A DNA stretch of 43,929 nucleotides from NCBI GenBank assembly GCA_003280025.1, contig QCGD01000013.1, positions 1 to 43,929 on the forward strand. The letters are read 5' to 3'. Under the pieces are notes generated by a model. That model was not told where the DNA came from, ran no database searches, and saw only the letters and a program-made list of their open reading frames with translations. This document shows, piece after piece, positions 1 to 43,929 of the stretch (its first letter is position 1; each line of letters starts with the position of its first letter). Source of the DNA: Prochlorococcus sp. AG-363-P06. GTDB taxonomy: Bacteria > Cyanobacteriota > Cyanobacteriia > PCC-6307 > Cyanobiaceae. Made by a program: the position numbers and the translations under genes.

Positions 1-37
1 TAAATTATCTTTAAAAACAAACCAGTCTTGATTTTCT

Positions 38-595
38 TTAATTTTTTATTATATTACTAATTTCCTTAAATTCTTTTCTATTTGCGGTCTTGCATAATTC
101 AAAAATTATTGATTCAGTAGTTGTTAATATCGCCCCCTTATTAATCATTCTCTGTAAGGCTATTTCATGATCTAATTTGTTCCTACTTCCAGTAGCATCA
201 GCTATTAGAATCACTTCATAGCCTGTTTGTAATAATTCTAAGACAGTTTGTTGAATACAAATGTGTGTTTCAATTCCACAAAAAATTAAATTTGTAATTT
301 TTTTCTTATTTAATTCTTTTATAAATTCTTGGCTATTTGCCAAACTAAATTCCATCTTTTCAATTCTTTTAAATTCAGTTTTAGGTAATAGTTCTTTGAT
401 TGTAGTGCCTAACTTAATTGGGTTCTGTTCAGATAGAAAAATGTTTTCATCTAAGATTTCGTAGGCATTTAAAATCTTTTTGATATTTTTGGTTATTAAA
501 TCTTTATTAAATATTGGCCTTAGAATCTTTTCTTGAATATCTATTAGTATTAAGGCATTTTTTTTTGGTAGTTGTTTATCAATAGAATATGTCAT
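38..595 (-). CDS. Isochorismatase-family cysteine hydrolase
   Basis: The 185-residue protein has the isochorismatase/nicotinamidase fold pattern: an early strand ending in the catalytic Asp (ALILIDIQ, D19), a central Lys (about K80 in EKMEFS) and the nucleophile Cys in ETHICIQQT (C113). Such enzymes hydrolyse amides or ethers through a thioester on that Cys. The substrate cannot be read from sequence; YcaC-like relatives often have none assigned. Length is normal for the family and there is no signal peptide, so it should be cytosolic. It is divergent from the Fur-type regulator, with a 128-base spacer between them. Family assignment is firm, substrate unknown. Confidence 0.85.
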   Translation of the reverse strand: MTYSIDKQLPKKNALILIDIQEKILRPIFNKDLITKNIKKILNAYEILDENIFLSEQNPIKLGTTIKELLPKTEFKRIEKMEFSLANSQEFIKELNKKKITNLIFCGIETHICIQQTVLELLQTGYEVILIADATGSRNKLDHEIALQRMINKGAILTTTESIIFELCKTANRKEFKEISNIIKN

Positions 596-723
596 GATTT
601 CCCCCTATCTATTGGTAAAGATATATTCAAGATAATATTTTGCAGAACTTTAGTAAATATTTTTAAAGTTAAAAGTTGTTTTACTCTCATCTAGAGCTAT
701 TATTGAGAATAGCCATGAGTTGA

Positions 724-1179
724 TTGTTGACATTATCCTCTCAATACAATGTAATTTCTTCACCTCTAGGTGATGATTTACATAAAGATGGAAAGAGGTT
801 AACGCCGCAGAGACTAAAGGTTCTTAATTTGTTTGAGAATATTGGTTCAGGGAAGCATCTAAGTGCTGAAGAGGTACATCAAAAACTAGTTAAATCAAGT
901 ACTAAAGTTTCACTTGCGACAATTTATAGAACATTAAGACTTTTAGTTCAAATGGGCTTGCTTCATGAATTAGAGCTTAGTGAGGGTGGCCATAGATACG
1001 AATTGCTTAGCAACGATACTCCTGATCATCATCACTTGATTTGTATTAGGTGTGGAAGAACAGAAGAGTTTGAAAATGATCAAGTTTTGGAGGCAGGCAA
1101 AGTTGCTGCAAAAATAAATGGTTTTAAACTTATTGAATCTTCATTGAATGTAAGAGCTATCTGCCCTAAATGCATTTAG
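724..1179 (+). CDS. Fur-family metal-dependent regulator
   Basis: A 151-residue Fur/Zur/PerR-type repressor. The N-terminal winged helix includes LTPQRLKVL and the recognition-helix region SLATIYRTLRLL. It is followed by a metal/dimer domain with DHHHLICIRCG (a His cluster plus C-x2-C) and a second Cys pair in the C-terminal AICPKC. All Cys needed for the structural zinc site are present. The frame has a TGA three codons before position 724, so translation must start at one of two consecutive TTG codons (724 or 727); no ATG is available. Which metal or peroxide it senses is not decidable here. It is followed convergently by the ArsS-like gene, only 6 bases away. Confidence 0.85.
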   Translation: MLTLSSQYNVISSPLGDDLHKDGKRLTPQRLKVLNLFENIGSGKHLSAEEVHQKLVKSSTKVSLATIYRTLRLLVQMGLLHELELSEGGHRYELLSNDTPDHHHLICIRCGRTEEFENDQVLEAGKVAAKINGFKLIESSLNVRAICPKCI

Positions 1180-1185
1180 TATATT

Positions 1186-2118
1186 TCAAGTTAAGGCTCC
1201 ACCACAACTTGATCCAGAACCTGCAGTGCAAGCAAAACAATGTTCATTTACAGCTATTCCGTAATTAAAATTAAATGATTTATCCATTAAATCAAAAATT
1301 GTCTTTGGCCCTTTATTTATTCGAAAACTTATTTGCTGGTTAAAGTCACAATCATAAATTTCTCCAAGCCAATTAACGCTAATAGTTTTTTTGCACATAA
1401 GATTTTCTAAGTTATTTTTATTGAAATTATCTTTAAGTAATTTGTAATAAGAATCTAATTTCCCTTCTCTTATTAGTGATTCTTCATATCTATTTATTGG
1501 CATATTAGTTATTGTATAGAGTTTGTTAAAAACAATTTTATATTTTTCGAATAGGATTTTTTTATAATTTTTCTCCAATATTTCCTGAGGAGGAGGAAGA
1601 ATTGGGTTTACAGGATTATAAACAAGATTTAATTGCAAGCCGTTTTTTTTCTTTCCATAGCCTAAATCATTAAGCATTTTTATAGCATTAATACTTTTTT
1701 CAAAAACCCCATATCCTCTTTGTAACTCAACATTATTTTTCTCATAGCATGGCAGTGAAGCTGTTATTATCACGTTATTGTTTGCAAGAAATTCAGGAAG
1801 ATCCTCATATCCCTCTTCAAAGAAAATTGTCAAATTACATCTATCAATAATATCAATTTCCGTTTTACTTAAACTGGTAATTAGATTTTTAAATTCAGGA
1901 TGCAGTTCTGGAGCTCCTCCTGTAATATCTAAAGTTTTAATTTTGTATTTATCAACTATTTTCGGAATTAAAGAAATTATTTCATTAGACATCTTTTCTG
2001 TTCGCAAGGGACTTGAATTTACATGACAATGTTTACAAGCCTGATTGCATTTATAACCTATATTAATTTGTAATGTGTCTATAGGTTCTTTATTTATTGA
2101 GGGAAATTTTTCTTGCAT
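1186..2118 (-). CDS. arsS: ArsS-like radical SAM enzyme
   Basis: The 310-residue protein has a radical SAM CxxxCxxC cluster site (GYKCNQACKHC, C24/C28/C31) and the family's Cys-rich C-terminus (CFACTAGSGSSCGGAL). These two marks define the arsenosugar-type radical SAM/Cys-rich family (ArsS, DUF3641 tail). Members are implicated in attaching the SAM-derived 5'-deoxyadenosyl group to dimethylarsenic during arsenosugar synthesis. The usual partner ArsM is not in this window. The SAM-binding region has the expected DITGGAPELHP glycine-rich motif. It is cytosolic, transcribed in the same direction as stpA and 40 bases downstream of it, so they may share a transcript. Family assignment is confident; the arsenic role is by homology only. 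Confidence 0.75.
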   Translation of the reverse strand: MQEKFPSINKEPIDTLQINIGYKCNQACKHCHVNSSPLRTEKMSNEIISLIPKIVDKYKIKTLDITGGAPELHPEFKNLITSLSKTEIDIIDRCNLTIFFEEGYEDLPEFLANNNVIITASLPCYEKNNVELQRGYGVFEKSINAIKMLNDLGYGKKKNGLQLNLVYNPVNPILPPPQEILEKNYKKILFEKYKIVFNKLYTITNMPINRYEESLIREGKLDSYYKLLKDNFNKNNLENLMCKKTISVNWLGEIYDCDFNQQISFRINKGPKTIFDLMDKSFNFNYGIAVNEHCFACTAGSGSSCGGALT

Positions 2119-2158
2119 AAATTTAATATTTATAAAATCTCATTTGATAGTTAAAAAG

Positions 2159-3379
2159 TCAACAATCTTTTTTAAAGTTAAATCTCTTTTTAGCAAGTTC
2201 AATAAACCAATTTATATATTCATCGGGGCCATTTTTGAAAATTATATCAAACTTTAGCTCATCATCATCATCGCTGATACCTATTAAACCTGTTTTTTTT
2301 GTTGATGGTCTTTCAACTTCACCTGAACTACTATCTACAAAAATTATTTTATTATTAATACCAAATTCTTTACCGAGTCTTTGTATAAATTCTAGGAAAG
2401 ATCTGTCACTTCCTCCTCTTGAATAATTATTCTCTCCCAAATTTTTTTGTGATGTTACTGTGTCTCCAACTCCTATAATCAATGGCATATCTTCTAAGTT
2501 AATACTTCTTCTGCATAAATCTATTTTTTCTTCAATAGATTTTGGAGAGTTTCTAAAATTAAAATGTCTCCCAAGCGGGGCTTTACCAGTTTTATCATTA
2601 ATAAATTTATTTAACAGAAATAAAACACCATTGTCTTTCTCAGCACCTTTAATAAGTAATTGTATATCTGTTGATCCAATATCATTCTTAGAGGAAAGCT
2701 TTAAAATTTCATTATCATCTTTTTTCCCTAGATTCGGAGAAATATGCAGGAAAAATGAGTTTTTTAGGCCCTCAGATTCAGCTTTGTAAATAATTTCATT
2801 CATCATTTCTTCAAAACTTGTTTGTATAAGCTTTCTTTTCTCAAAATCTGTTTTTACTAAATCAAAAAGACTATTGAAATTAATAGTTGGGGAGAATCTT
2901 GTTACACAAATTGATTTTGCCGCATGAAAATTAATATCTTCTTGGTAAAGATTAGGGAAAATATTCTTAACAATTAAATTAAATTTTGGTCTTATTAGCC
3001 CAGGTACTTTGGATAAAAAATCCAGTTCTTTTTGTGATACACCCTCAAAACTTACCTCTCCATTATTGTCTTGATATTCAACACCACAGGCTGCTAGACC
3101 TCTTAAATAGAGTTTTTTCTTTTTTGGTTCAATATTGCTTCGCAAACTTCTCTCTATTATTCTATTTACCCCTCTAGGACCTTCATGTTCTCCGCAAGTT
3201 AATACGAAAAATTCTTCTGCTAATTCTTTTACTGCATATATATATTTTGATTCTAATACTCTAGTCATTGGATCTTTGACTAAAGGTATACAAACCCCAT
3301 CAATATCTTGAATAAATAAAATATTTCTATAAGAAATTATTTGTTTTTGATTTTCTAAATTATTTCTTTTGTATTGCAT
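2159..3379 (-). CDS. stpA: Glucosylglycerol-3-phosphate phosphatase (StpA)
   Basis: A 406-residue StpA-family protein. It dephosphorylates glucosylglycerol-phosphate, the last step of compatible-solute (glucosylglycerol) synthesis in salt-stressed cyanobacteria. Visible support is the HAD nucleophile motif FIQDIDGVCIPLV near the N-terminus, plus the long family-specific stretches VLTCGEHEGPRGV, PLIIGVGDTVTSQ and RGGSDRSFLEFIQRLG, which match the Synechocystis StpA layout. Length also matches. The partner synthase GgpS is not in this window. The divergent neighbour looks like a glycerol-3-phosphate dehydrogenase relative, which fits because glycerol-3-phosphate is the acceptor in this pathway. 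Family assignment is strong. Whether the cell really makes glucosylglycerol needs ggpS elsewhere in the genome. Confidence 0.82.
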   Translation of the reverse strand: MQYKRNNLENQKQIISYRNILFIQDIDGVCIPLVKDPMTRVLESKYIYAVKELAEEFFVLTCGEHEGPRGVNRIIERSLRSNIEPKKKKLYLRGLAACGVEYQDNNGEVSFEGVSQKELDFLSKVPGLIRPKFNLIVKNIFPNLYQEDINFHAAKSICVTRFSPTINFNSLFDLVKTDFEKRKLIQTSFEEMMNEIIYKAESEGLKNSFFLHISPNLGKKDDNEILKLSSKNDIGSTDIQLLIKGAEKDNGVLFLLNKFINDKTGKAPLGRHFNFRNSPKSIEEKIDLCRRSINLEDMPLIIGVGDTVTSQKNLGENNYSRGGSDRSFLEFIQRLGKEFGINNKIIFVDSSSGEVERPSTKKTGLIGISDDDDELKFDIIFKNGPDEYINWFIELAKKRFNFKKDC

Positions 3380-3543
3380 CTTTATACTTATGGACTCTTT
3401 TAAAATTAATAATAATACTTGAACTTAAATATAAAAAAATTCAATATTTATAATAAACGATTTGCTATGGTAAAAAATTAGTTTAATGTAGAAAAATGAA
3501 GGTATGGATAAGAAATTAAAAGTTTTATGGAGAAAGATCAAAA

Positions 3544-5052
3544 ATGAATAATAGTTTTATCAACAACTTAAATGATGAAAAATATTTTTATTCATTGATT
3601 GAAAATCTAGCGAATTGCAAAGTTGGATTTTATAGTGTTGGTCTATATCCAGCATCTTTAGCCTATAACTGTGCTATGCATGGAAAATCAAATAATATTC
3701 TTTTAGCTCCAAGGGAAGGCAGAGATTTGTTAGGTGCTTTCTCTAAAGATGTTCTTTCAAATATGGAAAATGAGATTATTGAAAGAATTGATAGGATGGG
3801 ACATTATGTTTTTGAGGGTAGAAGAAAGTATTATGATCTTTCAGAACTTCTATTGAAATGTGAAATAGTTATCCTTTCTTCCAACAGTAATCACATACAA
3901 GATGATGTAAAACATGCTTTAGAACTAAGAAAAACTTTGAAAAGAGAAAATGTCGTTCTTGGCTGCCTTGTAGGTTCTTTTTGTATTGAAAGTAAAAATA
4001 AAAGTCCTTTTATTCTTTGCAATAAATATCCACAATTAGCTTTTTTTACGGGATTTCATCGACACGGAGCTTTGAGAAATCCTAATGATAGTTTTACTGC
4101 AAATTTCTGTCATCCTGATTCTTTAACAGCTCTAATTGGTGCACGCATTTTAAATCAACTTTCATCGAAAATTCAAGTGTCTCCAGGTGTACATAATATT
4201 GAATGTCAATATATAAAATCGATAAAAAATATCTCATCTATATTTGCAGGGTTTGTAAATAACTTTCATTCGGATAAGCCAGGAATGCTTCCAACTATTA
4301 ATACTGTTTTATTAGCTCAATGTTTAGATCAGGCCGCTTCAGTTTCCTCGAAAGTTAGAAAAGAAAATAAATTACAGAGTAAATATCTTTCTCTAAAAGA
4401 GCTTGGTTATGGAGAAGAACGAATTATTTCCAAGGAAAATATTGAAGAAAAACTTTGTGAAAAAGGAGATTATACCTTTTCTCAACTTAATGCTGTGAAA
4501 GCTGATGTATTAGGTAGTATGTCCCTCCCAACGGAAGGGCAACCAACAAGAAATTTTCAGGCTGGACAAGTTTTATCAGATATGCTCTTTGAACTCAAAA
4601 GATGCCCAAACGATATAAAGGAATTTGTAAATTGGTGCAATAGATACTCCTTGAGTCAAGGCGGGCTTGAGGGTCTGAAATCATTAAAATTTTGGCCAGA
4701 AATTTATAAAGAATTTGGTATTAAAAATAATAATTGCTCAATGATTAATTTAATTTATTTATGCTTTAATGCTAATCCTGACGAAAAAAAAGAAATTTAT
4801 AAGGTGTTAATTAGTTCAGAAGAAATAACTAATTTTTGCCAAGAATCTGTTAAATCTAGATCATCTTTAGAACTTAATGAAAAACTAAAAGGTAGTGATA
4901 TTTTTAATAATAAGGAAATTTTTTACAATAAATTGCTTTGTATAAAAAAGGACAAAGAATTACAAAAAAAAGAATTTACTAATAAAAATTCTGAAAAAAT
5001 TCCAAATTACATGAATGCACTAAAAATAATAAATAAATATTTCATTAATTAA
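3544..5052 (+). CDS. GpsA-like Rossmann-fold protein (putative glycerol-3-phosphate dehydrogenase relative)
   Basis: A 502-residue protein I do not recognise by name. Its N-terminal segment (VGFYSVGLYPASLAYNCAMHG) resembles a degenerate dinucleotide-binding turn. A following strand, EIVILSSNSNHIQD, sits where GpsA proteins have their 'VAVPSQ' strand. A later segment, PTEGQPTRNFQAGQ, resembles the substrate-binding 'EGVRTA' region of NAD-dependent glycerol-3-phosphate dehydrogenases. The protein is about 170 residues longer than ordinary GpsA, with a charged Lys-rich C-terminus (roughly 440-502). It is divergent from stpA across 164 bases, which supports a link to glycerol-3-phosphate supply. 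The assignment is inferential; glycine spacing in the nucleotide loop is not canonical, so it could be a non-catalytic relative. Confidence 0.5.
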   Translation: MNNSFINNLNDEKYFYSLIENLANCKVGFYSVGLYPASLAYNCAMHGKSNNILLAPREGRDLLGAFSKDVLSNMENEIIERIDRMGHYVFEGRRKYYDLSELLLKCEIVILSSNSNHIQDDVKHALELRKTLKRENVVLGCLVGSFCIESKNKSPFILCNKYPQLAFFTGFHRHGALRNPNDSFTANFCHPDSLTALIGARILNQLSSKIQVSPGVHNIECQYIKSIKNISSIFAGFVNNFHSDKPGMLPTINTVLLAQCLDQAASVSSKVRKENKLQSKYLSLKELGYGEERIISKENIEEKLCEKGDYTFSQLNAVKADVLGSMSLPTEGQPTRNFQAGQVLSDMLFELKRCPNDIKEFVNWCNRYSLSQGGLEGLKSLKFWPEIYKEFGIKNNNCSMINLIYLCFNANPDEKKEIYKVLISSEEITNFCQESVKSRSSLELNEKLKGSDIFNNKEIFYNKLLCIKKDKELQKKEFTNKNSEKIPNYMNALKIINKYFIN

Positions 5053-5147
5053 TTAATTAATTAATTTATTTAATTCAGATGAGAGGTTTATTTATTTACT
5101 AATCTTGATTTCAGAGTTAGAATTATTTAGATAAAAAAAGGTTTTTT

Positions 5148-5807
5148 TTGAAAAAGGAATTATCACATCGTTCTCATGAACTTAAAGCTCTTGGTTGGAA
5201 TCAAGAAGATTTATCTAGGTACGAAGATTTATGGGATTACAGCCAAAGATGGGGATTGATAAATTTAGAAAGAGAAGACCGACAGTTTTTAAAGAAAGCA
5301 GAAAAGTTACTCCCTAAGATTCAAAATAAAAAAATATCTGTTAGAAAAACTATTGAAGAAAAATCATATTATTTGTGGTTGAATTTTTATCTTGATGAAA
5401 TTAATATTTTCAGTAAATCTAATCTTCCTAAAAGCAAATGTGGAGTTTGGACACTTTTAATTGAGGAAGAAATGAAACTTTTGAAGGAATTAAAACCAGT
5501 AATGGGTCTCCCAGATACTCTAAAGGCAAAGAATTTATTTGAAAATAGAAAAGAACTACTAAATAAAGCTTTTAGCGAATATGAAGCTGAAAATAATAAA
5601 AAGGTTTTCAATTTTGATGAGATTCTCAAAAGATCAGAAAACAATGTAGGTAAGAATTGGAAATCAATTACTGAAAAAGATCCTGAGGCAAATAAAACTT
5701 TTCCAATAATTGATACAAAACACATTGAGAATTTCAGATCTGAAATAAAAAAAGAACTGAATCTTTTTATGAAAGAAAACTATCCCTCATTAAAAGAGGA
5801 TTTATAA
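5148..5807 (+). CDS. Conserved-looking hypothetical protein
   Basis: A 219-residue, highly charged, soluble protein starting at TTG. It opens with a compact Trp-rich segment (ALGWNQEDLSRYEDLWDYSQ and RWGLINLERED). A predicted helical region follows, with a Lys/Glu-rich tail. No signal peptide, membrane segment or catalytic motif is visible. It lies between the GpsA-like gene (95 bases upstream) and metY (71 bases downstream) on the same strand. Coding character is supported by length and sensible composition. I cannot assign a function. Confidence 0.6.
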   Translation: MKKELSHRSHELKALGWNQEDLSRYEDLWDYSQRWGLINLEREDRQFLKKAEKLLPKIQNKKISVRKTIEEKSYYLWLNFYLDEINIFSKSNLPKSKCGVWTLLIEEEMKLLKELKPVMGLPDTLKAKNLFENRKELLNKAFSEYEAENNKKVFNFDEILKRSENNVGKNWKSITEKDPEANKTFPIIDTKHIENFRSEIKKELNLFMKENYPSLKEDL

Positions 5808-5863
5808 ATATTTGTCTTTTTTTAGTTTTTTTTTTTAAGTTTTTTAAGTTAAATAGATATTAG

Positions 5864-7207
<1,344 letters not shown>

Positions 7208-7220
7208 GAAAGGAGATTTA

Positions 7221-8111
7221 TTGGCTTTAATAATTCCTAGCAATTATCACAAGATAAGTGATGTAGAGAAAAATCATATATCCTGGATAGAACCTGAATT
7301 GGCAAAAAGACAGGATATACGTCCTCTTCGTATTGGCATTTTGAATATCATGCCTCTAGGAAAGCAATATGAATTTAATTTATTACACCCACTTGGATTA
7401 TCTCCACTTCAAATAGAACCTGTTTGGATAAAGCTTAAAACACATTCATATAAAACATGGGATCTAAATCATTTAAATAATCTTTATATAACCTGGGAAG
7501 AGGCAAATAATCCCGAGCCATTAGATGGAATCATTATTACTGGTGCCCCTATTGAGCACTTAGCTTTTGAAGAAGTTAAGTACTGGGATGAATTTGTGGA
7601 AATTGTAAATGAAGCTAGGAATTCTTGTGCGAGTACTCTTGGTTTATGTTGGGCTGGGTTCGCTTTGGCTCATTTGGCAGGGGTTGATAAGGAGGTTTTT
7701 GATAAAAAATTATTTGGTGTCTTTCCTTTAAAAAGCCTTGTTCCTGGACATCCTTTAATGGGCACACAAGATGATCAATTTATCTGTCCTCAAAGTAGAT
7801 TTGCAGGTTTACCAGATCTGGATATGGAGAAAGCTCAAAAGGAGGGGAAATTAAATTTGTTGGCATATGGGGAAAACGTTGGATACACAATATTTGAAAC
7901 CCATGATCAAAAACAACTGATGCATTTAGGTCATCCAGAATATACAGTTCATAGAATAATAAGTGAAATAAATAGAGACAAAGAGAAGGGAGATGTTCCT
8001 CCTCCAAAGAATTTTGATATAAATAGTTCAAAAACCACTTGGAGATCTCATAGAAATTTGTTGTTTCAGCAATGGCTATGGTTTTGTTATCAGCAGGTTA
8101 GTCTTAATTAA
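7221..8111 (+). CDS. metA: Homoserine O-acyltransferase, probably acetyl-specific (MetA)
   Basis: A 296-residue homoserine trans-acylase of the HTS/MetA family: IGILNIMPLGKQYEFNLL at the N-terminus, nucleophile Cys143 in LGLCWAGFALA and the catalytic His in MHLGHPEY. The specificity segment reads GAPIEHLAFEE. Known work on this family links Glu at the equivalent of position 111 to acetyl-CoA use and Gly to succinyl-CoA. The Glu here therefore suggests O-acetylhomoserine as product, which is exactly the substrate of the upstream MetY. Translation starts at TTG with a strong AAGGAGA site. It is convergent with the SulP gene, only 6 bases apart, with no visible terminator. Confidence 0.88.
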   Translation: MALIIPSNYHKISDVEKNHISWIEPELAKRQDIRPLRIGILNIMPLGKQYEFNLLHPLGLSPLQIEPVWIKLKTHSYKTWDLNHLNNLYITWEEANNPEPLDGIIITGAPIEHLAFEEVKYWDEFVEIVNEARNSCASTLGLCWAGFALAHLAGVDKEVFDKKLFGVFPLKSLVPGHPLMGTQDDQFICPQSRFAGLPDLDMEKAQKEGKLNLLAYGENVGYTIFETHDQKQLMHLGHPEYTVHRIISEINRDKEKGDVPPPKNFDINSSKTTWRSHRNLLFQQWLWFCYQQVSLN

Positions 8112-8117
8112 AACTTA

Positions 8118-9683
8118 TCAGTGAGAGCTTCCAACTCCTCCTAATCTGTCAAACAAATCAAGGCTCTCTTTATTTAGACCTACTATCTCAACTTTAGAAC
8201 CACCATTTTGGAATTTTCTTAAAATTTGCTCAAGAGCTACAACACCACTCTGATCCCAAATATGAGCTAAAGACATATCAATTACGATATTTTCTGGATG
8301 CTCATGAATATCAAATCCTTGTAGGAAATAAATTTTACTAACAAAAAATAATTGTCCTTTTACTTTGTAAGTTGTCAAATTATTTTCTTTTGCTCTTGAG
8401 ACAGTTATAACTTTAGCGACTTTTCTGCTGAAAAGAATTGCAGCTAATGCAACTCCTGCAATAACTCCAAGTGCAAGATTATGAGGTTTTGTAAGCATAG
8501 TAACTGCAAAAGTCATAAGCATGACTGCAGTATCGCTTTTAGGTATCTTTCTAATATTTTTCAATCCATTTATATCTGCCGTACTTATTGCGATCGTTAT
8601 CATTATTGCTACTAAAGCAGCCATTGGGATGGAACCTATCCAATCCTTCAAGAGGATTATCATAATTAGGAGAGATATACCTGAGGAGAGGGTTGATAAT
8701 CTTGATTTGCCGCCATTTTCAGTATTCATTACAGATTGACCAACTAAGGCACATCCTGCCATTCCACCAAATAAAGATGCCACAATATTCGCGATTCCCT
8801 GCCCTCTTGCTTCTTTATTTTTATTAGAACTTGTATCTGTTACATCGTCTAGGATATCTTGAGTTAAAAAGGTTTCCATTAAACCCACAAGAGATATTGC
8901 TAGTGAGGTTGGTAAAATTATCCCTAACGTTTCCAGGTTAAAAGGTACTTTGCCATTCTCAAGAGCACCAAATGGCAAGGAAATGCTTGGTAATCCTTCA
9001 GGTAATTTACCTAAATCGCTAACAGTTGGTACATCTAAATTAAACAATATGCTTATTAATGTAATTACTACTATTGCAATAAGTTGAGAAGGAACTATTT
9101 TTGTTATTTTGGGAAGCCCATAAATAATTAATAATCCTAGAATTACAAGAATCCAAACTATTGGTATTTGAGAGTTAACTGGATATTGACTTAAACTTTG
9201 TTCAACTAATCCTTTTGATTCTTTAATACCTATTCCTAATTGAGGGAGTTGTGCCTGAAATATTAAAAGCGCTAGTGCGTTTACAAATCCACTTAATACT
9301 CCAGCTGGAACGAAGCGCATTTGGTATGCAAGTCTTAAATAACCCCAAAGGATTTGAAAAACTCCGGTTAATATTCCAGCGGCTATAAGATATGGAACGC
9401 CTAAACCAGGAGATTTTGCTTCTCCATAAGCAACAAGTCCAGTCATCAATAGAGCTGTTGAACCTGTAGCTGATGTAATCATCCCTCTTCTGCCTCCAAC
9501 AATTGCAATTGTTATAGATAAGCAAAATGCACCAAAAAGTCCAACTTTAGGATCAACTCCAGCTATACCTGAAAAAGCAATCGCTTCTGGGATCATTGCA
9601 AAAGCTACAACTAATCCAGAGAGAATATTAGACTTAGGATCATCTAACCAATTTTTAGATAAATATTTTGAAAAATTTGACAT
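8118..9683 (-). CDS. SulP-family anion transporter with STAS domain
   Basis: A 521-residue inner-membrane transporter of the SLC26/SulP family. About eleven hydrophobic segments fill residues 15-420, beginning with the family motif SGLVVAFAMIPEAIAFSGIAGVDP. A C-terminal cytoplasmic STAS domain follows (about 425-515: ENIVIDMSLAHIWDQSG, KVEIVGLNKES). Substrates in cyanobacteria are sulfate or bicarbonate (BicA-type). Proximity to metY-metA hints at sulfur, but carbon uptake is equally possible and sequence reading cannot separate them. Downstream on the same strand of the FAD oxidase, with a 30-base gap. Confidence 0.88.
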   Translation of the reverse strand: MSNFSKYLSKNWLDDPKSNILSGLVVAFAMIPEAIAFSGIAGVDPKVGLFGAFCLSITIAIVGGRRGMITSATGSTALLMTGLVAYGEAKSPGLGVPYLIAAGILTGVFQILWGYLRLAYQMRFVPAGVLSGFVNALALLIFQAQLPQLGIGIKESKGLVEQSLSQYPVNSQIPIVWILVILGLLIIYGLPKITKIVPSQLIAIVVITLISILFNLDVPTVSDLGKLPEGLPSISLPFGALENGKVPFNLETLGIILPTSLAISLVGLMETFLTQDILDDVTDTSSNKNKEARGQGIANIVASLFGGMAGCALVGQSVMNTENGGKSRLSTLSSGISLLIMIILLKDWIGSIPMAALVAIMITIAISTADINGLKNIRKIPKSDTAVMLMTFAVTMLTKPHNLALGVIAGVALAAILFSRKVAKVITVSRAKENNLTTYKVKGQLFFVSKIYFLQGFDIHEHPENIVIDMSLAHIWDQSGVVALEQILRKFQNGGSKVEIVGLNKESLDLFDRLGGVGSSH

Positions 9684-9713
9684 TGAAATTTTCTTTATAA
9701 TTATGAAGTTACC

Positions 9714-10994
9714 CTATAGAGGAGGCAAAATGCTTTGTGGATCACAAATGTTCTTTAAAGTTTTTAATTCTTCGATTCTATTCCCAAAGGCCAATTGGAG
9801 TTCTTCCCTATGAGAATTTAAATGATTATGCAACTGAGCTAAATGAATATTTGGATAAAACCTTTTTAGCTTGCTCCATGATTTATACATCCAATCCATT
9901 ACGACTTCTTTTTCTTGAAGGTCATTTTTTTTCCATGATGCATATATCCAAGGTTTCCAAGTACTTTTTCTATGAACAAAAAAGCTTGATCCATGATTTA
10001 ATTGTTTAGTTTTAAAACCTAGTTGTTGAGAAGCAACATAACAAGAATTATTAGGCTTATTATCCATTATTTCATTGAGATATTTAATAAAAATTGGGAC
10101 ATCATTTTTTAAATCTTCTCCTAGAAGACTTATTACCTCAGAATGGTTCTTTGAATTTAACTCAAATAATTCTAATTCTTTTGCAAAAAAATTGATTTCG
10201 TTAAGGTTCCCATAAAATTTTTGTTCGAGAGTAGAAAATTTTTTTAAAGTTAATAAATTTTCTTTTATTCCTTCTTTCTCTAAATCATCTTTGAATTCGG
10301 CAACAATATATATGTATATTTTTTTAGCATATATCCATTGAAGACTAATATTTGCTGGAAATCCCTCTGATAGTTTAATTATTTCTGAAAGTTCATTTGA
10401 ATTTATAAATCCTTCAATAATTTGAATAGGATAAGATTGGATAGTTCTAAGCCCTATTTCCGTAATTATTGAGAAAAAGGGTGCGGCTCCTTTAATTGCT
10501 TCCCAAATTAATTGCTTATCCCGACTTATTTGATTTTTCTTTAAAGAGATAAATTTGCCATTACCCAAGAAACCTTTTATTGATTCAATATTGTCAATTG
10601 CTAGCCCATAGGATCTACTTAGGGGACTTATTCCTCCAGTAAGTATATAACCTGCTCCTGGAAGTTTTGAAAGTCCTATAGGAAAACTTCGATTATGTTT
10701 TTCTAAATAATTCATTAGATCCCCCATAATCACCCCTCCTCCAATTGTTACTATATTTGTTTCTCTTTCCAGGTGAATTTTGTTGTAATTTTTTCTAAGA
10801 TCAAGAGTTATTAATCCATTTTTGGCACAGCTAGATGTTGTCCCTCCACTACAAATGCAAAGATGCTCAAACTCTTTTGATAATTCACTATCATCATTTA
10901 AAAAGAAATCTTCAACGTTATAAATTAATTTCTTATATAGAGCATCTTTTGAGTTAATATTTGAGACTTCAAGCAAGTTGTGATTGTTTTTCAC
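9714..10994 (-). CDS. FAD-binding (PCMH-type) oxidoreductase
   Basis: A 426-residue FAD-linked oxidase. It has the PCMH-type FAD-binding pattern: CICSGGTTSSCAKNGLITLD, then IVTIGGGVIMGDLMNYLEKH, then LPGAGYILTGGISPLSRSYG, where flavin contacts normally lie. The C-terminal substrate domain ends in a family-like segment, FYPNIHLAQLHNH. No Cys/His pair for bicovalent flavin attachment is obvious. The substrate is unknown; sugar-acid or aldehyde oxidation is usual for such enzymes. It diverges from the chelatase-like gene across a 47-base spacer, and is 30 bases upstream of the SulP gene on the same strand. Confidence 0.75.
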   Translation of the reverse strand: MKNNHNLLEVSNINSKDALYKKLIYNVEDFFLNDDSELSKEFEHLCICSGGTTSSCAKNGLITLDLRKNYNKIHLERETNIVTIGGGVIMGDLMNYLEKHNRSFPIGLSKLPGAGYILTGGISPLSRSYGLAIDNIESIKGFLGNGKFISLKKNQISRDKQLIWEAIKGAAPFFSIITEIGLRTIQSYPIQIIEGFINSNELSEIIKLSEGFPANISLQWIYAKKIYIYIVAEFKDDLEKEGIKENLLTLKKFSTLEQKFYGNLNEINFFAKELELFELNSKNHSEVISLLGEDLKNDVPIFIKYLNEIMDNKPNNSCYVASQQLGFKTKQLNHGSSFFVHRKSTWKPWIYASWKKNDLQEKEVVMDWMYKSWSKLKRFYPNIHLAQLHNHLNSHREELQLAFGNRIEELKTLKNICDPQSILPPL

Positions 10995-11041
10995 TACTAA
11001 ATATCATTCTTTACTATTATGTTATAAGTTATATATTAATT

Positions 11042-12196
11042 TTGGATAACTTGGAATCGAAGTTGAATAATCAAGTTGGTATCCTTATCTGCGGACATGG
11101 TAGTAGAAATAAACTAGCTATTAAAGAATTTCAAGAATTAACTAAACTCATTCAACAAAGATATCCAAATATAATTGTTGAATATGGTTTTTTGGAATTT
11201 GCCAAGCCTTCACTTACTGATGCCTTAGATAAGTTAAGAGATCATTCTATAAAAAAAGTAATCGCTATACCAGCGATGCTTTTTGCCGCTGGCCATGTAA
11301 AAAATGATATACCTAGCTTGCTTATGAGTTATGCAAGCAAAACAGATATGGAAATAATTTATGGAAGAGAGTTGGGGATTAATAATTTAATGATCAGTGC
11401 AGCTTGTGAGAGAGTGAAAGATGTATTTAAAGATAATAATTCTCTTAAACCAGAAGAATCATTATTAGTTGTTGTTGGAAGAGGTTCTTCAGACCCTGAT
11501 GCAAATTCCAACGTTTCAAAGATTACGAGAATGATAGTAGAGGGAATTGGTTTAGGGTGGGGGGAAACAGTTTTTTCCGGTGTAACATTTCCTCTTGTTG
11601 AACCAGGCTTAAAAAATGTTGTGAGACTTGGTTATAAAAATATAATTATTTTCCCTTATTTTCTTTTCTCAGGAGTTCTTGTTACACGAATCAAAAGACA
11701 GACTGATTTAGTTGCTATTAATAATCCACAAATTTCATTTATTCATGCCAAATATCTGTCATCACAATCTTATGTTGTTGATACTTTTATCGAAAGGATT
11801 CAAGAGATTTTGAATAACGAGGATAAAAATTTTATGAATTGCTCCTTGTGTAAATACAGATCAAATTTATTCGGCTTTGAAAAAGAAGTTGGATTGGTTC
11901 AAGAAAGTCATCATGATCATGTAGAGGGTTTGGGTGTTAGTTGTGATTTATGTGATTCTGAATGTAATGGTGCTTGTGAAATACAAAGTCAAGCCCCTTA
12001 TAACCAAGGTGAATCAAATTCAGTAGAAAAGAATTCTCTAGAGCATGAAGATAAAGAAGGTCATAATCATGAACATATTTATCACCACCATCATCACCAT
12101 AGTATCTATCCAAATTCTAAACATCCTCTGGGTCCTGTTACACTTCGCATGCTTAGTGATGATCAAACCTTAAGAAATTCAGTTGAAAATAACTGA
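11042..12196 (+). CDS. Sirohydrochlorin chelatase-like protein (CbiX/SirB) with Cys/His-rich tail
   Basis: I place the start at TTG 11042. An ATG at 10961 would add a hydrophobic stretch lying antisense inside the FAD oxidase and looks spurious. The product (about 384 residues) begins with a CbiX-type domain: VGILICGHGSRNKLA, with the active-site His, then AIPAMLFAAGHVKNDIP with the second His. A repeat of the fold follows (LVVVGRGSSDPDANSNVSK). Such enzymes insert cobalt, nickel or iron into sirohydrochlorin for cobalamin, F430 or siroheme. The C-terminus adds Cys pairs (CSLCKYRS, CDLCDSECNGAC) and a six-His run, HIYHHHHHHS, likely metal-binding. Which metal is inserted is not decidable here. 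Confidence 0.8.
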   Translation: MDNLESKLNNQVGILICGHGSRNKLAIKEFQELTKLIQQRYPNIIVEYGFLEFAKPSLTDALDKLRDHSIKKVIAIPAMLFAAGHVKNDIPSLLMSYASKTDMEIIYGRELGINNLMISAACERVKDVFKDNNSLKPEESLLVVVGRGSSDPDANSNVSKITRMIVEGIGLGWGETVFSGVTFPLVEPGLKNVVRLGYKNIIIFPYFLFSGVLVTRIKRQTDLVAINNPQISFIHAKYLSSQSYVVDTFIERIQEILNNEDKNFMNCSLCKYRSNLFGFEKEVGLVQESHHDHVEGLGVSCDLCDSECNGACEIQSQAPYNQGESNSVEKNSLEHEDKEGHNHEHIYHHHHHHSIYPNSKHPLGPVTLRMLSDDQTLRNSVENN

Positions 12197-12549
12197 ATCA
12201 ACTGTCTCTTTCTTGCGCGAGTCTTAATAGACTTGGTATATATTAGTATTGCTAATGTAATTAGCAGGAATTATTTAGGGCAGGATTTTCCACAATTTAT
12301 TAGTAGTTTTCCACGTCCAAATCCACATCGAATTAGAACTGCCAGTATCTTTCAAGAAAAACAGTAGTTAAACATAATTGTTGACTTTTTTATTAAATTT
12401 TATCAATTTATATATTTTTAAAATAAATTTTCTTGAATTCAATCTATAGCTTGAGTCTCATTTGATAATCAAAAAAATCTTTAGATTAAATATTTTTGAC
12501 TTTTAATGAAAAAAAGATAATTATTGATGAGTATTAGAAAGTTATTTTT
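12197..12549. other. Intergenic region with clustered DnaA-box-like sites
   Basis: A 353-base gap between the chelatase gene and the DUF2811 gene with no convincing ORF. It contains TTTTCCACA (12286-12294), TTTTCCACG (12307-12315) and AAATCCACA (12319-12327), all in the same orientation. TTTTCCACA is the DnaA-box form used in cyanobacterial origins. No replication gene lies nearby, so this is not evidently oriC. The rest is A+T-rich. Confidence 0.4.
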
Positions 12550-12807
12550 ATGAACAAAATAAACCAATCTGAGTTTACAGATGTGAAATTAGATTCATGC
12601 TCTTCAAATAAGGTCTCTCTTGAAACTGAGCTTTCTGAAATTCTTTATAAATCCATGAAGGACTTCGTATTAAGTAATCCTACTTGGGATCAATATAAGC
12701 TTATAAATTCAGCACTAGCTACTTTTCTTGTTCAAAATGGATGTACTGACAACTCTGTATCAGAGATTTACTTAAATCAATTATTTACGCCTTCTAAGTC
12801 TTTTTAA
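12550..12807 (+). CDS. DUF2811-family small protein
   Basis: An 85-residue soluble protein matching the cyanobacterial DUF2811 pattern: VSLETELSEILYKSMKDF, a mid WDQYKLINSALATFLVQNG and a closing YLNQLF. The function of the family is unknown. It has an ATG start and no membrane segment. Its last 14 bases overlap the 3' end of the GMC oxidoreductase gene on the other strand, so the two mRNAs would be complementary at their ends. Confidence 0.75.
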   Translation: MNKINQSEFTDVKLDSCSSNKVSLETELSEILYKSMKDFVLSNPTWDQYKLINSALATFLVQNGCTDNSVSEIYLNQLFTPSKSF

Positions 12808-14434
12808 TATTTAAACAGGCTCTTCTACTTAAGGCCATCATTGTAAGTGTAGGGCTATGCCATGACGAAGTTGGCCAACATGCCCCATCTAATACAAGTA
12901 CATTTTTGCATCCCCATAGTCTATTGAATTTATCAACCACACTGTCTTCTGCACTATTTCCCATTGGAGCTCCCCCTACTTCATGGATGTAATATCCAGG
13001 AGGAGGAGGACTATCTGAAAGTGCAATTAAATTTTCTGTAAATACATTTCCAAATGGCAAATTAATAAGTTCATCAATATTTTTTATTTCTCCATCTGCA
13101 GCCTCTACTGACTTTTGAATAGTATTCACCATATGTTTAGCCATGCTTAATTCATTTTCACTCCATTCGAATTCAATGTGAGGGATTGGGATACCCCATT
13201 CATCAGTTTCTTCTGAGAGAGAAACTGAGTTTTCTTTTCTCGGGAGGACTTCTCCATGGGCTATAAGAAATCCAATAGATGAATTTGAGTTTTTTTTCAA
13301 AAAATCAGGTATTCCTAACCTATCAATTGCACCCCAGATCCCATATCCTCTCAGAAAATTGATATTTTCAATTTTTGGTAAGTTTGTTCCAAATGGAATA
13401 AAGAAACTTCCTGCACCAGATAGGGGAGGAGAAAAATCTGATTGAGGGTCTAATTTTTTTGTTTTTGGAACTGAGAAAAATCTACACACAGAGATATGAT
13501 CCATTAGAAATTTACCTAATTTCCCTGAATGATCTTTAAAACCTTTGGAGTTTGAATTATATTCTGAGTTCAGAAGTATTCTTAATGTAGAGATTGTTGA
13601 TGAGCAAAGAAGAATTAAATCGCAATTTAATATTTTCTTATGGCCATTCTCAATGTTGATAATTGTTAATTTTGAAGCGAGTTCTGTAGTTTTGTTTGTC
13701 TCAAAAGACTCTACTTTGTGATTAAAAAGTATTTGAACATTGCCTGTATCTAAAGCTTGCTTGAGCGTACTTCCTATACTTGAAGATCTAGGCCAAACTT
13801 TTTCTTTTACAGAGGAATTTCGATCAAATCCTCGAGATTGAATAAATGGATAATTTAATTTCGATTTAACTTGATTTCCAAAAATTTGTTCACTTTTGGT
13901 CAAAGGAATCTCACCAATATATTTACCATTTGGTACTTCCTTAACATCATCTTGTTGACCATAAATTCCACAAAACTGCTCAATAAAATCATAATGGGGT
14001 GATAATTCATCGTACGAAATAGGCCAGTTTGGTCCAAACCCATCTTTTTTTGCTGGATGAAAATCATCAGGAGAAAATCTTAGTGTAATACCTCCCCAAG
14101 TTAATGATCGCCCACCATATTGATTGCCTTGCGTCCAAAGAAAGGGCTTTTTTGTGGGACAGTTGTAAGGGTGCTTTAATTCATTTATATATAAATTAGG
14201 ATTGTTTTTCCAATAACCAGGATGTTGACTTTGTTTCGCATGTTTTTTTGATAATAATCCTGATAATCTGTTCAAGGTAGCCTTTGGCTCATCATTAATA
14301 GCTTCTTTTCTTTCTATTTGTGGACCTGCTTCTATTACTAAAACTTTTTTCCCCTGTTCGGCCAATGTAAGTGCTGCTATTCCTCCAGTAGCTCCAGACC
14401 CAACAACTATTGCATCATAAGGATTTATATCCAA
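12794..14434 (-). CDS. GMC-family FAD oxidoreductase
   Basis: A 546-residue glucose-methanol-choline type oxidoreductase. The N-terminal Rossmann FAD site is DAIVVGSGATGGIAALTLAE, ending in VLVIEAGP. GGRSLTWGGITLRFSP is the family's second signature, and the C-terminal substrate/FAD domain carries HEVGGAPMGN and SSWHSPTLTMMALSRR. It oxidises alcohols or sugars with FAD. The substrate is unknown and choline need not be it. Length is normal. It is convergent with the DUF2811 gene and divergent from the pentapeptide gene, so probably transcribed alone. Confidence 0.88.
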   Translation of the reverse strand: MDINPYDAIVVGSGATGGIAALTLAEQGKKVLVIEAGPQIERKEAINDEPKATLNRLSGLLSKKHAKQSQHPGYWKNNPNLYINELKHPYNCPTKKPFLWTQGNQYGGRSLTWGGITLRFSPDDFHPAKKDGFGPNWPISYDELSPHYDFIEQFCGIYGQQDDVKEVPNGKYIGEIPLTKSEQIFGNQVKSKLNYPFIQSRGFDRNSSVKEKVWPRSSSIGSTLKQALDTGNVQILFNHKVESFETNKTTELASKLTIINIENGHKKILNCDLILLCSSTISTLRILLNSEYNSNSKGFKDHSGKLGKFLMDHISVCRFFSVPKTKKLDPQSDFSPPLSGAGSFFIPFGTNLPKIENINFLRGYGIWGAIDRLGIPDFLKKNSNSSIGFLIAHGEVLPRKENSVSLSEETDEWGIPIPHIEFEWSENELSMAKHMVNTIQKSVEAADGEIKNIDELINLPFGNVFTENLIALSDSPPPPGYYIHEVGGAPMGNSAEDSVVDKFNRLWGCKNVLVLDGACWPTSSWHSPTLTMMALSRRACLNIKKT

Positions 14435-14543
14435 AATCTAGTTCGTGATTTGTAATGTCAATAAATATAGCATTCATCAAATAATTAATTTCATGATTTA
14501 AGCTTAAGAAGTTAGAATTTTATTGAATTATTTCCCAATATAA

Positions 14544-15017
14544 ATGAGATTTATAATTCTAACTTTTTTAATAATTGTTCTAACCTTTCCTTATAGAGTC
14601 TCTGCCGCCTTAGATTATGGTAAGCAATCCTTATTAGGAGCAGACTTTTCTGGATCTGATTTAAAAGGTGCAACTTTTTATTTAACTGATCTACAGGATG
14701 CAAATTTATCGGATTGTGACCTCCAAAATGCGACTTTATACGGAGCGAAATTGAAAGATACTAATTTAAGTAACTCTAATTTAAGGGAGGTAACTCTTGA
14801 TTCAGCTGTTTTAGATGGAACAGATTTATCAAATACTAATTTAGAGGATTCTTTTGCTTACAGTACTCAGTTCGAAAATGTAAAAATACAAGGAGCAGAT
14901 TTTACAAATGTCTACTTGTCAAAGGATATTGTAAGAAATTTTTGTAAAGATGCCTCTGGAATAAATCCTTTTACAAATAGAGAAACTAGAGAAACTCTAG
15001 GTTGCGATTATATGTAA
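14544..15017 (+). CDS. Exported pentapeptide-repeat protein
   Basis: A 157-residue protein with an N-terminal signal peptide (hydrophobic ILTFLIIVLTFPYRVSA, likely cleaved after Ala). A run of A(D/N)LXX pentapeptides covers about residues 30-120 (GADFSGSDLKGATFY, DANLSDCDLQNATL and so on), which should form a right-handed quadrilateral beta-helix. Two Cys near the C-terminus (FCKDASG, LGCDYM) could form a disulfide. Such lumenal or periplasmic pentapeptide proteins are common in cyanobacteria and their roles are mostly unknown. It is convergent with the next minus-strand gene, 2 bases away. Confidence 0.85.
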   Translation: MRFIILTFLIIVLTFPYRVSAALDYGKQSLLGADFSGSDLKGATFYLTDLQDANLSDCDLQNATLYGAKLKDTNLSNSNLREVTLDSAVLDGTDLSNTNLEDSFAYSTQFENVKIQGADFTNVYLSKDIVRNFCKDASGINPFTNRETRETLGCDYM

Positions 15018-15019
15018 AT

Positions 15020-15412
15020 TTATGCACATGAAAGTTCTTTTTTAATGCTTCTTTGCTTATAAAGTGAACGCCCAATAGGCCAACCCAAAATAGATAAACG
15101 TCTAATTATAGTATTTGAGTATTTAAAATTTAAGTTGTCTGAAAATTTTACGCCTAATTCGTTGAGAGTATTTATTAATAAGTTAAGCTCTTTCTTATTA
15201 CCTATTTTCTTATCCAAAATAATAAAATCTTTTCTAGGCAGTTTATTCTCTAAAACTTTATTGTTTTTAGCAAAACCTACTTTAAGTAAATTAAATTTAT
15301 CAGAGTAAAGAGTATAAATTATTCCACTGTCGAATCTATCTGTATCCGTGCCCAAATAAAATGGAGATGAAATTAATTTCCGATATTCTTTTTTTATTCG
15401 TTTGGAATTCAT
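15020..15412 (-). CDS. Small basic protein, possible T5orf172/GIY-YIG-like fold
   Basis: I start this gene at ATG 15412, giving about 130 residues. An earlier ATG (15442) would overlap the upstream gene by 29 bases. The chosen start follows that gene's TAA by one base (TAATATG), indicating translational coupling. The segment GIIYTLYSDKFNLLKVGFA resembles the first strands of T5orf172/MUG113 domains ('YvlkiGrT'). A basic C-terminus follows (IRRLSILGWPIGRSLYK). The domain match is weak and inferred. It forms a two-gene unit with the ribbon-helix-helix gene, so it may act with it on DNA or RNA. Confidence 0.6.
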   Translation of the reverse strand: MNSKRIKKEYRKLISSPFYLGTDTDRFDSGIIYTLYSDKFNLLKVGFAKNNKVLENKLPRKDFIILDKKIGNKKELNLLINTLNELGVKFSDNLNFKYSNTIIRRLSILGWPIGRSLYKQRSIKKELSCA

Positions 15413-15413
15413 A

Positions 15414-15911
15414 TTATGTGGCTTCATGTTGAGAAATTTCATATTTCTCTAATAAATTATTGACTTCTGCTAATGCAATCCTTTTTTGACATGCAGAGTC
15501 ATATCTATTTATTGCTATTGAAGGTATTGACCCTTTGCTTTTCATTTCTCTTAGTCCAGTTTCTAAACATTGAAATGCAACACTAGATAGATCTCGTCCC
15601 TCTGCAGCAGCCCAAACCTTCAAGAGGTAATTAAGATTTGCTGGTACTGATATCTGAACTTTGTTCGAATTTGAAGTGTTTAAAGCGATATCATCAAGAC
15701 TTATTTCTTTGGAGGAAATCGTTTCTTTAACTTTTTTCTTGAAAACTTTAACTTGACCTATAGCGTCTTCGTTATTTTTTAATTTCCTTTCTATTTCAAA
15801 TAAGTCTTCTTCAGAATTAATTAAAGCTTCTAATGCCCACTTTGCGTCATCTTCCGAAATGGCTGTTTTATTAAGCCATTCATCTCTTATTTTTGACCAA
15901 TTACTAGACAT
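15414..15911 (-). CDS. Ribbon-helix-helix (CopG-like) protein
   Basis: A 165-residue protein. The N-terminal half is acidic and helical. Residues about 88-133 form a ribbon-helix-helix pattern: a short strand, KVQISVPANLNYLL, then helices WAAAEGRDLSSVAFQC and LETGLREM. Such proteins bind DNA as dimers of dimers through the strand. Two identical palindromes lie just upstream of its start (15944-15953 and 15966-15975), so autoregulation is likely. It is coupled to the downstream basic gene. The arrangement is reminiscent of toxin-antitoxin or small regulatory pairs, but nothing shows the partner is a toxin. Confidence 0.7.
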   Translation of the reverse strand: MSSNWSKIRDEWLNKTAISEDDAKWALEALINSEEDLFEIERKLKNNEDAIGQVKVFKKKVKETISSKEISLDDIALNTSNSNKVQISVPANLNYLLKVWAAAEGRDLSSVAFQCLETGLREMKSKGSIPSIAINRYDSACQKRIALAEVNNLLEKYEISQHEAT

Positions 15912-15941
15912 AAATATAATCTTATAACTATAGGATAATTG

Positions 15942-15978
15942 ATTCTATATAGATTGTCTATAAATTCTATATAGATTG
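15942..15978. promoter_or_regulatory. Twin palindromic operator upstream of the RHH gene
   Basis: The 15-mer ATTCTATATAGATTG occurs twice, 22 bases apart (15942 and 15964). Each copy contains the perfect palindrome TCTATATAGA. Two-turn spacing and position 31 bases before the RHH start suit cooperative binding by ribbon-helix-helix dimers. The binding protein is an inference. Confidence 0.6.
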
Positions 15979-16236
15979 AATTTAGATTTTATAATTGTTG
16001 AATGTTTAACGTTGGGTGTTTAAGGCCAATTCTTTATGATTTAAGTAAAGAGATTTCACCAAAGATAAGGATTAATATTTCTTTAAAAACAATTTATTTC
16101 AAGAATTAGACATATTAAAAACTTTGACCTTAATTTTTTGTATTCCTTTTTTATAAAGCTAGAGGGAACTATCAGTCTCTGGGTTTTTGCTAGGAGGGAT
16201 TTCTAAATTCTTTTGCTTCTCACTAATTCTATTGTT
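15979..16236. other. Intergenic region downstream of gloA
   Basis: Between the operator and the end of gloA I see only A+T-rich sequence, with no convincing ORF. With the operator the whole gap is about 325 bases. Confidence 0.5.
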
Positions 16237-16626
16237 TTAATCTCTTTCAATTAGTTCAATTTTATAGCCATCAGGATCTTCAACAAATGCTAAAAGTGTT
16301 GAGCTATTCTTCATTGTTTTAGGCTTTGTTGTTACTTTACAGCCATTATCCTCAAGATTTTGGCAAGTGCGATGAATATCTTTTACACCAATAGCAATAT
16401 GCCCATACTTATCCCCAAGATCATAGTCCTCTGACTTCTTGCTCCAGTTATGAGTTAATTCAATTACTGCATTATCTTTCTCTGATCCATAACCAACAAA
16501 TGCCAGAGTAAATTCTCCATGAGGATAATCTTTTCTTCTTATTAAACTCATTCCTAATCTGTTTACATAAAAATCAATGGATTTATCTAAATCTCCTACC
16601 CTCAACATTGTGTGAAGTATACGCAT
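16237..16626 (-). CDS. gloA: Lactoylglutathione lyase (glyoxalase I)
   Basis: The 129-residue protein matches bacterial GloA along its whole length. Predicted metal ligands are H5 (MRILH), E56 (NAVIELTHNW), H76 (KYGHIAIGV) and E124 (DGYKIELI), the set used by Ni/Co-type glyoxalase I. It isomerises the methylglyoxal-glutathione hemithioacetal to lactoylglutathione in the cytosol, detoxifying methylglyoxal. Single-domain length is normal. It is divergent from the Tic20-like gene. Confidence 0.93.
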   Translation of the reverse strand: MRILHTMLRVGDLDKSIDFYVNRLGMSLIRRKDYPHGEFTLAFVGYGSEKDNAVIELTHNWSKKSEDYDLGDKYGHIAIGVKDIHRTCQNLEDNGCKVTTKPKTMKNSSTLLAFVEDPDGYKIELIERD

Positions 16627-16736
16627 ATTAAGTTATTTACCTAATTCAATTATCTAATATTTAATGATCATTTGCCAAAAGTGATATGAATAATGGAATT
16701 TTATAAATTTAGTTTTTAGGAACTTAGGTTAAAGTA

Positions 16737-17195
16737 ATGATTATAAGTTTAAGTAATTTATTGGATCAAATTTTTCAGCGAATTTCGTCAGTACTTTTGT
16801 ACACATTACCATTAAAGGCATCAATACCTTTTGGATATTATTTATTTTATAAATATTCTTTTCTCAAAGTATTATTATTTTTAACTTTTCCAGTCGCAAT
16901 AATTGAGAAGTCTTTACCTTTTGGGGGCTTGTTATTATTTTTAATTTTGTTTGCAGGATTAGTAAGAAATCCCCAAGTTCCTTATTTTATTAGATTCAAC
17001 GCATGCCAAGCATTACTTCTTGATATCGCTTTGATAATAATTTCCTATCTCTTTCAAATTTTACCCTTAGTGGAATTAGGATCTATTGTATTTATACTTA
17101 TACTTTGTATTTTTATATATTCTATTACTCAATGTATTTATGGAGTTGAACCTGAAATACCTTTTATTAGTAAATCTGTAAGGTTGCAAATTTAA
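16737..17195 (+). CDS. Tic20-family membrane protein (Ycf60-like)
   Basis: A 152-residue membrane protein with about four transmembrane segments. The pattern LPLKASIPFGYYLFYK, GLVRNPQVPYFIRFNACQAL and the closing QCIYGVEPEIPFIS is characteristic of cyanobacterial Tic20/Ycf60 proteins. Plastid relatives are part of the inner-envelope import machinery; the cyanobacterial role is not settled. It has an ATG start, is convergent with the next small secreted protein gene and is probably transcribed alone. Confidence 0.85.
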   Translation: MIISLSNLLDQIFQRISSVLLYTLPLKASIPFGYYLFYKYSFLKVLLFLTFPVAIIEKSLPFGGLLLFLILFAGLVRNPQVPYFIRFNACQALLLDIALIIISYLFQILPLVELGSIVFILILCIFIYSITQCIYGVEPEIPFISKSVRLQI

Positions 17196-17219
17196 AAATT
17201 TTTAGGGTGTTTACTTCTT

Positions 17220-17549
17220 TTAGCATTCATTTAAAATAGATTCCCATTTTTTCTGACTTGCTTGCAATGCTCTAATTGGAGGTTTGGTACCTCTTATTTC
17301 GAATGCTTTAATTAATGATTTGTTAGCTAGTAATCCAAGTTTCCCAGCTTCTCTCTGCCTTGAACATGTTTTTTCCCTAGACCCATTCTTGAGATTATTT
17401 TCTATCTCTTTAAGAATTTGACTAGCTTCATTCGATTTAGAATAAAAATCATTTATGTAAAAATCAATAGTTGTATCAGCTGAAATTTGATTTGGCGTGA
17501 TGATGAAGATTAATAAATTAAAGAAAAATATAAGAATAGATTTCTTCAC
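17220..17549 (-). CDS. Small exported hypothetical protein
   Basis: A 109-residue protein with a clear signal peptide (SILIFFFNLLIFIITPNQISA, cleavage near ISA-D). The mature part is helical and charged, with two Cys, one in KTCSRQREAGKLGLLANK and one at the very C-terminus (LNEC), able to form a disulfide. I recognise no family. The gene is convergent with the Tic20-like gene, 24 bases away, and marks the edge of the tRNA-Ser-flanked island. Confidence 0.6.
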   Translation of the reverse strand: MKKSILIFFFNLLIFIITPNQISADTTIDFYINDFYSKSNEASQILKEIENNLKNGSREKTCSRQREAGKLGLLANKSLIKAFEIRGTKPPIRALQASQKKWESILNEC

Positions 17550-17796
17550 AATAATTCTTAGATAAATTCTTTCTAAATTCTAATACTAAATAAAATTTAG
17601 AAAAAATAACTTTTTAGGACTAATATTTATATAAGTCAGTTGAAGTCAACTTAGGGGTTTTCCTTAGAGTCCATATAGAATGAGTAGACATGAACTGATT
17701 TGAATAACTAATTCAGCAGGCAAATCATATTATCTCATATAAATACCAAACAATCTTCTTAATAAAAATCAATTTAAATTTCAAAAAATTATTTTT

Positions 17797-18192
17797 CTAA
17801 ACAGGATTAACAAAAATATATTTTTTTTGGAAAAAATAAGAAATCAATACTAGAAAAGGGATAGTCAATATTGCCGCTAAATTTTTTTGAATTCCATTTT
17901 CATACATAAATCTAATTGATACATAATTCATAATCCAATTAAATGATGCTAATAAAATATACTTGCTAAGTTCTTTATAGGTTAGATTATTCATCTTAAA
18001 TACTTTTTTACCATATAAGTAAAAACCTATTATTAAATTAGTGATTTGACTAATTATAGTAGCTAAAAATATTGTTATTACTAAGAGTAATAAATGAAGA
18101 ACTAAATTTGTTACTAAAAAATTTGCTATTCCATAAAATAAAAATAATCTTTTTCTGCCTCTTGATAAAAGTTTAAAATATTTAAAATCCAT
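17797..18192 (-). CDS. GtrA-family membrane protein
   Basis: A 131-residue protein with four predicted membrane segments and the GtrA-type ending ISYFFQKKYIFVNPV. GtrA-like proteins are small membrane partners of undecaprenyl/dolichol-phosphate sugar transferases. They are thought to help flip the lipid-linked sugar or support its transfer to glycans. A DPMS-type glycosyltransferase and a GT-C-like membrane protein lie 8-9 kb away on the same strand, so the three may form one glycosylation system, although they are not adjacent. Family assignment rests on length, topology and C-terminus. Confidence 0.72.
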   Translation of the reverse strand: MDFKYFKLLSRGRKRLFLFYGIANFLVTNLVLHLLLLVITIFLATIISQITNLIIGFYLYGKKVFKMNNLTYKELSKYILLASFNWIMNYVSIRFMYENGIQKNLAAILTIPFLVLISYFFQKKYIFVNPV

Positions 18193-18503
18193 TTAAAACA
18201 TTATTTAATAGCTTAATTAATAATCAAGAAAAGAGAAAAATTTAATATGAAATAATATAATTTACCCATTAAATGTAAAACATAATTAAGAGAAAAAAAT
18301 ATTATTTTTACAAAGACAATATGGAGATATCCTAAACACATCACAAACACATTGAAAAAAAAATGTGATTAGATTTGAACTGATATAAATTAGATTTTGC
18401 TGAAAATCTGTTGGTTTACCACATATATGTTCACTTTCAGGAGGGTTATATTCAAGTTAACTATGGTTTTACCTAATTGAACACATATCACTTGTTATTA
18501 GAA
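18193..18503. other. Intergenic region before tRNA-Ser
   Basis: A 311-base A+T-rich gap between the tRNA-Ser 3' end and the GtrA gene. Only trivial ORFs (under 20 codons) are present. Nothing clear is visible. Confidence 0.5.
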
Positions 18504-18590
18504 CGGAGGGGGTGGGATTCGAACCCACGGTACCCTTGCAGATACGCTAGTTTTCAAGACTAGAGCCTTAAACCACTCGACCACCCCTCC
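18504..18590 (-). tRNA. trnS: tRNA-Ser(UGA)
   Basis: Read on the minus strand, an 87-base class II tRNA. The acceptor stem GGAGGGG pairs with CCCCTCC, with discriminator G. The anticodon stem CTAGT/ACTAG encloses loop CTTGAAA with anticodon TGA. A long variable arm and a T arm (GTGGG TTCGAAT CCCAC) are present. CCA is not encoded. It reads UCA codons. Its position at the edge of a surface-glycan cluster fits the common use of tRNA genes as island boundaries. Confidence 0.97.
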
Positions 18591-19078
18591 AAAAGGGTTA
18601 TTCAGTTTTAACCACCTAAGTAGTATAGCAAAGGGAAGTGTAAGCTGCTCTCGCTTTACCTACTACTTTTAATGCTGAAAGTAGTAGGTTGATATTAACT
18701 TTTGGACTTGGAGGCAATGGGGCAGAAGGATTAGAAAAATTAGCAATGGCTAGAGCTGTAGCATTACATATAAATATACGATTTATAAAACTGAAAGATC
18801 GCCAAGTTCATGTTCAGGAATAATTGCTTTTATTTAATCTAAAGACAAATTAATTAGTTATTTCTTATTATTAAATTAAAATATTATGATTTAGCATTAT
18901 CTACATAATTGAGCAAAATGGAAGATAAGCAACTTTTGTTTAAAGCTTCTTAAATATAAAAGATTTAAGTGTTCTTTTTGAAACTTCTACTTTCGAATTA
19001 ATAATGTCTGCCATATTTGGCAAAGATTTATTTGGTTCTATTAAAGAAGACATTAACTTAAGCTAAAAATTTAAAACG
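18591..19078. other. 488-base gap with a probable gene remnant
   Basis: The plus strand holds a coding-like frame (TTG 18689 to TAA 18823, 44 codons) whose reading (LTFGLGGNGAEGLEKLAMAR, then AVALHINIRF) looks protein-like but matches nothing I know. It may be the tail of a lost gene. A 20-codon ATG frame (19004-19066, MSAIFGKDLFGSIKEDINLS) ends 13 bases before the next gene and could be a leader or truncated start. The rest is A+T-rich. Confidence 0.35.
18658..18689. repeat. 12-bp perfect inverted repeat
   Basis: The arm ACCTACTACTTT (18658-18669) and its exact complement AAAGTAGTAGGT (18678-18689) enclose an 8-base loop. There is no T-run after it in either direction, so it is not a standard terminator. 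It sits 70 bases upstream of tRNA-Ser, in the same gap as a gene remnant. Confidence 0.7.
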
Positions 19079-20356
19079 ATGAAGAAAAGACCAAAATTAT
19101 TTCTAGAAATAAACGAAATAACTGAAGATTTTATCCTTGATTACAAAAACAAAAACTGGCAATTCTTGAATTTTCTATTAAAAAAAGAATCAATATTGGG
19201 AAAAAAGTTAGAAACTAAAAGTGCTGGAAAGTTAGAGGGGCATGATTTAGATCCATGGGTTGAATGGGTTACGATTCATTGTGGTAAACCATATAAGGAT
19301 CATAAAATAAAATTTTTAGGGCAAGCAAAGTCATGTAAATTTCCTTTTGTTTGGGAACATTGGGAAAAAAATAAAGTCAAATACGTTTTATGGAATGTTT
19401 TTAATGGTTTTGTTAAAAAATCTGATTTTTGTCAAATTTTTCTTCCTGATCCATGGACAAAAATCAATTCAAAACCATTATTTTTAAATTTTTATACTTC
19501 TCCTACAAGAAACTTAGCTTCTTCTTATACAGGTTCAAGTTTTTTAAAAAAAATCTTTTACGGATTTTTATCAATTTTTCTATTTTCTCCAACTATAATT
19601 TTAAGAATTCCGTTATTAGTAAAATTATTGATATTATACGGAGTTAGATCTATTTCTTTATCAGACTTTTACATAATCTATGAATACTTACTAACTTTTT
19701 TAGGGTTAATCTTAATTAAATTTACCAAAGCAAAAAGAATAATAATAACTACAAATATAGTTGCTCATGCACAACATCATGCTTGGAAAATTAAAGGTAA
19801 GAAAAGAACTTGCCTTTGGTCGCTTTTTTTGATGGATAATTTACTTAAAATGACTTTTACTCATTTTCAAAAAACTCACGATATATTTATTATTAATGGG
19901 ATTTCACAGACTAATGTAATTGAGAATAATGAATTTGATTATTTACCTTTAAATGGTCATAAAAAGTTAATAAATTCTCTTGGGATAAAATATAATAATT
20001 TAAAGCCTGGAATGACTCATGACGCTTTTCTTACTTTCAAGAATAAAAATGAAAAAGATGTAGCAAAAAATATTTTAAATTCTCTCCATATTAAAAAGGA
20101 AAGATTATTTAAAGTTTTTGATAATGGCTCTAAGAATTTGGAGTTTTATTTATCTTATAGGTCTAAAGTAAACAAGCATACAAAAATTAAGGGTATTAGA
20201 AAAGATTATAGATTTGATCAATTGTTTTATTGTTGTGGTCAAAGAACAGGTTCACACAAACAAAAAGGATTTATTATAGTGCCTTACTTTAAGGGGGGTT
20301 ATGAAGGTAAAAAAGAATTTATTAAGAATCAAAAATTAATAAAATTTTTTAAATGA
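19079..20356 (+). CDS. Alkaline-phosphatase-superfamily-like protein
   Basis: A 425-residue protein. The segment HDLDPWVEWVTIHCGKPYKD resembles the nucleophile region of phosphodiesterases in the alkaline phosphatase superfamily ('PWvqWpSvHtGlp..HGv'). An opening acidic strand, LFLEINEI, sits where the first metal ligand lies. His-rich IVAHAQHHAW and the late GMTHDAFLTF could supply further ligands. The middle (about 160-225) is hydrophobic. Such proteins hydrolyse or transfer phosphodiester or sulfate groups. The substrate and even catalytic activity are unproven here. The superfamily call rests on motif layout only. It sits in the tRNA-Ser island with glycan and lipid genes. Confidence 0.5.
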   Translation: MKKRPKLFLEINEITEDFILDYKNKNWQFLNFLLKKESILGKKLETKSAGKLEGHDLDPWVEWVTIHCGKPYKDHKIKFLGQAKSCKFPFVWEHWEKNKVKYVLWNVFNGFVKKSDFCQIFLPDPWTKINSKPLFLNFYTSPTRNLASSYTGSSFLKKIFYGFLSIFLFSPTIILRIPLLVKLLILYGVRSISLSDFYIIYEYLLTFLGLILIKFTKAKRIIITTNIVAHAQHHAWKIKGKKRTCLWSLFLMDNLLKMTFTHFQKTHDIFIINGISQTNVIENNEFDYLPLNGHKKLINSLGIKYNNLKPGMTHDAFLTFKNKNEKDVAKNILNSLHIKKERLFKVFDNGSKNLEFYLSYRSKVNKHTKIKGIRKDYRFDQLFYCCGQRTGSHKQKGFIIVPYFKGGYEGKKEFIKNQKLIKFFK

Positions 20357-20462
20357 AATATTAATAATCTTTGGCTTTTTTCTTTTTTTTTTAATTAACT
20401 TAGGTTTATATTTTGAAAATATTTAAAATCAGATTTTTGTTATTATAAATTTGGTATAAATT

Positions 20463-20948
20463 TTGTTTGTGGTTGATTTTTCTAAACTTGAAAATATTTC
20501 TCCTTTGTATTCTTATTGGAAATCGGATCAGGATGATATCGATGAAAGAAATAGGTTATTAATTTCTAATAAGAATAGTAAGGCTTTATTTCTCTTCGAG
20601 AAAGAACCTTATAAGTGGGAGATATTATTTCAAAGCATTATAAGAGAAATAATAAATGGAGATGAATCTTCAATAAAAGGAATGAAAATTATATTAAATA
20701 GTCTTTCTAGTAAAGTACGAAAAAAAGTTTTAAATGATTTACTTGAGAATAAATTTATTAATAAAGATTGTTATTTAGAACTAAATAATCCCGTTGATAT
20801 TAAATCAGAAAGTAAAAAGAATTTTCTTAGATTTATAAGAATATTTTTTGCTATATTTACAAACCCTTATGGCATTGTGATAAGAAGAAAAAAAACTCAT
20901 ATTTATGAGAAGACTGGATTTGTATTTAACTATTTAAGAAATTTATAA
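20463..20948 (+). CDS. Hypothetical protein
   Basis: A 161-residue protein starting at TTG 20463 (GTG 20469 is an alternative). It is Lys/Asn/Ile-rich and mostly helical, with one moderately hydrophobic segment near the C-terminus (LRFIRIFFAIFTNPYGIVI) flanked by basic residues, perhaps a membrane-associated helix. No known family is visible. It lies 106 bases after the alkaline-phosphatase-like gene and shares its extreme A+T bias. Confidence 0.5.
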   Translation: MFVVDFSKLENISPLYSYWKSDQDDIDERNRLLISNKNSKALFLFEKEPYKWEILFQSIIREIINGDESSIKGMKIILNSLSSKVRKKVLNDLLENKFINKDCYLELNNPVDIKSESKKNFLRFIRIFFAIFTNPYGIVIRRKKTHIYEKTGFVFNYLRNL

Positions 20949-21030
20949 AGGACTTATAAATTTTTGTATCATACGTTTGAATTTCTTTTGAAATCATTGA
21001 TATTTTATATATTCTAAATAAAATTTTGAC

Positions 21031-21165
21031 ATGACTAAAAAACAAGGAAATGAACTAGCTACGGTAAAGGTATATTTAAATACTGGAATAATTGCTACTT
21101 TAGTAGGAGTTGGTTTTCTAGCATCAACACTTATATTTGGTATTCTTTTTATATCATTAAAGTAG
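21031..21165 (+). CDS. 44-residue single-span membrane protein
   Basis: ATG to TAG. The product has a short polar start (MTKKQGNELATVKVYLN) and then one long hydrophobic helix (GIIATLVGVGFLASTLIFG) to near the end. Coding appearance and membrane topology resemble conserved picocyanobacterial microproteins. Function unknown. Confidence 0.55.
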   Translation: MTKKQGNELATVKVYLNTGIIATLVGVGFLASTLIFGILFISLK

Positions 21166-21467
21166 AAAAAATATTCAGTTATTAATTTAAAAAAAATTAA
21201 GGCGTATTTTTAATACTCAATTCTTCCTTATTGATTAAGGTTGATTATAATTAATATAATTTTACTTTTTTTAACTTAATATAATTAAAAACCTTATTGA
21301 ATAAATCATTTCCAGATATAAAAATAAGGGTAATAGATAAAAAAGATGGATAAGAAACAATTCTTATTACTCTAATCCAACTAATACTGAATAGCATTTA
21401 AGGCTTTTACTTTGTATTTGCTAAGACGCATGTAAAATTAAATCAATAGAATTTAGTTTTATTTATT
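21166..21467. other. 302-base intergenic gap
   Basis: Very A+T-rich and low in complexity. No ORF above 10 codons that looks coding, and no clear terminator or promoter visible. Confidence 0.5.
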
Positions 21468-21683
21468 ATGGGAGAAGCTAAGAGAAGAAAAGAATTAGGA
21501 CTCCCTCCTAGAGAAAAACCTGTAAATTTAAAGCTCCCTGAAATTGATAAGAAAGCTTTACAAAAAAAAGTAAGGTCTGCATTATATAAATATCCAATTA
21601 TTCCATTACTTTTTTATTTAGTAGCAATAACTATACTCGTTGGAGGATCAATTTATTTTTTAAAATTTTACAAAGTGTTTTAA
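21468..21683 (+). CDS. DUF2839-family small membrane protein
   Basis: The 71-residue protein has the DUF2839 signature: N-terminal MGEAKRRKELGLPPREKP, a Lys-rich linker and a C-terminal membrane helix (YPIIPLLFYLVAITILVGG). The family is cyanobacterial and of unknown function. ATG start, normal family length. Confidence 0.82.
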   Translation: MGEAKRRKELGLPPREKPVNLKLPEIDKKALQKKVRSALYKYPIIPLLFYLVAITILVGGSIYFLKFYKVF

Positions 21684-22416
21684 TACCCAAAAATGTAAAT
21701 TTAGTTTCCCCTGTGAAAGTCTTTAAAACTAAATTTGGTTATTAATATTAATCATTAGAAAATCTAACTACTCTTTTTCATCTAACTTAAATATTAAAAA
21801 GATGATATTAAATTATCCTTTAGTTTAATTGTATTCTTTAAATTTGTATAATTTTACTTTCCTATAATCATTTTTTAGGCGATAACAATAATAACTCTTT
21901 ATTATTTTTGTGATTTATCTTTCAATCTTTCTAATAATTCTTGGTATTTATGTATTTAAAGGACATAAGATTTATTTCATGTTTATTGATAAACTTTAGT
22001 AATAGAATCCAAAAAAAGTATTTAAATTTAACAAAATAATTCAGCTGAATTCATAAATAGTTTTCCTTACTAGAGCACGCAAGGAATGTTTATTGTCATC
22101 CTAGATGGAGAAGAAAAAGATCCTACAAGGCAAGGGGAATCCTATCATCCTAACCTAGAATATTTAAAAGAAATAGGTATAGATGTCAATTGAGAATATA
22201 AGATTAAACGCTTTCTAATTGCACTGGTCTATTAAATACGATTGACAGTCGATCTAACATAGAGGGATAAAAACTTTTTTAATGGAATTATTTTTTGTCT
22301 ATTAAATCATTATTATTTTTAGAAGAAATATTAAAACATGAATAATTAAAAGAATATCTATTTAATTTTATTAATAAAAGATATAAATATAATTAAATAG
22401 TGAGAAAGTATGAAAT
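21684..22416. other. 733-base gap with minor ORFs and one orphan promoter element
   Basis: Two small frames are possible genes. A GTG frame (21910-21999, 29 residues) reads as a membrane helix (VIYLSIFLIILGIYVF). An ATG frame (22086-22193, 35 residues) begins MFIVILDGEEKDPTRQG. A copy of the recurrent promoter-like element lies at 22242-22281, but the ATG after it opens only seven codons, so here it appears orphaned. The rest is featureless. Confidence 0.4.
22242..22281 (+). promoter_or_regulatory. Recurrent promoter-like element, orphan copy
   Basis: TTGACA (22242-22247), an 18-base spacer containing GTCGATCTAACATAGAG, then GATAAA (22266-22271) and a T-run just before an ATG. The downstream frame is only seven codons long. 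Same layout as the copies before microprotein genes. Confidence 0.55.
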
Positions 22417-23103
22417 ATGAACAATAAGTCAAAATATATAGCTCCAGGATTATTTGGATTAAGAGAAAGGATCGCTTTTAAGGTAAGAAGTAGTATTTAT
22501 AAAAAAATGGAACTTTTATTAAAACCAAGGAAATCTTGGAGTGTTCTTGATGTTGGAGTTACGAATGATAATTCATTTGATTCGAATTTTTTTGAGAAGA
22601 TATATCCTTATAAAAATAAAATAACTGCTGTTGGACTAGAGGATGCAAGCTTTCTAGAAAAAAAGTATAAAGGACTTAAATTTTTTAAAGCAAATGCATT
22701 AAATTTACCTTTCGAAGATAATTATTTTGATTTGGCTTTTTGTTCCGCAGTTATAGAACATGTGGGCTGTTATTCCAATCAAATACAATGTGTAAAAGAA
22801 TTATCGCGAGTAAGTAATTTGTGTTTGATAACTACACCAAACAAATCATTTCCACTTGAATTTCATACTTTAACATTATTTATTCATTGGTTACCACCCA
22901 GAATATTTAGATACTTTTTACGTTTAACAGGAAGAAAGTTTTTTTCATACGAAGAAAATTTAAATCTTCTTAATCAATTTGAAATCGAAAGTATTTTCGA
23001 TAAGCTTAAAATAAATTATATTTCTAATCACTTTAAATTTTTAGGTCTTAGGACTAACCTTGTTTATATAATTTCTAAAAAAAATCTAAATAATTTTATA
23101 TAA
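22417..23103 (+). CDS. SAM-dependent methyltransferase (class I)
   Basis: A 228-residue methyltransferase of the Methyltransf_11 type. Motif I is degenerate (WSVLDVGVTNDNSF), followed by FKANALNLPFEDNYFDLAF and FCSAVIEHVGCYSNQ (motifs II/III region), which is the usual layout. The C-terminal part is hydrophobic and basic (IHWLPPRIFRYFLRLTGRKF), suggesting a membrane-proximal lipid or glycan substrate. First gene of a co-directional run with the desaturase and a second methyltransferase, inside the tRNA-Ser island. Confidence 0.75.
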   Translation: MNNKSKYIAPGLFGLRERIAFKVRSSIYKKMELLLKPRKSWSVLDVGVTNDNSFDSNFFEKIYPYKNKITAVGLEDASFLEKKYKGLKFFKANALNLPFEDNYFDLAFCSAVIEHVGCYSNQIQCVKELSRVSNLCLITTPNKSFPLEFHTLTLFIHWLPPRIFRYFLRLTGRKFFSYEENLNLLNQFEIESIFDKLKINYISNHFKFLGLRTNLVYIISKKNLNNFI

Positions 23104-23175
23104 TTATTTTTATAGTTATTTCATAAATAGATTTATTTTGAATCTATTTTAAATCAAAAGTATTAATAAATTCCA

Positions 23176-24150
23176 ATGTCAGATCTAAAAAAGAAATATA
23201 GAGAATTAAGTTGTAAGTTATTAAATCCAAATGAAATTCAACAATTATCAAAATTACGGCCAAAATTCGTTGTTTTCGATACTTTAAAGTCTTGGATATT
23301 AATTTTAATTTGTTTTTTACTTTCAATAAGAAATACTAATATTTTTTTTAATTTGATAGCGTTAATAGTTATTACGACACAAATTTATTCTTTATTGATA
23401 ATTGCTCATGATGGTTTCCACAGAAGACTTTTTCATAATAAAAATATTAATGATTTATGGAATGATTTTTTTATTTTAGGATTTATGGGGGCTATTACTA
23501 GAATAAACAATAAAAATCACTTAACGCATCATCTCAGGCTTTGCGAATTTGATGATCCTGACAGATATAAATATCAATCAAAAGGGAGATCAAGTATGAT
23601 GGAATTCTTTTTTAAGATCTCTTCAATTCCTCTTATATTTTATTCATTCAAAAATATTTTTATAAAACCCTTTTTAAAAAACAAAAAATTTAATAACAAA
23701 AATAAAAAATATTTAACTATCCCCTCTTATTCCATAAGAGATATTTTGATCATATTTTCTTGTCAAACGCTTATATTTTATTTTTTTCTTAATTATTTAA
23801 GTTTTTTAAAATTAATTTATTTGTGGTTTATACCAATGGCACTCGCTCAATCAATTGATATATTTAGAGTTTTTTCTGAACATTCTCGTCCAATGATAGA
23901 TGAAATTTCAGATAAATCATTAAGACTTTCAAACTTTAAGATAAATTGTCTTGAAAGATTATTCTTTTCTCCGCATAACATGAATTTCCATGCAACACAT
24001 CATTTGTGGACTTCAATTCCTTATTATAATCTTAGAAAAGCTACAATTTTAGTAGAGCAAAATGCTATTAAAAGAAGGGAAATAATACTAACCTATAAAA
24101 GTTATTTTGAACCTATTAATAACTTTTATCAATATGTCAGATCTATCTAG
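23176..24150 (+). CDS. Fatty-acid desaturase-family membrane di-iron enzyme
   Basis: The 324-residue protein has the three histidine boxes of membrane desaturases/hydroxylases: AHDGFHRRLFH, NHLTHHLRL and FHATHHLW. Several hydrophobic segments lie between them. These bind a di-iron centre that activates O2 with electrons from ferredoxin. Substrate may be an acyl chain or a carotenoid; the boxes alone do not decide. Placement between two methyltransferases in a glycan/lipid island suggests modification of a surface lipid rather than bulk membrane desaturation. Its 3' end overlaps the start region of the next gene. Confidence 0.8.
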   Translation: MSDLKKKYRELSCKLLNPNEIQQLSKLRPKFVVFDTLKSWILILICFLLSIRNTNIFFNLIALIVITTQIYSLLIIAHDGFHRRLFHNKNINDLWNDFFILGFMGAITRINNKNHLTHHLRLCEFDDPDRYKYQSKGRSSMMEFFFKISSIPLIFYSFKNIFIKPFLKNKKFNNKNKKYLTIPSYSIRDILIIFSCQTLIFYFFLNYLSFLKLIYLWFIPMALAQSIDIFRVFSEHSRPMIDEISDKSLRLSNFKINCLERLFFSPHNMNFHATHHLWTSIPYYNLRKATILVEQNAIKRREIILTYKSYFEPINNFYQYVRSI

Positions 24151-25129
24151 AATTATGGATTCTTCTTTTAAAAATTATTTATCGCAAAATAAATTTCTTA
24201 ATAATTGCATTTTATGTGAAAAAAAAGAATTCAAGAAATATTCATCAGGTTATGATTATGAATTGCAAACTTGCTCAAATAAATGGGAATTTTTGAAATG
24301 TGATAATTGCGGTCATATTCAATTAAATCCAAGGCCTATTAAAGAAAATTTAAAAATTATATATCCAATTAATTATTATTCGTATGAAATTAGTAAAAAA
24401 TTAAATTATTTTATTCTTAGAGGTAAGGATATTTTAGATTTCTTAAAGTTAAAAAGTATTATTAGATTTTCTAATAATTATATTTCTACTTATTTAGATA
24501 TTGGTTGTGGAGATGGTAGATATCTTAACCTTGTCAATAAAATTTGCAAAATACCTAAAAAAGAAATCTTTGGTACTGAAATTAATTTAAATAATATAGA
24601 AATATTAAAAAAAGAAGGCTTTTCAGTTTTTAATGAAAAAGAAAATTCTTTGAAATACATTAGGAAAAATTCAATTTCACTTATTACTATGTTTCATGTA
24701 ATTGAACATCTTGAAAATCCTAAAGATTTTATTCTTCAAATGAAGTATTTGTTAGAAAAAAGGGGCATTATTGCAATTGAAACGCCTAATGTTGATTCTT
24801 TGGATAGCAGGTTATTTAAAAAGACCTATTGGGGTGGATATCATTTTCCTAGGCATTGGCATTTGTTTTCAAAAAAAACATTAACTAAATTAATGTTGGA
24901 TTCGGGTTTTGAAATTATTAAAGTTAATTATCTTCCAGGACATTCTTTTTGGCTTTATTCTTTTCATCACTTATTTAAGTATGAATGGAATTTGCCATTT
25001 ATAGCTAAATTTATGGATCCCATGAAAAGTAAACTATTTTTAATTATTTTTACGTTGTTTGATATTGTTAGATCTAGGTTAGGTTTTAAGACTTCATCAA
25101 TAATGATAGTTGCAAGAAAAATTTCATAA
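24134..25129 (+). CDS. SAM methyltransferase with N-terminal zinc-ribbon-like segment
   Basis: The longest frame opens at 24107. I prefer ATG 24134 (17-base overlap with the desaturase) or ATG 24155, since 24107 overlaps far into the desaturase. The product (about 331 residues) has a Cys4-type segment (CILCEKKEF, then LKCDNCGHIQLNPRP), then a class I methyltransferase core (STYLDIGCGDGRYLNLV, MFHVIEHLENPKDF). This is the domain pair seen in sugar or O-antigen methyltransferases of the 'Methyltransf_23 with zinc ribbon' type. Overlap implies co-translation with the desaturase. Confidence 0.78.
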   Translation: MSDLSRIMDSSFKNYLSQNKFLNNCILCEKKEFKKYSSGYDYELQTCSNKWEFLKCDNCGHIQLNPRPIKENLKIIYPINYYSYEISKKLNYFILRGKDILDFLKLKSIIRFSNNYISTYLDIGCGDGRYLNLVNKICKIPKKEIFGTEINLNNIEILKKEGFSVFNEKENSLKYIRKNSISLITMFHVIEHLENPKDFILQMKYLLEKRGIIAIETPNVDSLDSRLFKKTYWGGYHFPRHWHLFSKKTLTKLMLDSGFEIIKVNYLPGHSFWLYSFHHLFKYEWNLPFIAKFMDPMKSKLFLIIFTLFDIVRSRLGFKTSSIMIVARKIS

Positions 25130-25165
25130 ATAATGATAACAATATTTTTTTCAGAATAAATTTTT

Positions 25166-26431
25166 TTATGGAATCTTATCTGAAACTTTTAAGTTTACTT
25201 TTAAAAATCTTATTAAACACAATACAAATATAATATGAATTCCAATACTATATCTTGGACCTCCAAGAAGTAATGAATGAAAAATTATATAAAACGTACC
25301 TGATAAATATAAAGTTCTTTCAATTCTGCTGAAGCCTTTAAAAATGTGAACAAAGAATGATGTGAAAAAAGCCGGTAAATATATAAAAAAGTGATACATA
25401 TACCAAATTGGTTTAGTTACCCAAGCTCCTGAATAACTTAATACGCTTGCTTCATATAATGCACCAAGGTTTAGATTAATTTTTGTAATCCATAGATTTA
25501 TAAAATAAGAAAAAATCTCAAAATCTGTGAATATAATCTTAAACATTTTAAAAATATTACCTTTGTAGCTATAAATTTCATCTATACCATAATTTGATAA
25601 TAGATAATTATCAATTGCTGCAGCTATAAAACTGATATGTTGATCTTTTGCTAAAAGTAAATAATTTAACTTACTACCAGGATATCTACTATAAATAAAT
25701 TGGTAATATATTAAATAGAAAATTAAACTAGGTAGGATTTGGACAGCAAGATCCTTGTATCCTTTTGGTTTTATTAAAAATATTGAGATGTAAAAGGCTA
25801 TAAGACCAATAATGTATGTAGGCCTAATAAATGAGGCGAAAATCAAAAATAAAACGCGTAAATATTTTTTATCAGATGATATTCCTAAAGAAGTTAAGAA
25901 TATGCATGTACCCATTGTCGAGACTGTAATAGTATCATTAATAAATGGAGGATATAGAGTTGCAATCGATAAAATAATACCTATTGTTCTAGGACCTATA
26001 TATCTTAATTGGAGTTTATTAATTGCACTGAAACTACAAATAATGGTTGTAATACCCATAAATAATCCTAAGAGGAAAAATACAAATTTAGAACCAAATA
26101 TTGTTATTGGTGATAGAAATATTACTGAGTAAAGGATATTTGGAATCCATATTTCGCCATTTACAATTCTTGAAATGTCACAATTATCAGTTTTATTTAT
26201 ATTTTTAATTACTTCACATTTAGCTAATGATTCTGAATAAATTTCATTAGATAGAGTTGAAGTTTTATCACCTAAAAAATTATGTGCAAATGTATGGTAG
26301 AAAGAAAAGTCCGAATTAGCCTCATATAAATTTCCGTTTTTAATAACGTAATAAAATATAGATATTAAGATGAATATTAAAACTGGTAAAAAAATAAACT
26401 TTACATTGTCAAGGTTTAAATTTTTAGACAC
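25166..26431 (-). CDS. Multi-spanning membrane protein, GT-C glycosyltransferase-like
   Basis: A 421-residue integral membrane protein with around ten hydrophobic segments. An early non-cytoplasmic loop follows the first helix and carries acidic NSDFSFYHTFAHNFLGD, placed where GT-C transferases keep their catalytic Asp. A Cys-containing loop follows (SLAKCEVIKNINKTDNCD). GT-C enzymes use lipid-phosphate sugars. It starts 4 bases after the DPMS-type glycosyltransferase ends, so the two are one operon: one makes the lipid-linked sugar, the other may transfer it. The assignment is by topology and context; no strong family motif is visible. Confidence 0.55.
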   Translation of the reverse strand: MSKNLNLDNVKFIFLPVLIFILISIFYYVIKNGNLYEANSDFSFYHTFAHNFLGDKTSTLSNEIYSESLAKCEVIKNINKTDNCDISRIVNGEIWIPNILYSVIFLSPITIFGSKFVFFLLGLFMGITTIICSFSAINKLQLRYIGPRTIGIILSIATLYPPFINDTITVSTMGTCIFLTSLGISSDKKYLRVLFLIFASFIRPTYIIGLIAFYISIFLIKPKGYKDLAVQILPSLIFYLIYYQFIYSRYPGSKLNYLLLAKDQHISFIAAAIDNYLLSNYGIDEIYSYKGNIFKMFKIIFTDFEIFSYFINLWITKINLNLGALYEASVLSYSGAWVTKPIWYMYHFFIYLPAFFTSFFVHIFKGFSRIERTLYLSGTFYIIFHSLLLGGPRYSIGIHIIFVLCLIRFLKVNLKVSDKIP

Positions 26432-26435
26432 AATT

Positions 26436-27593
26436 TTAATTTAACTTTAATATGTTTAACCTAATTGAAAGTGCAAAAATTTGAAGGGATATGAAACCAA
26501 GACAAACAAATATTGAGGAAAGCAAATAAATATTTTTTTCTTGTAATGAGTATCCCGTTAATGTAATTATGAATAATAATAAGCTAATTATTACTGGAAT
26601 ACTTAAAAAAGTTAGTATTGAAATTTTTAGTAATTTCTTATAAACCCTTTCAATATTTTCCTTGTTTTTTAAAGTATTTTTTGAAACTCTATTTTTTAAG
26701 ATAATTTTTAATTCAATATATTCTCTTAGGAATGATATAGAACAAAACATACAAGCAAGACTAGCTATAAGAGTATTAATGCCAGTAAAGTAAATAGAAT
26801 CAAAAATAATAAACCTAAAAAATAAAAAGATAGATATGATTCCTGAAATTAAAGATAAATTTAAGTAACTTTTTCTTGGTGACATACTTATCATTAGTGC
26901 CAAATGTCTCCAACCGTCTTTCCATGTATTTAAATGGGAAGTCCTTTCTTTAGGAGATTTTTTTAAAGTTGTACTTACTTCTCCTATCTTTAATTTATAA
27001 ATACTGGCTAGAGCAATCATCTCGCTTGCAAATTCCATCCCATTAGTTTTAAGGGGGATATTCTGGAATAATTCGGTTTTTAGAAGTCTAATCCCACAAT
27101 GAAAGTCCTTGACATTTACATCAAATAGATACTTTCCTATTGATGATAAAAGAGGATTGCCAAGGAATTTATGCAGAAATGACATAGCCCCTTTTTCAAT
27201 TCCTTTATCAAATCTGTTACCAATAACTAAATCTAGATTCTTTTGCTCATAAAGATTAAGCATCTCTCTTAAACAATCAGGATCATAAGTAGAGTCTGCA
27301 TCAAGAATGAGTATAAATTCTTTTTTTGCACTTGCTATTCCCTTCCTTATTGCTGAGCCGTATCCTTTTATTTTTTCTTCGATTACTTGTGCATTATTTT
27401 GTTGAGCAATTTTTTTAGAATTATCTATAGATCCGTTATCAATAACTAAAATTTCATAATCTTTTATAAAAAATTTATTGGCTGAGTTATGGCATGAAAT
27501 AATTGTATGCTCTATATTTGATTCTTCATTTAGACAAGGAATGACAAAACTTACTGAATATGAATCACCTCTAAATTCGTTAACTAGTTTCAT
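26436..27593 (-). CDS. Family 2 glycosyltransferase with C-terminal membrane segments (DPMS-type)
   Basis: A 385-residue GT2 enzyme. The catalytic domain (about 10-230) has VSFVIPCLNEESNI, EILVIDNGSID and the DXD-type metal site ILILDADSTYDPD. The C-terminal third has about four membrane helices. This is the layout of dolichol/undecaprenyl-phosphate sugar synthases and their fused forms. It would load a sugar from a nucleotide donor onto a lipid phosphate. It directly precedes the GT-C-like gene, and a GtrA-type protein is encoded in the same island. Confidence 0.85.
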   Translation of the reverse strand: MKLVNEFRGDSYSVSFVIPCLNEESNIEHTIISCHNSANKFFIKDYEILVIDNGSIDNSKKIAQQNNAQVIEEKIKGYGSAIRKGIASAKKEFILILDADSTYDPDCLREMLNLYEQKNLDLVIGNRFDKGIEKGAMSFLHKFLGNPLLSSIGKYLFDVNVKDFHCGIRLLKTELFQNIPLKTNGMEFASEMIALASIYKLKIGEVSTTLKKSPKERTSHLNTWKDGWRHLALMISMSPRKSYLNLSLISGIISIFLFFRFIIFDSIYFTGINTLIASLACMFCSISFLREYIELKIILKNRVSKNTLKNKENIERVYKKLLKISILTFLSIPVIISLLLFIITLTGYSLQEKNIYLLSSIFVCLGFISLQIFALSIRLNILKLN

Positions 27594-27847
27594 TATATTT
27601 TTCTTAAGGATAAAAATTTTTAAGTATTTTCTTTTCGATAATCTCCATTTTTGTGCCTAATCTCGGAAAGTAGTTTTTGTCTTTTATGAGGATTCTTGTG
27701 TGATGCTTCAAGCCTTTTATTTTACTCAAATATATTTATATATTAGATTAAAAATATAAGAAAAACATCACTTTTCAGTAAAATGCTATTTTTGTAAACT
27801 AGGGAAATAAAATTGTTATAATAGTCCAACCTCTGTAGCTAGATATA

Positions 27848-27979
27848 TTATTTAATAACAATCAATAAAATTGAATAAAAAATAACAGTAGAAATTATTG
27901 CCATTGCTATTAAAGGTAAAATTATTCCAGAATTTAACCATCTTATAAATCGAAGTTTTCTGTTAATAACTCTTTCCAT
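27848..27979 (-). CDS. 43-residue membrane microprotein, overlapped TAATG with the gene before it
   Basis: Begins at ATG 27979, whose A is the last base of the preceding gene's TAA. Product: basic MERVINRKLRFIRWLN, then one long hydrophobic helix (IILPLIAMAIISTVIFYSIL). Basic residues precede the helix, so the N-terminus should be cytoplasmic. No family recognised. The overlap argues that both small frames are real and translated together. Confidence 0.6.
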   Translation of the reverse strand: MERVINRKLRFIRWLNSGIILPLIAMAIISTVIFYSILLIVIK

Positions 27980-28122
27980 TACTTCTGATTTTTTAAATAT
28001 AAGTTTTTTGAAATTGGTTTGTCTTTTGAAAAAAACAATAATAAAATGATTCCAAATAAACTTGAGAATGTGATTATTAGTTGAAAAACTTCAACTAATT
28101 CAACATTTTCAAAATTAAACAT
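27979..28122 (-). CDS. 47-residue membrane microprotein
   Basis: ATG 28122 to TAA 27979. Acidic N-terminus (MFNFENVELVEVFQL), one hydrophobic helix (IITFSSLFGIILLLFFS) and a Lys-rich tail (KDKPISKNLYLKNQK). Its TAA overlaps the ATG of the next microprotein, giving a probable two-subunit membrane pair. Function unknown. Confidence 0.6.
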   Translation of the reverse strand: MFNFENVELVEVFQLIITFSSLFGIILLLFFSKDKPISKNLYLKNQK

Positions 28123-28266
28123 GCTAAATAAATTAGAATATTTATTTCAAATTTAACAATTATTTAGGATAATCAAAAGAGTAATCTTTCTTATTTTATT
28201 TTCAAGATTTGTTTTGATTTATCTTAAAATTTATAATAAGCAATGAAAGCTTCTTAAATATTTCAG

Positions 28267-28539
28267 CTATATTATAAGAATTGTTTGAGATCCGTCTTTG
28301 TTATCAGTTACGGTTATTTTTTGATTTGGAAATAATTTAGAGAATAATTTTTTTAATTCTGAATTTTCATCAGATTTGATACTTTGTGAAAAATCTGCAT
28401 TAATTTTCCAATTTTCATCTACATATAATTCTTTCTCATTATTTTGTTCTTCCATTAAGGCTCTATTCATAATATTGAGTAGGAATTCTGAATTGTGATC
28501 TTTTTCATTTCTAGAATTATCTAATTGATTTTTAATCAT
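28267..28539 (-). CDS. Small acidic hypothetical protein
   Basis: A 90-residue soluble protein. The N-terminal half is charged and helical (SEFLLNIMNRALMEEQNNEK). The C-terminus reads as a short beta hairpin (KITVTDNKDGSQTILII). No family recognised. ATG start, no close neighbour on its strand except the microprotein pair, 145 bases away. Confidence 0.5.
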   Translation of the reverse strand: MIKNQLDNSRNEKDHNSEFLLNIMNRALMEEQNNEKELYVDENWKINADFSQSIKSDENSELKKLFSKLFPNQKITVTDNKDGSQTILII

Positions 28540-28797
28540 TATTTTAAAAACTTCTAAGGAAAATATTGTATTAAATTGATCAACAAAAATGTCCTAATTA
28601 CTTTAATAAGAGTTGAACAATTTTTATTCTAACAAGTAAGAATAAGTTTACTTTGAGATTATTAGCAAAAGGTGAAAATCTAATTTTTAGATTAATTAAT
28701 CGCCTGATCTTATATTTTAAAAATAACCAAAATTTTGTGTGGTAAATTCCTTTTAAATATAAAGTGGCAAGATTGATGAGAGTCTAAATTATTATTT

Positions 28798-28962
28798 TTA
28801 GTGATTAGAACCTTTTAATGGAGGTTCCCATTTACAACTAATTTTACATTCTTCTAGGGATTTCTCCGAACCATTCTTAAGTTCGCAACTACGTAGACAG
28901 TCATAAAATGCATATTTAGGGTCTAATTCATTTTTGAATAGTTTATCTCTAAATGTATTCAT
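28798..28962 (-). CDS. 54-residue twin-CX3C microprotein
   Basis: ATG 28962 to TAA. The protein has two CX3C pairs, DCLRSCELK (C22/C26) and EECKISCKW (C39/C43), separated by 12 residues. This is a helical-hairpin arrangement able to form two disulfides or bind a metal, like small CHCH-type proteins in outline only. No signal peptide. Its ATG overlaps the TGA of the upstream microprotein as ATGA, so the two are translationally coupled. Confidence 0.6.
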   Translation of the reverse strand: MNTFRDKLFKNELDPKYAFYDCLRSCELKNGSEKSLEECKISCKWEPPLKGSNH

Positions 28963-29090
28963 AATTGAAATCCTTTTTCTTTTTTTTCAAGTTGATTAAT
29001 CAATTTGTCCAACCAAATTGTGTTGCTAACATTTTTTGTGTTGTTAACATTTCCTGTATTTTTAAAGTATTTGGTTTTAAACGTACTCAT
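28959..29090 (-). CDS. 43-residue WLDxLIN microprotein
   Basis: ATG 29090 to TGA 28959. It starts MSTFKTKYFKN, has a polar Asn/Thr-rich middle, then IWLDKLINQLEKKEKG. A paralogue with the same MST start and EWLDEMINKLEEMN core lies at 33095-33211. Its TGA overlaps the start of the twin-CX3C gene (ATGA). Function unknown; the pair conservation inside the window supports coding. Confidence 0.6.
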   Translation of the reverse strand: MSTFKTKYFKNTGNVNNTKNVSNTIWLDKLINQLEKKEKGFQL

Positions 29091-29283
29091 GAAGTTATAC
29101 CTTAAATACGTGAAGTTAATTTAATTGCAATAATTGAGATTAACTAGAGCAAAAATACTGATTATGAATATAGTGAAATATTTAATATAAAAAATTAATT
29201 AGTAAAAATACTCTGGCACAAATTTTTTTCTAATGATATTTTTATTAATACGTTCATCCAATTAACATATCTGGACGCATGAC

Positions 29284-29309
29284 ATGAGAATAGGGAACGG
29301 GATTCTCAT
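29284..29309 (+). promoter_or_regulatory. 5' leader hairpin before a microprotein gene
   Basis: Perfect 8-bp inverted repeat ATGAGAAT/ATTCTCAT with a purine-rich 10-base loop AGGGAACGGG, ending 15 bases before the 29325 start codon. The loop contains ribosome-site-like GGGA, so it could control translation or be a small RNA element. Inference only. Confidence 0.45.
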
Positions 29310-29324
29310 TAACTGCTTAAGGTC

Positions 29325-29489
29325 ATGAATAACCTCTTACAAATTAGGGCTAAAATAAACAAAGCTGCAAAACTAAAGCAAGCTCAACTTTTGGCAACTA
29401 AGAATGGACAAGTTACTCCATATAGAATATCGGTTTTTAAAGAAAGAGTTAAGGCAGCTCAAAAAGATTTAGAAACCCTAGATTCATAA
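29325..29489 (+). CDS. 54-residue basic helical microprotein
   Basis: ATG to TAA. Sequence is an Ala/Lys/Gln-rich amphipathic helix (IRAKINKAAKLKQAQLLATK), a short GQVTPYRISVF link and a second helix (KERVKAAQKDLETL). It looks like a nucleic-acid-binding or helical-hairpin protein; no family recognised. A hairpin precedes its start and a terminator-like element follows. Confidence 0.6.
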   Translation: MNNLLQIRAKINKAAKLKQAQLLATKNGQVTPYRISVFKERVKAAQKDLETLDS

Positions 29490-29504
29490 TATAGAATTAT
29501 TACT

Positions 29505-29545
29505 TTTCAACTGATCTAAATTAGAGGGGTAAACCCTCTTTTTTT
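29505..29545 (+). terminator. Terminator-like copy of the recurrent element
   Basis: Contains the shared GATCTAAA core (29513-29520), then stem AGAGGG (29523-29528) and CCCTCT (29534-29539) around GTAAA, and a long T-run. As RNA this is a good intrinsic terminator for the 29325 gene. The loop also carries GGTAAA where other copies have their -10 box. No gene starts right after it. Confidence 0.6.
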
Positions 29546-29741
29546 AGGGACAAAGCTTTTTTAAAAAAATAAAAAATAAAAAAGTAATAGAGTTATAAAA
29601 TTAACTAAAAAGAAATCTATATATTATTAGTGAGATTTTATAAAACAGCTAAATCATCTGAAATTTGTACCTCTAATTAATTTTATGAAAATAAGGAATT
29701 GACACTAAGTTGTGTTGTTGTATGTTGAGTTTAAGTGAATA

Positions 29742-29882
29742 ATGTTTATGAAAAAAATAAATAAAAAATATGCTGAAATAATGCGTAAAGCAGATAATGC
29801 TGTTGGAAGAAAAGAAGTAGTTAGATTACTAAAAGAGGCTGCACATATAAAGTCAAATTTTGATGAAAATTTTGCGGCTTAA
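29742..29882 (+). CDS. 46-residue basic microprotein
   Basis: ATG 29742 (second ATG 29748) to TAA. A basic helical protein: KKINKKYAEIMRKADNAVGR, then KEVVRLLKEAAHIKSN. Spacing and composition look coding. No family recognised. It is followed 64 bases on by a DUF1330 gene. Confidence 0.55.
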   Translation: MFMKKINKKYAEIMRKADNAVGRKEVVRLLKEAAHIKSNFDENFAA

Positions 29883-29946
29883 AAAATAAAATAATCATAT
29901 CTCAAACTTAATGTAGTATATATATAATTTTAAATTAATTTGTTTG

Positions 29947-30243
29947 ATGACTAAAGGTTATTGGCTCGTTACTACAACTGTTACTAATCCAGCTTTTGCT
30001 GAATATGTCGAAGAATTTCAACCTTGGGTGAAGTCATTAGGTGGTTTAGTATTTGCAAAGGACATCGACAGTCAAACGGTTGAAGGAAAGGGTGGTAAAT
30101 TAGCAGTGATCATTCAGTTCCCATCAAAGAAAGATGCTGTTGATGCTTATAAAAGCTCAGAATATCAAGAGCTAAGCAAGTTAAGGTGGGCTAACTCAAA
30201 GGATACAAATATTACTATCATGGAAGGAGGTTTAGTTCATTAA
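29947..30243 (+). CDS. DUF1330-family protein
   Basis: A 98-residue protein with a ferredoxin-like alpha/beta fold pattern. It starts MTKGYWLVTTTVTNPAFAEY, followed by SLGGLVFAKDIDSQTVEG and IIQFPSKKDAVDAYKSSEYQ, which matches the DUF1330 (dimeric alpha-beta barrel) layout. The family has no settled function. ATG 29947 is preferred over the TTG one codon earlier. Soluble, about 100 residues as usual. Confidence 0.85.
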   Translation: MTKGYWLVTTTVTNPAFAEYVEEFQPWVKSLGGLVFAKDIDSQTVEGKGGKLAVIIQFPSKKDAVDAYKSSEYQELSKLRWANSKDTNITIMEGGLVH

Positions 30244-30297
30244 CAATATTTTTTTATATATTATTTTAATTTCAAATAGTAAGCTTTTTATAAAAAT

Positions 30298-30330
30298 GGA
30301 TCTAAAATAAGGGGTAATTATCTACTTGTT
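30298..30330 (+). promoter_or_regulatory. Diverged copy of the recurrent promoter-like element
   Basis: GGATCTAAAATAAGGGGTAAT (split core GATCTAAAATA and -10-like GGTAAT) 14 bases before the DUF3764 start. No good -35 box, so a weaker match than other copies. Confidence 0.35.
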
Positions 30331-30331
30331 T

Positions 30332-30637
30332 ATGCCTTGCGATGTTACTTCTGTGTTTACTTTTAAAATTCAGAGTACCTTCGATGAATGGTCAGCAATA
30401 TTTGATAGTGCAGAAGCAGATAAAAGACATTCTGAATTTGATATTAAGCCGCTTTTTAGAGGCGTAAGCAAGGAAGATCCTCAAAAAGTTATCGTTATTC
30501 ATCAAGCTCCAGAAGGTAATGTTCAAAAATTTCTGGAAGCAAACGGAGACTGGATGGCTACTCATAGAGTTGACCTATCAACAATGCAAGAATCCTCTTG
30601 GAATACTTCTCTAAGTAAGGAAAATTGTTGTGATTAA
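30332..30637 (+). CDS. DUF3764-family protein
   Basis: A 101-residue soluble protein. VFTFKIQSTFDEWSAIFDSA at the N-terminus, FRGVSKEDPQKVIVIHQAPE in the middle and WMATHRVDLSTMQESSW near the end fit the cyanobacterial DUF3764 pattern, a likely dimeric alpha-beta barrel. It ends with CC. Function unknown. ATG 30332 is preferred over the TTG two codons upstream. It follows the DUF1330 gene by 88 bases; both folds are similar, so they may be functionally related. Confidence 0.68.
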   Translation: MPCDVTSVFTFKIQSTFDEWSAIFDSAEADKRHSEFDIKPLFRGVSKEDPQKVIVIHQAPEGNVQKFLEANGDWMATHRVDLSTMQESSWNTSLSKENCCD

Positions 30638-31016
30638 TAAATAAATACTTACTACTTACAGGACTAGTGTAATCAATCTCTTATTTATATTTTTAACTGA
30701 ATTTTATATCCACTCCTAGATAACTCCTTTCTTGTCTGGGATTCAAAACAATAAAAATAGAGAATCAGGGGAACTATCTAGCTTTAATTCAATTATATAT
30801 AGATAAGATTTTAAACAGATTCCTACTGCTACCTAAGCAGTTGGCGGGTTTCTCATAAATCCTTAAGACTTGAGTTATAGCTTGGATGAATGATAATATC
30901 GCAATAAGTTTGAGACTAGATATTGATTTGTATTAGCTTGTATGTAAAAGTTATAGCCTCCTCAAACGATCTATCGATCCTTCAAATAAATATATCGCTC
31001 AAAGGATAGCTTTTTT
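30638..31016. other. Gap with hairpins, possible non-coding RNA
   Basis: No convincing gene. A hairpin ACTGCT/AGCAGT lies near 30825-30841. An ATCCTT/AAGGAT stem (30977-30982 and 31002-31007) is followed by a run of eight T, which would terminate a plus-strand transcript. These could mark a small RNA, but no known one is recognised. Confidence 0.35.
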
Positions 31017-31058
31017 TTGACAGTGTTCTAAAATTAACTTATAAAATACCATTGTTTA
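31017..31058 (+). promoter_or_regulatory. Promoter for the 31059 gene
   Basis: TTGACA (31017-31022), exactly 17 bases, then TATAAA (31040-31045). The spacer contains TTCTAAAAT, related to the recurrent element's core. The ATG is 14 bases beyond the -10, so the leader would be very short. No hairpin in this copy. Confidence 0.6.
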
Positions 31059-31409
31059 ATGAGAAAATTATTACTCTTACCTTTGTTTTTTGGTTTAGTG
31101 TCTCCAGCTATTGCTCATAATGAAGCTAATGGTGGTTGCGGTAATCATTGTGTTGCAGAATTAAGTTCAAGTATTAATCCTCGATTTAATTCTAATTCTA
31201 CTAATAAACCAAAAAAAATAATTATCGAGGAGATTAGTCAACCTTCATCAATTGATAATCAACCTTCATCAATTAATAATCCAATAGATGAACTTAATTC
31301 TAATGTAGAGAGAAATGCTGAAACAAATAACTATATGGCTATATATATCGTACTTGGGATATTATTCATAATAATTCCTTTAGTTATATGGAGGTACTTT
31401 ACTAAATAA
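31059..31409 (+). CDS. Exported hypothetical protein with C-terminal membrane helix
   Basis: A 116-residue protein with a signal peptide (LLLLPLFFGLVSPAIA, cleavage before HNEANG). A His/Cys segment follows (HNEANGGCGNHCVAELSSS), then a long Ser/Asn-rich low-complexity linker with the repeat QPSSIDNQPSSINN. A C-terminal transmembrane helix (AIYIVLGILFIIIPLVIW) ends in a basic tail. The mature N-terminus with H-x6-C-x3-C looks able to bind metal. No family recognised. Confidence 0.6.
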   Translation: MRKLLLLPLFFGLVSPAIAHNEANGGCGNHCVAELSSSINPRFNSNSTNKPKKIIIEEISQPSSIDNQPSSINNPIDELNSNVERNAETNNYMAIYIVLGILFIIIPLVIWRYFTK

Positions 31410-31438
31410 ATATAAGTTTGTATTTAAATGAGAATTGA

Positions 31439-31528
31439 CTGCGACAGGAGCTAAAAAGAATTATTGGATTTATTAAAATCTTAATTATTTCAATAATATT
31501 ATTCATAGTTATTATTTATCGAGGTTGA
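31439..31528 (+). CDS. Possible 29-residue membrane peptide with CTG start
   Basis: Frame LRQELKRIIGFIKILIISII ending in YRG before TGA. It looks like a basic-then-hydrophobic micro-membrane protein, but the only available start is CTG 31439 and no clear ribosome site precedes it. Low confidence. Confidence 0.25.
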   Translation: MRQELKRIIGFIKILIISIILFIVIIYRG

Positions 31529-31600
31529 TTATTTTCACTACTTTGGCATTATTCAATCAAACGCTTACTATTCGCATCTCTATATATTAAGTACAATTAT

Positions 31601-31641
31601 AATTCGATCTAAAATAGCATTGCTAAAGCTCTCTTTTTTTT
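31601..31641 (+). promoter_or_regulatory. Recurrent promoter-like element before the 31642 gene
   Basis: AATTCGATCTAAAATAGC core, then GCTAAA (31622-31627) and a CTCTTTTTTTT run touching the ATG. A short TAGC/GCTA stem is present. The -35 box is poor. Confidence 0.5.
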
Positions 31642-31902
31642 ATGGAAAATAAATTTTACCAATGGTGGAAGAATCATAGAAGAGTAATAACTTTTGGTTT
31701 GTTTCTATCCATTTTTGCTTTTTATCTTAGAATACCTTTTGAGAAGGAATCAAAAGTAAAAGATACCTGTGCGAAACTAAATTCAAGCTATCAAATCACA
31801 GGTGATGAAGCGATGAAGAAGCTTAATTTAAATGAAATAAAAAATTATTCTAATCGCGAGTTGGCTAACTATTACTGTGAGAGATATTTAGGTATTAAAT
31901 AA
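31642..31902 (+). CDS. Small membrane-anchored hypothetical protein with two Cys
   Basis: An 86-residue protein: a short basic start, one membrane helix (ITFGLFLSIFAFYLRIPF), then a charged, probably periplasmic, domain with Cys in KDTCAKLNSSYQ and a C-terminal YYCERYLGIK, likely disulfide-bonded. The C-A-x2-N-S … Y-C layout is shared with the protein encoded at 34129. ATG directly follows the T-run of the recurrent element. Function unknown. Confidence 0.55.
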   Translation: MENKFYQWWKNHRRVITFGLFLSIFAFYLRIPFEKESKVKDTCAKLNSSYQITGDEAMKKLNLNEIKNYSNRELANYYCERYLGIK

Positions 31903-31942
31903 CTGAAGATGAAACTCTTACTATTCGACTATATATAGTCGA

Positions 31943-31986
31943 TTGACATTTGATATAAAATATACAAATAGATACTCTGATTTTTT
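31943..31986 (+). promoter_or_regulatory. Recurrent promoter-like element before a leader peptide
   Basis: TTGACA (31943-31948), GATATAAAATATAC spacer, TAGATA, CTCTGATTTTTT, then ATG. Diverged copy, no stem. Confidence 0.45.
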
Positions 31987-32043
31987 ATGAATAAAGCATT
32001 TATTGCTGAAAAGTTAATTACACTTCTTGCTTCATTAATATGA
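31987..32043 (+). CDS. 18-residue leader peptide coupled to the next gene
   Basis: ATG to TGA, MNKAFIAEKLITLLASLI. Its TGA overlaps the next gene's ATG as ATGA. It starts immediately after a copy of the recurrent element, where other copies have their gene start. It could be a coupling leader or a split-off signal helix. Confidence 0.4.
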   Translation: MNKAFIAEKLITLLASLI

Positions 32044-32456
32044 TAATGAAAAACTTAGGTTTATATATCGCTCTTGTTTTTATCTTTTTGGGAGTACTTA
32101 TTTATGGAGATGATTACTCCTCTTGGGAACGGGAGAGAAAAAATAAAAAAATTGCAGAAGATGGATTACAAAGATTAGCAGATAATTATGGATTGAAAAT
32201 AAAAAATCCAATAGAAGATTTTAATCAGTGTAGTTATTGGTATGCTTATTATGAAGCAGGCATTAATCTTGGATTTTCTGATGAAAAGTTAAAAAATAAA
32301 GATAAATTTATGGTTCAATGTATCCCTGTAATTCAAGAATTGTTAAATAAATGCCAGGCTGAAGAAACAGAACTAGAAGGGAAAGGAGATTCTTCTCTTG
32401 TTCTTGAAAGAAGATGTCGCGCTGAGGCATTAGATCCATTAATAATAGAAAAATGA
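32040..32456 (+). CDS. Membrane-anchored hypothetical protein with conserved-looking Cys
   Basis: A 138-residue protein starting at ATG 32040 within the ATGA overlap (ATG 32046 possible). An N-terminal helix (GLYIALVFIFLGVLIYG) acts as anchor or uncleaved signal. A charged, mostly helical, probably exported domain follows, with four Cys (FNQCSYWYAYYEAG, VQCIPVIQELLNKCQAE, RRCRAEAL), enough for two disulfides. No family recognised. Sited in a cluster of similar one-helix-plus-Cys proteins (31642, 34129). Confidence 0.55.
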   Translation: MIMKNLGLYIALVFIFLGVLIYGDDYSSWERERKNKKIAEDGLQRLADNYGLKIKNPIEDFNQCSYWYAYYEAGINLGFSDEKLKNKDKFMVQCIPVIQELLNKCQAEETELEGKGDSSLVLERRCRAEALDPLIIEK

Positions 32457-32680
32457 AACGATTATTACTTAAAAAGATATATTAAATAAAACTGAAAGTC
32501 GATCTAATAAAATTAACGACAATTTGATTACAAACTACATAGCTTTGTATTTTAGAAAAGAGACTCTAGGTTTGTAACCAAATAGGTAAAAAAATAGATC
32601 TTCTATTTACAGATTATTTTTATAGTGAATAGAACATATAACGCTAAATCTGTAAGGCGACAAGTGTCCCTCATCTGTTG

Positions 32681-32788
32681 TCACTTGGATCCGATAAGTT
32701 GCAGTGGTTGCTTACCGCCTTTACTGGTAGCACCTTTAACACCTTTCATTCTGGCACAAAAAGATTTACTTCTTTTAGCAGCTAACAA
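32681..32788 (-). pseudogene. Remnant of a KRSKSFCARMKG-type small basic protein
   Basis: The minus-strand frame (TTG 32788 to TGA) reads MLAAKRSKSFCARMKGVKGA then TSKGGK, matching my memory of a short basic protein common in marine cyanobacteria and their phages. After TSKGGK the expected ending is replaced by unrelated residues (QPLQLIGSK). The other frame stays open, suggesting a frameshift or fusion. No ATG start and no ribosome site. The region is richer in G+C than its surroundings, suggesting transfer. Confidence 0.4.
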
Positions 32789-32822
32789 GAAAAGGACTAG
32801 CTCTTAAAAAATGGAAGTGTAA

Positions 32823-32969
32823 TTAATCTTCTAGCTTTCTATCTTCCAATATTGCTTGTATTTGTATTGCCCTAGTTTTGCATTGGTTAACAGTTTCTTG
32901 GGCTTCATTGTGTTTTTTTACTACTTCCTGTAATTCAGTTTGTAGTTCTTCAATTGTAGGTTTTGTCAT
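32823..32969 (-). CDS. 48-residue coiled-coil microprotein
   Basis: ATG 32969 to TAA. A single long heptad-like helix: TIEELQTELQEVVKKHNEAQ, then ETVNQCKTRAIQIQAILED. Probably oligomeric, with one Cys. It is the last gene of a minus-strand run of three microproteins; 3 bases separate it from the preceding gene. Function unknown. Confidence 0.6.
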   Translation of the reverse strand: MTKPTIEELQTELQEVVKKHNEAQETVNQCKTRAIQIQAILEDRKLED

Positions 32970-32972
32970 ATT

Positions 32973-33056
32973 TTAAAAAGGTTTGCCAGTAGCAGTAACA
33001 GGTGTATTTATAAGAGCAATATTATCTTCTAATGCAGCGCAATGTGGAAATCTCAT
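32973..33056 (-). CDS. 27-residue MRFPHC microprotein
   Basis: ATG 33056 to TAA, with a near-perfect ribosome site AGGAGGTGATC right before the start, the best in the region. Product MRFPHCAALEDNIALINTPV plus seven residues. Its start matches that of the 40697 gene (MGFPHC). The H-C pair could bind metal. Confidence 0.5.
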   Translation of the reverse strand: MRFPHCAALEDNIALINTPVTATGKPF

Positions 33057-33094
33057 GATCACCTCCTAAAGATTGTTTTTTAGTCGGTCAGTTT

Positions 33095-33211
33095 TTAGGC
33101 TATTTCAGATGTGTTATTATTCATCTCTTCAAGTTTATTGATCATTTCATCTAACCATTCTGTATTTTTTTGTTCTTGTCTTTTATGGTTCTGGCTGTTT
33201 TGAGTACTCAT
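33095..33211 (-). CDS. 38-residue WLDxMIN microprotein
   Basis: ATG 33211 to TAA. MSTQNSQNHKRQEQKNTEWL then DEMINKLEEMNNNTSE. Paralogue of the 28959-29090 protein: both have an MST start, a polar linker and the W-L-D-x2-I-N-x-L-E core. First gene of the three-microprotein run. Confidence 0.6.
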   Translation of the reverse strand: MSTQNSQNHKRQEQKNTEWLDEMINKLEEMNNNTSEIA

Positions 33212-33326
33212 GAAATAAAATTATGTCTAAAGTTTGCCTAATTTATCTAGATAATTTATTTTTATCAATGAGCAAAAATGCGGTAAATCTTAGAAATGAT
33301 ATTGAAAACTTCGGGAATTATTATTA

Positions 33327-33583
33327 TTAAAACCTAAAAAAGCTAAATTCTTTTATTTTTTCTGGAGCATAATCTGAAATTCCAAACTGGATACATTCCA
33401 TTTTTTCATCAGTTGAATTCCTTGATAGGAAGTAAAAAAAATATCTCAATTGGCACGACTCTATTTTAAAAAGGACCAAATCACCTCCAACTCTCTTCAA
33501 TGTTAGTAAAAAGTGACTGTAATCAAAAAAATATAGTTTGTGAATATCCTTTCTTTGAATTGGTTTTTAAGATTCCAGTCCAC
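33327..33583 (-). pseudogene. Frameshifted 'CIQFGISDYAP' family gene
   Basis: The minus strand reads, from GTG 33583, VDWNLKNQFKER in one frame. It then continues only in another frame as KDIHKLYFFDYSHFLLTLKR, VGGDLVLFKIESCQLRYFF and MECIQFGISDYAPEKIKEF to TAA. The second frame has no ATG/GTG start before its upstream TAA. One single-base indel near 33545-33555 would restore an 85-residue protein. A relative with the same MECMQFGICDYAP core is intact at 34718-34891. It may be a true decay event or a sequence error. Confidence 0.6.
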
Positions 33584-33660
33584 AGTATTCTTAAACTCTA
33601 ACTATTACCACCTATAAACTATTCCCTTACATTTAATGGGTTGAAGAAATGAAAGTTTTT

Positions 33661-33702
33661 TAGACAATCTATCGAAATTTATAGGGATAAAACCCTCTTT
33701 TT
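33661..33702 (+). promoter_or_regulatory. Diverged, orphan copy of the recurrent element
   Basis: TAGACAATCTATCGAAATTT, then AGGGATAAAACCCTCTTTTT with an AGGG/CCCT stem and GATAAA in its loop. No plus-strand gene starts after it. It lies against the 3' end of the 33723 gene. Confidence 0.45.
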
Positions 33703-33722
33703 CAACTTACTTCTTTACCTTC

Positions 33723-34004
33723 TTATTCATCTTCTTTAACTTCACTTTTTCTCTCATCTTCCGGGTTCTCTTGTTCTTCTATTAATAATTCTTGATTAAC
33801 GATACTTTTTTTATCATCTTGAGGTTTTATTTCCTCTTTTTTTAGTTCAGCCTCTTTGATCTTTGGTTTTTCATCTTTAACTTCGACTACGTTCAACTCT
33901 GATGTTTTAGAGGCAAACTTACCTTTAATGAAATTGAATATGAAAATTAGAATAGGAACATGAGCTAAGCCACCTATGATTACTTTAGTTTGTGAATAAG
34001 CCAT
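33723..34004 (-). CDS. Membrane-anchored acidic low-complexity protein
   Basis: A 93-residue protein. One N-terminal hydrophobic segment (VIIGGLAHVPILIFIFNFI), then a highly charged Lys/Glu tail (VVEVKDEKPKIKEAELKKEE and EQENPEDERKSEVKEDE), likely disordered and cytoplasmic. No catalytic motif. It may be a scaffold or tether. ATG start. Confidence 0.5.
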   Translation of the reverse strand: MAYSQTKVIIGGLAHVPILIFIFNFIKGKFASKTSELNVVEVKDEKPKIKEAELKKEEIKPQDDKKSIVNQELLIEEQENPEDERKSEVKEDE

Positions 34005-34089
34005 TTATTTAGTTGAAAATATCTGCAATATTTAAGCATGAATTTAATTTGTTGATGCCTTTTATTAAGCAGTTAATTTTTTTTATCAA

Positions 34090-34128
34090 TTCATGTCGAT
34101 CTAAAATTTGTGGGATAAAACTATTTTT
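34090..34128 (+). promoter_or_regulatory. Recurrent promoter-like element before the 34129 gene
   Basis: GTCGATCTAAAATTTGTGG spacer, GATAAA (34114-34119), CTATTTTT and ATG. The -35 position reads TTCATG, a weak box. Confidence 0.5.
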
Positions 34129-34344
34129 ATGCAAAATTCAATAATCAAAGCATTTTTATTTTTAATTGCTTTAAGCACGTCTATTATTGCTGTTGAACTT
34201 ATACCAGTAAATATGGTTAATAAAGGAAAGTTGTTATGTGCAGAATATAACTCTGAAGCTAGGAATCAAGAACTAGCCAAAAGAAAACTCAGGTTATTTG
34301 TGGGGAAAAGTAAAGATATAGGAGCTTATTGCAATAATCTTTAA
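34129..34344 (+). CDS. Small exported or anchored hypothetical protein with two Cys
   Basis: I start at ATG 34129 (a TTG 21 bases earlier would lie inside the promoter-like element). The 71-residue product has an N-terminal helix (IIKAFLFLIALSTSIIAVEL) and a basic exported domain with Cys in KLLCAEYNSEARN and DIGAYCNNL. The layout resembles the 31642 protein (C-A-x2-N-S then Y-C). Function unknown. Confidence 0.55.
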   Translation: MQNSIIKAFLFLIALSTSIIAVELIPVNMVNKGKLLCAEYNSEARNQELAKRKLRLFVGKSKDIGAYCNNL

Positions 34345-34519
34345 ATGAAACTCTTAACTACCTTTCTATTAGGTCCTCACTGACAGCTAGCAAAGGGTAC
34401 CAACAATTAATTACTGCAGTATGGCATGTTGTAGAGCCTTAATGGTAAGTAGGTATAAAAACTCTTGATTTTTATTATCAGAGATACTAAATAAATAACA
34501 TGTAAAAGGAGGTTATTCA

Positions 34520-34681
34520 ATGACCCACTTAGGATTAGAGCTACTTATATTGACTGTTTCACTTATTTATTTTGGTGTTTTTATGACACAGAATTTTTAT
34601 GAACAAGGTAAAAGAGCTCATCTACGCAAAAACATTTTTTGTAGTAAATCATTAAATAATCCCTATTGCCTTGCAAAGTAG
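34520..34681 (+). CDS. 53-residue membrane microprotein
   Basis: ATG with a strong AAGGAGG site seven bases upstream. One N-terminal hydrophobic helix (LGLELLILTVSLIYFGVF), then a basic segment and two Cys (NIFCSKSLNNPYCLAK). Followed 36 bases later by the next small gene, probably co-transcribed. Function unknown. Confidence 0.6.
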   Translation: MTHLGLELLILTVSLIYFGVFMTQNFYEQGKRAHLRKNIFCSKSLNNPYCLAK

Positions 34682-34717
34682 TTGTGGATCAGAAATTCAA
34701 GAACATGGAGGTTAATT

Positions 34718-34891
34718 ATGAGTTGCGGAAATCCTATTAAACATAAGATCCAAAATGCTTTTAATTTTTTTATTCAAGCAATTTCATTTGAAAGAAAATT
34801 AAGTGATGACCAAATGGAATGTATGCAGTTTGGAATTTGTGATTATGCTCCAAAACAAATAGAAGAAATACCTTTTTTCATTACTAAATAG
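34718..34891 (+). CDS. 57-residue 'CMQFGICDYAP' microprotein
   Basis: ATG 34718 with GGAGG seven bases before it. The longer in-frame TTG start (34682) lacks a site and abuts the previous stop. Product starts MSCGNPIKHKIQNAFNFFIQ and carries DDQMECMQFGICDYAPKQIE. It shares the M-E-C-x-Q-F-G-I-x-D-Y-A-P block with the frameshifted gene at 33327-33583. It lacks the longer YFFDYSHFLLTLKR-type front half, so it is a short form of the family. Confidence 0.6.
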   Translation: MSCGNPIKHKIQNAFNFFIQAISFERKLSDDQMECMQFGICDYAPKQIEEIPFFITK

Positions 34892-34996
34892 ATTACTCAA
34901 GGCAAAAGCATTTAGACAGTTAACAAATTAAGCCCCCTATTCGAAATTTGAGAATAGTTCAAGATTAATAAAACATTTCCATGACTGATACTGACT

Positions 34997-35040
34997 AAAG
35001 GTCCGAACCGGCGACCTACTGCCTTCAGTTAAATAGGTTA
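34997..35040 (-). other. tRNA-like 3'-half fragment
   Basis: On the minus strand, AACTGAAGGCAGTAGG then TCGCCGGTTCGGACC resembles an anticodon-arm to T-loop segment (GCCGG stem, TTCGGAC loop). The 3' half of the T stem and the acceptor are absent, and the anticodon stem does not pair. Not a working tRNA; perhaps an integration scar. Confidence 0.4.
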
Positions 35041-35056
35041 TGAAATGATAGTTTTT

Positions 35057-35100
35057 TTGACATTCGATCTAAAATAGAGTTATAAAACTCTTATTTTTTT
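35057..35100 (+). promoter_or_regulatory. Best-preserved recurrent promoter/terminator element
   Basis: TTGACA (35057-35062), an 18-base spacer containing TTCGATCTAAAATAGAG, TATAAA (35081-35086). The -10 overlaps a perfect stem AGAGTT/AACTCT (35076-35081 and 35086-35091) with loop ATAA, then a T-run ending at the ATG. Confidence 0.65.
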
Positions 35101-35226
35101 ATGTCCTCTTCAATGAAAGATTTCTTGGATAAATTTTTTGATTTATGTAGAGAATATCAAGAAGAAATCCCTCCTCAAAAAATGGCAGAAATTTTAAGGG
35201 ATTATGCTGATAGATTAGATGGTTGA
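35101..35226 (+). CDS. 41-residue acidic helical microprotein
   Basis: ATG to TGA. MSSSMKDFLDKFFDLCREYQ then EEIPPQKMAEILRDYADRL: two amphipathic helices around a Pro pair, one Cys. The start follows the promoter element immediately, with no ribosome site. No family recognised. Confidence 0.55.
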   Translation: MSSSMKDFLDKFFDLCREYQEEIPPQKMAEILRDYADRLDG

Positions 35227-35292
35227 GGATTCTGAGCATCTTGAATAAGATAGTGGAGCATATTGAAAGTCTAGAAAGAGAGCGAGGATTGC

Positions 35293-35555
35293 TTAATCAC
35301 CAAACCGATGATGCTTTCGAACTGCTTGGTGAACATCCCATCTACAGTGCATACCTTCTGGGAATATAACTAGGTCACCTGCACCAAACATTACAGGTTG
35401 TCCTCCCTTAGGAGTTACCGTCACTTCTCCCTCAATCAATAAACAAGTCTCTTTATTGTCATAAGTCCAGTCAAAAGAAGCCAGTTTTTAATTCCTACTT
35501 CCTCAACTGTACTTTCTGGACAAGCTTTATTGATAGATGGATCAGTTAATTTGAT
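35293..35555 (-). pseudogene. Broken cupin gene (DUF861-like)
   Basis: One minus-strand frame reads KLTDPSINKACPESTVEEVG then IKNW. After a frame change the next reads FDWTYDNKETCLLIEGEVTV, then FGAGDLVIFPEGMHCRWDV and AVRKHHRFGD to TAA. Together this is a cyanobacterial DUF861-type cupin (about 90 residues). It lacks the short 'IWxCEPS'-like linker after KNW and has no start codon (ATC at 35555 preceded in frame by TAA). Its 5' end overlaps the ABC ATPase stop. Likely decayed, although a sequencing error could explain the frame change alone. Confidence 0.6.
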
Positions 35556-36282
35556 TTAGAAACTTTCTACTCCTTTCATGGCTTGCATTTGAAAAGAAAA
35601 CTTCTGGAGAAGAGATTTCTAAAATCTTTCCTGAATCAATAAATAAAACCTGATCACTTACTTCCATAGCAAATTTAATTTCATGTGTTACCACAATCAT
35701 AGTCATACCTTGATCAGCAAGCCTTCTCATTGCATCAAGTACTTCATTAATACGCTCTGGATCCAATGCGCTAGTAGGTTCATCAAATAATAATAATTCA
35801 GGTTTTAAGGCTAAAGATCTTGCAATAGCAACTCTTTGTTGCTCTCCACCACTAAGTTGACCAGGGTACTTTTTCGCATGAGACTCTATTCCCATTTGAC
35901 AAAGTAGCTTCATCCCATACTCTTCTGCTTCTTTTTTATTACGTTTTTGAACCTGGATCGGAGCAAGTGTTATATTTTCTAAAATTGATAAATGGGGAAA
36001 CAAATTAAATTGCTGGAAAACCATACCAACTCTACGTCTAATTCTTTGAATTTTTCTTTCGTCTGAATCTGCGCTAATTTTTATACCTAAAACATTTAAT
36101 TCACCTTCATCAAAAGTTTCAAGACCATTAATGGTCCTAATCAGTGTACTTTTACCTGATCCCGATGGACCCATAACTACGAGAACTTTACCTTGATCTA
36201 GGGTAAATGAAACTTTATTAAGAGCAAGAATACCTTTGGCATATGATTTAGTAAGATTTTTAGCGGTAAGTATTGGCTTCAT
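35542..36282 (-). CDS. Amino-acid ABC transporter, ATP-binding subunit
   Basis: A 246-residue ATPase of the polar amino-acid uptake family (GlnQ/AapP type). It has Walker A GPSGSGKST, a Q-loop in VGMVFQQFNLFPHL, signature LSGGEQQRVAIARSL, Walker B LLLFDEPTSALDP and the switch His in VVTHEIKFAM. It powers import by dimerising on the two permeases. Last of four genes in the operon. It starts 10 bases after the upstream permease and its stop lies inside the broken cupin. Confidence 0.95.
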   Translation of the reverse strand: MKPILTAKNLTKSYAKGILALNKVSFTLDQGKVLVVMGPSGSGKSTLIRTINGLETFDEGELNVLGIKISADSDERKIQRIRRRVGMVFQQFNLFPHLSILENITLAPIQVQKRNKKEAEEYGMKLLCQMGIESHAKKYPGQLSGGEQQRVAIARSLALKPELLLFDEPTSALDPERINEVLDAMRRLADQGMTMIVVTHEIKFAMEVSDQVLFIDSGKILEISSPEVFFSNASHERSRKFLNQIN

Positions 36283-36292
36283 AGATATAAAA

Positions 36293-37324
36293 TTAATATC
36301 CTTTGTTAATTGTCATTTTTTGCTCTAGTTTTTTTGAAACAAATGCCATAATTGTGCAAAATAGCCAGTAAACCGACGCTAACCATATATATACTTCAAT
36401 ATATTGTCCTATGTATTCTGGATTGGCAAGAATACTCCTACTTACCCCAAGTAATTCCATCAACCCTAAGATAGACATTAAAGATGTATTTTGAAAAAGC
36501 CCAATTAAATGGTTTGTAATAGCTGGCAAGGCAACTCTTAAGGCTTGAGGAATAAGTATGAAAATATTGATTTGATATTTGTTTAAACCAAGACTTTTAG
36601 CAGCTTCTATTTGATTATTAGGTATTGACTGTAATCCCCCGCGAATATCTTCAGCTATATATGCTGAGACAAAAAACGTAAATGCTATTATAGCCCTCCA
36701 GACACGATCTATTTCTAAACCGACAGGTAGAAATAAAGGTATTAACAATTGTCCAAAAAAAAGTACGGCGATAAGAGGAACAGCTCTCATTACATCGATA
36801 TAAAAAGAACATAATTTCTGAATTAAAAATATTGAACTTCTTCTGCAAAGAGCTAATAATATACCAATTGGCAAAGAGAAAAGAATACTACAAGAAGTTA
36901 TAAGAATTGTTAGCGTTAATCCACCCCAATGACGGGTCATTACAGGATTTAAGCCCAAACCACCATTTAGCAAATAAATTCCTAATGGTACTGTTCCAAT
37001 CCATCCAAAAATTAAATTTTTACGAAGCCAATTCCATTTGGGCCCATAAACTGTAATAAATGTAATAGATAAAAGACTGAAGAACCAAAGAGTAGGTCTC
37101 CATTGCTGATCGATTGGGAAGCTCCCAAATGCATATAAATTAAGATTTGATGTTACAACCTTCCAATTTGAATTTATAAAAATCCAAGTTAAAAGATTGA
37201 AAATTAATGAAATTAAAATCACAAAAAAAATAAAATTGCAGAAATTATATTTTGATTTTGATAATAAAAATTTTTTAAGTTTTTGAAATGAATTTGTATT
37301 TAAATTTGGATTTATATTATTCAT
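36293..37324 (-). CDS. Amino-acid ABC transporter, permease subunit (AapM-like)
   Basis: A 343-residue inner-membrane permease. Extra N-terminal membrane segments, then the His/Glu/Gln-type permease core with the ATPase-contact loop AAKSLGLNKYQINIFILIPQ and the ending LMSILGLMELLGVSRSILAN. The long N-terminus resembles the AapM type of general amino-acid permeases. Third gene of the operon, 7 bases after the preceding permease. It pairs with the other permease as a heterodimer. Confidence 0.9.
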   Translation of the reverse strand: MNNINPNLNTNSFQKLKKFLLSKSKYNFCNFIFFVILISLIFNLLTWIFINSNWKVVTSNLNLYAFGSFPIDQQWRPTLWFFSLLSITFITVYGPKWNWLRKNLIFGWIGTVPLGIYLLNGGLGLNPVMTRHWGGLTLTILITSCSILFSLPIGILLALCRRSSIFLIQKLCSFYIDVMRAVPLIAVLFFGQLLIPLFLPVGLEIDRVWRAIIAFTFFVSAYIAEDIRGGLQSIPNNQIEAAKSLGLNKYQINIFILIPQALRVALPAITNHLIGLFQNTSLMSILGLMELLGVSRSILANPEYIGQYIEVYIWLASVYWLFCTIMAFVSKKLEQKMTINKGY

Positions 37325-37331
37325 TAATAAT

Positions 37332-38225
37332 TCATATCCCTGATTTCATTATTGATTTATCAATGATTCCCATTACTTTTGTTATTAATAAATTAAGGAT
37401 TAAAAAACTACAAAGTAAAATTATAAAGCACTCTACAGCTCTTCCTGTTTGGTTTATTATCGTGTCATTTATTGCATAAATATCTGAATACCCTATAGCT
37501 ATTGCGAGTGTACTATTTTTTGCAAGATTTAGATATTGACTAGTAAGTCCTGGAATAAAGGCTGGTAATGCTTGCGGTATTATTATTTTAAAAAATCCTT
37601 GTTTTTCAGAAATACCTAAACTTCGAAAAGCTTCCCATTGACCTAGAGGGACAGACTGAATCCCACCTCGAATTACTTCTGCAATAAACGCGCTTGAGAA
37701 TATGCTTAAACCAAATAATAATGCTGAAAACTCGGGAGATAAATTAAGTCCAAATAACTCTATCCCTTTATTAGAAATATTAAATATATTACTTATACTC
37801 AAAAAAGAATTATTTCTCATATTCAAAAATCCAACAAAATACCAACACATAAGTTGAATTAAAAGTGGAGTCTGTCTAATAACTGTAATGTATCCAGCCG
37901 TAATAATACTAAAAAATGAATTTTTTCCTACTCTCAAAAAACCTATTAACGTTCCAATACAAGTTGCTAAAACAAGAGATGAAATAATAACTTTCAAGCT
38001 ATTCATCCATCCAATAAAAAGAGCCCATGCATAACTGTCCGATGGACTATAGGGCAAGGGATGTTCTGCCAAAGAAAAGCTTGCCGGCTTTGTTAACCAA
38101 TTAAAATTGAATCCTAAGCCGGTTCTTGCAAGATTTATAATTAAATTATTAATTAATATTCCTAAAAAACCAAGAAAGGCAAACACCAAAAGTATCTGAA
38201 AAAATTTTTTTTTATTTTTACTCAT
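37332..38225 (-). CDS. Amino-acid ABC transporter, permease subunit (AapQ-like)
   Basis: A 297-residue permease with about six to eight membrane helices. Contact loop EAFRSLGISEKQGFFKIIIP and the segment VIRQTPLLIQLMCWYFVG are typical of polar amino-acid permeases. The intervening variable loop (about 140-165) is longer than in minimal permeases, as in AapQ/NatG types. Second gene of the operon, 17 bases after the binding protein. Confidence 0.9.
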   Translation of the reverse strand: MSKNKKKFFQILLVFAFLGFLGILINNLIINLARTGLGFNFNWLTKPASFSLAEHPLPYSPSDSYAWALFIGWMNSLKVIISSLVLATCIGTLIGFLRVGKNSFFSIITAGYITVIRQTPLLIQLMCWYFVGFLNMRNNSFLSISNIFNISNKGIELFGLNLSPEFSALLFGLSIFSSAFIAEVIRGGIQSVPLGQWEAFRSLGISEKQGFFKIIIPQALPAFIPGLTSQYLNLAKNSTLAIAIGYSDIYAINDTIINQTGRAVECFIILLCSFLILNLLITKVMGIIDKSIMKSGI

Positions 38226-38242
38226 TCCTCAATATTTTGCAA

Positions 38243-39292
38243 TTAATTAAATGGTGGAGAGATATGTAAACCACCTTTACTATAAATTTCATTCAATCCT
38301 CTTGGAATAGGGACATCACTATCTCTCCCAAGATTTCTATCATATATTTCACCATAATTTCCAGTAGCTTTTATAACATTAACTACGAAGTTATTGCTTA
38401 ATCCGATTTTTTCTCCTAAGCCTCCATCAACTCCAAGAAATCTTCTTAATGATTTTAATTGTGGATTATTTGTAGCTAGCTGAACCTTATCAGCAATATT
38501 TGATTGGGTTATACCTTGCTCTTCAGCAGCAATTAAAGCAAAAACTGTCCATCTCATAGCATCTGCAAGTTTCTGTTCAGACCCATCTGATGCGGGTGCT
38601 AAAGGCTCCTTACTTAAAACATCATCAAGAATAATATGATCTTTTGAATTCTTAAAACCTGATCTAGCTGCTGCCAATTGAGATCGATCAGAGGTCATCG
38701 CTTGACATCGACCTTGTAGATATCCTGCGACTACCTGATTAAGATCTTGATATTTAATTGGGGTGTAAGGAAGCGAGAGACTTTCAAAAGTGTCATTAAT
38801 ATTTTGCTCAGTAGTTGTTCCTGAACCTACACATATAGACTTATTTGCAAGTTCTTGAATACTTTCAATACCGCTATTCTTTTTAACCATTAATCCTTGC
38901 CCATCATGAAAAACTACAGGAGCGAAAGTTAAACCATTTCCTCCAAAAGAATCTCTACTAAGAGTTAAAGTAGTGTTCCTTGACAACAAATCAATATCTC
39001 CTGTTTTAATAGCTAAAAATCTTTCAGCAGCGGTCAGGGGTCTAAACTGAACTTTTTCTGAATCTCCTATTATTGCGGCAGCAAAGGCTTTACATATATC
39101 TACATCTAATCCTTTATAACTACCGTCTCTTTCAATAAAGCTAAAACCTGGAATTTTTCCGCTTACTCCGCAAATTAATTCATCTCTTTTTTGTATTAGG
39201 GATAGCCTAGAAATATTCTTGTTTTGATTACTAGCACAACTAGTTAAAAGCAAACCAAAAGCGGCAATTCCAAAGAAAAATCTATTTATCAT
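38243..39292 (-). CDS. Amino-acid ABC transporter, substrate-binding lipoprotein (AapJ-like)
   Basis: I prefer ATG 39292 over the upstream ATG 39343, because it places a proper lipoprotein signal at the N-terminus (MINRFFFGIAAFGLLLTSCA, lipobox LTSC). The mature protein (about 330 residues) is a type II solute-binding protein: GVSGKIPGFSFIERDGSYKG, LDVDICKAFAAAI and a hinge region with SICVGSGTTTEQN. Length matches the AapJ/NatF family of broad amino-acid binders. Substrate range is not readable. First gene of the operon. Confidence 0.9.
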   Translation of the reverse strand: MINRFFFGIAAFGLLLTSCASNQNKNISRLSLIQKRDELICGVSGKIPGFSFIERDGSYKGLDVDICKAFAAAIIGDSEKVQFRPLTAAERFLAIKTGDIDLLSRNTTLTLSRDSFGGNGLTFAPVVFHDGQGLMVKKNSGIESIQELANKSICVGSGTTTEQNINDTFESLSLPYTPIKYQDLNQVVAGYLQGRCQAMTSDRSQLAAARSGFKNSKDHIILDDVLSKEPLAPASDGSEQKLADAMRWTVFALIAAEEQGITQSNIADKVQLATNNPQLKSLRRFLGVDGGLGEKIGLSNNFVVNVIKATGNYGEIYDRNLGRDSDVPIPRGLNEIYSKGGLHISPPFN

Positions 39293-39381
39293 ATTTTTTA
39301 ATAAATTAACTATAAATTTTCTTAATTTTAATGCGCATGTCAATTAATAAACAAAATTTAGATATTCTCACTTATACCTAA

Positions 39382-39558
39382 TCATATTTTCATTGGTTTA
39401 TTAGTCGCACATAATTTTTCCCAACATTCTTTACTAGCAATGCAATGTTCATAAGATGGATTACGTTTCCTATAAACACTTATTGCCATGTAAGTTGGAA
39501 ATCCTGATTCACTGAAATACCAAATGGTTTTTGTTTCTTCATCAATAATTCTTTTCAT
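39382..39558 (-). CDS. 58-residue hypothetical protein with three Cys
   Basis: ATG 39558 to TGA. MKRIIDEETKTIWYFSESGF, then SYEHCIASKECWEKLCATN. The front reads as a small beta unit and the back as a Cys-rich helix (C-x5-C-x4-C). No signal peptide. Function unknown. On the same strand as the transporter operon and upstream of it, about 40 bases before the longer start of the binding protein. Confidence 0.5.
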   Translation of the reverse strand: MKRIIDEETKTIWYFSESGFPTYMAISVYRKRNPSYEHCIASKECWEKLCATNKPMKI

Positions 39559-39634
39559 GATTAAAAGGCATTGTTATTAATTTAAGCACTATGTCGTATC
39601 GGGGGTGGGTGCCGAATTAAGTAAAGGTATGTGC

Positions 39635-39904
39635 CTAGTTTTTCTCCTTTTCTCTTAATTCTGGAAAGCAATTAGCAATATGGATTAACTCATAGACCTC
39701 TGTACTATCATATTTTTTATTTGGCACTCCACTTCCTAATTCTATACCCTTAGATTTCATTTTCTCCAATATTAATTCTTGCCTTTCTTGGCTTGTCATT
39801 GCTTTGTATTTTTTTCTTTTTTCTTCCTTATTCAAAATTAATAACGCTAAAACTATAGTACAAATACTAAAAATTAAACTCCAATTCTGAGATTTAATTT
39901 TCAA
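39635..39904 (-). CDS. Small membrane-anchored hypothetical protein
   Basis: An 89-residue protein: N-terminal anchor (WSLIFSICTIVLALLILN), a strongly charged helical linker (KEEKRKKYKAMTSQERQELI) and a polar tail with one Cys (IANCFPELREKEKN). The linker resembles a coiled coil. No family recognised. Between hli and the 39382 gene on the same strand. Confidence 0.5.
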   Translation of the reverse strand: MKIKSQNWSLIFSICTIVLALLILNKEEKRKKYKAMTSQERQELILEKMKSKGIELGSGVPNKKYDSTEVYELIHIANCFPELREKEKN

Positions 39905-39968
39905 TTTAGAAATACTCCTTATATATCTTGAGTAATCTTATATAAATTATCAACAATATTAGTACTAT

Positions 39969-40034
39969 TTAAACGCCAGCAAGAACTGTATTTGTGTGAT
40001 TATGCCAAAGCTCCTTAAAAAATTCTATATTCAT
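39969..40034 (-). CDS. 21-residue peptide directly coupled to hli
   Basis: ATG 40034 follows the hli TAA with no gap (TAAATG). MNIEFFKELWHNHTNTVLAG plus V, then TAA. Reinitiation after hli is likely. Whether it makes a stable peptide is unknown. It may assist Hli or be a decayed tail. Confidence 0.4.
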   Translation of the reverse strand: MNIEFFKELWHNHTNTVLAGV

Positions 40035-40292
40035 TTAAAGAATTGGATATGCTATCCAACCAAATAAGGTGTAATTAATAATGACAGCCATAAATCCAAT
40101 CATGGCAAGCCGACCATTAGTCCTTTCTGCAATAAACCAATAGCTATCTGGCCATTCAAAATTTTCTCCCATATTGGATATTTGACCTTCTGAAATTGGA
40201 GTCTTTTTAGGAGTATTTCCCTGATCAAGATAATAATTACTATCTGGGTAAAAGCTTTCGCTTGACATATTTTCTGATTTAAAATCAACCAT
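40035..40292 (-). CDS. hli: High-light-inducible protein (Hli)
   Basis: An 85-residue single-helix chlorophyll a/b-binding-like protein. The C-terminal helix carries the signature FIAERTNGRLAMIGFMAVII with the ExxNGRxAMIGF chlorophyll-binding motif. The polar N-terminal extension (about 45 residues) is longer than in the shortest Prochlorococcus Hli forms. Such proteins sit in thylakoids, bind chlorophyll and carotenoid, and protect photosystems under high light or nutrient stress. Multiple hli copies in genomic islands are typical of high-light Prochlorococcus. Coupled to a 21-residue ORF downstream. Confidence 0.93.
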   Translation of the reverse strand: MVDFKSENMSSESFYPDSNYYLDQGNTPKKTPISEGQISNMGENFEWPDSYWFIAERTNGRLAMIGFMAVIINYTLFGWIAYPIL

Positions 40293-40420
40293 TTTATTAG
40301 AAATTTGATTTTAAATATCCTAAAAAGTATTTATTAATTATGTTGTTTTTAGTTCCTAAAACCACACTATTAAATTAATAACAATAGAAGGACAATATAG
40401 ATGTAAATACAGGAGGTCTT

Positions 40421-40567
40421 ATGAAACTCATTACTCCTTTCACTATCCTCAATAAAAGCTTCCACGAAATAGACTTTATAAGAGCAGCAATGAAAAAAAG
40501 AAATTTAGCATCTGAAAGATTGCATGAAGATTATAGAAAAATACACAAAACTCACCAATTTGCTTAA
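40421..40567 (+). CDS. 48-residue basic microprotein
   Basis: ATG preceded by the strong site AGGAGGTCTT. MKLITPFTILNKSFHEIDFI, then RAAMKKRNLASERLHEDYRK. It is basic and helical in its second half. Its 3' end overlaps the end of the minus-strand membrane microprotein by four bases. No family recognised. Confidence 0.55.
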   Translation: MKLITPFTILNKSFHEIDFIRAAMKKRNLASERLHEDYRKIHKTHQFA

Positions 40568-40704
40568 TTAACTAGGAGGTTTTTTGTCAGGTCGATTATA
40601 GAATTTATCATTTTTCTTTCTTTTTGATCTCTTATAAACCGCAAAAAGCCTAAAAATACTAAAGTAATTAATAAACCCTCTAGGAATAAAGGAACATTAA
40701 TCAT
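40564..40704 (-). CDS. 46-residue membrane microprotein
   Basis: ATG 40704 lies inside the last codons of the upstream microprotein (8-base overlap). One N-terminal helix (VPLFLEGLLITLVFLGFLRF) and a charged tail (IRDQKERKMINSIIDLTK). Translationally coupled with the gene before it, perhaps a two-protein membrane unit. Confidence 0.55.
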   Translation of the reverse strand: MINVPLFLEGLLITLVFLGFLRFIRDQKERKMINSIIDLTKNLLVN

Positions 40705-40840
40705 AGAAGGGAATTAATGGTAAGGCTCTTCTCTTTTCAGCCTCCATATAAAGAAAATACAAAAAATAACCTCTAGTAACTGTTATACAAGCGGTTAGAA
40801 ATGCTACAGCGACACATATAGGGCAATGTGGAAATCCCAT
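40697..40840 (-). CDS. 47-residue MGFPHC membrane microprotein
   Basis: ATG 40840 to TAA. MGFPHCPICVAVAFLTACIT, then VTRGYFLYFLYMEAEKRRAL. The front C-P-I-C next to His suggests a metal or redox site at the start of the membrane helix. The same M-x-F-P-H-C start occurs in the 27-residue 32973 gene. It overlaps the next microprotein. Confidence 0.55.
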   Translation of the reverse strand: MGFPHCPICVAVAFLTACITVTRGYFLYFLYMEAEKRRALPLIPFYD

Positions 40841-41110
40841 ATTTAAAGTTTTTTGTTGATTATATTATTGAGAATCTATTAATATCAATAAGCAGAAATA
40901 CTAAAATGCTTGATGTCACTAGCATCTAGTCACAAATATATACATTAATATAGTGCGATATAAAGGCAAAAAAGATACTTTTAGCGAATTTAAGACGATT
41001 TATCGCCAATTGAAATGTTTTTTACTGTTTATTTACCGATTCTTTTTACAGCAGCCCTTGCCTTCTCAAGAATATCTCTTTTTAAGGGGACAAAGCCTTT
41101 CTAAAAGTTG

Positions 41111-41401
41111 CTACTTGGCTAGTCCTATTTGCTTCAACAATTTCAGGTATGGTAAAGCCCAACTTCCCAAGGTAAGTGAGACTTTCGTATTTGAAGCAGT
41201 TGGAGTTAATAATTTGGAACGAAAAGAAAGCAATCTCTGGATTTGTTTGATAGTTCCTGCTTCTAAGTTATCCAGACGCAATTCTTTGCGAGTAGCTCGG
41301 TCTTTCTTCTGGGGCAAATAGTTCTCCACGAACCACAAAACTTGATCTAATTTTGATTTCTTTGTGGAGACTTTTAATTGCTTGGATGTTTCTAGAAACA
41401 T
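41111..41401 (-). CDS. Basic hypothetical protein
   Basis: A 96-residue, Lys/Leu-rich, helical protein: ETSKQLKVSTKKSKLDQVLW, then FVENYLPQKKDRATRKELRL and EAGTIKQIQRLL. A GGAAAAG ribosome site precedes ATG 41401. A plus-strand frame overlaps most of it, but its composition (Phe/Ser/Cys-rich, no ribosome site) looks like a mirror of this gene. Possibly nucleic-acid binding. The G+C content is slightly higher than its surroundings. Confidence 0.5.
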   Translation of the reverse strand: MFLETSKQLKVSTKKSKLDQVLWFVENYLPQKKDRATRKELRLDNLEAGTIKQIQRLLSFRSKLLTPTASNTKVSLTLGSWALPYLKLLKQIGLAK

Positions 41402-41465
41402 CTTTTCCTTTTCTCGTTATCGCTGAATCAAATTTGCCATCTATTTATTTGATAGCAATAGCAAC

Positions 41466-41588
41466 TCAGTAAATCTTATGTTGAATTAACAATCTAGTAT
41501 CAGGCAATAAATATTCTATAAATTCCGAAATTTGCTCTTTTGTAAAATTTACATTCAAATATATTATTACCTTATTTTGAAAAAGCAC
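41466..41588 (-). CDS. Possible 40-residue protein with GTG start
   Basis: GTG 41588 to TGA. Reads MLFQNKVIIYLNVNFTKEQI, then SEFIEYLLPDTRLLIQHKIY: a strand-helix pattern with sensible composition. A TTG 33 bases on gives a 29-residue variant. On the same strand as the 41111 gene, 64 bases upstream. Weak start, so modest confidence. Confidence 0.35.
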   Translation of the reverse strand: MLFQNKVIIYLNVNFTKEQISEFIEYLLPDTRLLIQHKIY

Positions 41589-41680
41589 TTGCTACAACAT
41601 TCATAATTTATATTTTTCTAATGTAAAAAAAAGAAAAAGTAGTCCTTAGTACGATATAAAAATAATACTTTAGGCAAGAA

Positions 41681-41700
41681 GGGGCTAAAAAAATAGCCCC
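41681..41700. repeat. Strong hairpin GGGGCTA/TAGCCCC
   Basis: A perfect 7-bp inverted repeat around six A. No proper T-run on either side, although TTCTT follows on the minus strand. It may be a weak terminator or an RNA element; the sequence before it (TACGATATAAA) resembles that at 40950. Confidence 0.5.
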
Positions 41701-41816
41701 TCTAGGTGAAACTCTTCCAAAGAAACACCAAGTTTATTTATATGTCATTAAAAGAAAAAAAAACTTTAACTGTTATCTTCTTTAACTTTACTTAACCATA
41801 TTTATTCGAATAAAAA

Positions 41817-41839
41817 AAAGAGAAGTTTAAGTTCTCTTT
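41817..41839. terminator. Probable terminator hairpin
   Basis: AAAGAGAA (41817-41824) pairs with TTCTCTTT (41832-41839) around GTTTAAG. A-rich upstream and T-rich downstream flanks make it usable in both directions. On the minus strand it lies after the 41911 gene. Confidence 0.5.
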
Positions 41840-41910
41840 AAATTTATCTTTTAGCCGAGTGGAAACTATAGAAGAAGCAAGAATAGAATATGACAAATCA
41901 AGCTTCATTT

Positions 41911-42096
41911 TTATTGCTGTTGAAGTTCGTCTTTTCTTTTCTTAAGTCTTTTATATTCTTCATGTAAAGATCCAAGTTGCCAAGCATCTCTAAAACCTCT
42001 TGGACCTTCCAAGAGGAGTCTTACTACTTCAGTTTTATGAGCCTTCATATCCAAAAATTCTTTTTGCCAAGTAGTGTCATCCCATTGAGTGCTCAT
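41911..42096 (-). CDS. 61-residue helical hypothetical protein
   Basis: ATG 42096 to TAA. MSTQWDDTTWQKEFLDMKAH, then a helical KTEVVRLLLEGPRGFRDAWQ and a charged coiled tail (HEEYKRLKKRKDELQQQ). No membrane segment. It looks like a conserved picocyanobacterial microprotein; function unknown. Confidence 0.6.
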   Translation of the reverse strand: MSTQWDDTTWQKEFLDMKAHKTEVVRLLLEGPRGFRDAWQLGSLHEEYKRLKKRKDELQQQ

Positions 42097-42248
42097 ACTT
42101 TGAAATTGCTAAATATATATCAAGACTAATTATTTTCTCACTAAATATCTATTATTCCAGAGTTCTCAGATTGCAATCCCTCAAGATTATTAAGCCGTAC
42201 ACAAAATAATAACAATAATTCCTATTATTAGGAAAAAACAAAATTACA

Positions 42249-42422
42249 ATGAAATCAATTCTTGCGAGTAAAAGAGCAAAAGCAATATTTTGTATTGGTG
42301 CAATAGCTATTGGTATTGGTGCAATTTCAAAAAAGTTTATTAGCTATCCAAATGGAGGTTGCATGAAAGGTTCTCTAGAAATGACTTTAAATAAAGAAAT
42401 AAAAGATATTAGACATATTTAG
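42249..42422 (+). CDS. 57-residue membrane microprotein with GAIAIGIGAI helix
   Basis: ATG to TAG. Basic start MKSILASKRAKA, one Gly/Ile-rich helix (IFCIGAIAIGIGAISKKF), then a polar tail with a second Cys (PNGGCMKGSLEMTL). The helix contains a near-repeat (IGAIAIGIGAI). Function unknown. Confidence 0.5.
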   Translation: MKSILASKRAKAIFCIGAIAIGIGAISKKFISYPNGGCMKGSLEMTLNKEIKDIRHI

Positions 42423-42458
42423 TTTTAATTTCCTTCTGATAAAGGGATGAGAAGGGTT

Positions 42459-42611
42459 TTATTTATTTACTACTTTTCCACCATACTGTCTTACTATTTT
42501 ATCTAACAAAATTCGCATATCTTTATTTTTAAGTTTTTCTATTTGCTGCAAATTTTCAAGAAGATCACATATTTGATCCTGTGTGTCTTCATTTAATTCT
42601 GAAACTGCCAT
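42459..42611 (-). CDS. 50-residue 'LKNKD..YGG' microprotein
   Basis: ATG 42611 to TAA. MAVSELNEDTQDQICDLLEN, then LQQIEKLKNKDMRILLDKIV and RQYGGKVVNK. Clear paralogue of the 43160 protein: shared Q-I-x2-L-L, L-K-N-K-D, L-D and R-x-Y-G-G-x-V-V. It is expressed from a good copy of the recurrent element. Soluble, helical, function unknown. Confidence 0.65.
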   Translation of the reverse strand: MAVSELNEDTQDQICDLLENLQQIEKLKNKDMRILLDKIVRQYGGKVVNK

Positions 42612-42657
42612 TAAAAAAAAAGAGGGTTTTATCCCTCTATGTTAGAGCGAGTGTCAA
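42612..42657 (-). promoter_or_regulatory. Recurrent promoter/terminator element on the minus strand
   Basis: Read on the minus strand: TTGACA (42657-42652), 18-base spacer ending CTCTAACATAGAGG, GATAAA (42633-42628). The stem AGAGGG/CCCTCT surrounds ATAAAA, then a T-run up to the ATG at 42611. Same design as 35057-35100. Confidence 0.65.
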
Positions 42658-42674
42658 TAAAAAGTTTTTGAATT

Positions 42675-43103
42675 TTAATTATGAATAGTAATAGGGAGTC
42701 CCATAGAAGATGCTGCAAATACATAAAGAACTGCTGGTTTTTTTCCTATATTTTCAACGATGTGTTCATCACCATTATTGCTCTCTATAAATGATTCCTT
42801 TGATGAAAAATAATTAATAACATCTCCTCTAGTATGCTTCAATTTACCTTTAGCAAGATACACAACCATCGGTGCTGGATGTGTATGTATTGGAGTCTTT
42901 ACTCCAACAGGGATAATTACTTTTAAAAATCTAAGCTCGCCTTGTTTCCACCTAGGATAAGAAATTTTCTTACCTCCCAAACCTGTTGTACCTTGAATAA
43001 GAGGTATTACTTCAATCTTTTCATCAGCTTTAGCATTATCCAAAGGAAGAAGAATTGATGATATTGTTATTGCAGAGATTAATAAATTTCTAATTTTTGC
43101 CAT
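42675..43103 (-). CDS. Exported cupin-domain protein
   Basis: A 142-residue protein with a signal peptide (LLISAITISSILLPLDNAKA, cleavage before DEKIE). It is a single cupin_2 domain: TPIHTHPAPMVVYLAKGKL carries the first metal-binding motif (H-x-H), and NNGDEHIVENIGKKPAVLYV the second with one His. It likely binds a divalent metal in the periplasm or lumen. The reaction is unknown. A TTGACA box lies upstream at 43145-43140, a weak relative of the recurrent element. Confidence 0.8.
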   Translation of the reverse strand: MAKIRNLLISAITISSILLPLDNAKADEKIEVIPLIQGTTGLGGKKISYPRWKQGELRFLKVIIPVGVKTPIHTHPAPMVVYLAKGKLKHTRGDVINYFSSKESFIESNNGDEHIVENIGKKPAVLYVFAASSMGLPITIHN

Positions 43104-43159
43104 AAATCATTAGTTAACTGCCCCTTATTGTAGATTGTCTGTCAATTAATAAAAGGTAT

Positions 43160-43315
43160 TTAATTTCTATCTACTACTTCTCCTCCATACTCTCTAGCTA
43201 CTACATCTAAACACATAAGAATATCTTTATTTTTTAATAGATCTGTTTGCTTCAAATACATAAGAAGAGTTCTTATTTGATCAATTGTGTTTTCATGTAA
43301 TTCTGGAAGTGTCAT
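43160..43315 (-). CDS. 51-residue 'LKNKD..YGG' microprotein
   Basis: ATG 43315 to TAA. MTLPELHENTIDQIRTLLMY, then LKQTDLLKNKDILMCLDVVA and REYGGEVVDRN. Paralogue of the 42459 protein. The two flank the exported cupin gene on the same strand. Upstream sequence lacks a clear copy of the recurrent element. Function unknown. Confidence 0.65.
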   Translation of the reverse strand: MTLPELHENTIDQIRTLLMYLKQTDLLKNKDILMCLDVVAREYGGEVVDRN

Positions 43316-43446
43316 AACTAATACTTAATAGCCAACTGCCAATAAGGATAGCAACAAAAGACTTTTTCTCTAACTGATAGACATGCTTATCATAAATCAA
43401 TCTAAGGTCAGTCTAATGTTATTTGTCGAAATCATTCATTAAGAAT

Positions 43447-43785
43447 CTAGTCTTGTTCGAATAGTTCCAAATATTTAAAAAGTGTTATGCATCTATATTT
43501 AACTGCTACTACAAGAGATGAAATCAACACAAGTGCTAAAAATATATGCTCTTTTAAAAAGTCAAAGGGAAGGCCAAGGTAGAAACCAAATCCTTGCGAT
43601 GCTAAAACAAAATACATAACGAGTACAAAAAACAATGCGACAAGGCAAGAAATACTCTCTTTTTTTCTTTTAAAATATTGATTTTGATAAACTAAATCCA
43701 AACATAAAAGCGGACTTAATAATGGGAATGGGAAAAAGAACAAAAATATTCTAGTAATTGCCTTTGACTTATTTGGTGAAAGCAT
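43447..43785 (-). CDS. Small membrane protein with about three helices
   Basis: A 112-residue protein with hydrophobic segments ITRIFLFFFPFPLLSPLLCL, ISCLVALFFVLVMYFVLAS and IFLALVLISSLVVAVKYRC. Short charged loops lie between them (YFKRKKES) and the tail is LFKYLELFEQD. No family recognised. Starts at ATG 43785; the last gene of the window. Confidence 0.5.
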   Translation of the reverse strand: MLSPNKSKAITRIFLFFFPFPLLSPLLCLDLVYQNQYFKRKKESISCLVALFFVLVMYFVLASQGFGFYLGLPFDFLKEHIFLALVLISSLVVAVKYRCITLFKYLELFEQD

Positions 43786-43929
43786 ATTTAATGTTCGAGG
43801 AAATGAATTTCTTTAGTTTAAATCAATCGCTTAATAAACTATTCTATTTATAACCTATTTTTTTATAAGGCACTAGTTTATAAGTAAGATCTGCGATTTA
43901 ATTTAAGCTTAGATGATCTTCGAAGATAT

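Follow-up and report, generated by a model that had tools for sequence, protein, structure and literature searches.

Comparison of sequences indicates that the 16-base core TTGACAGTCGATCTAA of a repeat scattered through Prochlorococcus genomes is an exchange junction of gene modules. The repeat was followed up from the window, that is, the whole stretch of 43,929 nucleotides analysed here (contig QCGD01000013.1 of Prochlorococcus sp. AG-363-P06), for which a preliminary description had proposed a mobile promoter and terminator cassette set before accessory microgenes. The analysis supports a terminator-like hairpin with T-run and a portable repeated element set before accessory small genes, at their start codons, but that description misses the role of the element as the seam of module exchange, which accounts for its being portable. 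As judged from these comparisons, the element is more than a promoter and terminator: it appears to mark the joints where small genes enter and leave the variable regions.

Structure of the Element

The core spans most of a 15-bp near-palindrome, GATTGAC-A-GTCGATC, which as read from the consensus has a 7-1-7 layout with a 1-bp centre, together with the beginning of a -10-like box, TAAMAT. A hairpin of 6-7 bp, a T-run and an ATG usually follow in this order on the 3' side, and the consensus of the whole element is TTGACAGTCGATCTAAAAT. The most conserved part, GATTGACAGTCGATC, lies to the left of the region initially described as conserved and had been overlooked. Among 256 copies, TANNNT occupies element offsets 13-18 in 91% (T 0.97, A 0.97 and T 0.91 at T1, A2 and T6 of the -10-like box), against only 0-2% at the loop positions required by TTGACA; the -10 box had been placed in the hairpin loop, a claim that these frequencies do not support, and it is probably TAAMAT, just 5' of the hairpin. 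No -35 box was found 16-18 bp upstream of TAAMAT in these copies, so that the proposed promoter would need an activator. The palindrome could be the binding site of a shared regulator.

The terminator-like reading of the hairpin and T-run is supported by 140 of the 256 copies, in which both features are present by the scoring defined in this analysis, the pair being absent from the remaining 116. Type-A copies have the geometry TTGACA-18-GATAAA/TATAAA, while type-B copies, about a quarter of those typed (65/265), have a loop of the form GC-AATTA-GC without a -10-like box. Hairpin arms pair better with their own partners than with swapped ones over the whole set (-5.19 vs. -3.74 +/- 0.12 kcal/mol), within type A (-7.95 vs. 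-7.67 +/- 0.06) and within the "other" hairpin class (-3.33 vs. -2.34 +/- 0.15); the arms of type B show no covariation beyond chance (-6.30 vs. -6.22 +/- 0.18). The enrichment upstream of small genes that had been predicted is found: an ATG-initiated ORF of at least 25 aa begins at an offset of at most 52 in 176 of the 344 copies whose loci were fetched, as against 8.6% for positions drawn at random from these loci, with a modal start offset of 43 and a median ORF length of 92 aa in these 176 copies. When four sources were scanned with Rfam (the window, L061, L062 and L065), the element scored below the gathering threshold of every family, which speaks against a known RNA family there.

Copies in the Window

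The window was scanned with a profile trained on 239 copies, excluding the window itself, its own genome and viral contigs, and 30 shuffled windows set the chance level of the scores. Four copies are clear (22242+, 35057+, 42657- and 43145-), their scores being unmatched in the 30 shuffles, and several decayed ones lie besides. The recurrent element that had been described is a real repeat, even if two of its presumed members, 34089+ (1.3 expected) and 31017+ (141 expected), score at or below chance. As had been noted, the window copies have the shared sequence and a TTGACA followed at 18 bp by a box, and 29505, 35057 and 42612 (-) each form a perfect stem of 6 bp. A 14-mer search by itself is only slightly above chance, giving 20 matches vs. 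13.0 +/- 3.7, a count reached by 4 of 100 shuffles.

The best-scoring copy carries the exact core TTGACAGTCGATCTAA (22242..22257, +; 46.1 bits), followed by a decayed hairpin 3' arm and a decayed ORF. At 35057..35072 (+) the core is TTGACATTCGATCTAA, with one mismatch to TTGACAGTCGATCTAA (23.3 bits, 0 in 30 shuffles); it is followed by a -10-like TAAAAT at element offsets 13-18 (35070..35075, +), matching the family pattern, by the hairpin AGAGTT-ATAA-AACTCT and T-run (35076..35091, +), a compensated variant of AGAGGG/CCCTCT, and by a 41-aa ORF, MSSSMKDF... (35101..35226, +). The module beginning at 35057 recurs with 86-94% identity over about 170 bases at at least eight loci (six distinct copies among the matches listed), each relative having its own upstream flank. 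On the opposite strand, the core TTGACACTCGCTCTAA, with two mismatches (42642..42657, -; 28.0 bits), precedes the hairpin AGAGGG-ATAAAA-CCCTCT (42621..42638, -), then eight T, one A and the ATG of a 50-aa ORF, MAVSELNE... (42459..42611, -). The T-run had been said to reach the ATG in both of these copies; it does so at 35057, and at 42612 it stops one base short. A relative of the MAVSELNE module at L121, 91% identical over 206 bases, has a near-canonical core and a different upstream flank. The core TTGACAGACAATCTAC, with three mismatches and a decayed type-B hairpin (43130..43145, -), had been listed as a weak relative at 43140, but with 31.3 bits it is among the best-scoring sites. Between these last two cores lies a cassette of 488 bp (42658..43145, -) holding a 142-aa cupin-like ORF (42675-43103; Pfam Cupin_2, 25.6 bits, slightly below the cut-off of 27.2). 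L062 matches it with 90% identity over query bases 1-486, a span that opens with the core's first base and stops two bases short of the next core.

The weaker sites are of mixed quality. A core with three mismatches lacks such a hairpin (31943..31958, +; 8.1 bits, 0.03 expected), and the core-like CTGAAAGTCGATCTAA, with two mismatches (32492..32507, +; 5.7 bits, 0.10 expected), shows neither hairpin nor nearby ORF. Decayed cores precede a DUF3764 ORF (30326-30637), at 30290..30312 (+; 5.3 bits, 0.10 expected), and, with a T-run, an 86-aa ORF (31642-31902), at 31597..31641 (+; 2.7 bits, 0.23 expected). Relatives of the DUF3764 gene have a core at the same place in L247, L079 (exact) and L188 (one mismatch), and a decayed one in L208 and L102, while the relative of the 86-aa ORF in L066 has a core with one mismatch; such canonical or near-canonical cores elsewhere support both sites as decayed copies. 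At 29504..29545 (+), 14 bp past a stop codon (29489), a degenerate core whose score by itself equals chance (-0.3 bits, 0.67 expected) accompanies an intact hairpin, AGAGGG-GTAAA-CCCTCT, and a T-run. A weak core-like stretch with a GGG/CCC stem and T-run (33661..33704, +; 1.3 bits, 0.47 expected) is convergent with the end of an ORF at 33723-34004 (-).

Exchange of Modules at the Core

Upstream flanks and downstream modules are combined in many ways across the core: 47 of 55 flank clusters occur with several unrelated modules and 55 of 70 module clusters with several flanks, giving 363 distinct combinations in which one flank is re-used with up to 16 different modules. When 439 copies were compared, 467 of 646 pairs having the same upstream flank had unrelated downstream sequence, and 155 pairs had a common downstream module behind differing upstream flanks; because the copies were aligned on the core, the change in identity seen there is in part a product of how this comparison was made. 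Counts of breakpoints are independent of that alignment, even if the loci were mostly retrieved via the core itself: 1278 of 6767 homology ends fall at cores vs. 148 of 6767 at random positions, and there are 6.57 breakpoints per core, 1.31 per other gene start, 2.65 per other gene end and 0.73 per random site. Gene ends other than cores thus have some excess of breakpoints of their own (2.65 vs. 0.73).

Whole cassettes behave likewise. Both flanks are available for 162 of them, and among 234 pairs of full-length relatives both neighbours differ in 141, one in 43 and none in 50; 13 comparisons set a site with its cassette against the same site without it. The stop codon of one cassette gene, of 102 aa, comes from the next core. 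Same-strand stretches from core to core (n = 201, within 120-4000 bp) have a median length of 605 bp.

Distribution among Genomes and Phages

A scan of Prochlorococcus genomes finds the core, at up to two mismatches, in 61 of the 61 sampled (654 matches vs. 18 for the reversed pattern; median of 10 per genome). Cores are clustered: in three one-contig genomes, 8/14, 10/15 and 10/11 have another core within 5 kb, against random means of 1.06, 1.21 and 0.61. Outside the genus, a core with at most one mismatch occurs in 2 of 145 family genomes, one match (L245) being a real-looking element and the other (L246) apparently due to chance. IMG/VR contains 17 exact matches, three of them real-looking, of which one (L093) lies on a T4-like contig. 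Three cassette proteins and a 71-base query had no match in phage records (50,697 for the proteins), and one cassette protein had no relative in IMG/VR. Spread by isolated phages is rejected on these unmatched proteins and query, while phages may be occasional carriers of cassettes.

Proposed Mechanism and Alternatives

In the mechanism that we propose, the core, of 16-18 bases, would be the joining place of gene-sized modules; each module would comprise the hairpin, T-run, ATG, small gene and tail on the right-hand side of a core and would move as a unit as far as the core that follows. The exchange would be catalysed, in a manner likened to integron or pdif cassettes, by tyrosine recombinases of the families having genes that end at the core. 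The resting element would express the module downstream of it: transcription would begin some 7 nt past TAAMAT (offset about 25), within the hairpin loop. Of the hairpin, the module's own mRNA would thus keep only the 3' arm, and its leader, about 18 nt long, would be U-rich; RNA from the neighbouring module, by contrast, would hold the whole hairpin and stop at the T-run. With its own start and a stop to incoming RNA, the captured gene would thus be insulated and ready for reading. We regard this explanation as a whole, combining cassette junction, recombinase exchange and expression of the module, as rather probable; for catalysis by a recombinase taken separately the chances seem even, with a smaller though appreciable share left to plain homology at the repeat.

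The case for recombinases comes from integrase genes of several families that end at cores. Outside the query loci, 18 of 62 integrases end within -20 to +30 of a core and 44 do not, a proportion to be read with the search profiles having been made from integrases known for ending at cores and with one of the 18 (L291) being identical there to a query. None of 12 members of the IntC family ends at a core. Among eight recombinases compared, identity to the first ranges over 18-57%, and R253, R359, H382 and Y391 are conserved, while three of the four integrases tested against PF00589 fall below the Pfam cut-off. The 386-aa Xer-like recombinase seems unlikely to be the dedicated enzyme, since this housekeeping family occurs much more widely than the core does (138 of the 151 family genomes), and none of 14 members ends at a core. 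Known tyrosine-recombinase sites have spacers of 6-8 bp, unlike the 1-bp centre of the near-palindrome.

The strongest competitor is a shuffling like that of the PeSL elements of T4-type phages, which offer a precedent: promoter and terminator would be selected for expression, and homology or template switching between the repeats of 20-48 bp would bring about the exchange, without any dedicated recombinase. Linkage of variants places the crossover at about -1 to +18 in the whole set, but within one hairpin type there is no clear association between the downstream module and the base variants to the right of the core, and type B leans the opposite way, so that crossovers may fall anywhere in the repeat. 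The same gene stands behind a type-A or a type-B hairpin in the 8 of 60 A/B-typed pairs that disagree. Cores also occur in genomes without core-type integrases, as in the complete genome G015, which has 15 cores, yet no match to integrase alignment A3 and only an Xer-like match with alignment A4. Moreover, 18 of 22 much-exchanged modules have a longest exact match to another module of 30-71 bp, long enough for homology to be considered. Against it, the other four modules have 3-4 upstream partners despite longest exact matches of 18-27 bp, and the genes that end at cores include integrases of several families. We hold such shuffling possible, while leaning against it.

The remaining alternatives explain less. 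A mobile expression cassette only, with a dedicated regulator and the -10 in the hairpin loop, would agree with the geometry of type-A copies, the position of the element about 43 bases upstream of the ATG and the arm-swap results; a regulon of this kind is disfavoured by the placing of TANNNT outside the loop, and it leaves one flank with up to 16 modules and the breakpoints at cores unexplained, hence we consider it improbable. An element of REP or MITE type, spread by a Y1 (HUH) transposase recognising the hairpin, would fit a short conserved sequence beside a hairpin in many dispersed copies, but whole gene modules move rather than the element alone, and Y1_Tnp (PF01797), representing Y1 as the only HUH family covered, occurs in 0 of 61 genus genomes vs. 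5 of 14 control genomes; its likelihood is very small. Smaller still is that of chance AT-rich similarity or ordinary turnover at gene boundaries in islands. The slight enrichment of the 14-mer in the window and the breakpoint excess of gene ends in general speak for it, and are outweighed by the 654 vs. 18 matches in 61 genomes and by core breakpoints per site five times those of other gene starts and 2.5 times those of other gene ends.

Comparison with Known Systems

Nearest in logic, by analogy, would be the PeSL (promoter-early stem-loop) cassettes of T4-type phages, for which Arbiol and colleagues reportedly described excised mini-circles in 2010. A PeSL is a small repeated promoter and terminator stem-loop between accessory genes, with copies acting as module exchange points; modular shuffling between copies is found for the Prochlorococcus core too. 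The phage elements, however, reside in T4-type genomes with phage early promoters rather than in bacterial genomes, and their stem-loop follows the promoter, whereas here the hairpin overlaps the proposed one. Unlike PeSL, the present element has one genus-wide 16-base core with a 15-bp near-palindrome, and recombinase genes end at some of its copies.

Integrons and CALIN arrays resemble this system in having single small genes between recombination sites, in reshuffled arrays both with and without a tyrosine recombinase nearby, and single-gene cassettes are here exchanged as units (141 of 234 pairs; 13 empty-site comparisons). None of nine recombinases scanned is an IntI, only L279 touching TIGR02249 of NCBIfam with 15.3 bits vs. 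a cut-off of 265; without IntI, the cassette system is not an integron. The boxes of attC have the consensus GTTRRRY / RYYYAAC and are absent from TTGACAGTCGATCTAAAAT, the look-alike ATCTAAC being confined to the copies whose offset 16 is C (62/363). Unlike attC, the site heads its gene and has a promoter-like box and a hairpin. The pdif/XerCD modules of Acinetobacter plasmids also consist of one or a few genes between short conserved sites and change place as modules. They differ in that the core is unlike the dif sequence, that neighbouring cores of a cassette are in direct orientation and that the element has expression signals; compared with dif, the consensus has no 28-bp site with XerC/XerD arms, the core being of 16-18 bp.

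Coleman and colleagues may have noted in 2006 a repeated sequence element in Prochlorococcus islands, and so the repeat may have been noticed before. Tycheposons, reportedly described in Prochlorococcus by Hackl and colleagues in 2023, belong to the same genus and islands and likewise involve tyrosine recombinases. They are reported to lie at tRNA genes and to be 4-200 kb long (PMC10872708), in contrast with units of median 605 bp bounded by the core. Actuatons are sRNA/5'UTR cassettes that produce an abundant sRNA from their own promoter (PMC5386190); they too are portable transcription-start cassettes 5' of genes with incomplete termination, whereas the hairpin here would straddle the promoter. 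The available parts of the literature, including PMC5386190, PMC2518516, PMC5607370, PMC10872708, PMC3037559, PMC2217521 and PMC12416821, contain no description of the element.

Implications

In genomic terms, these findings bear on an open question, namely how single genes turn over in the islands of a streamlined organism that is the most abundant of photosynthetic ones. An exchange seam would explain why many unrelated island genes have a start region in common, and with a defined seam of 16 bases present in all sampled genomes of the genus, the turnover of island genes becomes open to direct test: one can divide islands into cassettes, score gains and losses across single-cell genomes and assay the recombination in a strain kept in the laboratory. 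Somewhat tentatively, at slightly less than even chances, we suggest that high-light Prochlorococcus possesses a genus-wide integron-like system, in which a palindromic 16-base site serves as promoter and insulating terminator and is used by several divergent families of tyrosine recombinases. If this is true, single small genes would be captured, reordered and lost as ready-to-express modules.

The Core as a Very Probable Junction of Exchange

The conserved 16-base start of the repeated element, which we call the core (offset 0 being its first T), is very probably a seam at which sequences are exchanged. Unusual copies have one upstream flank followed by unrelated downstream sequences, and vice versa. 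Among 439 distinct non-viral copies with up to three mismatches to the core, 646 pairs have the upstream flank in common (≥85% over 37 bases), 467 of them being <45% identical downstream, and 155 pairs have the downstream 73 bases in common (≥80%) with upstream identity <50%; since the copies were aligned on the core, the step in identity there arises partly by construction, which does not apply to the re-use of flanks and of modules, namely all that lies right of one core as far as the next. Clustering of the copies gives 363 different upstream-downstream combinations, with more than one downstream partner for 47 of the 55 multi-member upstream clusters (up to 16) and more than one upstream partner for 55 of 70 downstream clusters (up to 5). 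Single bases are strongly linked to the upstream cluster as far as offset -1 and weakly so from roughly +15 on; linkage to the downstream cluster sets in at about +16.

Across 138 loci, 1278 of 6767 ends of local homology fall at cores versus 148 of 6767 random positions, with the peak sharpest at offsets -5 to -1. Ordinary gene turnover was controlled for at other sites in the same loci: cores have 6.57 homology ends per site (any end in 73% of 372 sites), compared with 1.31 at other gene starts (27% of 838), 2.65 at other gene ends (46% of 897), and 0.73 at random sites (18% of 828).

Distribution and Anatomy of the Element

Over the whole genome of the organism (1.69 Mb in 19 contigs, the window being G000:C13:1-43929), the 16-mer TCGATCTAAAATAGAG has 38 matches versus 24 for the reversed pattern, and the left-shifted TTGACAGTCGATCTAA, at three mismatches, has 35 versus 9 for its control; because the latter separates better from its control, the left half is considered the conserved part of the element. 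At two mismatches this left core gives 654 matches versus 18 for the control in 61 genus genomes (an even draw across the genus, including that of the window), and is present in all 61, with 1-23 matches per genome and a median of 10. At one mismatch in 151 family genomes, the core matches all six of this genus plus 2 of the 145 others. One of these two loci, L246, is unlike the family pattern downstream; the other, L245, resembles it (AATAAGGGG...) and constitutes a single element-like copy, TTGACAGTCGATATAA AATAAGGGG, in another genus of the family (g17), which suggests either rare transfer or a wider range of the element. Among the matches listed for the exact core in named genomes, 79 of 80 are Prochlorococcus or Synechococcaceae records, and the remaining one, a Flavobacteriales contig, is probably due to chance.

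For the anatomy we used 265 copies selected solely by TTGACAGTCGATC (at most one mismatch), near-duplicates being dropped. Beyond the part used for selection, offsets 13-18 are conserved (T 0.97, A 0.97, A 0.86, A 0.71/C 0.22, A 0.76, T 0.91) in what reads as the pattern of a -10 box. The preliminary description had placed the -10 box in the hairpin loop, which the copies do not support: TANNNT stands at offsets 13-18 in 91% of 256 non-viral copies, versus 0-2% at offsets 22-25, where TTGACA would need its -10. Offsets 19-24 are A/G-rich, 32-36 C/T-rich, and 37-42 T-rich, and the commonest position of the ATG is offset 43. The core region forms a 15-bp near-palindrome, G(-2)ATTGAC-A-GTCGATC, the mismatched pair of which is restored by a variant with A at offset 9, found in 34 of the 363 combinations. 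Two hairpins, type A (AGAGGG-ATAAAA-CCCTCT) and type B (AAGGGGC-AATTA-GCTCCTT), occur in 65 of the 265 copies each, besides many others. Swapping arms between copies weakens the fold when all classes are taken together (own -5.19 vs. swapped -3.74 ± 0.12), within type A (-7.95 vs. -7.67 ± 0.06), and within the other hairpins (-3.33 vs. -2.34 ± 0.15), and has no effect within type B (-6.30 vs. -6.22 ± 0.18).

Copies in the Window

The coordinates and stems initially reported for the window are correct, and the 14-mer used there shows no more than a slight enrichment (20 vs. 13.0 ± 3.7). Counted from the first core base, about 170 bases of the module at 35057 recur with 86-94% identity in at least eight loci (six distinct copies) among the matches listed, every listed relative standing behind its own upstream flank; the start of the module's ORF, searched outside the organism's genome, retrieves 12 flank sequences, about 8 of them mutually unrelated, with cores checked in part of them. 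The cassette (a core-to-core stretch) at 43145-42658 (-) matches locus L062 at 90% identity, beginning with the first core base and stopping 2 bases short of the next core; beyond it the window continues with a MAVSEL module, which stands behind a different flank in locus L121. Two weak sites, 30290 and 31597, are decayed copies, because their genes are elsewhere headed by canonical or near-canonical cores. Profile scoring does not support 31017, also proposed as a copy, and the support for 34089 is its resemblance to the element.

A glutamine-II riboswitch (RF01704, 47.8 bits; 29248-29309, +) lies directly 5' of a 54-aa ORF (29325-29489), the stop of which is 14 bp ahead of the degenerate element at 29504. 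A tRNA-Ser (TGA; 18503-18591, -) borders an AT-rich stretch with long ORFs (about 19-27.6 kb, 22-26% GC) next to the cassette region, a setting that resembles the border of an island.

Cassettes and Their Cargo

The 162 cassettes of 120-1400 bp with both flanks at hand form 92 clusters, 23 of which have several members. Full-length relatives (90% length, 75% identity) make up 234 pairs, of which 141 differ in both neighbors, 43 in one, and 50 in none. The largest cluster (14 copies, about 350 bp) encodes a 102-aa protein; the next core, through its TGA, completes the stop codon. In 13 comparisons, some having a partner in common, two genomes have the same left flank and right module: the first has a single core between them, the second one cassette (10 cases), two cassettes (2), or three (1).

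The cargo consists mainly of small proteins of unknown function: Among 10 examined, Pfam recognized DUF3764, DUF3303 (twice), DUF3804, and DUF1330, and had no match for five, one of these scanned merely as a 60-aa piece. Two sRNAs recognized by Rfam, Yfr11 and Yfr13 (L062, 472-620 and 4509-4606, both -), are situated close to cassette junctions in the island of genome G058. On a contig with the T4-like phage genes PhoH, exonuclease, and endolysin (L093, IMGVR_UViG_3300006480_000249, 1-1270), the PhoH gene stops 6 bp ahead of a core followed by the MSSSMKDF cassette and a host-like gene; this is either a cassette-carrying phage or a chimeric assembly joined by chance at the core.

Recombinases or Homology as the Possible Driver of Exchange

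Exchange at the cores may be driven by a recombinase, integrase genes being situated there. In the organism's own genome, a tyrosine recombinase of 396 aa is encoded at G000:C14:30966-32156, its gene ending 9 bp ahead of a core; in G058, another such gene ends at a core. As the first loci were core-fetched or core-adjacent, the search was widened to 101 genus genomes, of which integrase alignment A3 matches 53 and A4 matches 83, the latter chiefly via a Xer-like gene. A core lies within -20 to +30 of the stop in 18 of 62 distinct integrases with complete C-terminus outside the query loci, 3' ends being taken wherever a locus was given or fetched and both alignments having been built from core-adjacent integrases. 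By family, these are Int_L033 (6 of 8, one of the six, L291, being identical there to a query), Int_L119 (5 of 6), Int_L069 (2 of 3), Int_L079 (2 of 9), IntA (1 of 6), IntB (1 of 5), and Int_L164 (1 of 13), with none among 12 of IntC; the Xer-like family, outside the 62, has a core there in none of 14. In the Int_L033 family, and likewise in Int_L119, the modules that follow core-adjacent integrases differ, as they would at a point of insertion.

Pfam classifies these proteins as tyrosine recombinases (PF00589; E 2.7e-8 to 2.9e-4 in four, the first alone passing the curated cut-off), as do the PDB profile search, in which A3 matches a XerC-like chain, 4a8e (E 6e-10), and the R, R, H, and Y invariant in eight aligned sequences; no IntI was found among nine scanned. 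The Xer-like recombinase (386 aa; G000:C3:141183-142340, -, L341) is present in 138 of 151 family genomes and in 92 of 95 near-complete ones. Several non-core integrases lead straight into a second gene, often MSSYLEER... (L299, L300, L306, and L332); in L190, one such gene, 251 aa long, itself ends 10 bp ahead of a core. Judged by sequence, this second gene may encode a DNA-ligase adenylation domain.

The exchange may instead proceed by plain homology at the repeat, for which phage PeSLs provide a precedent. Of 22 much-exchanged modules, 18 have 30-71 exact bases in common with another module, which speaks for homology, whereas 4, with 3-4 flanks each, have at most 18-27 exact bases in common with any other and favor a recombinase. 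The near-palindrome has a 7-1-7 geometry, which is unusual for a site of tyrosine recombinases, and cores are present in genomes without core-type integrases. Mapping of crossovers within hairpin types gives no clear place, a result we count on the side of homology.

Proposed Role in Expression

Judging from conservation, the element is predicted to act as both promoter and terminator. Transcription would start about 7 nt past TAAMAT, inside the hairpin loop; the module's own RNA would therefore be without the 5' arm, and the full terminator-like hairpin would be present only in RNA arriving from upstream. The U-rich stretch ahead of the start codons fits S1-type initiation, as discussed for MED4 in PMC5607370. 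No description of the element was found in the literature searched, which does not reach all key papers. We group it with cassette shuffling borne by promoters and terminators, a kind of system already known.
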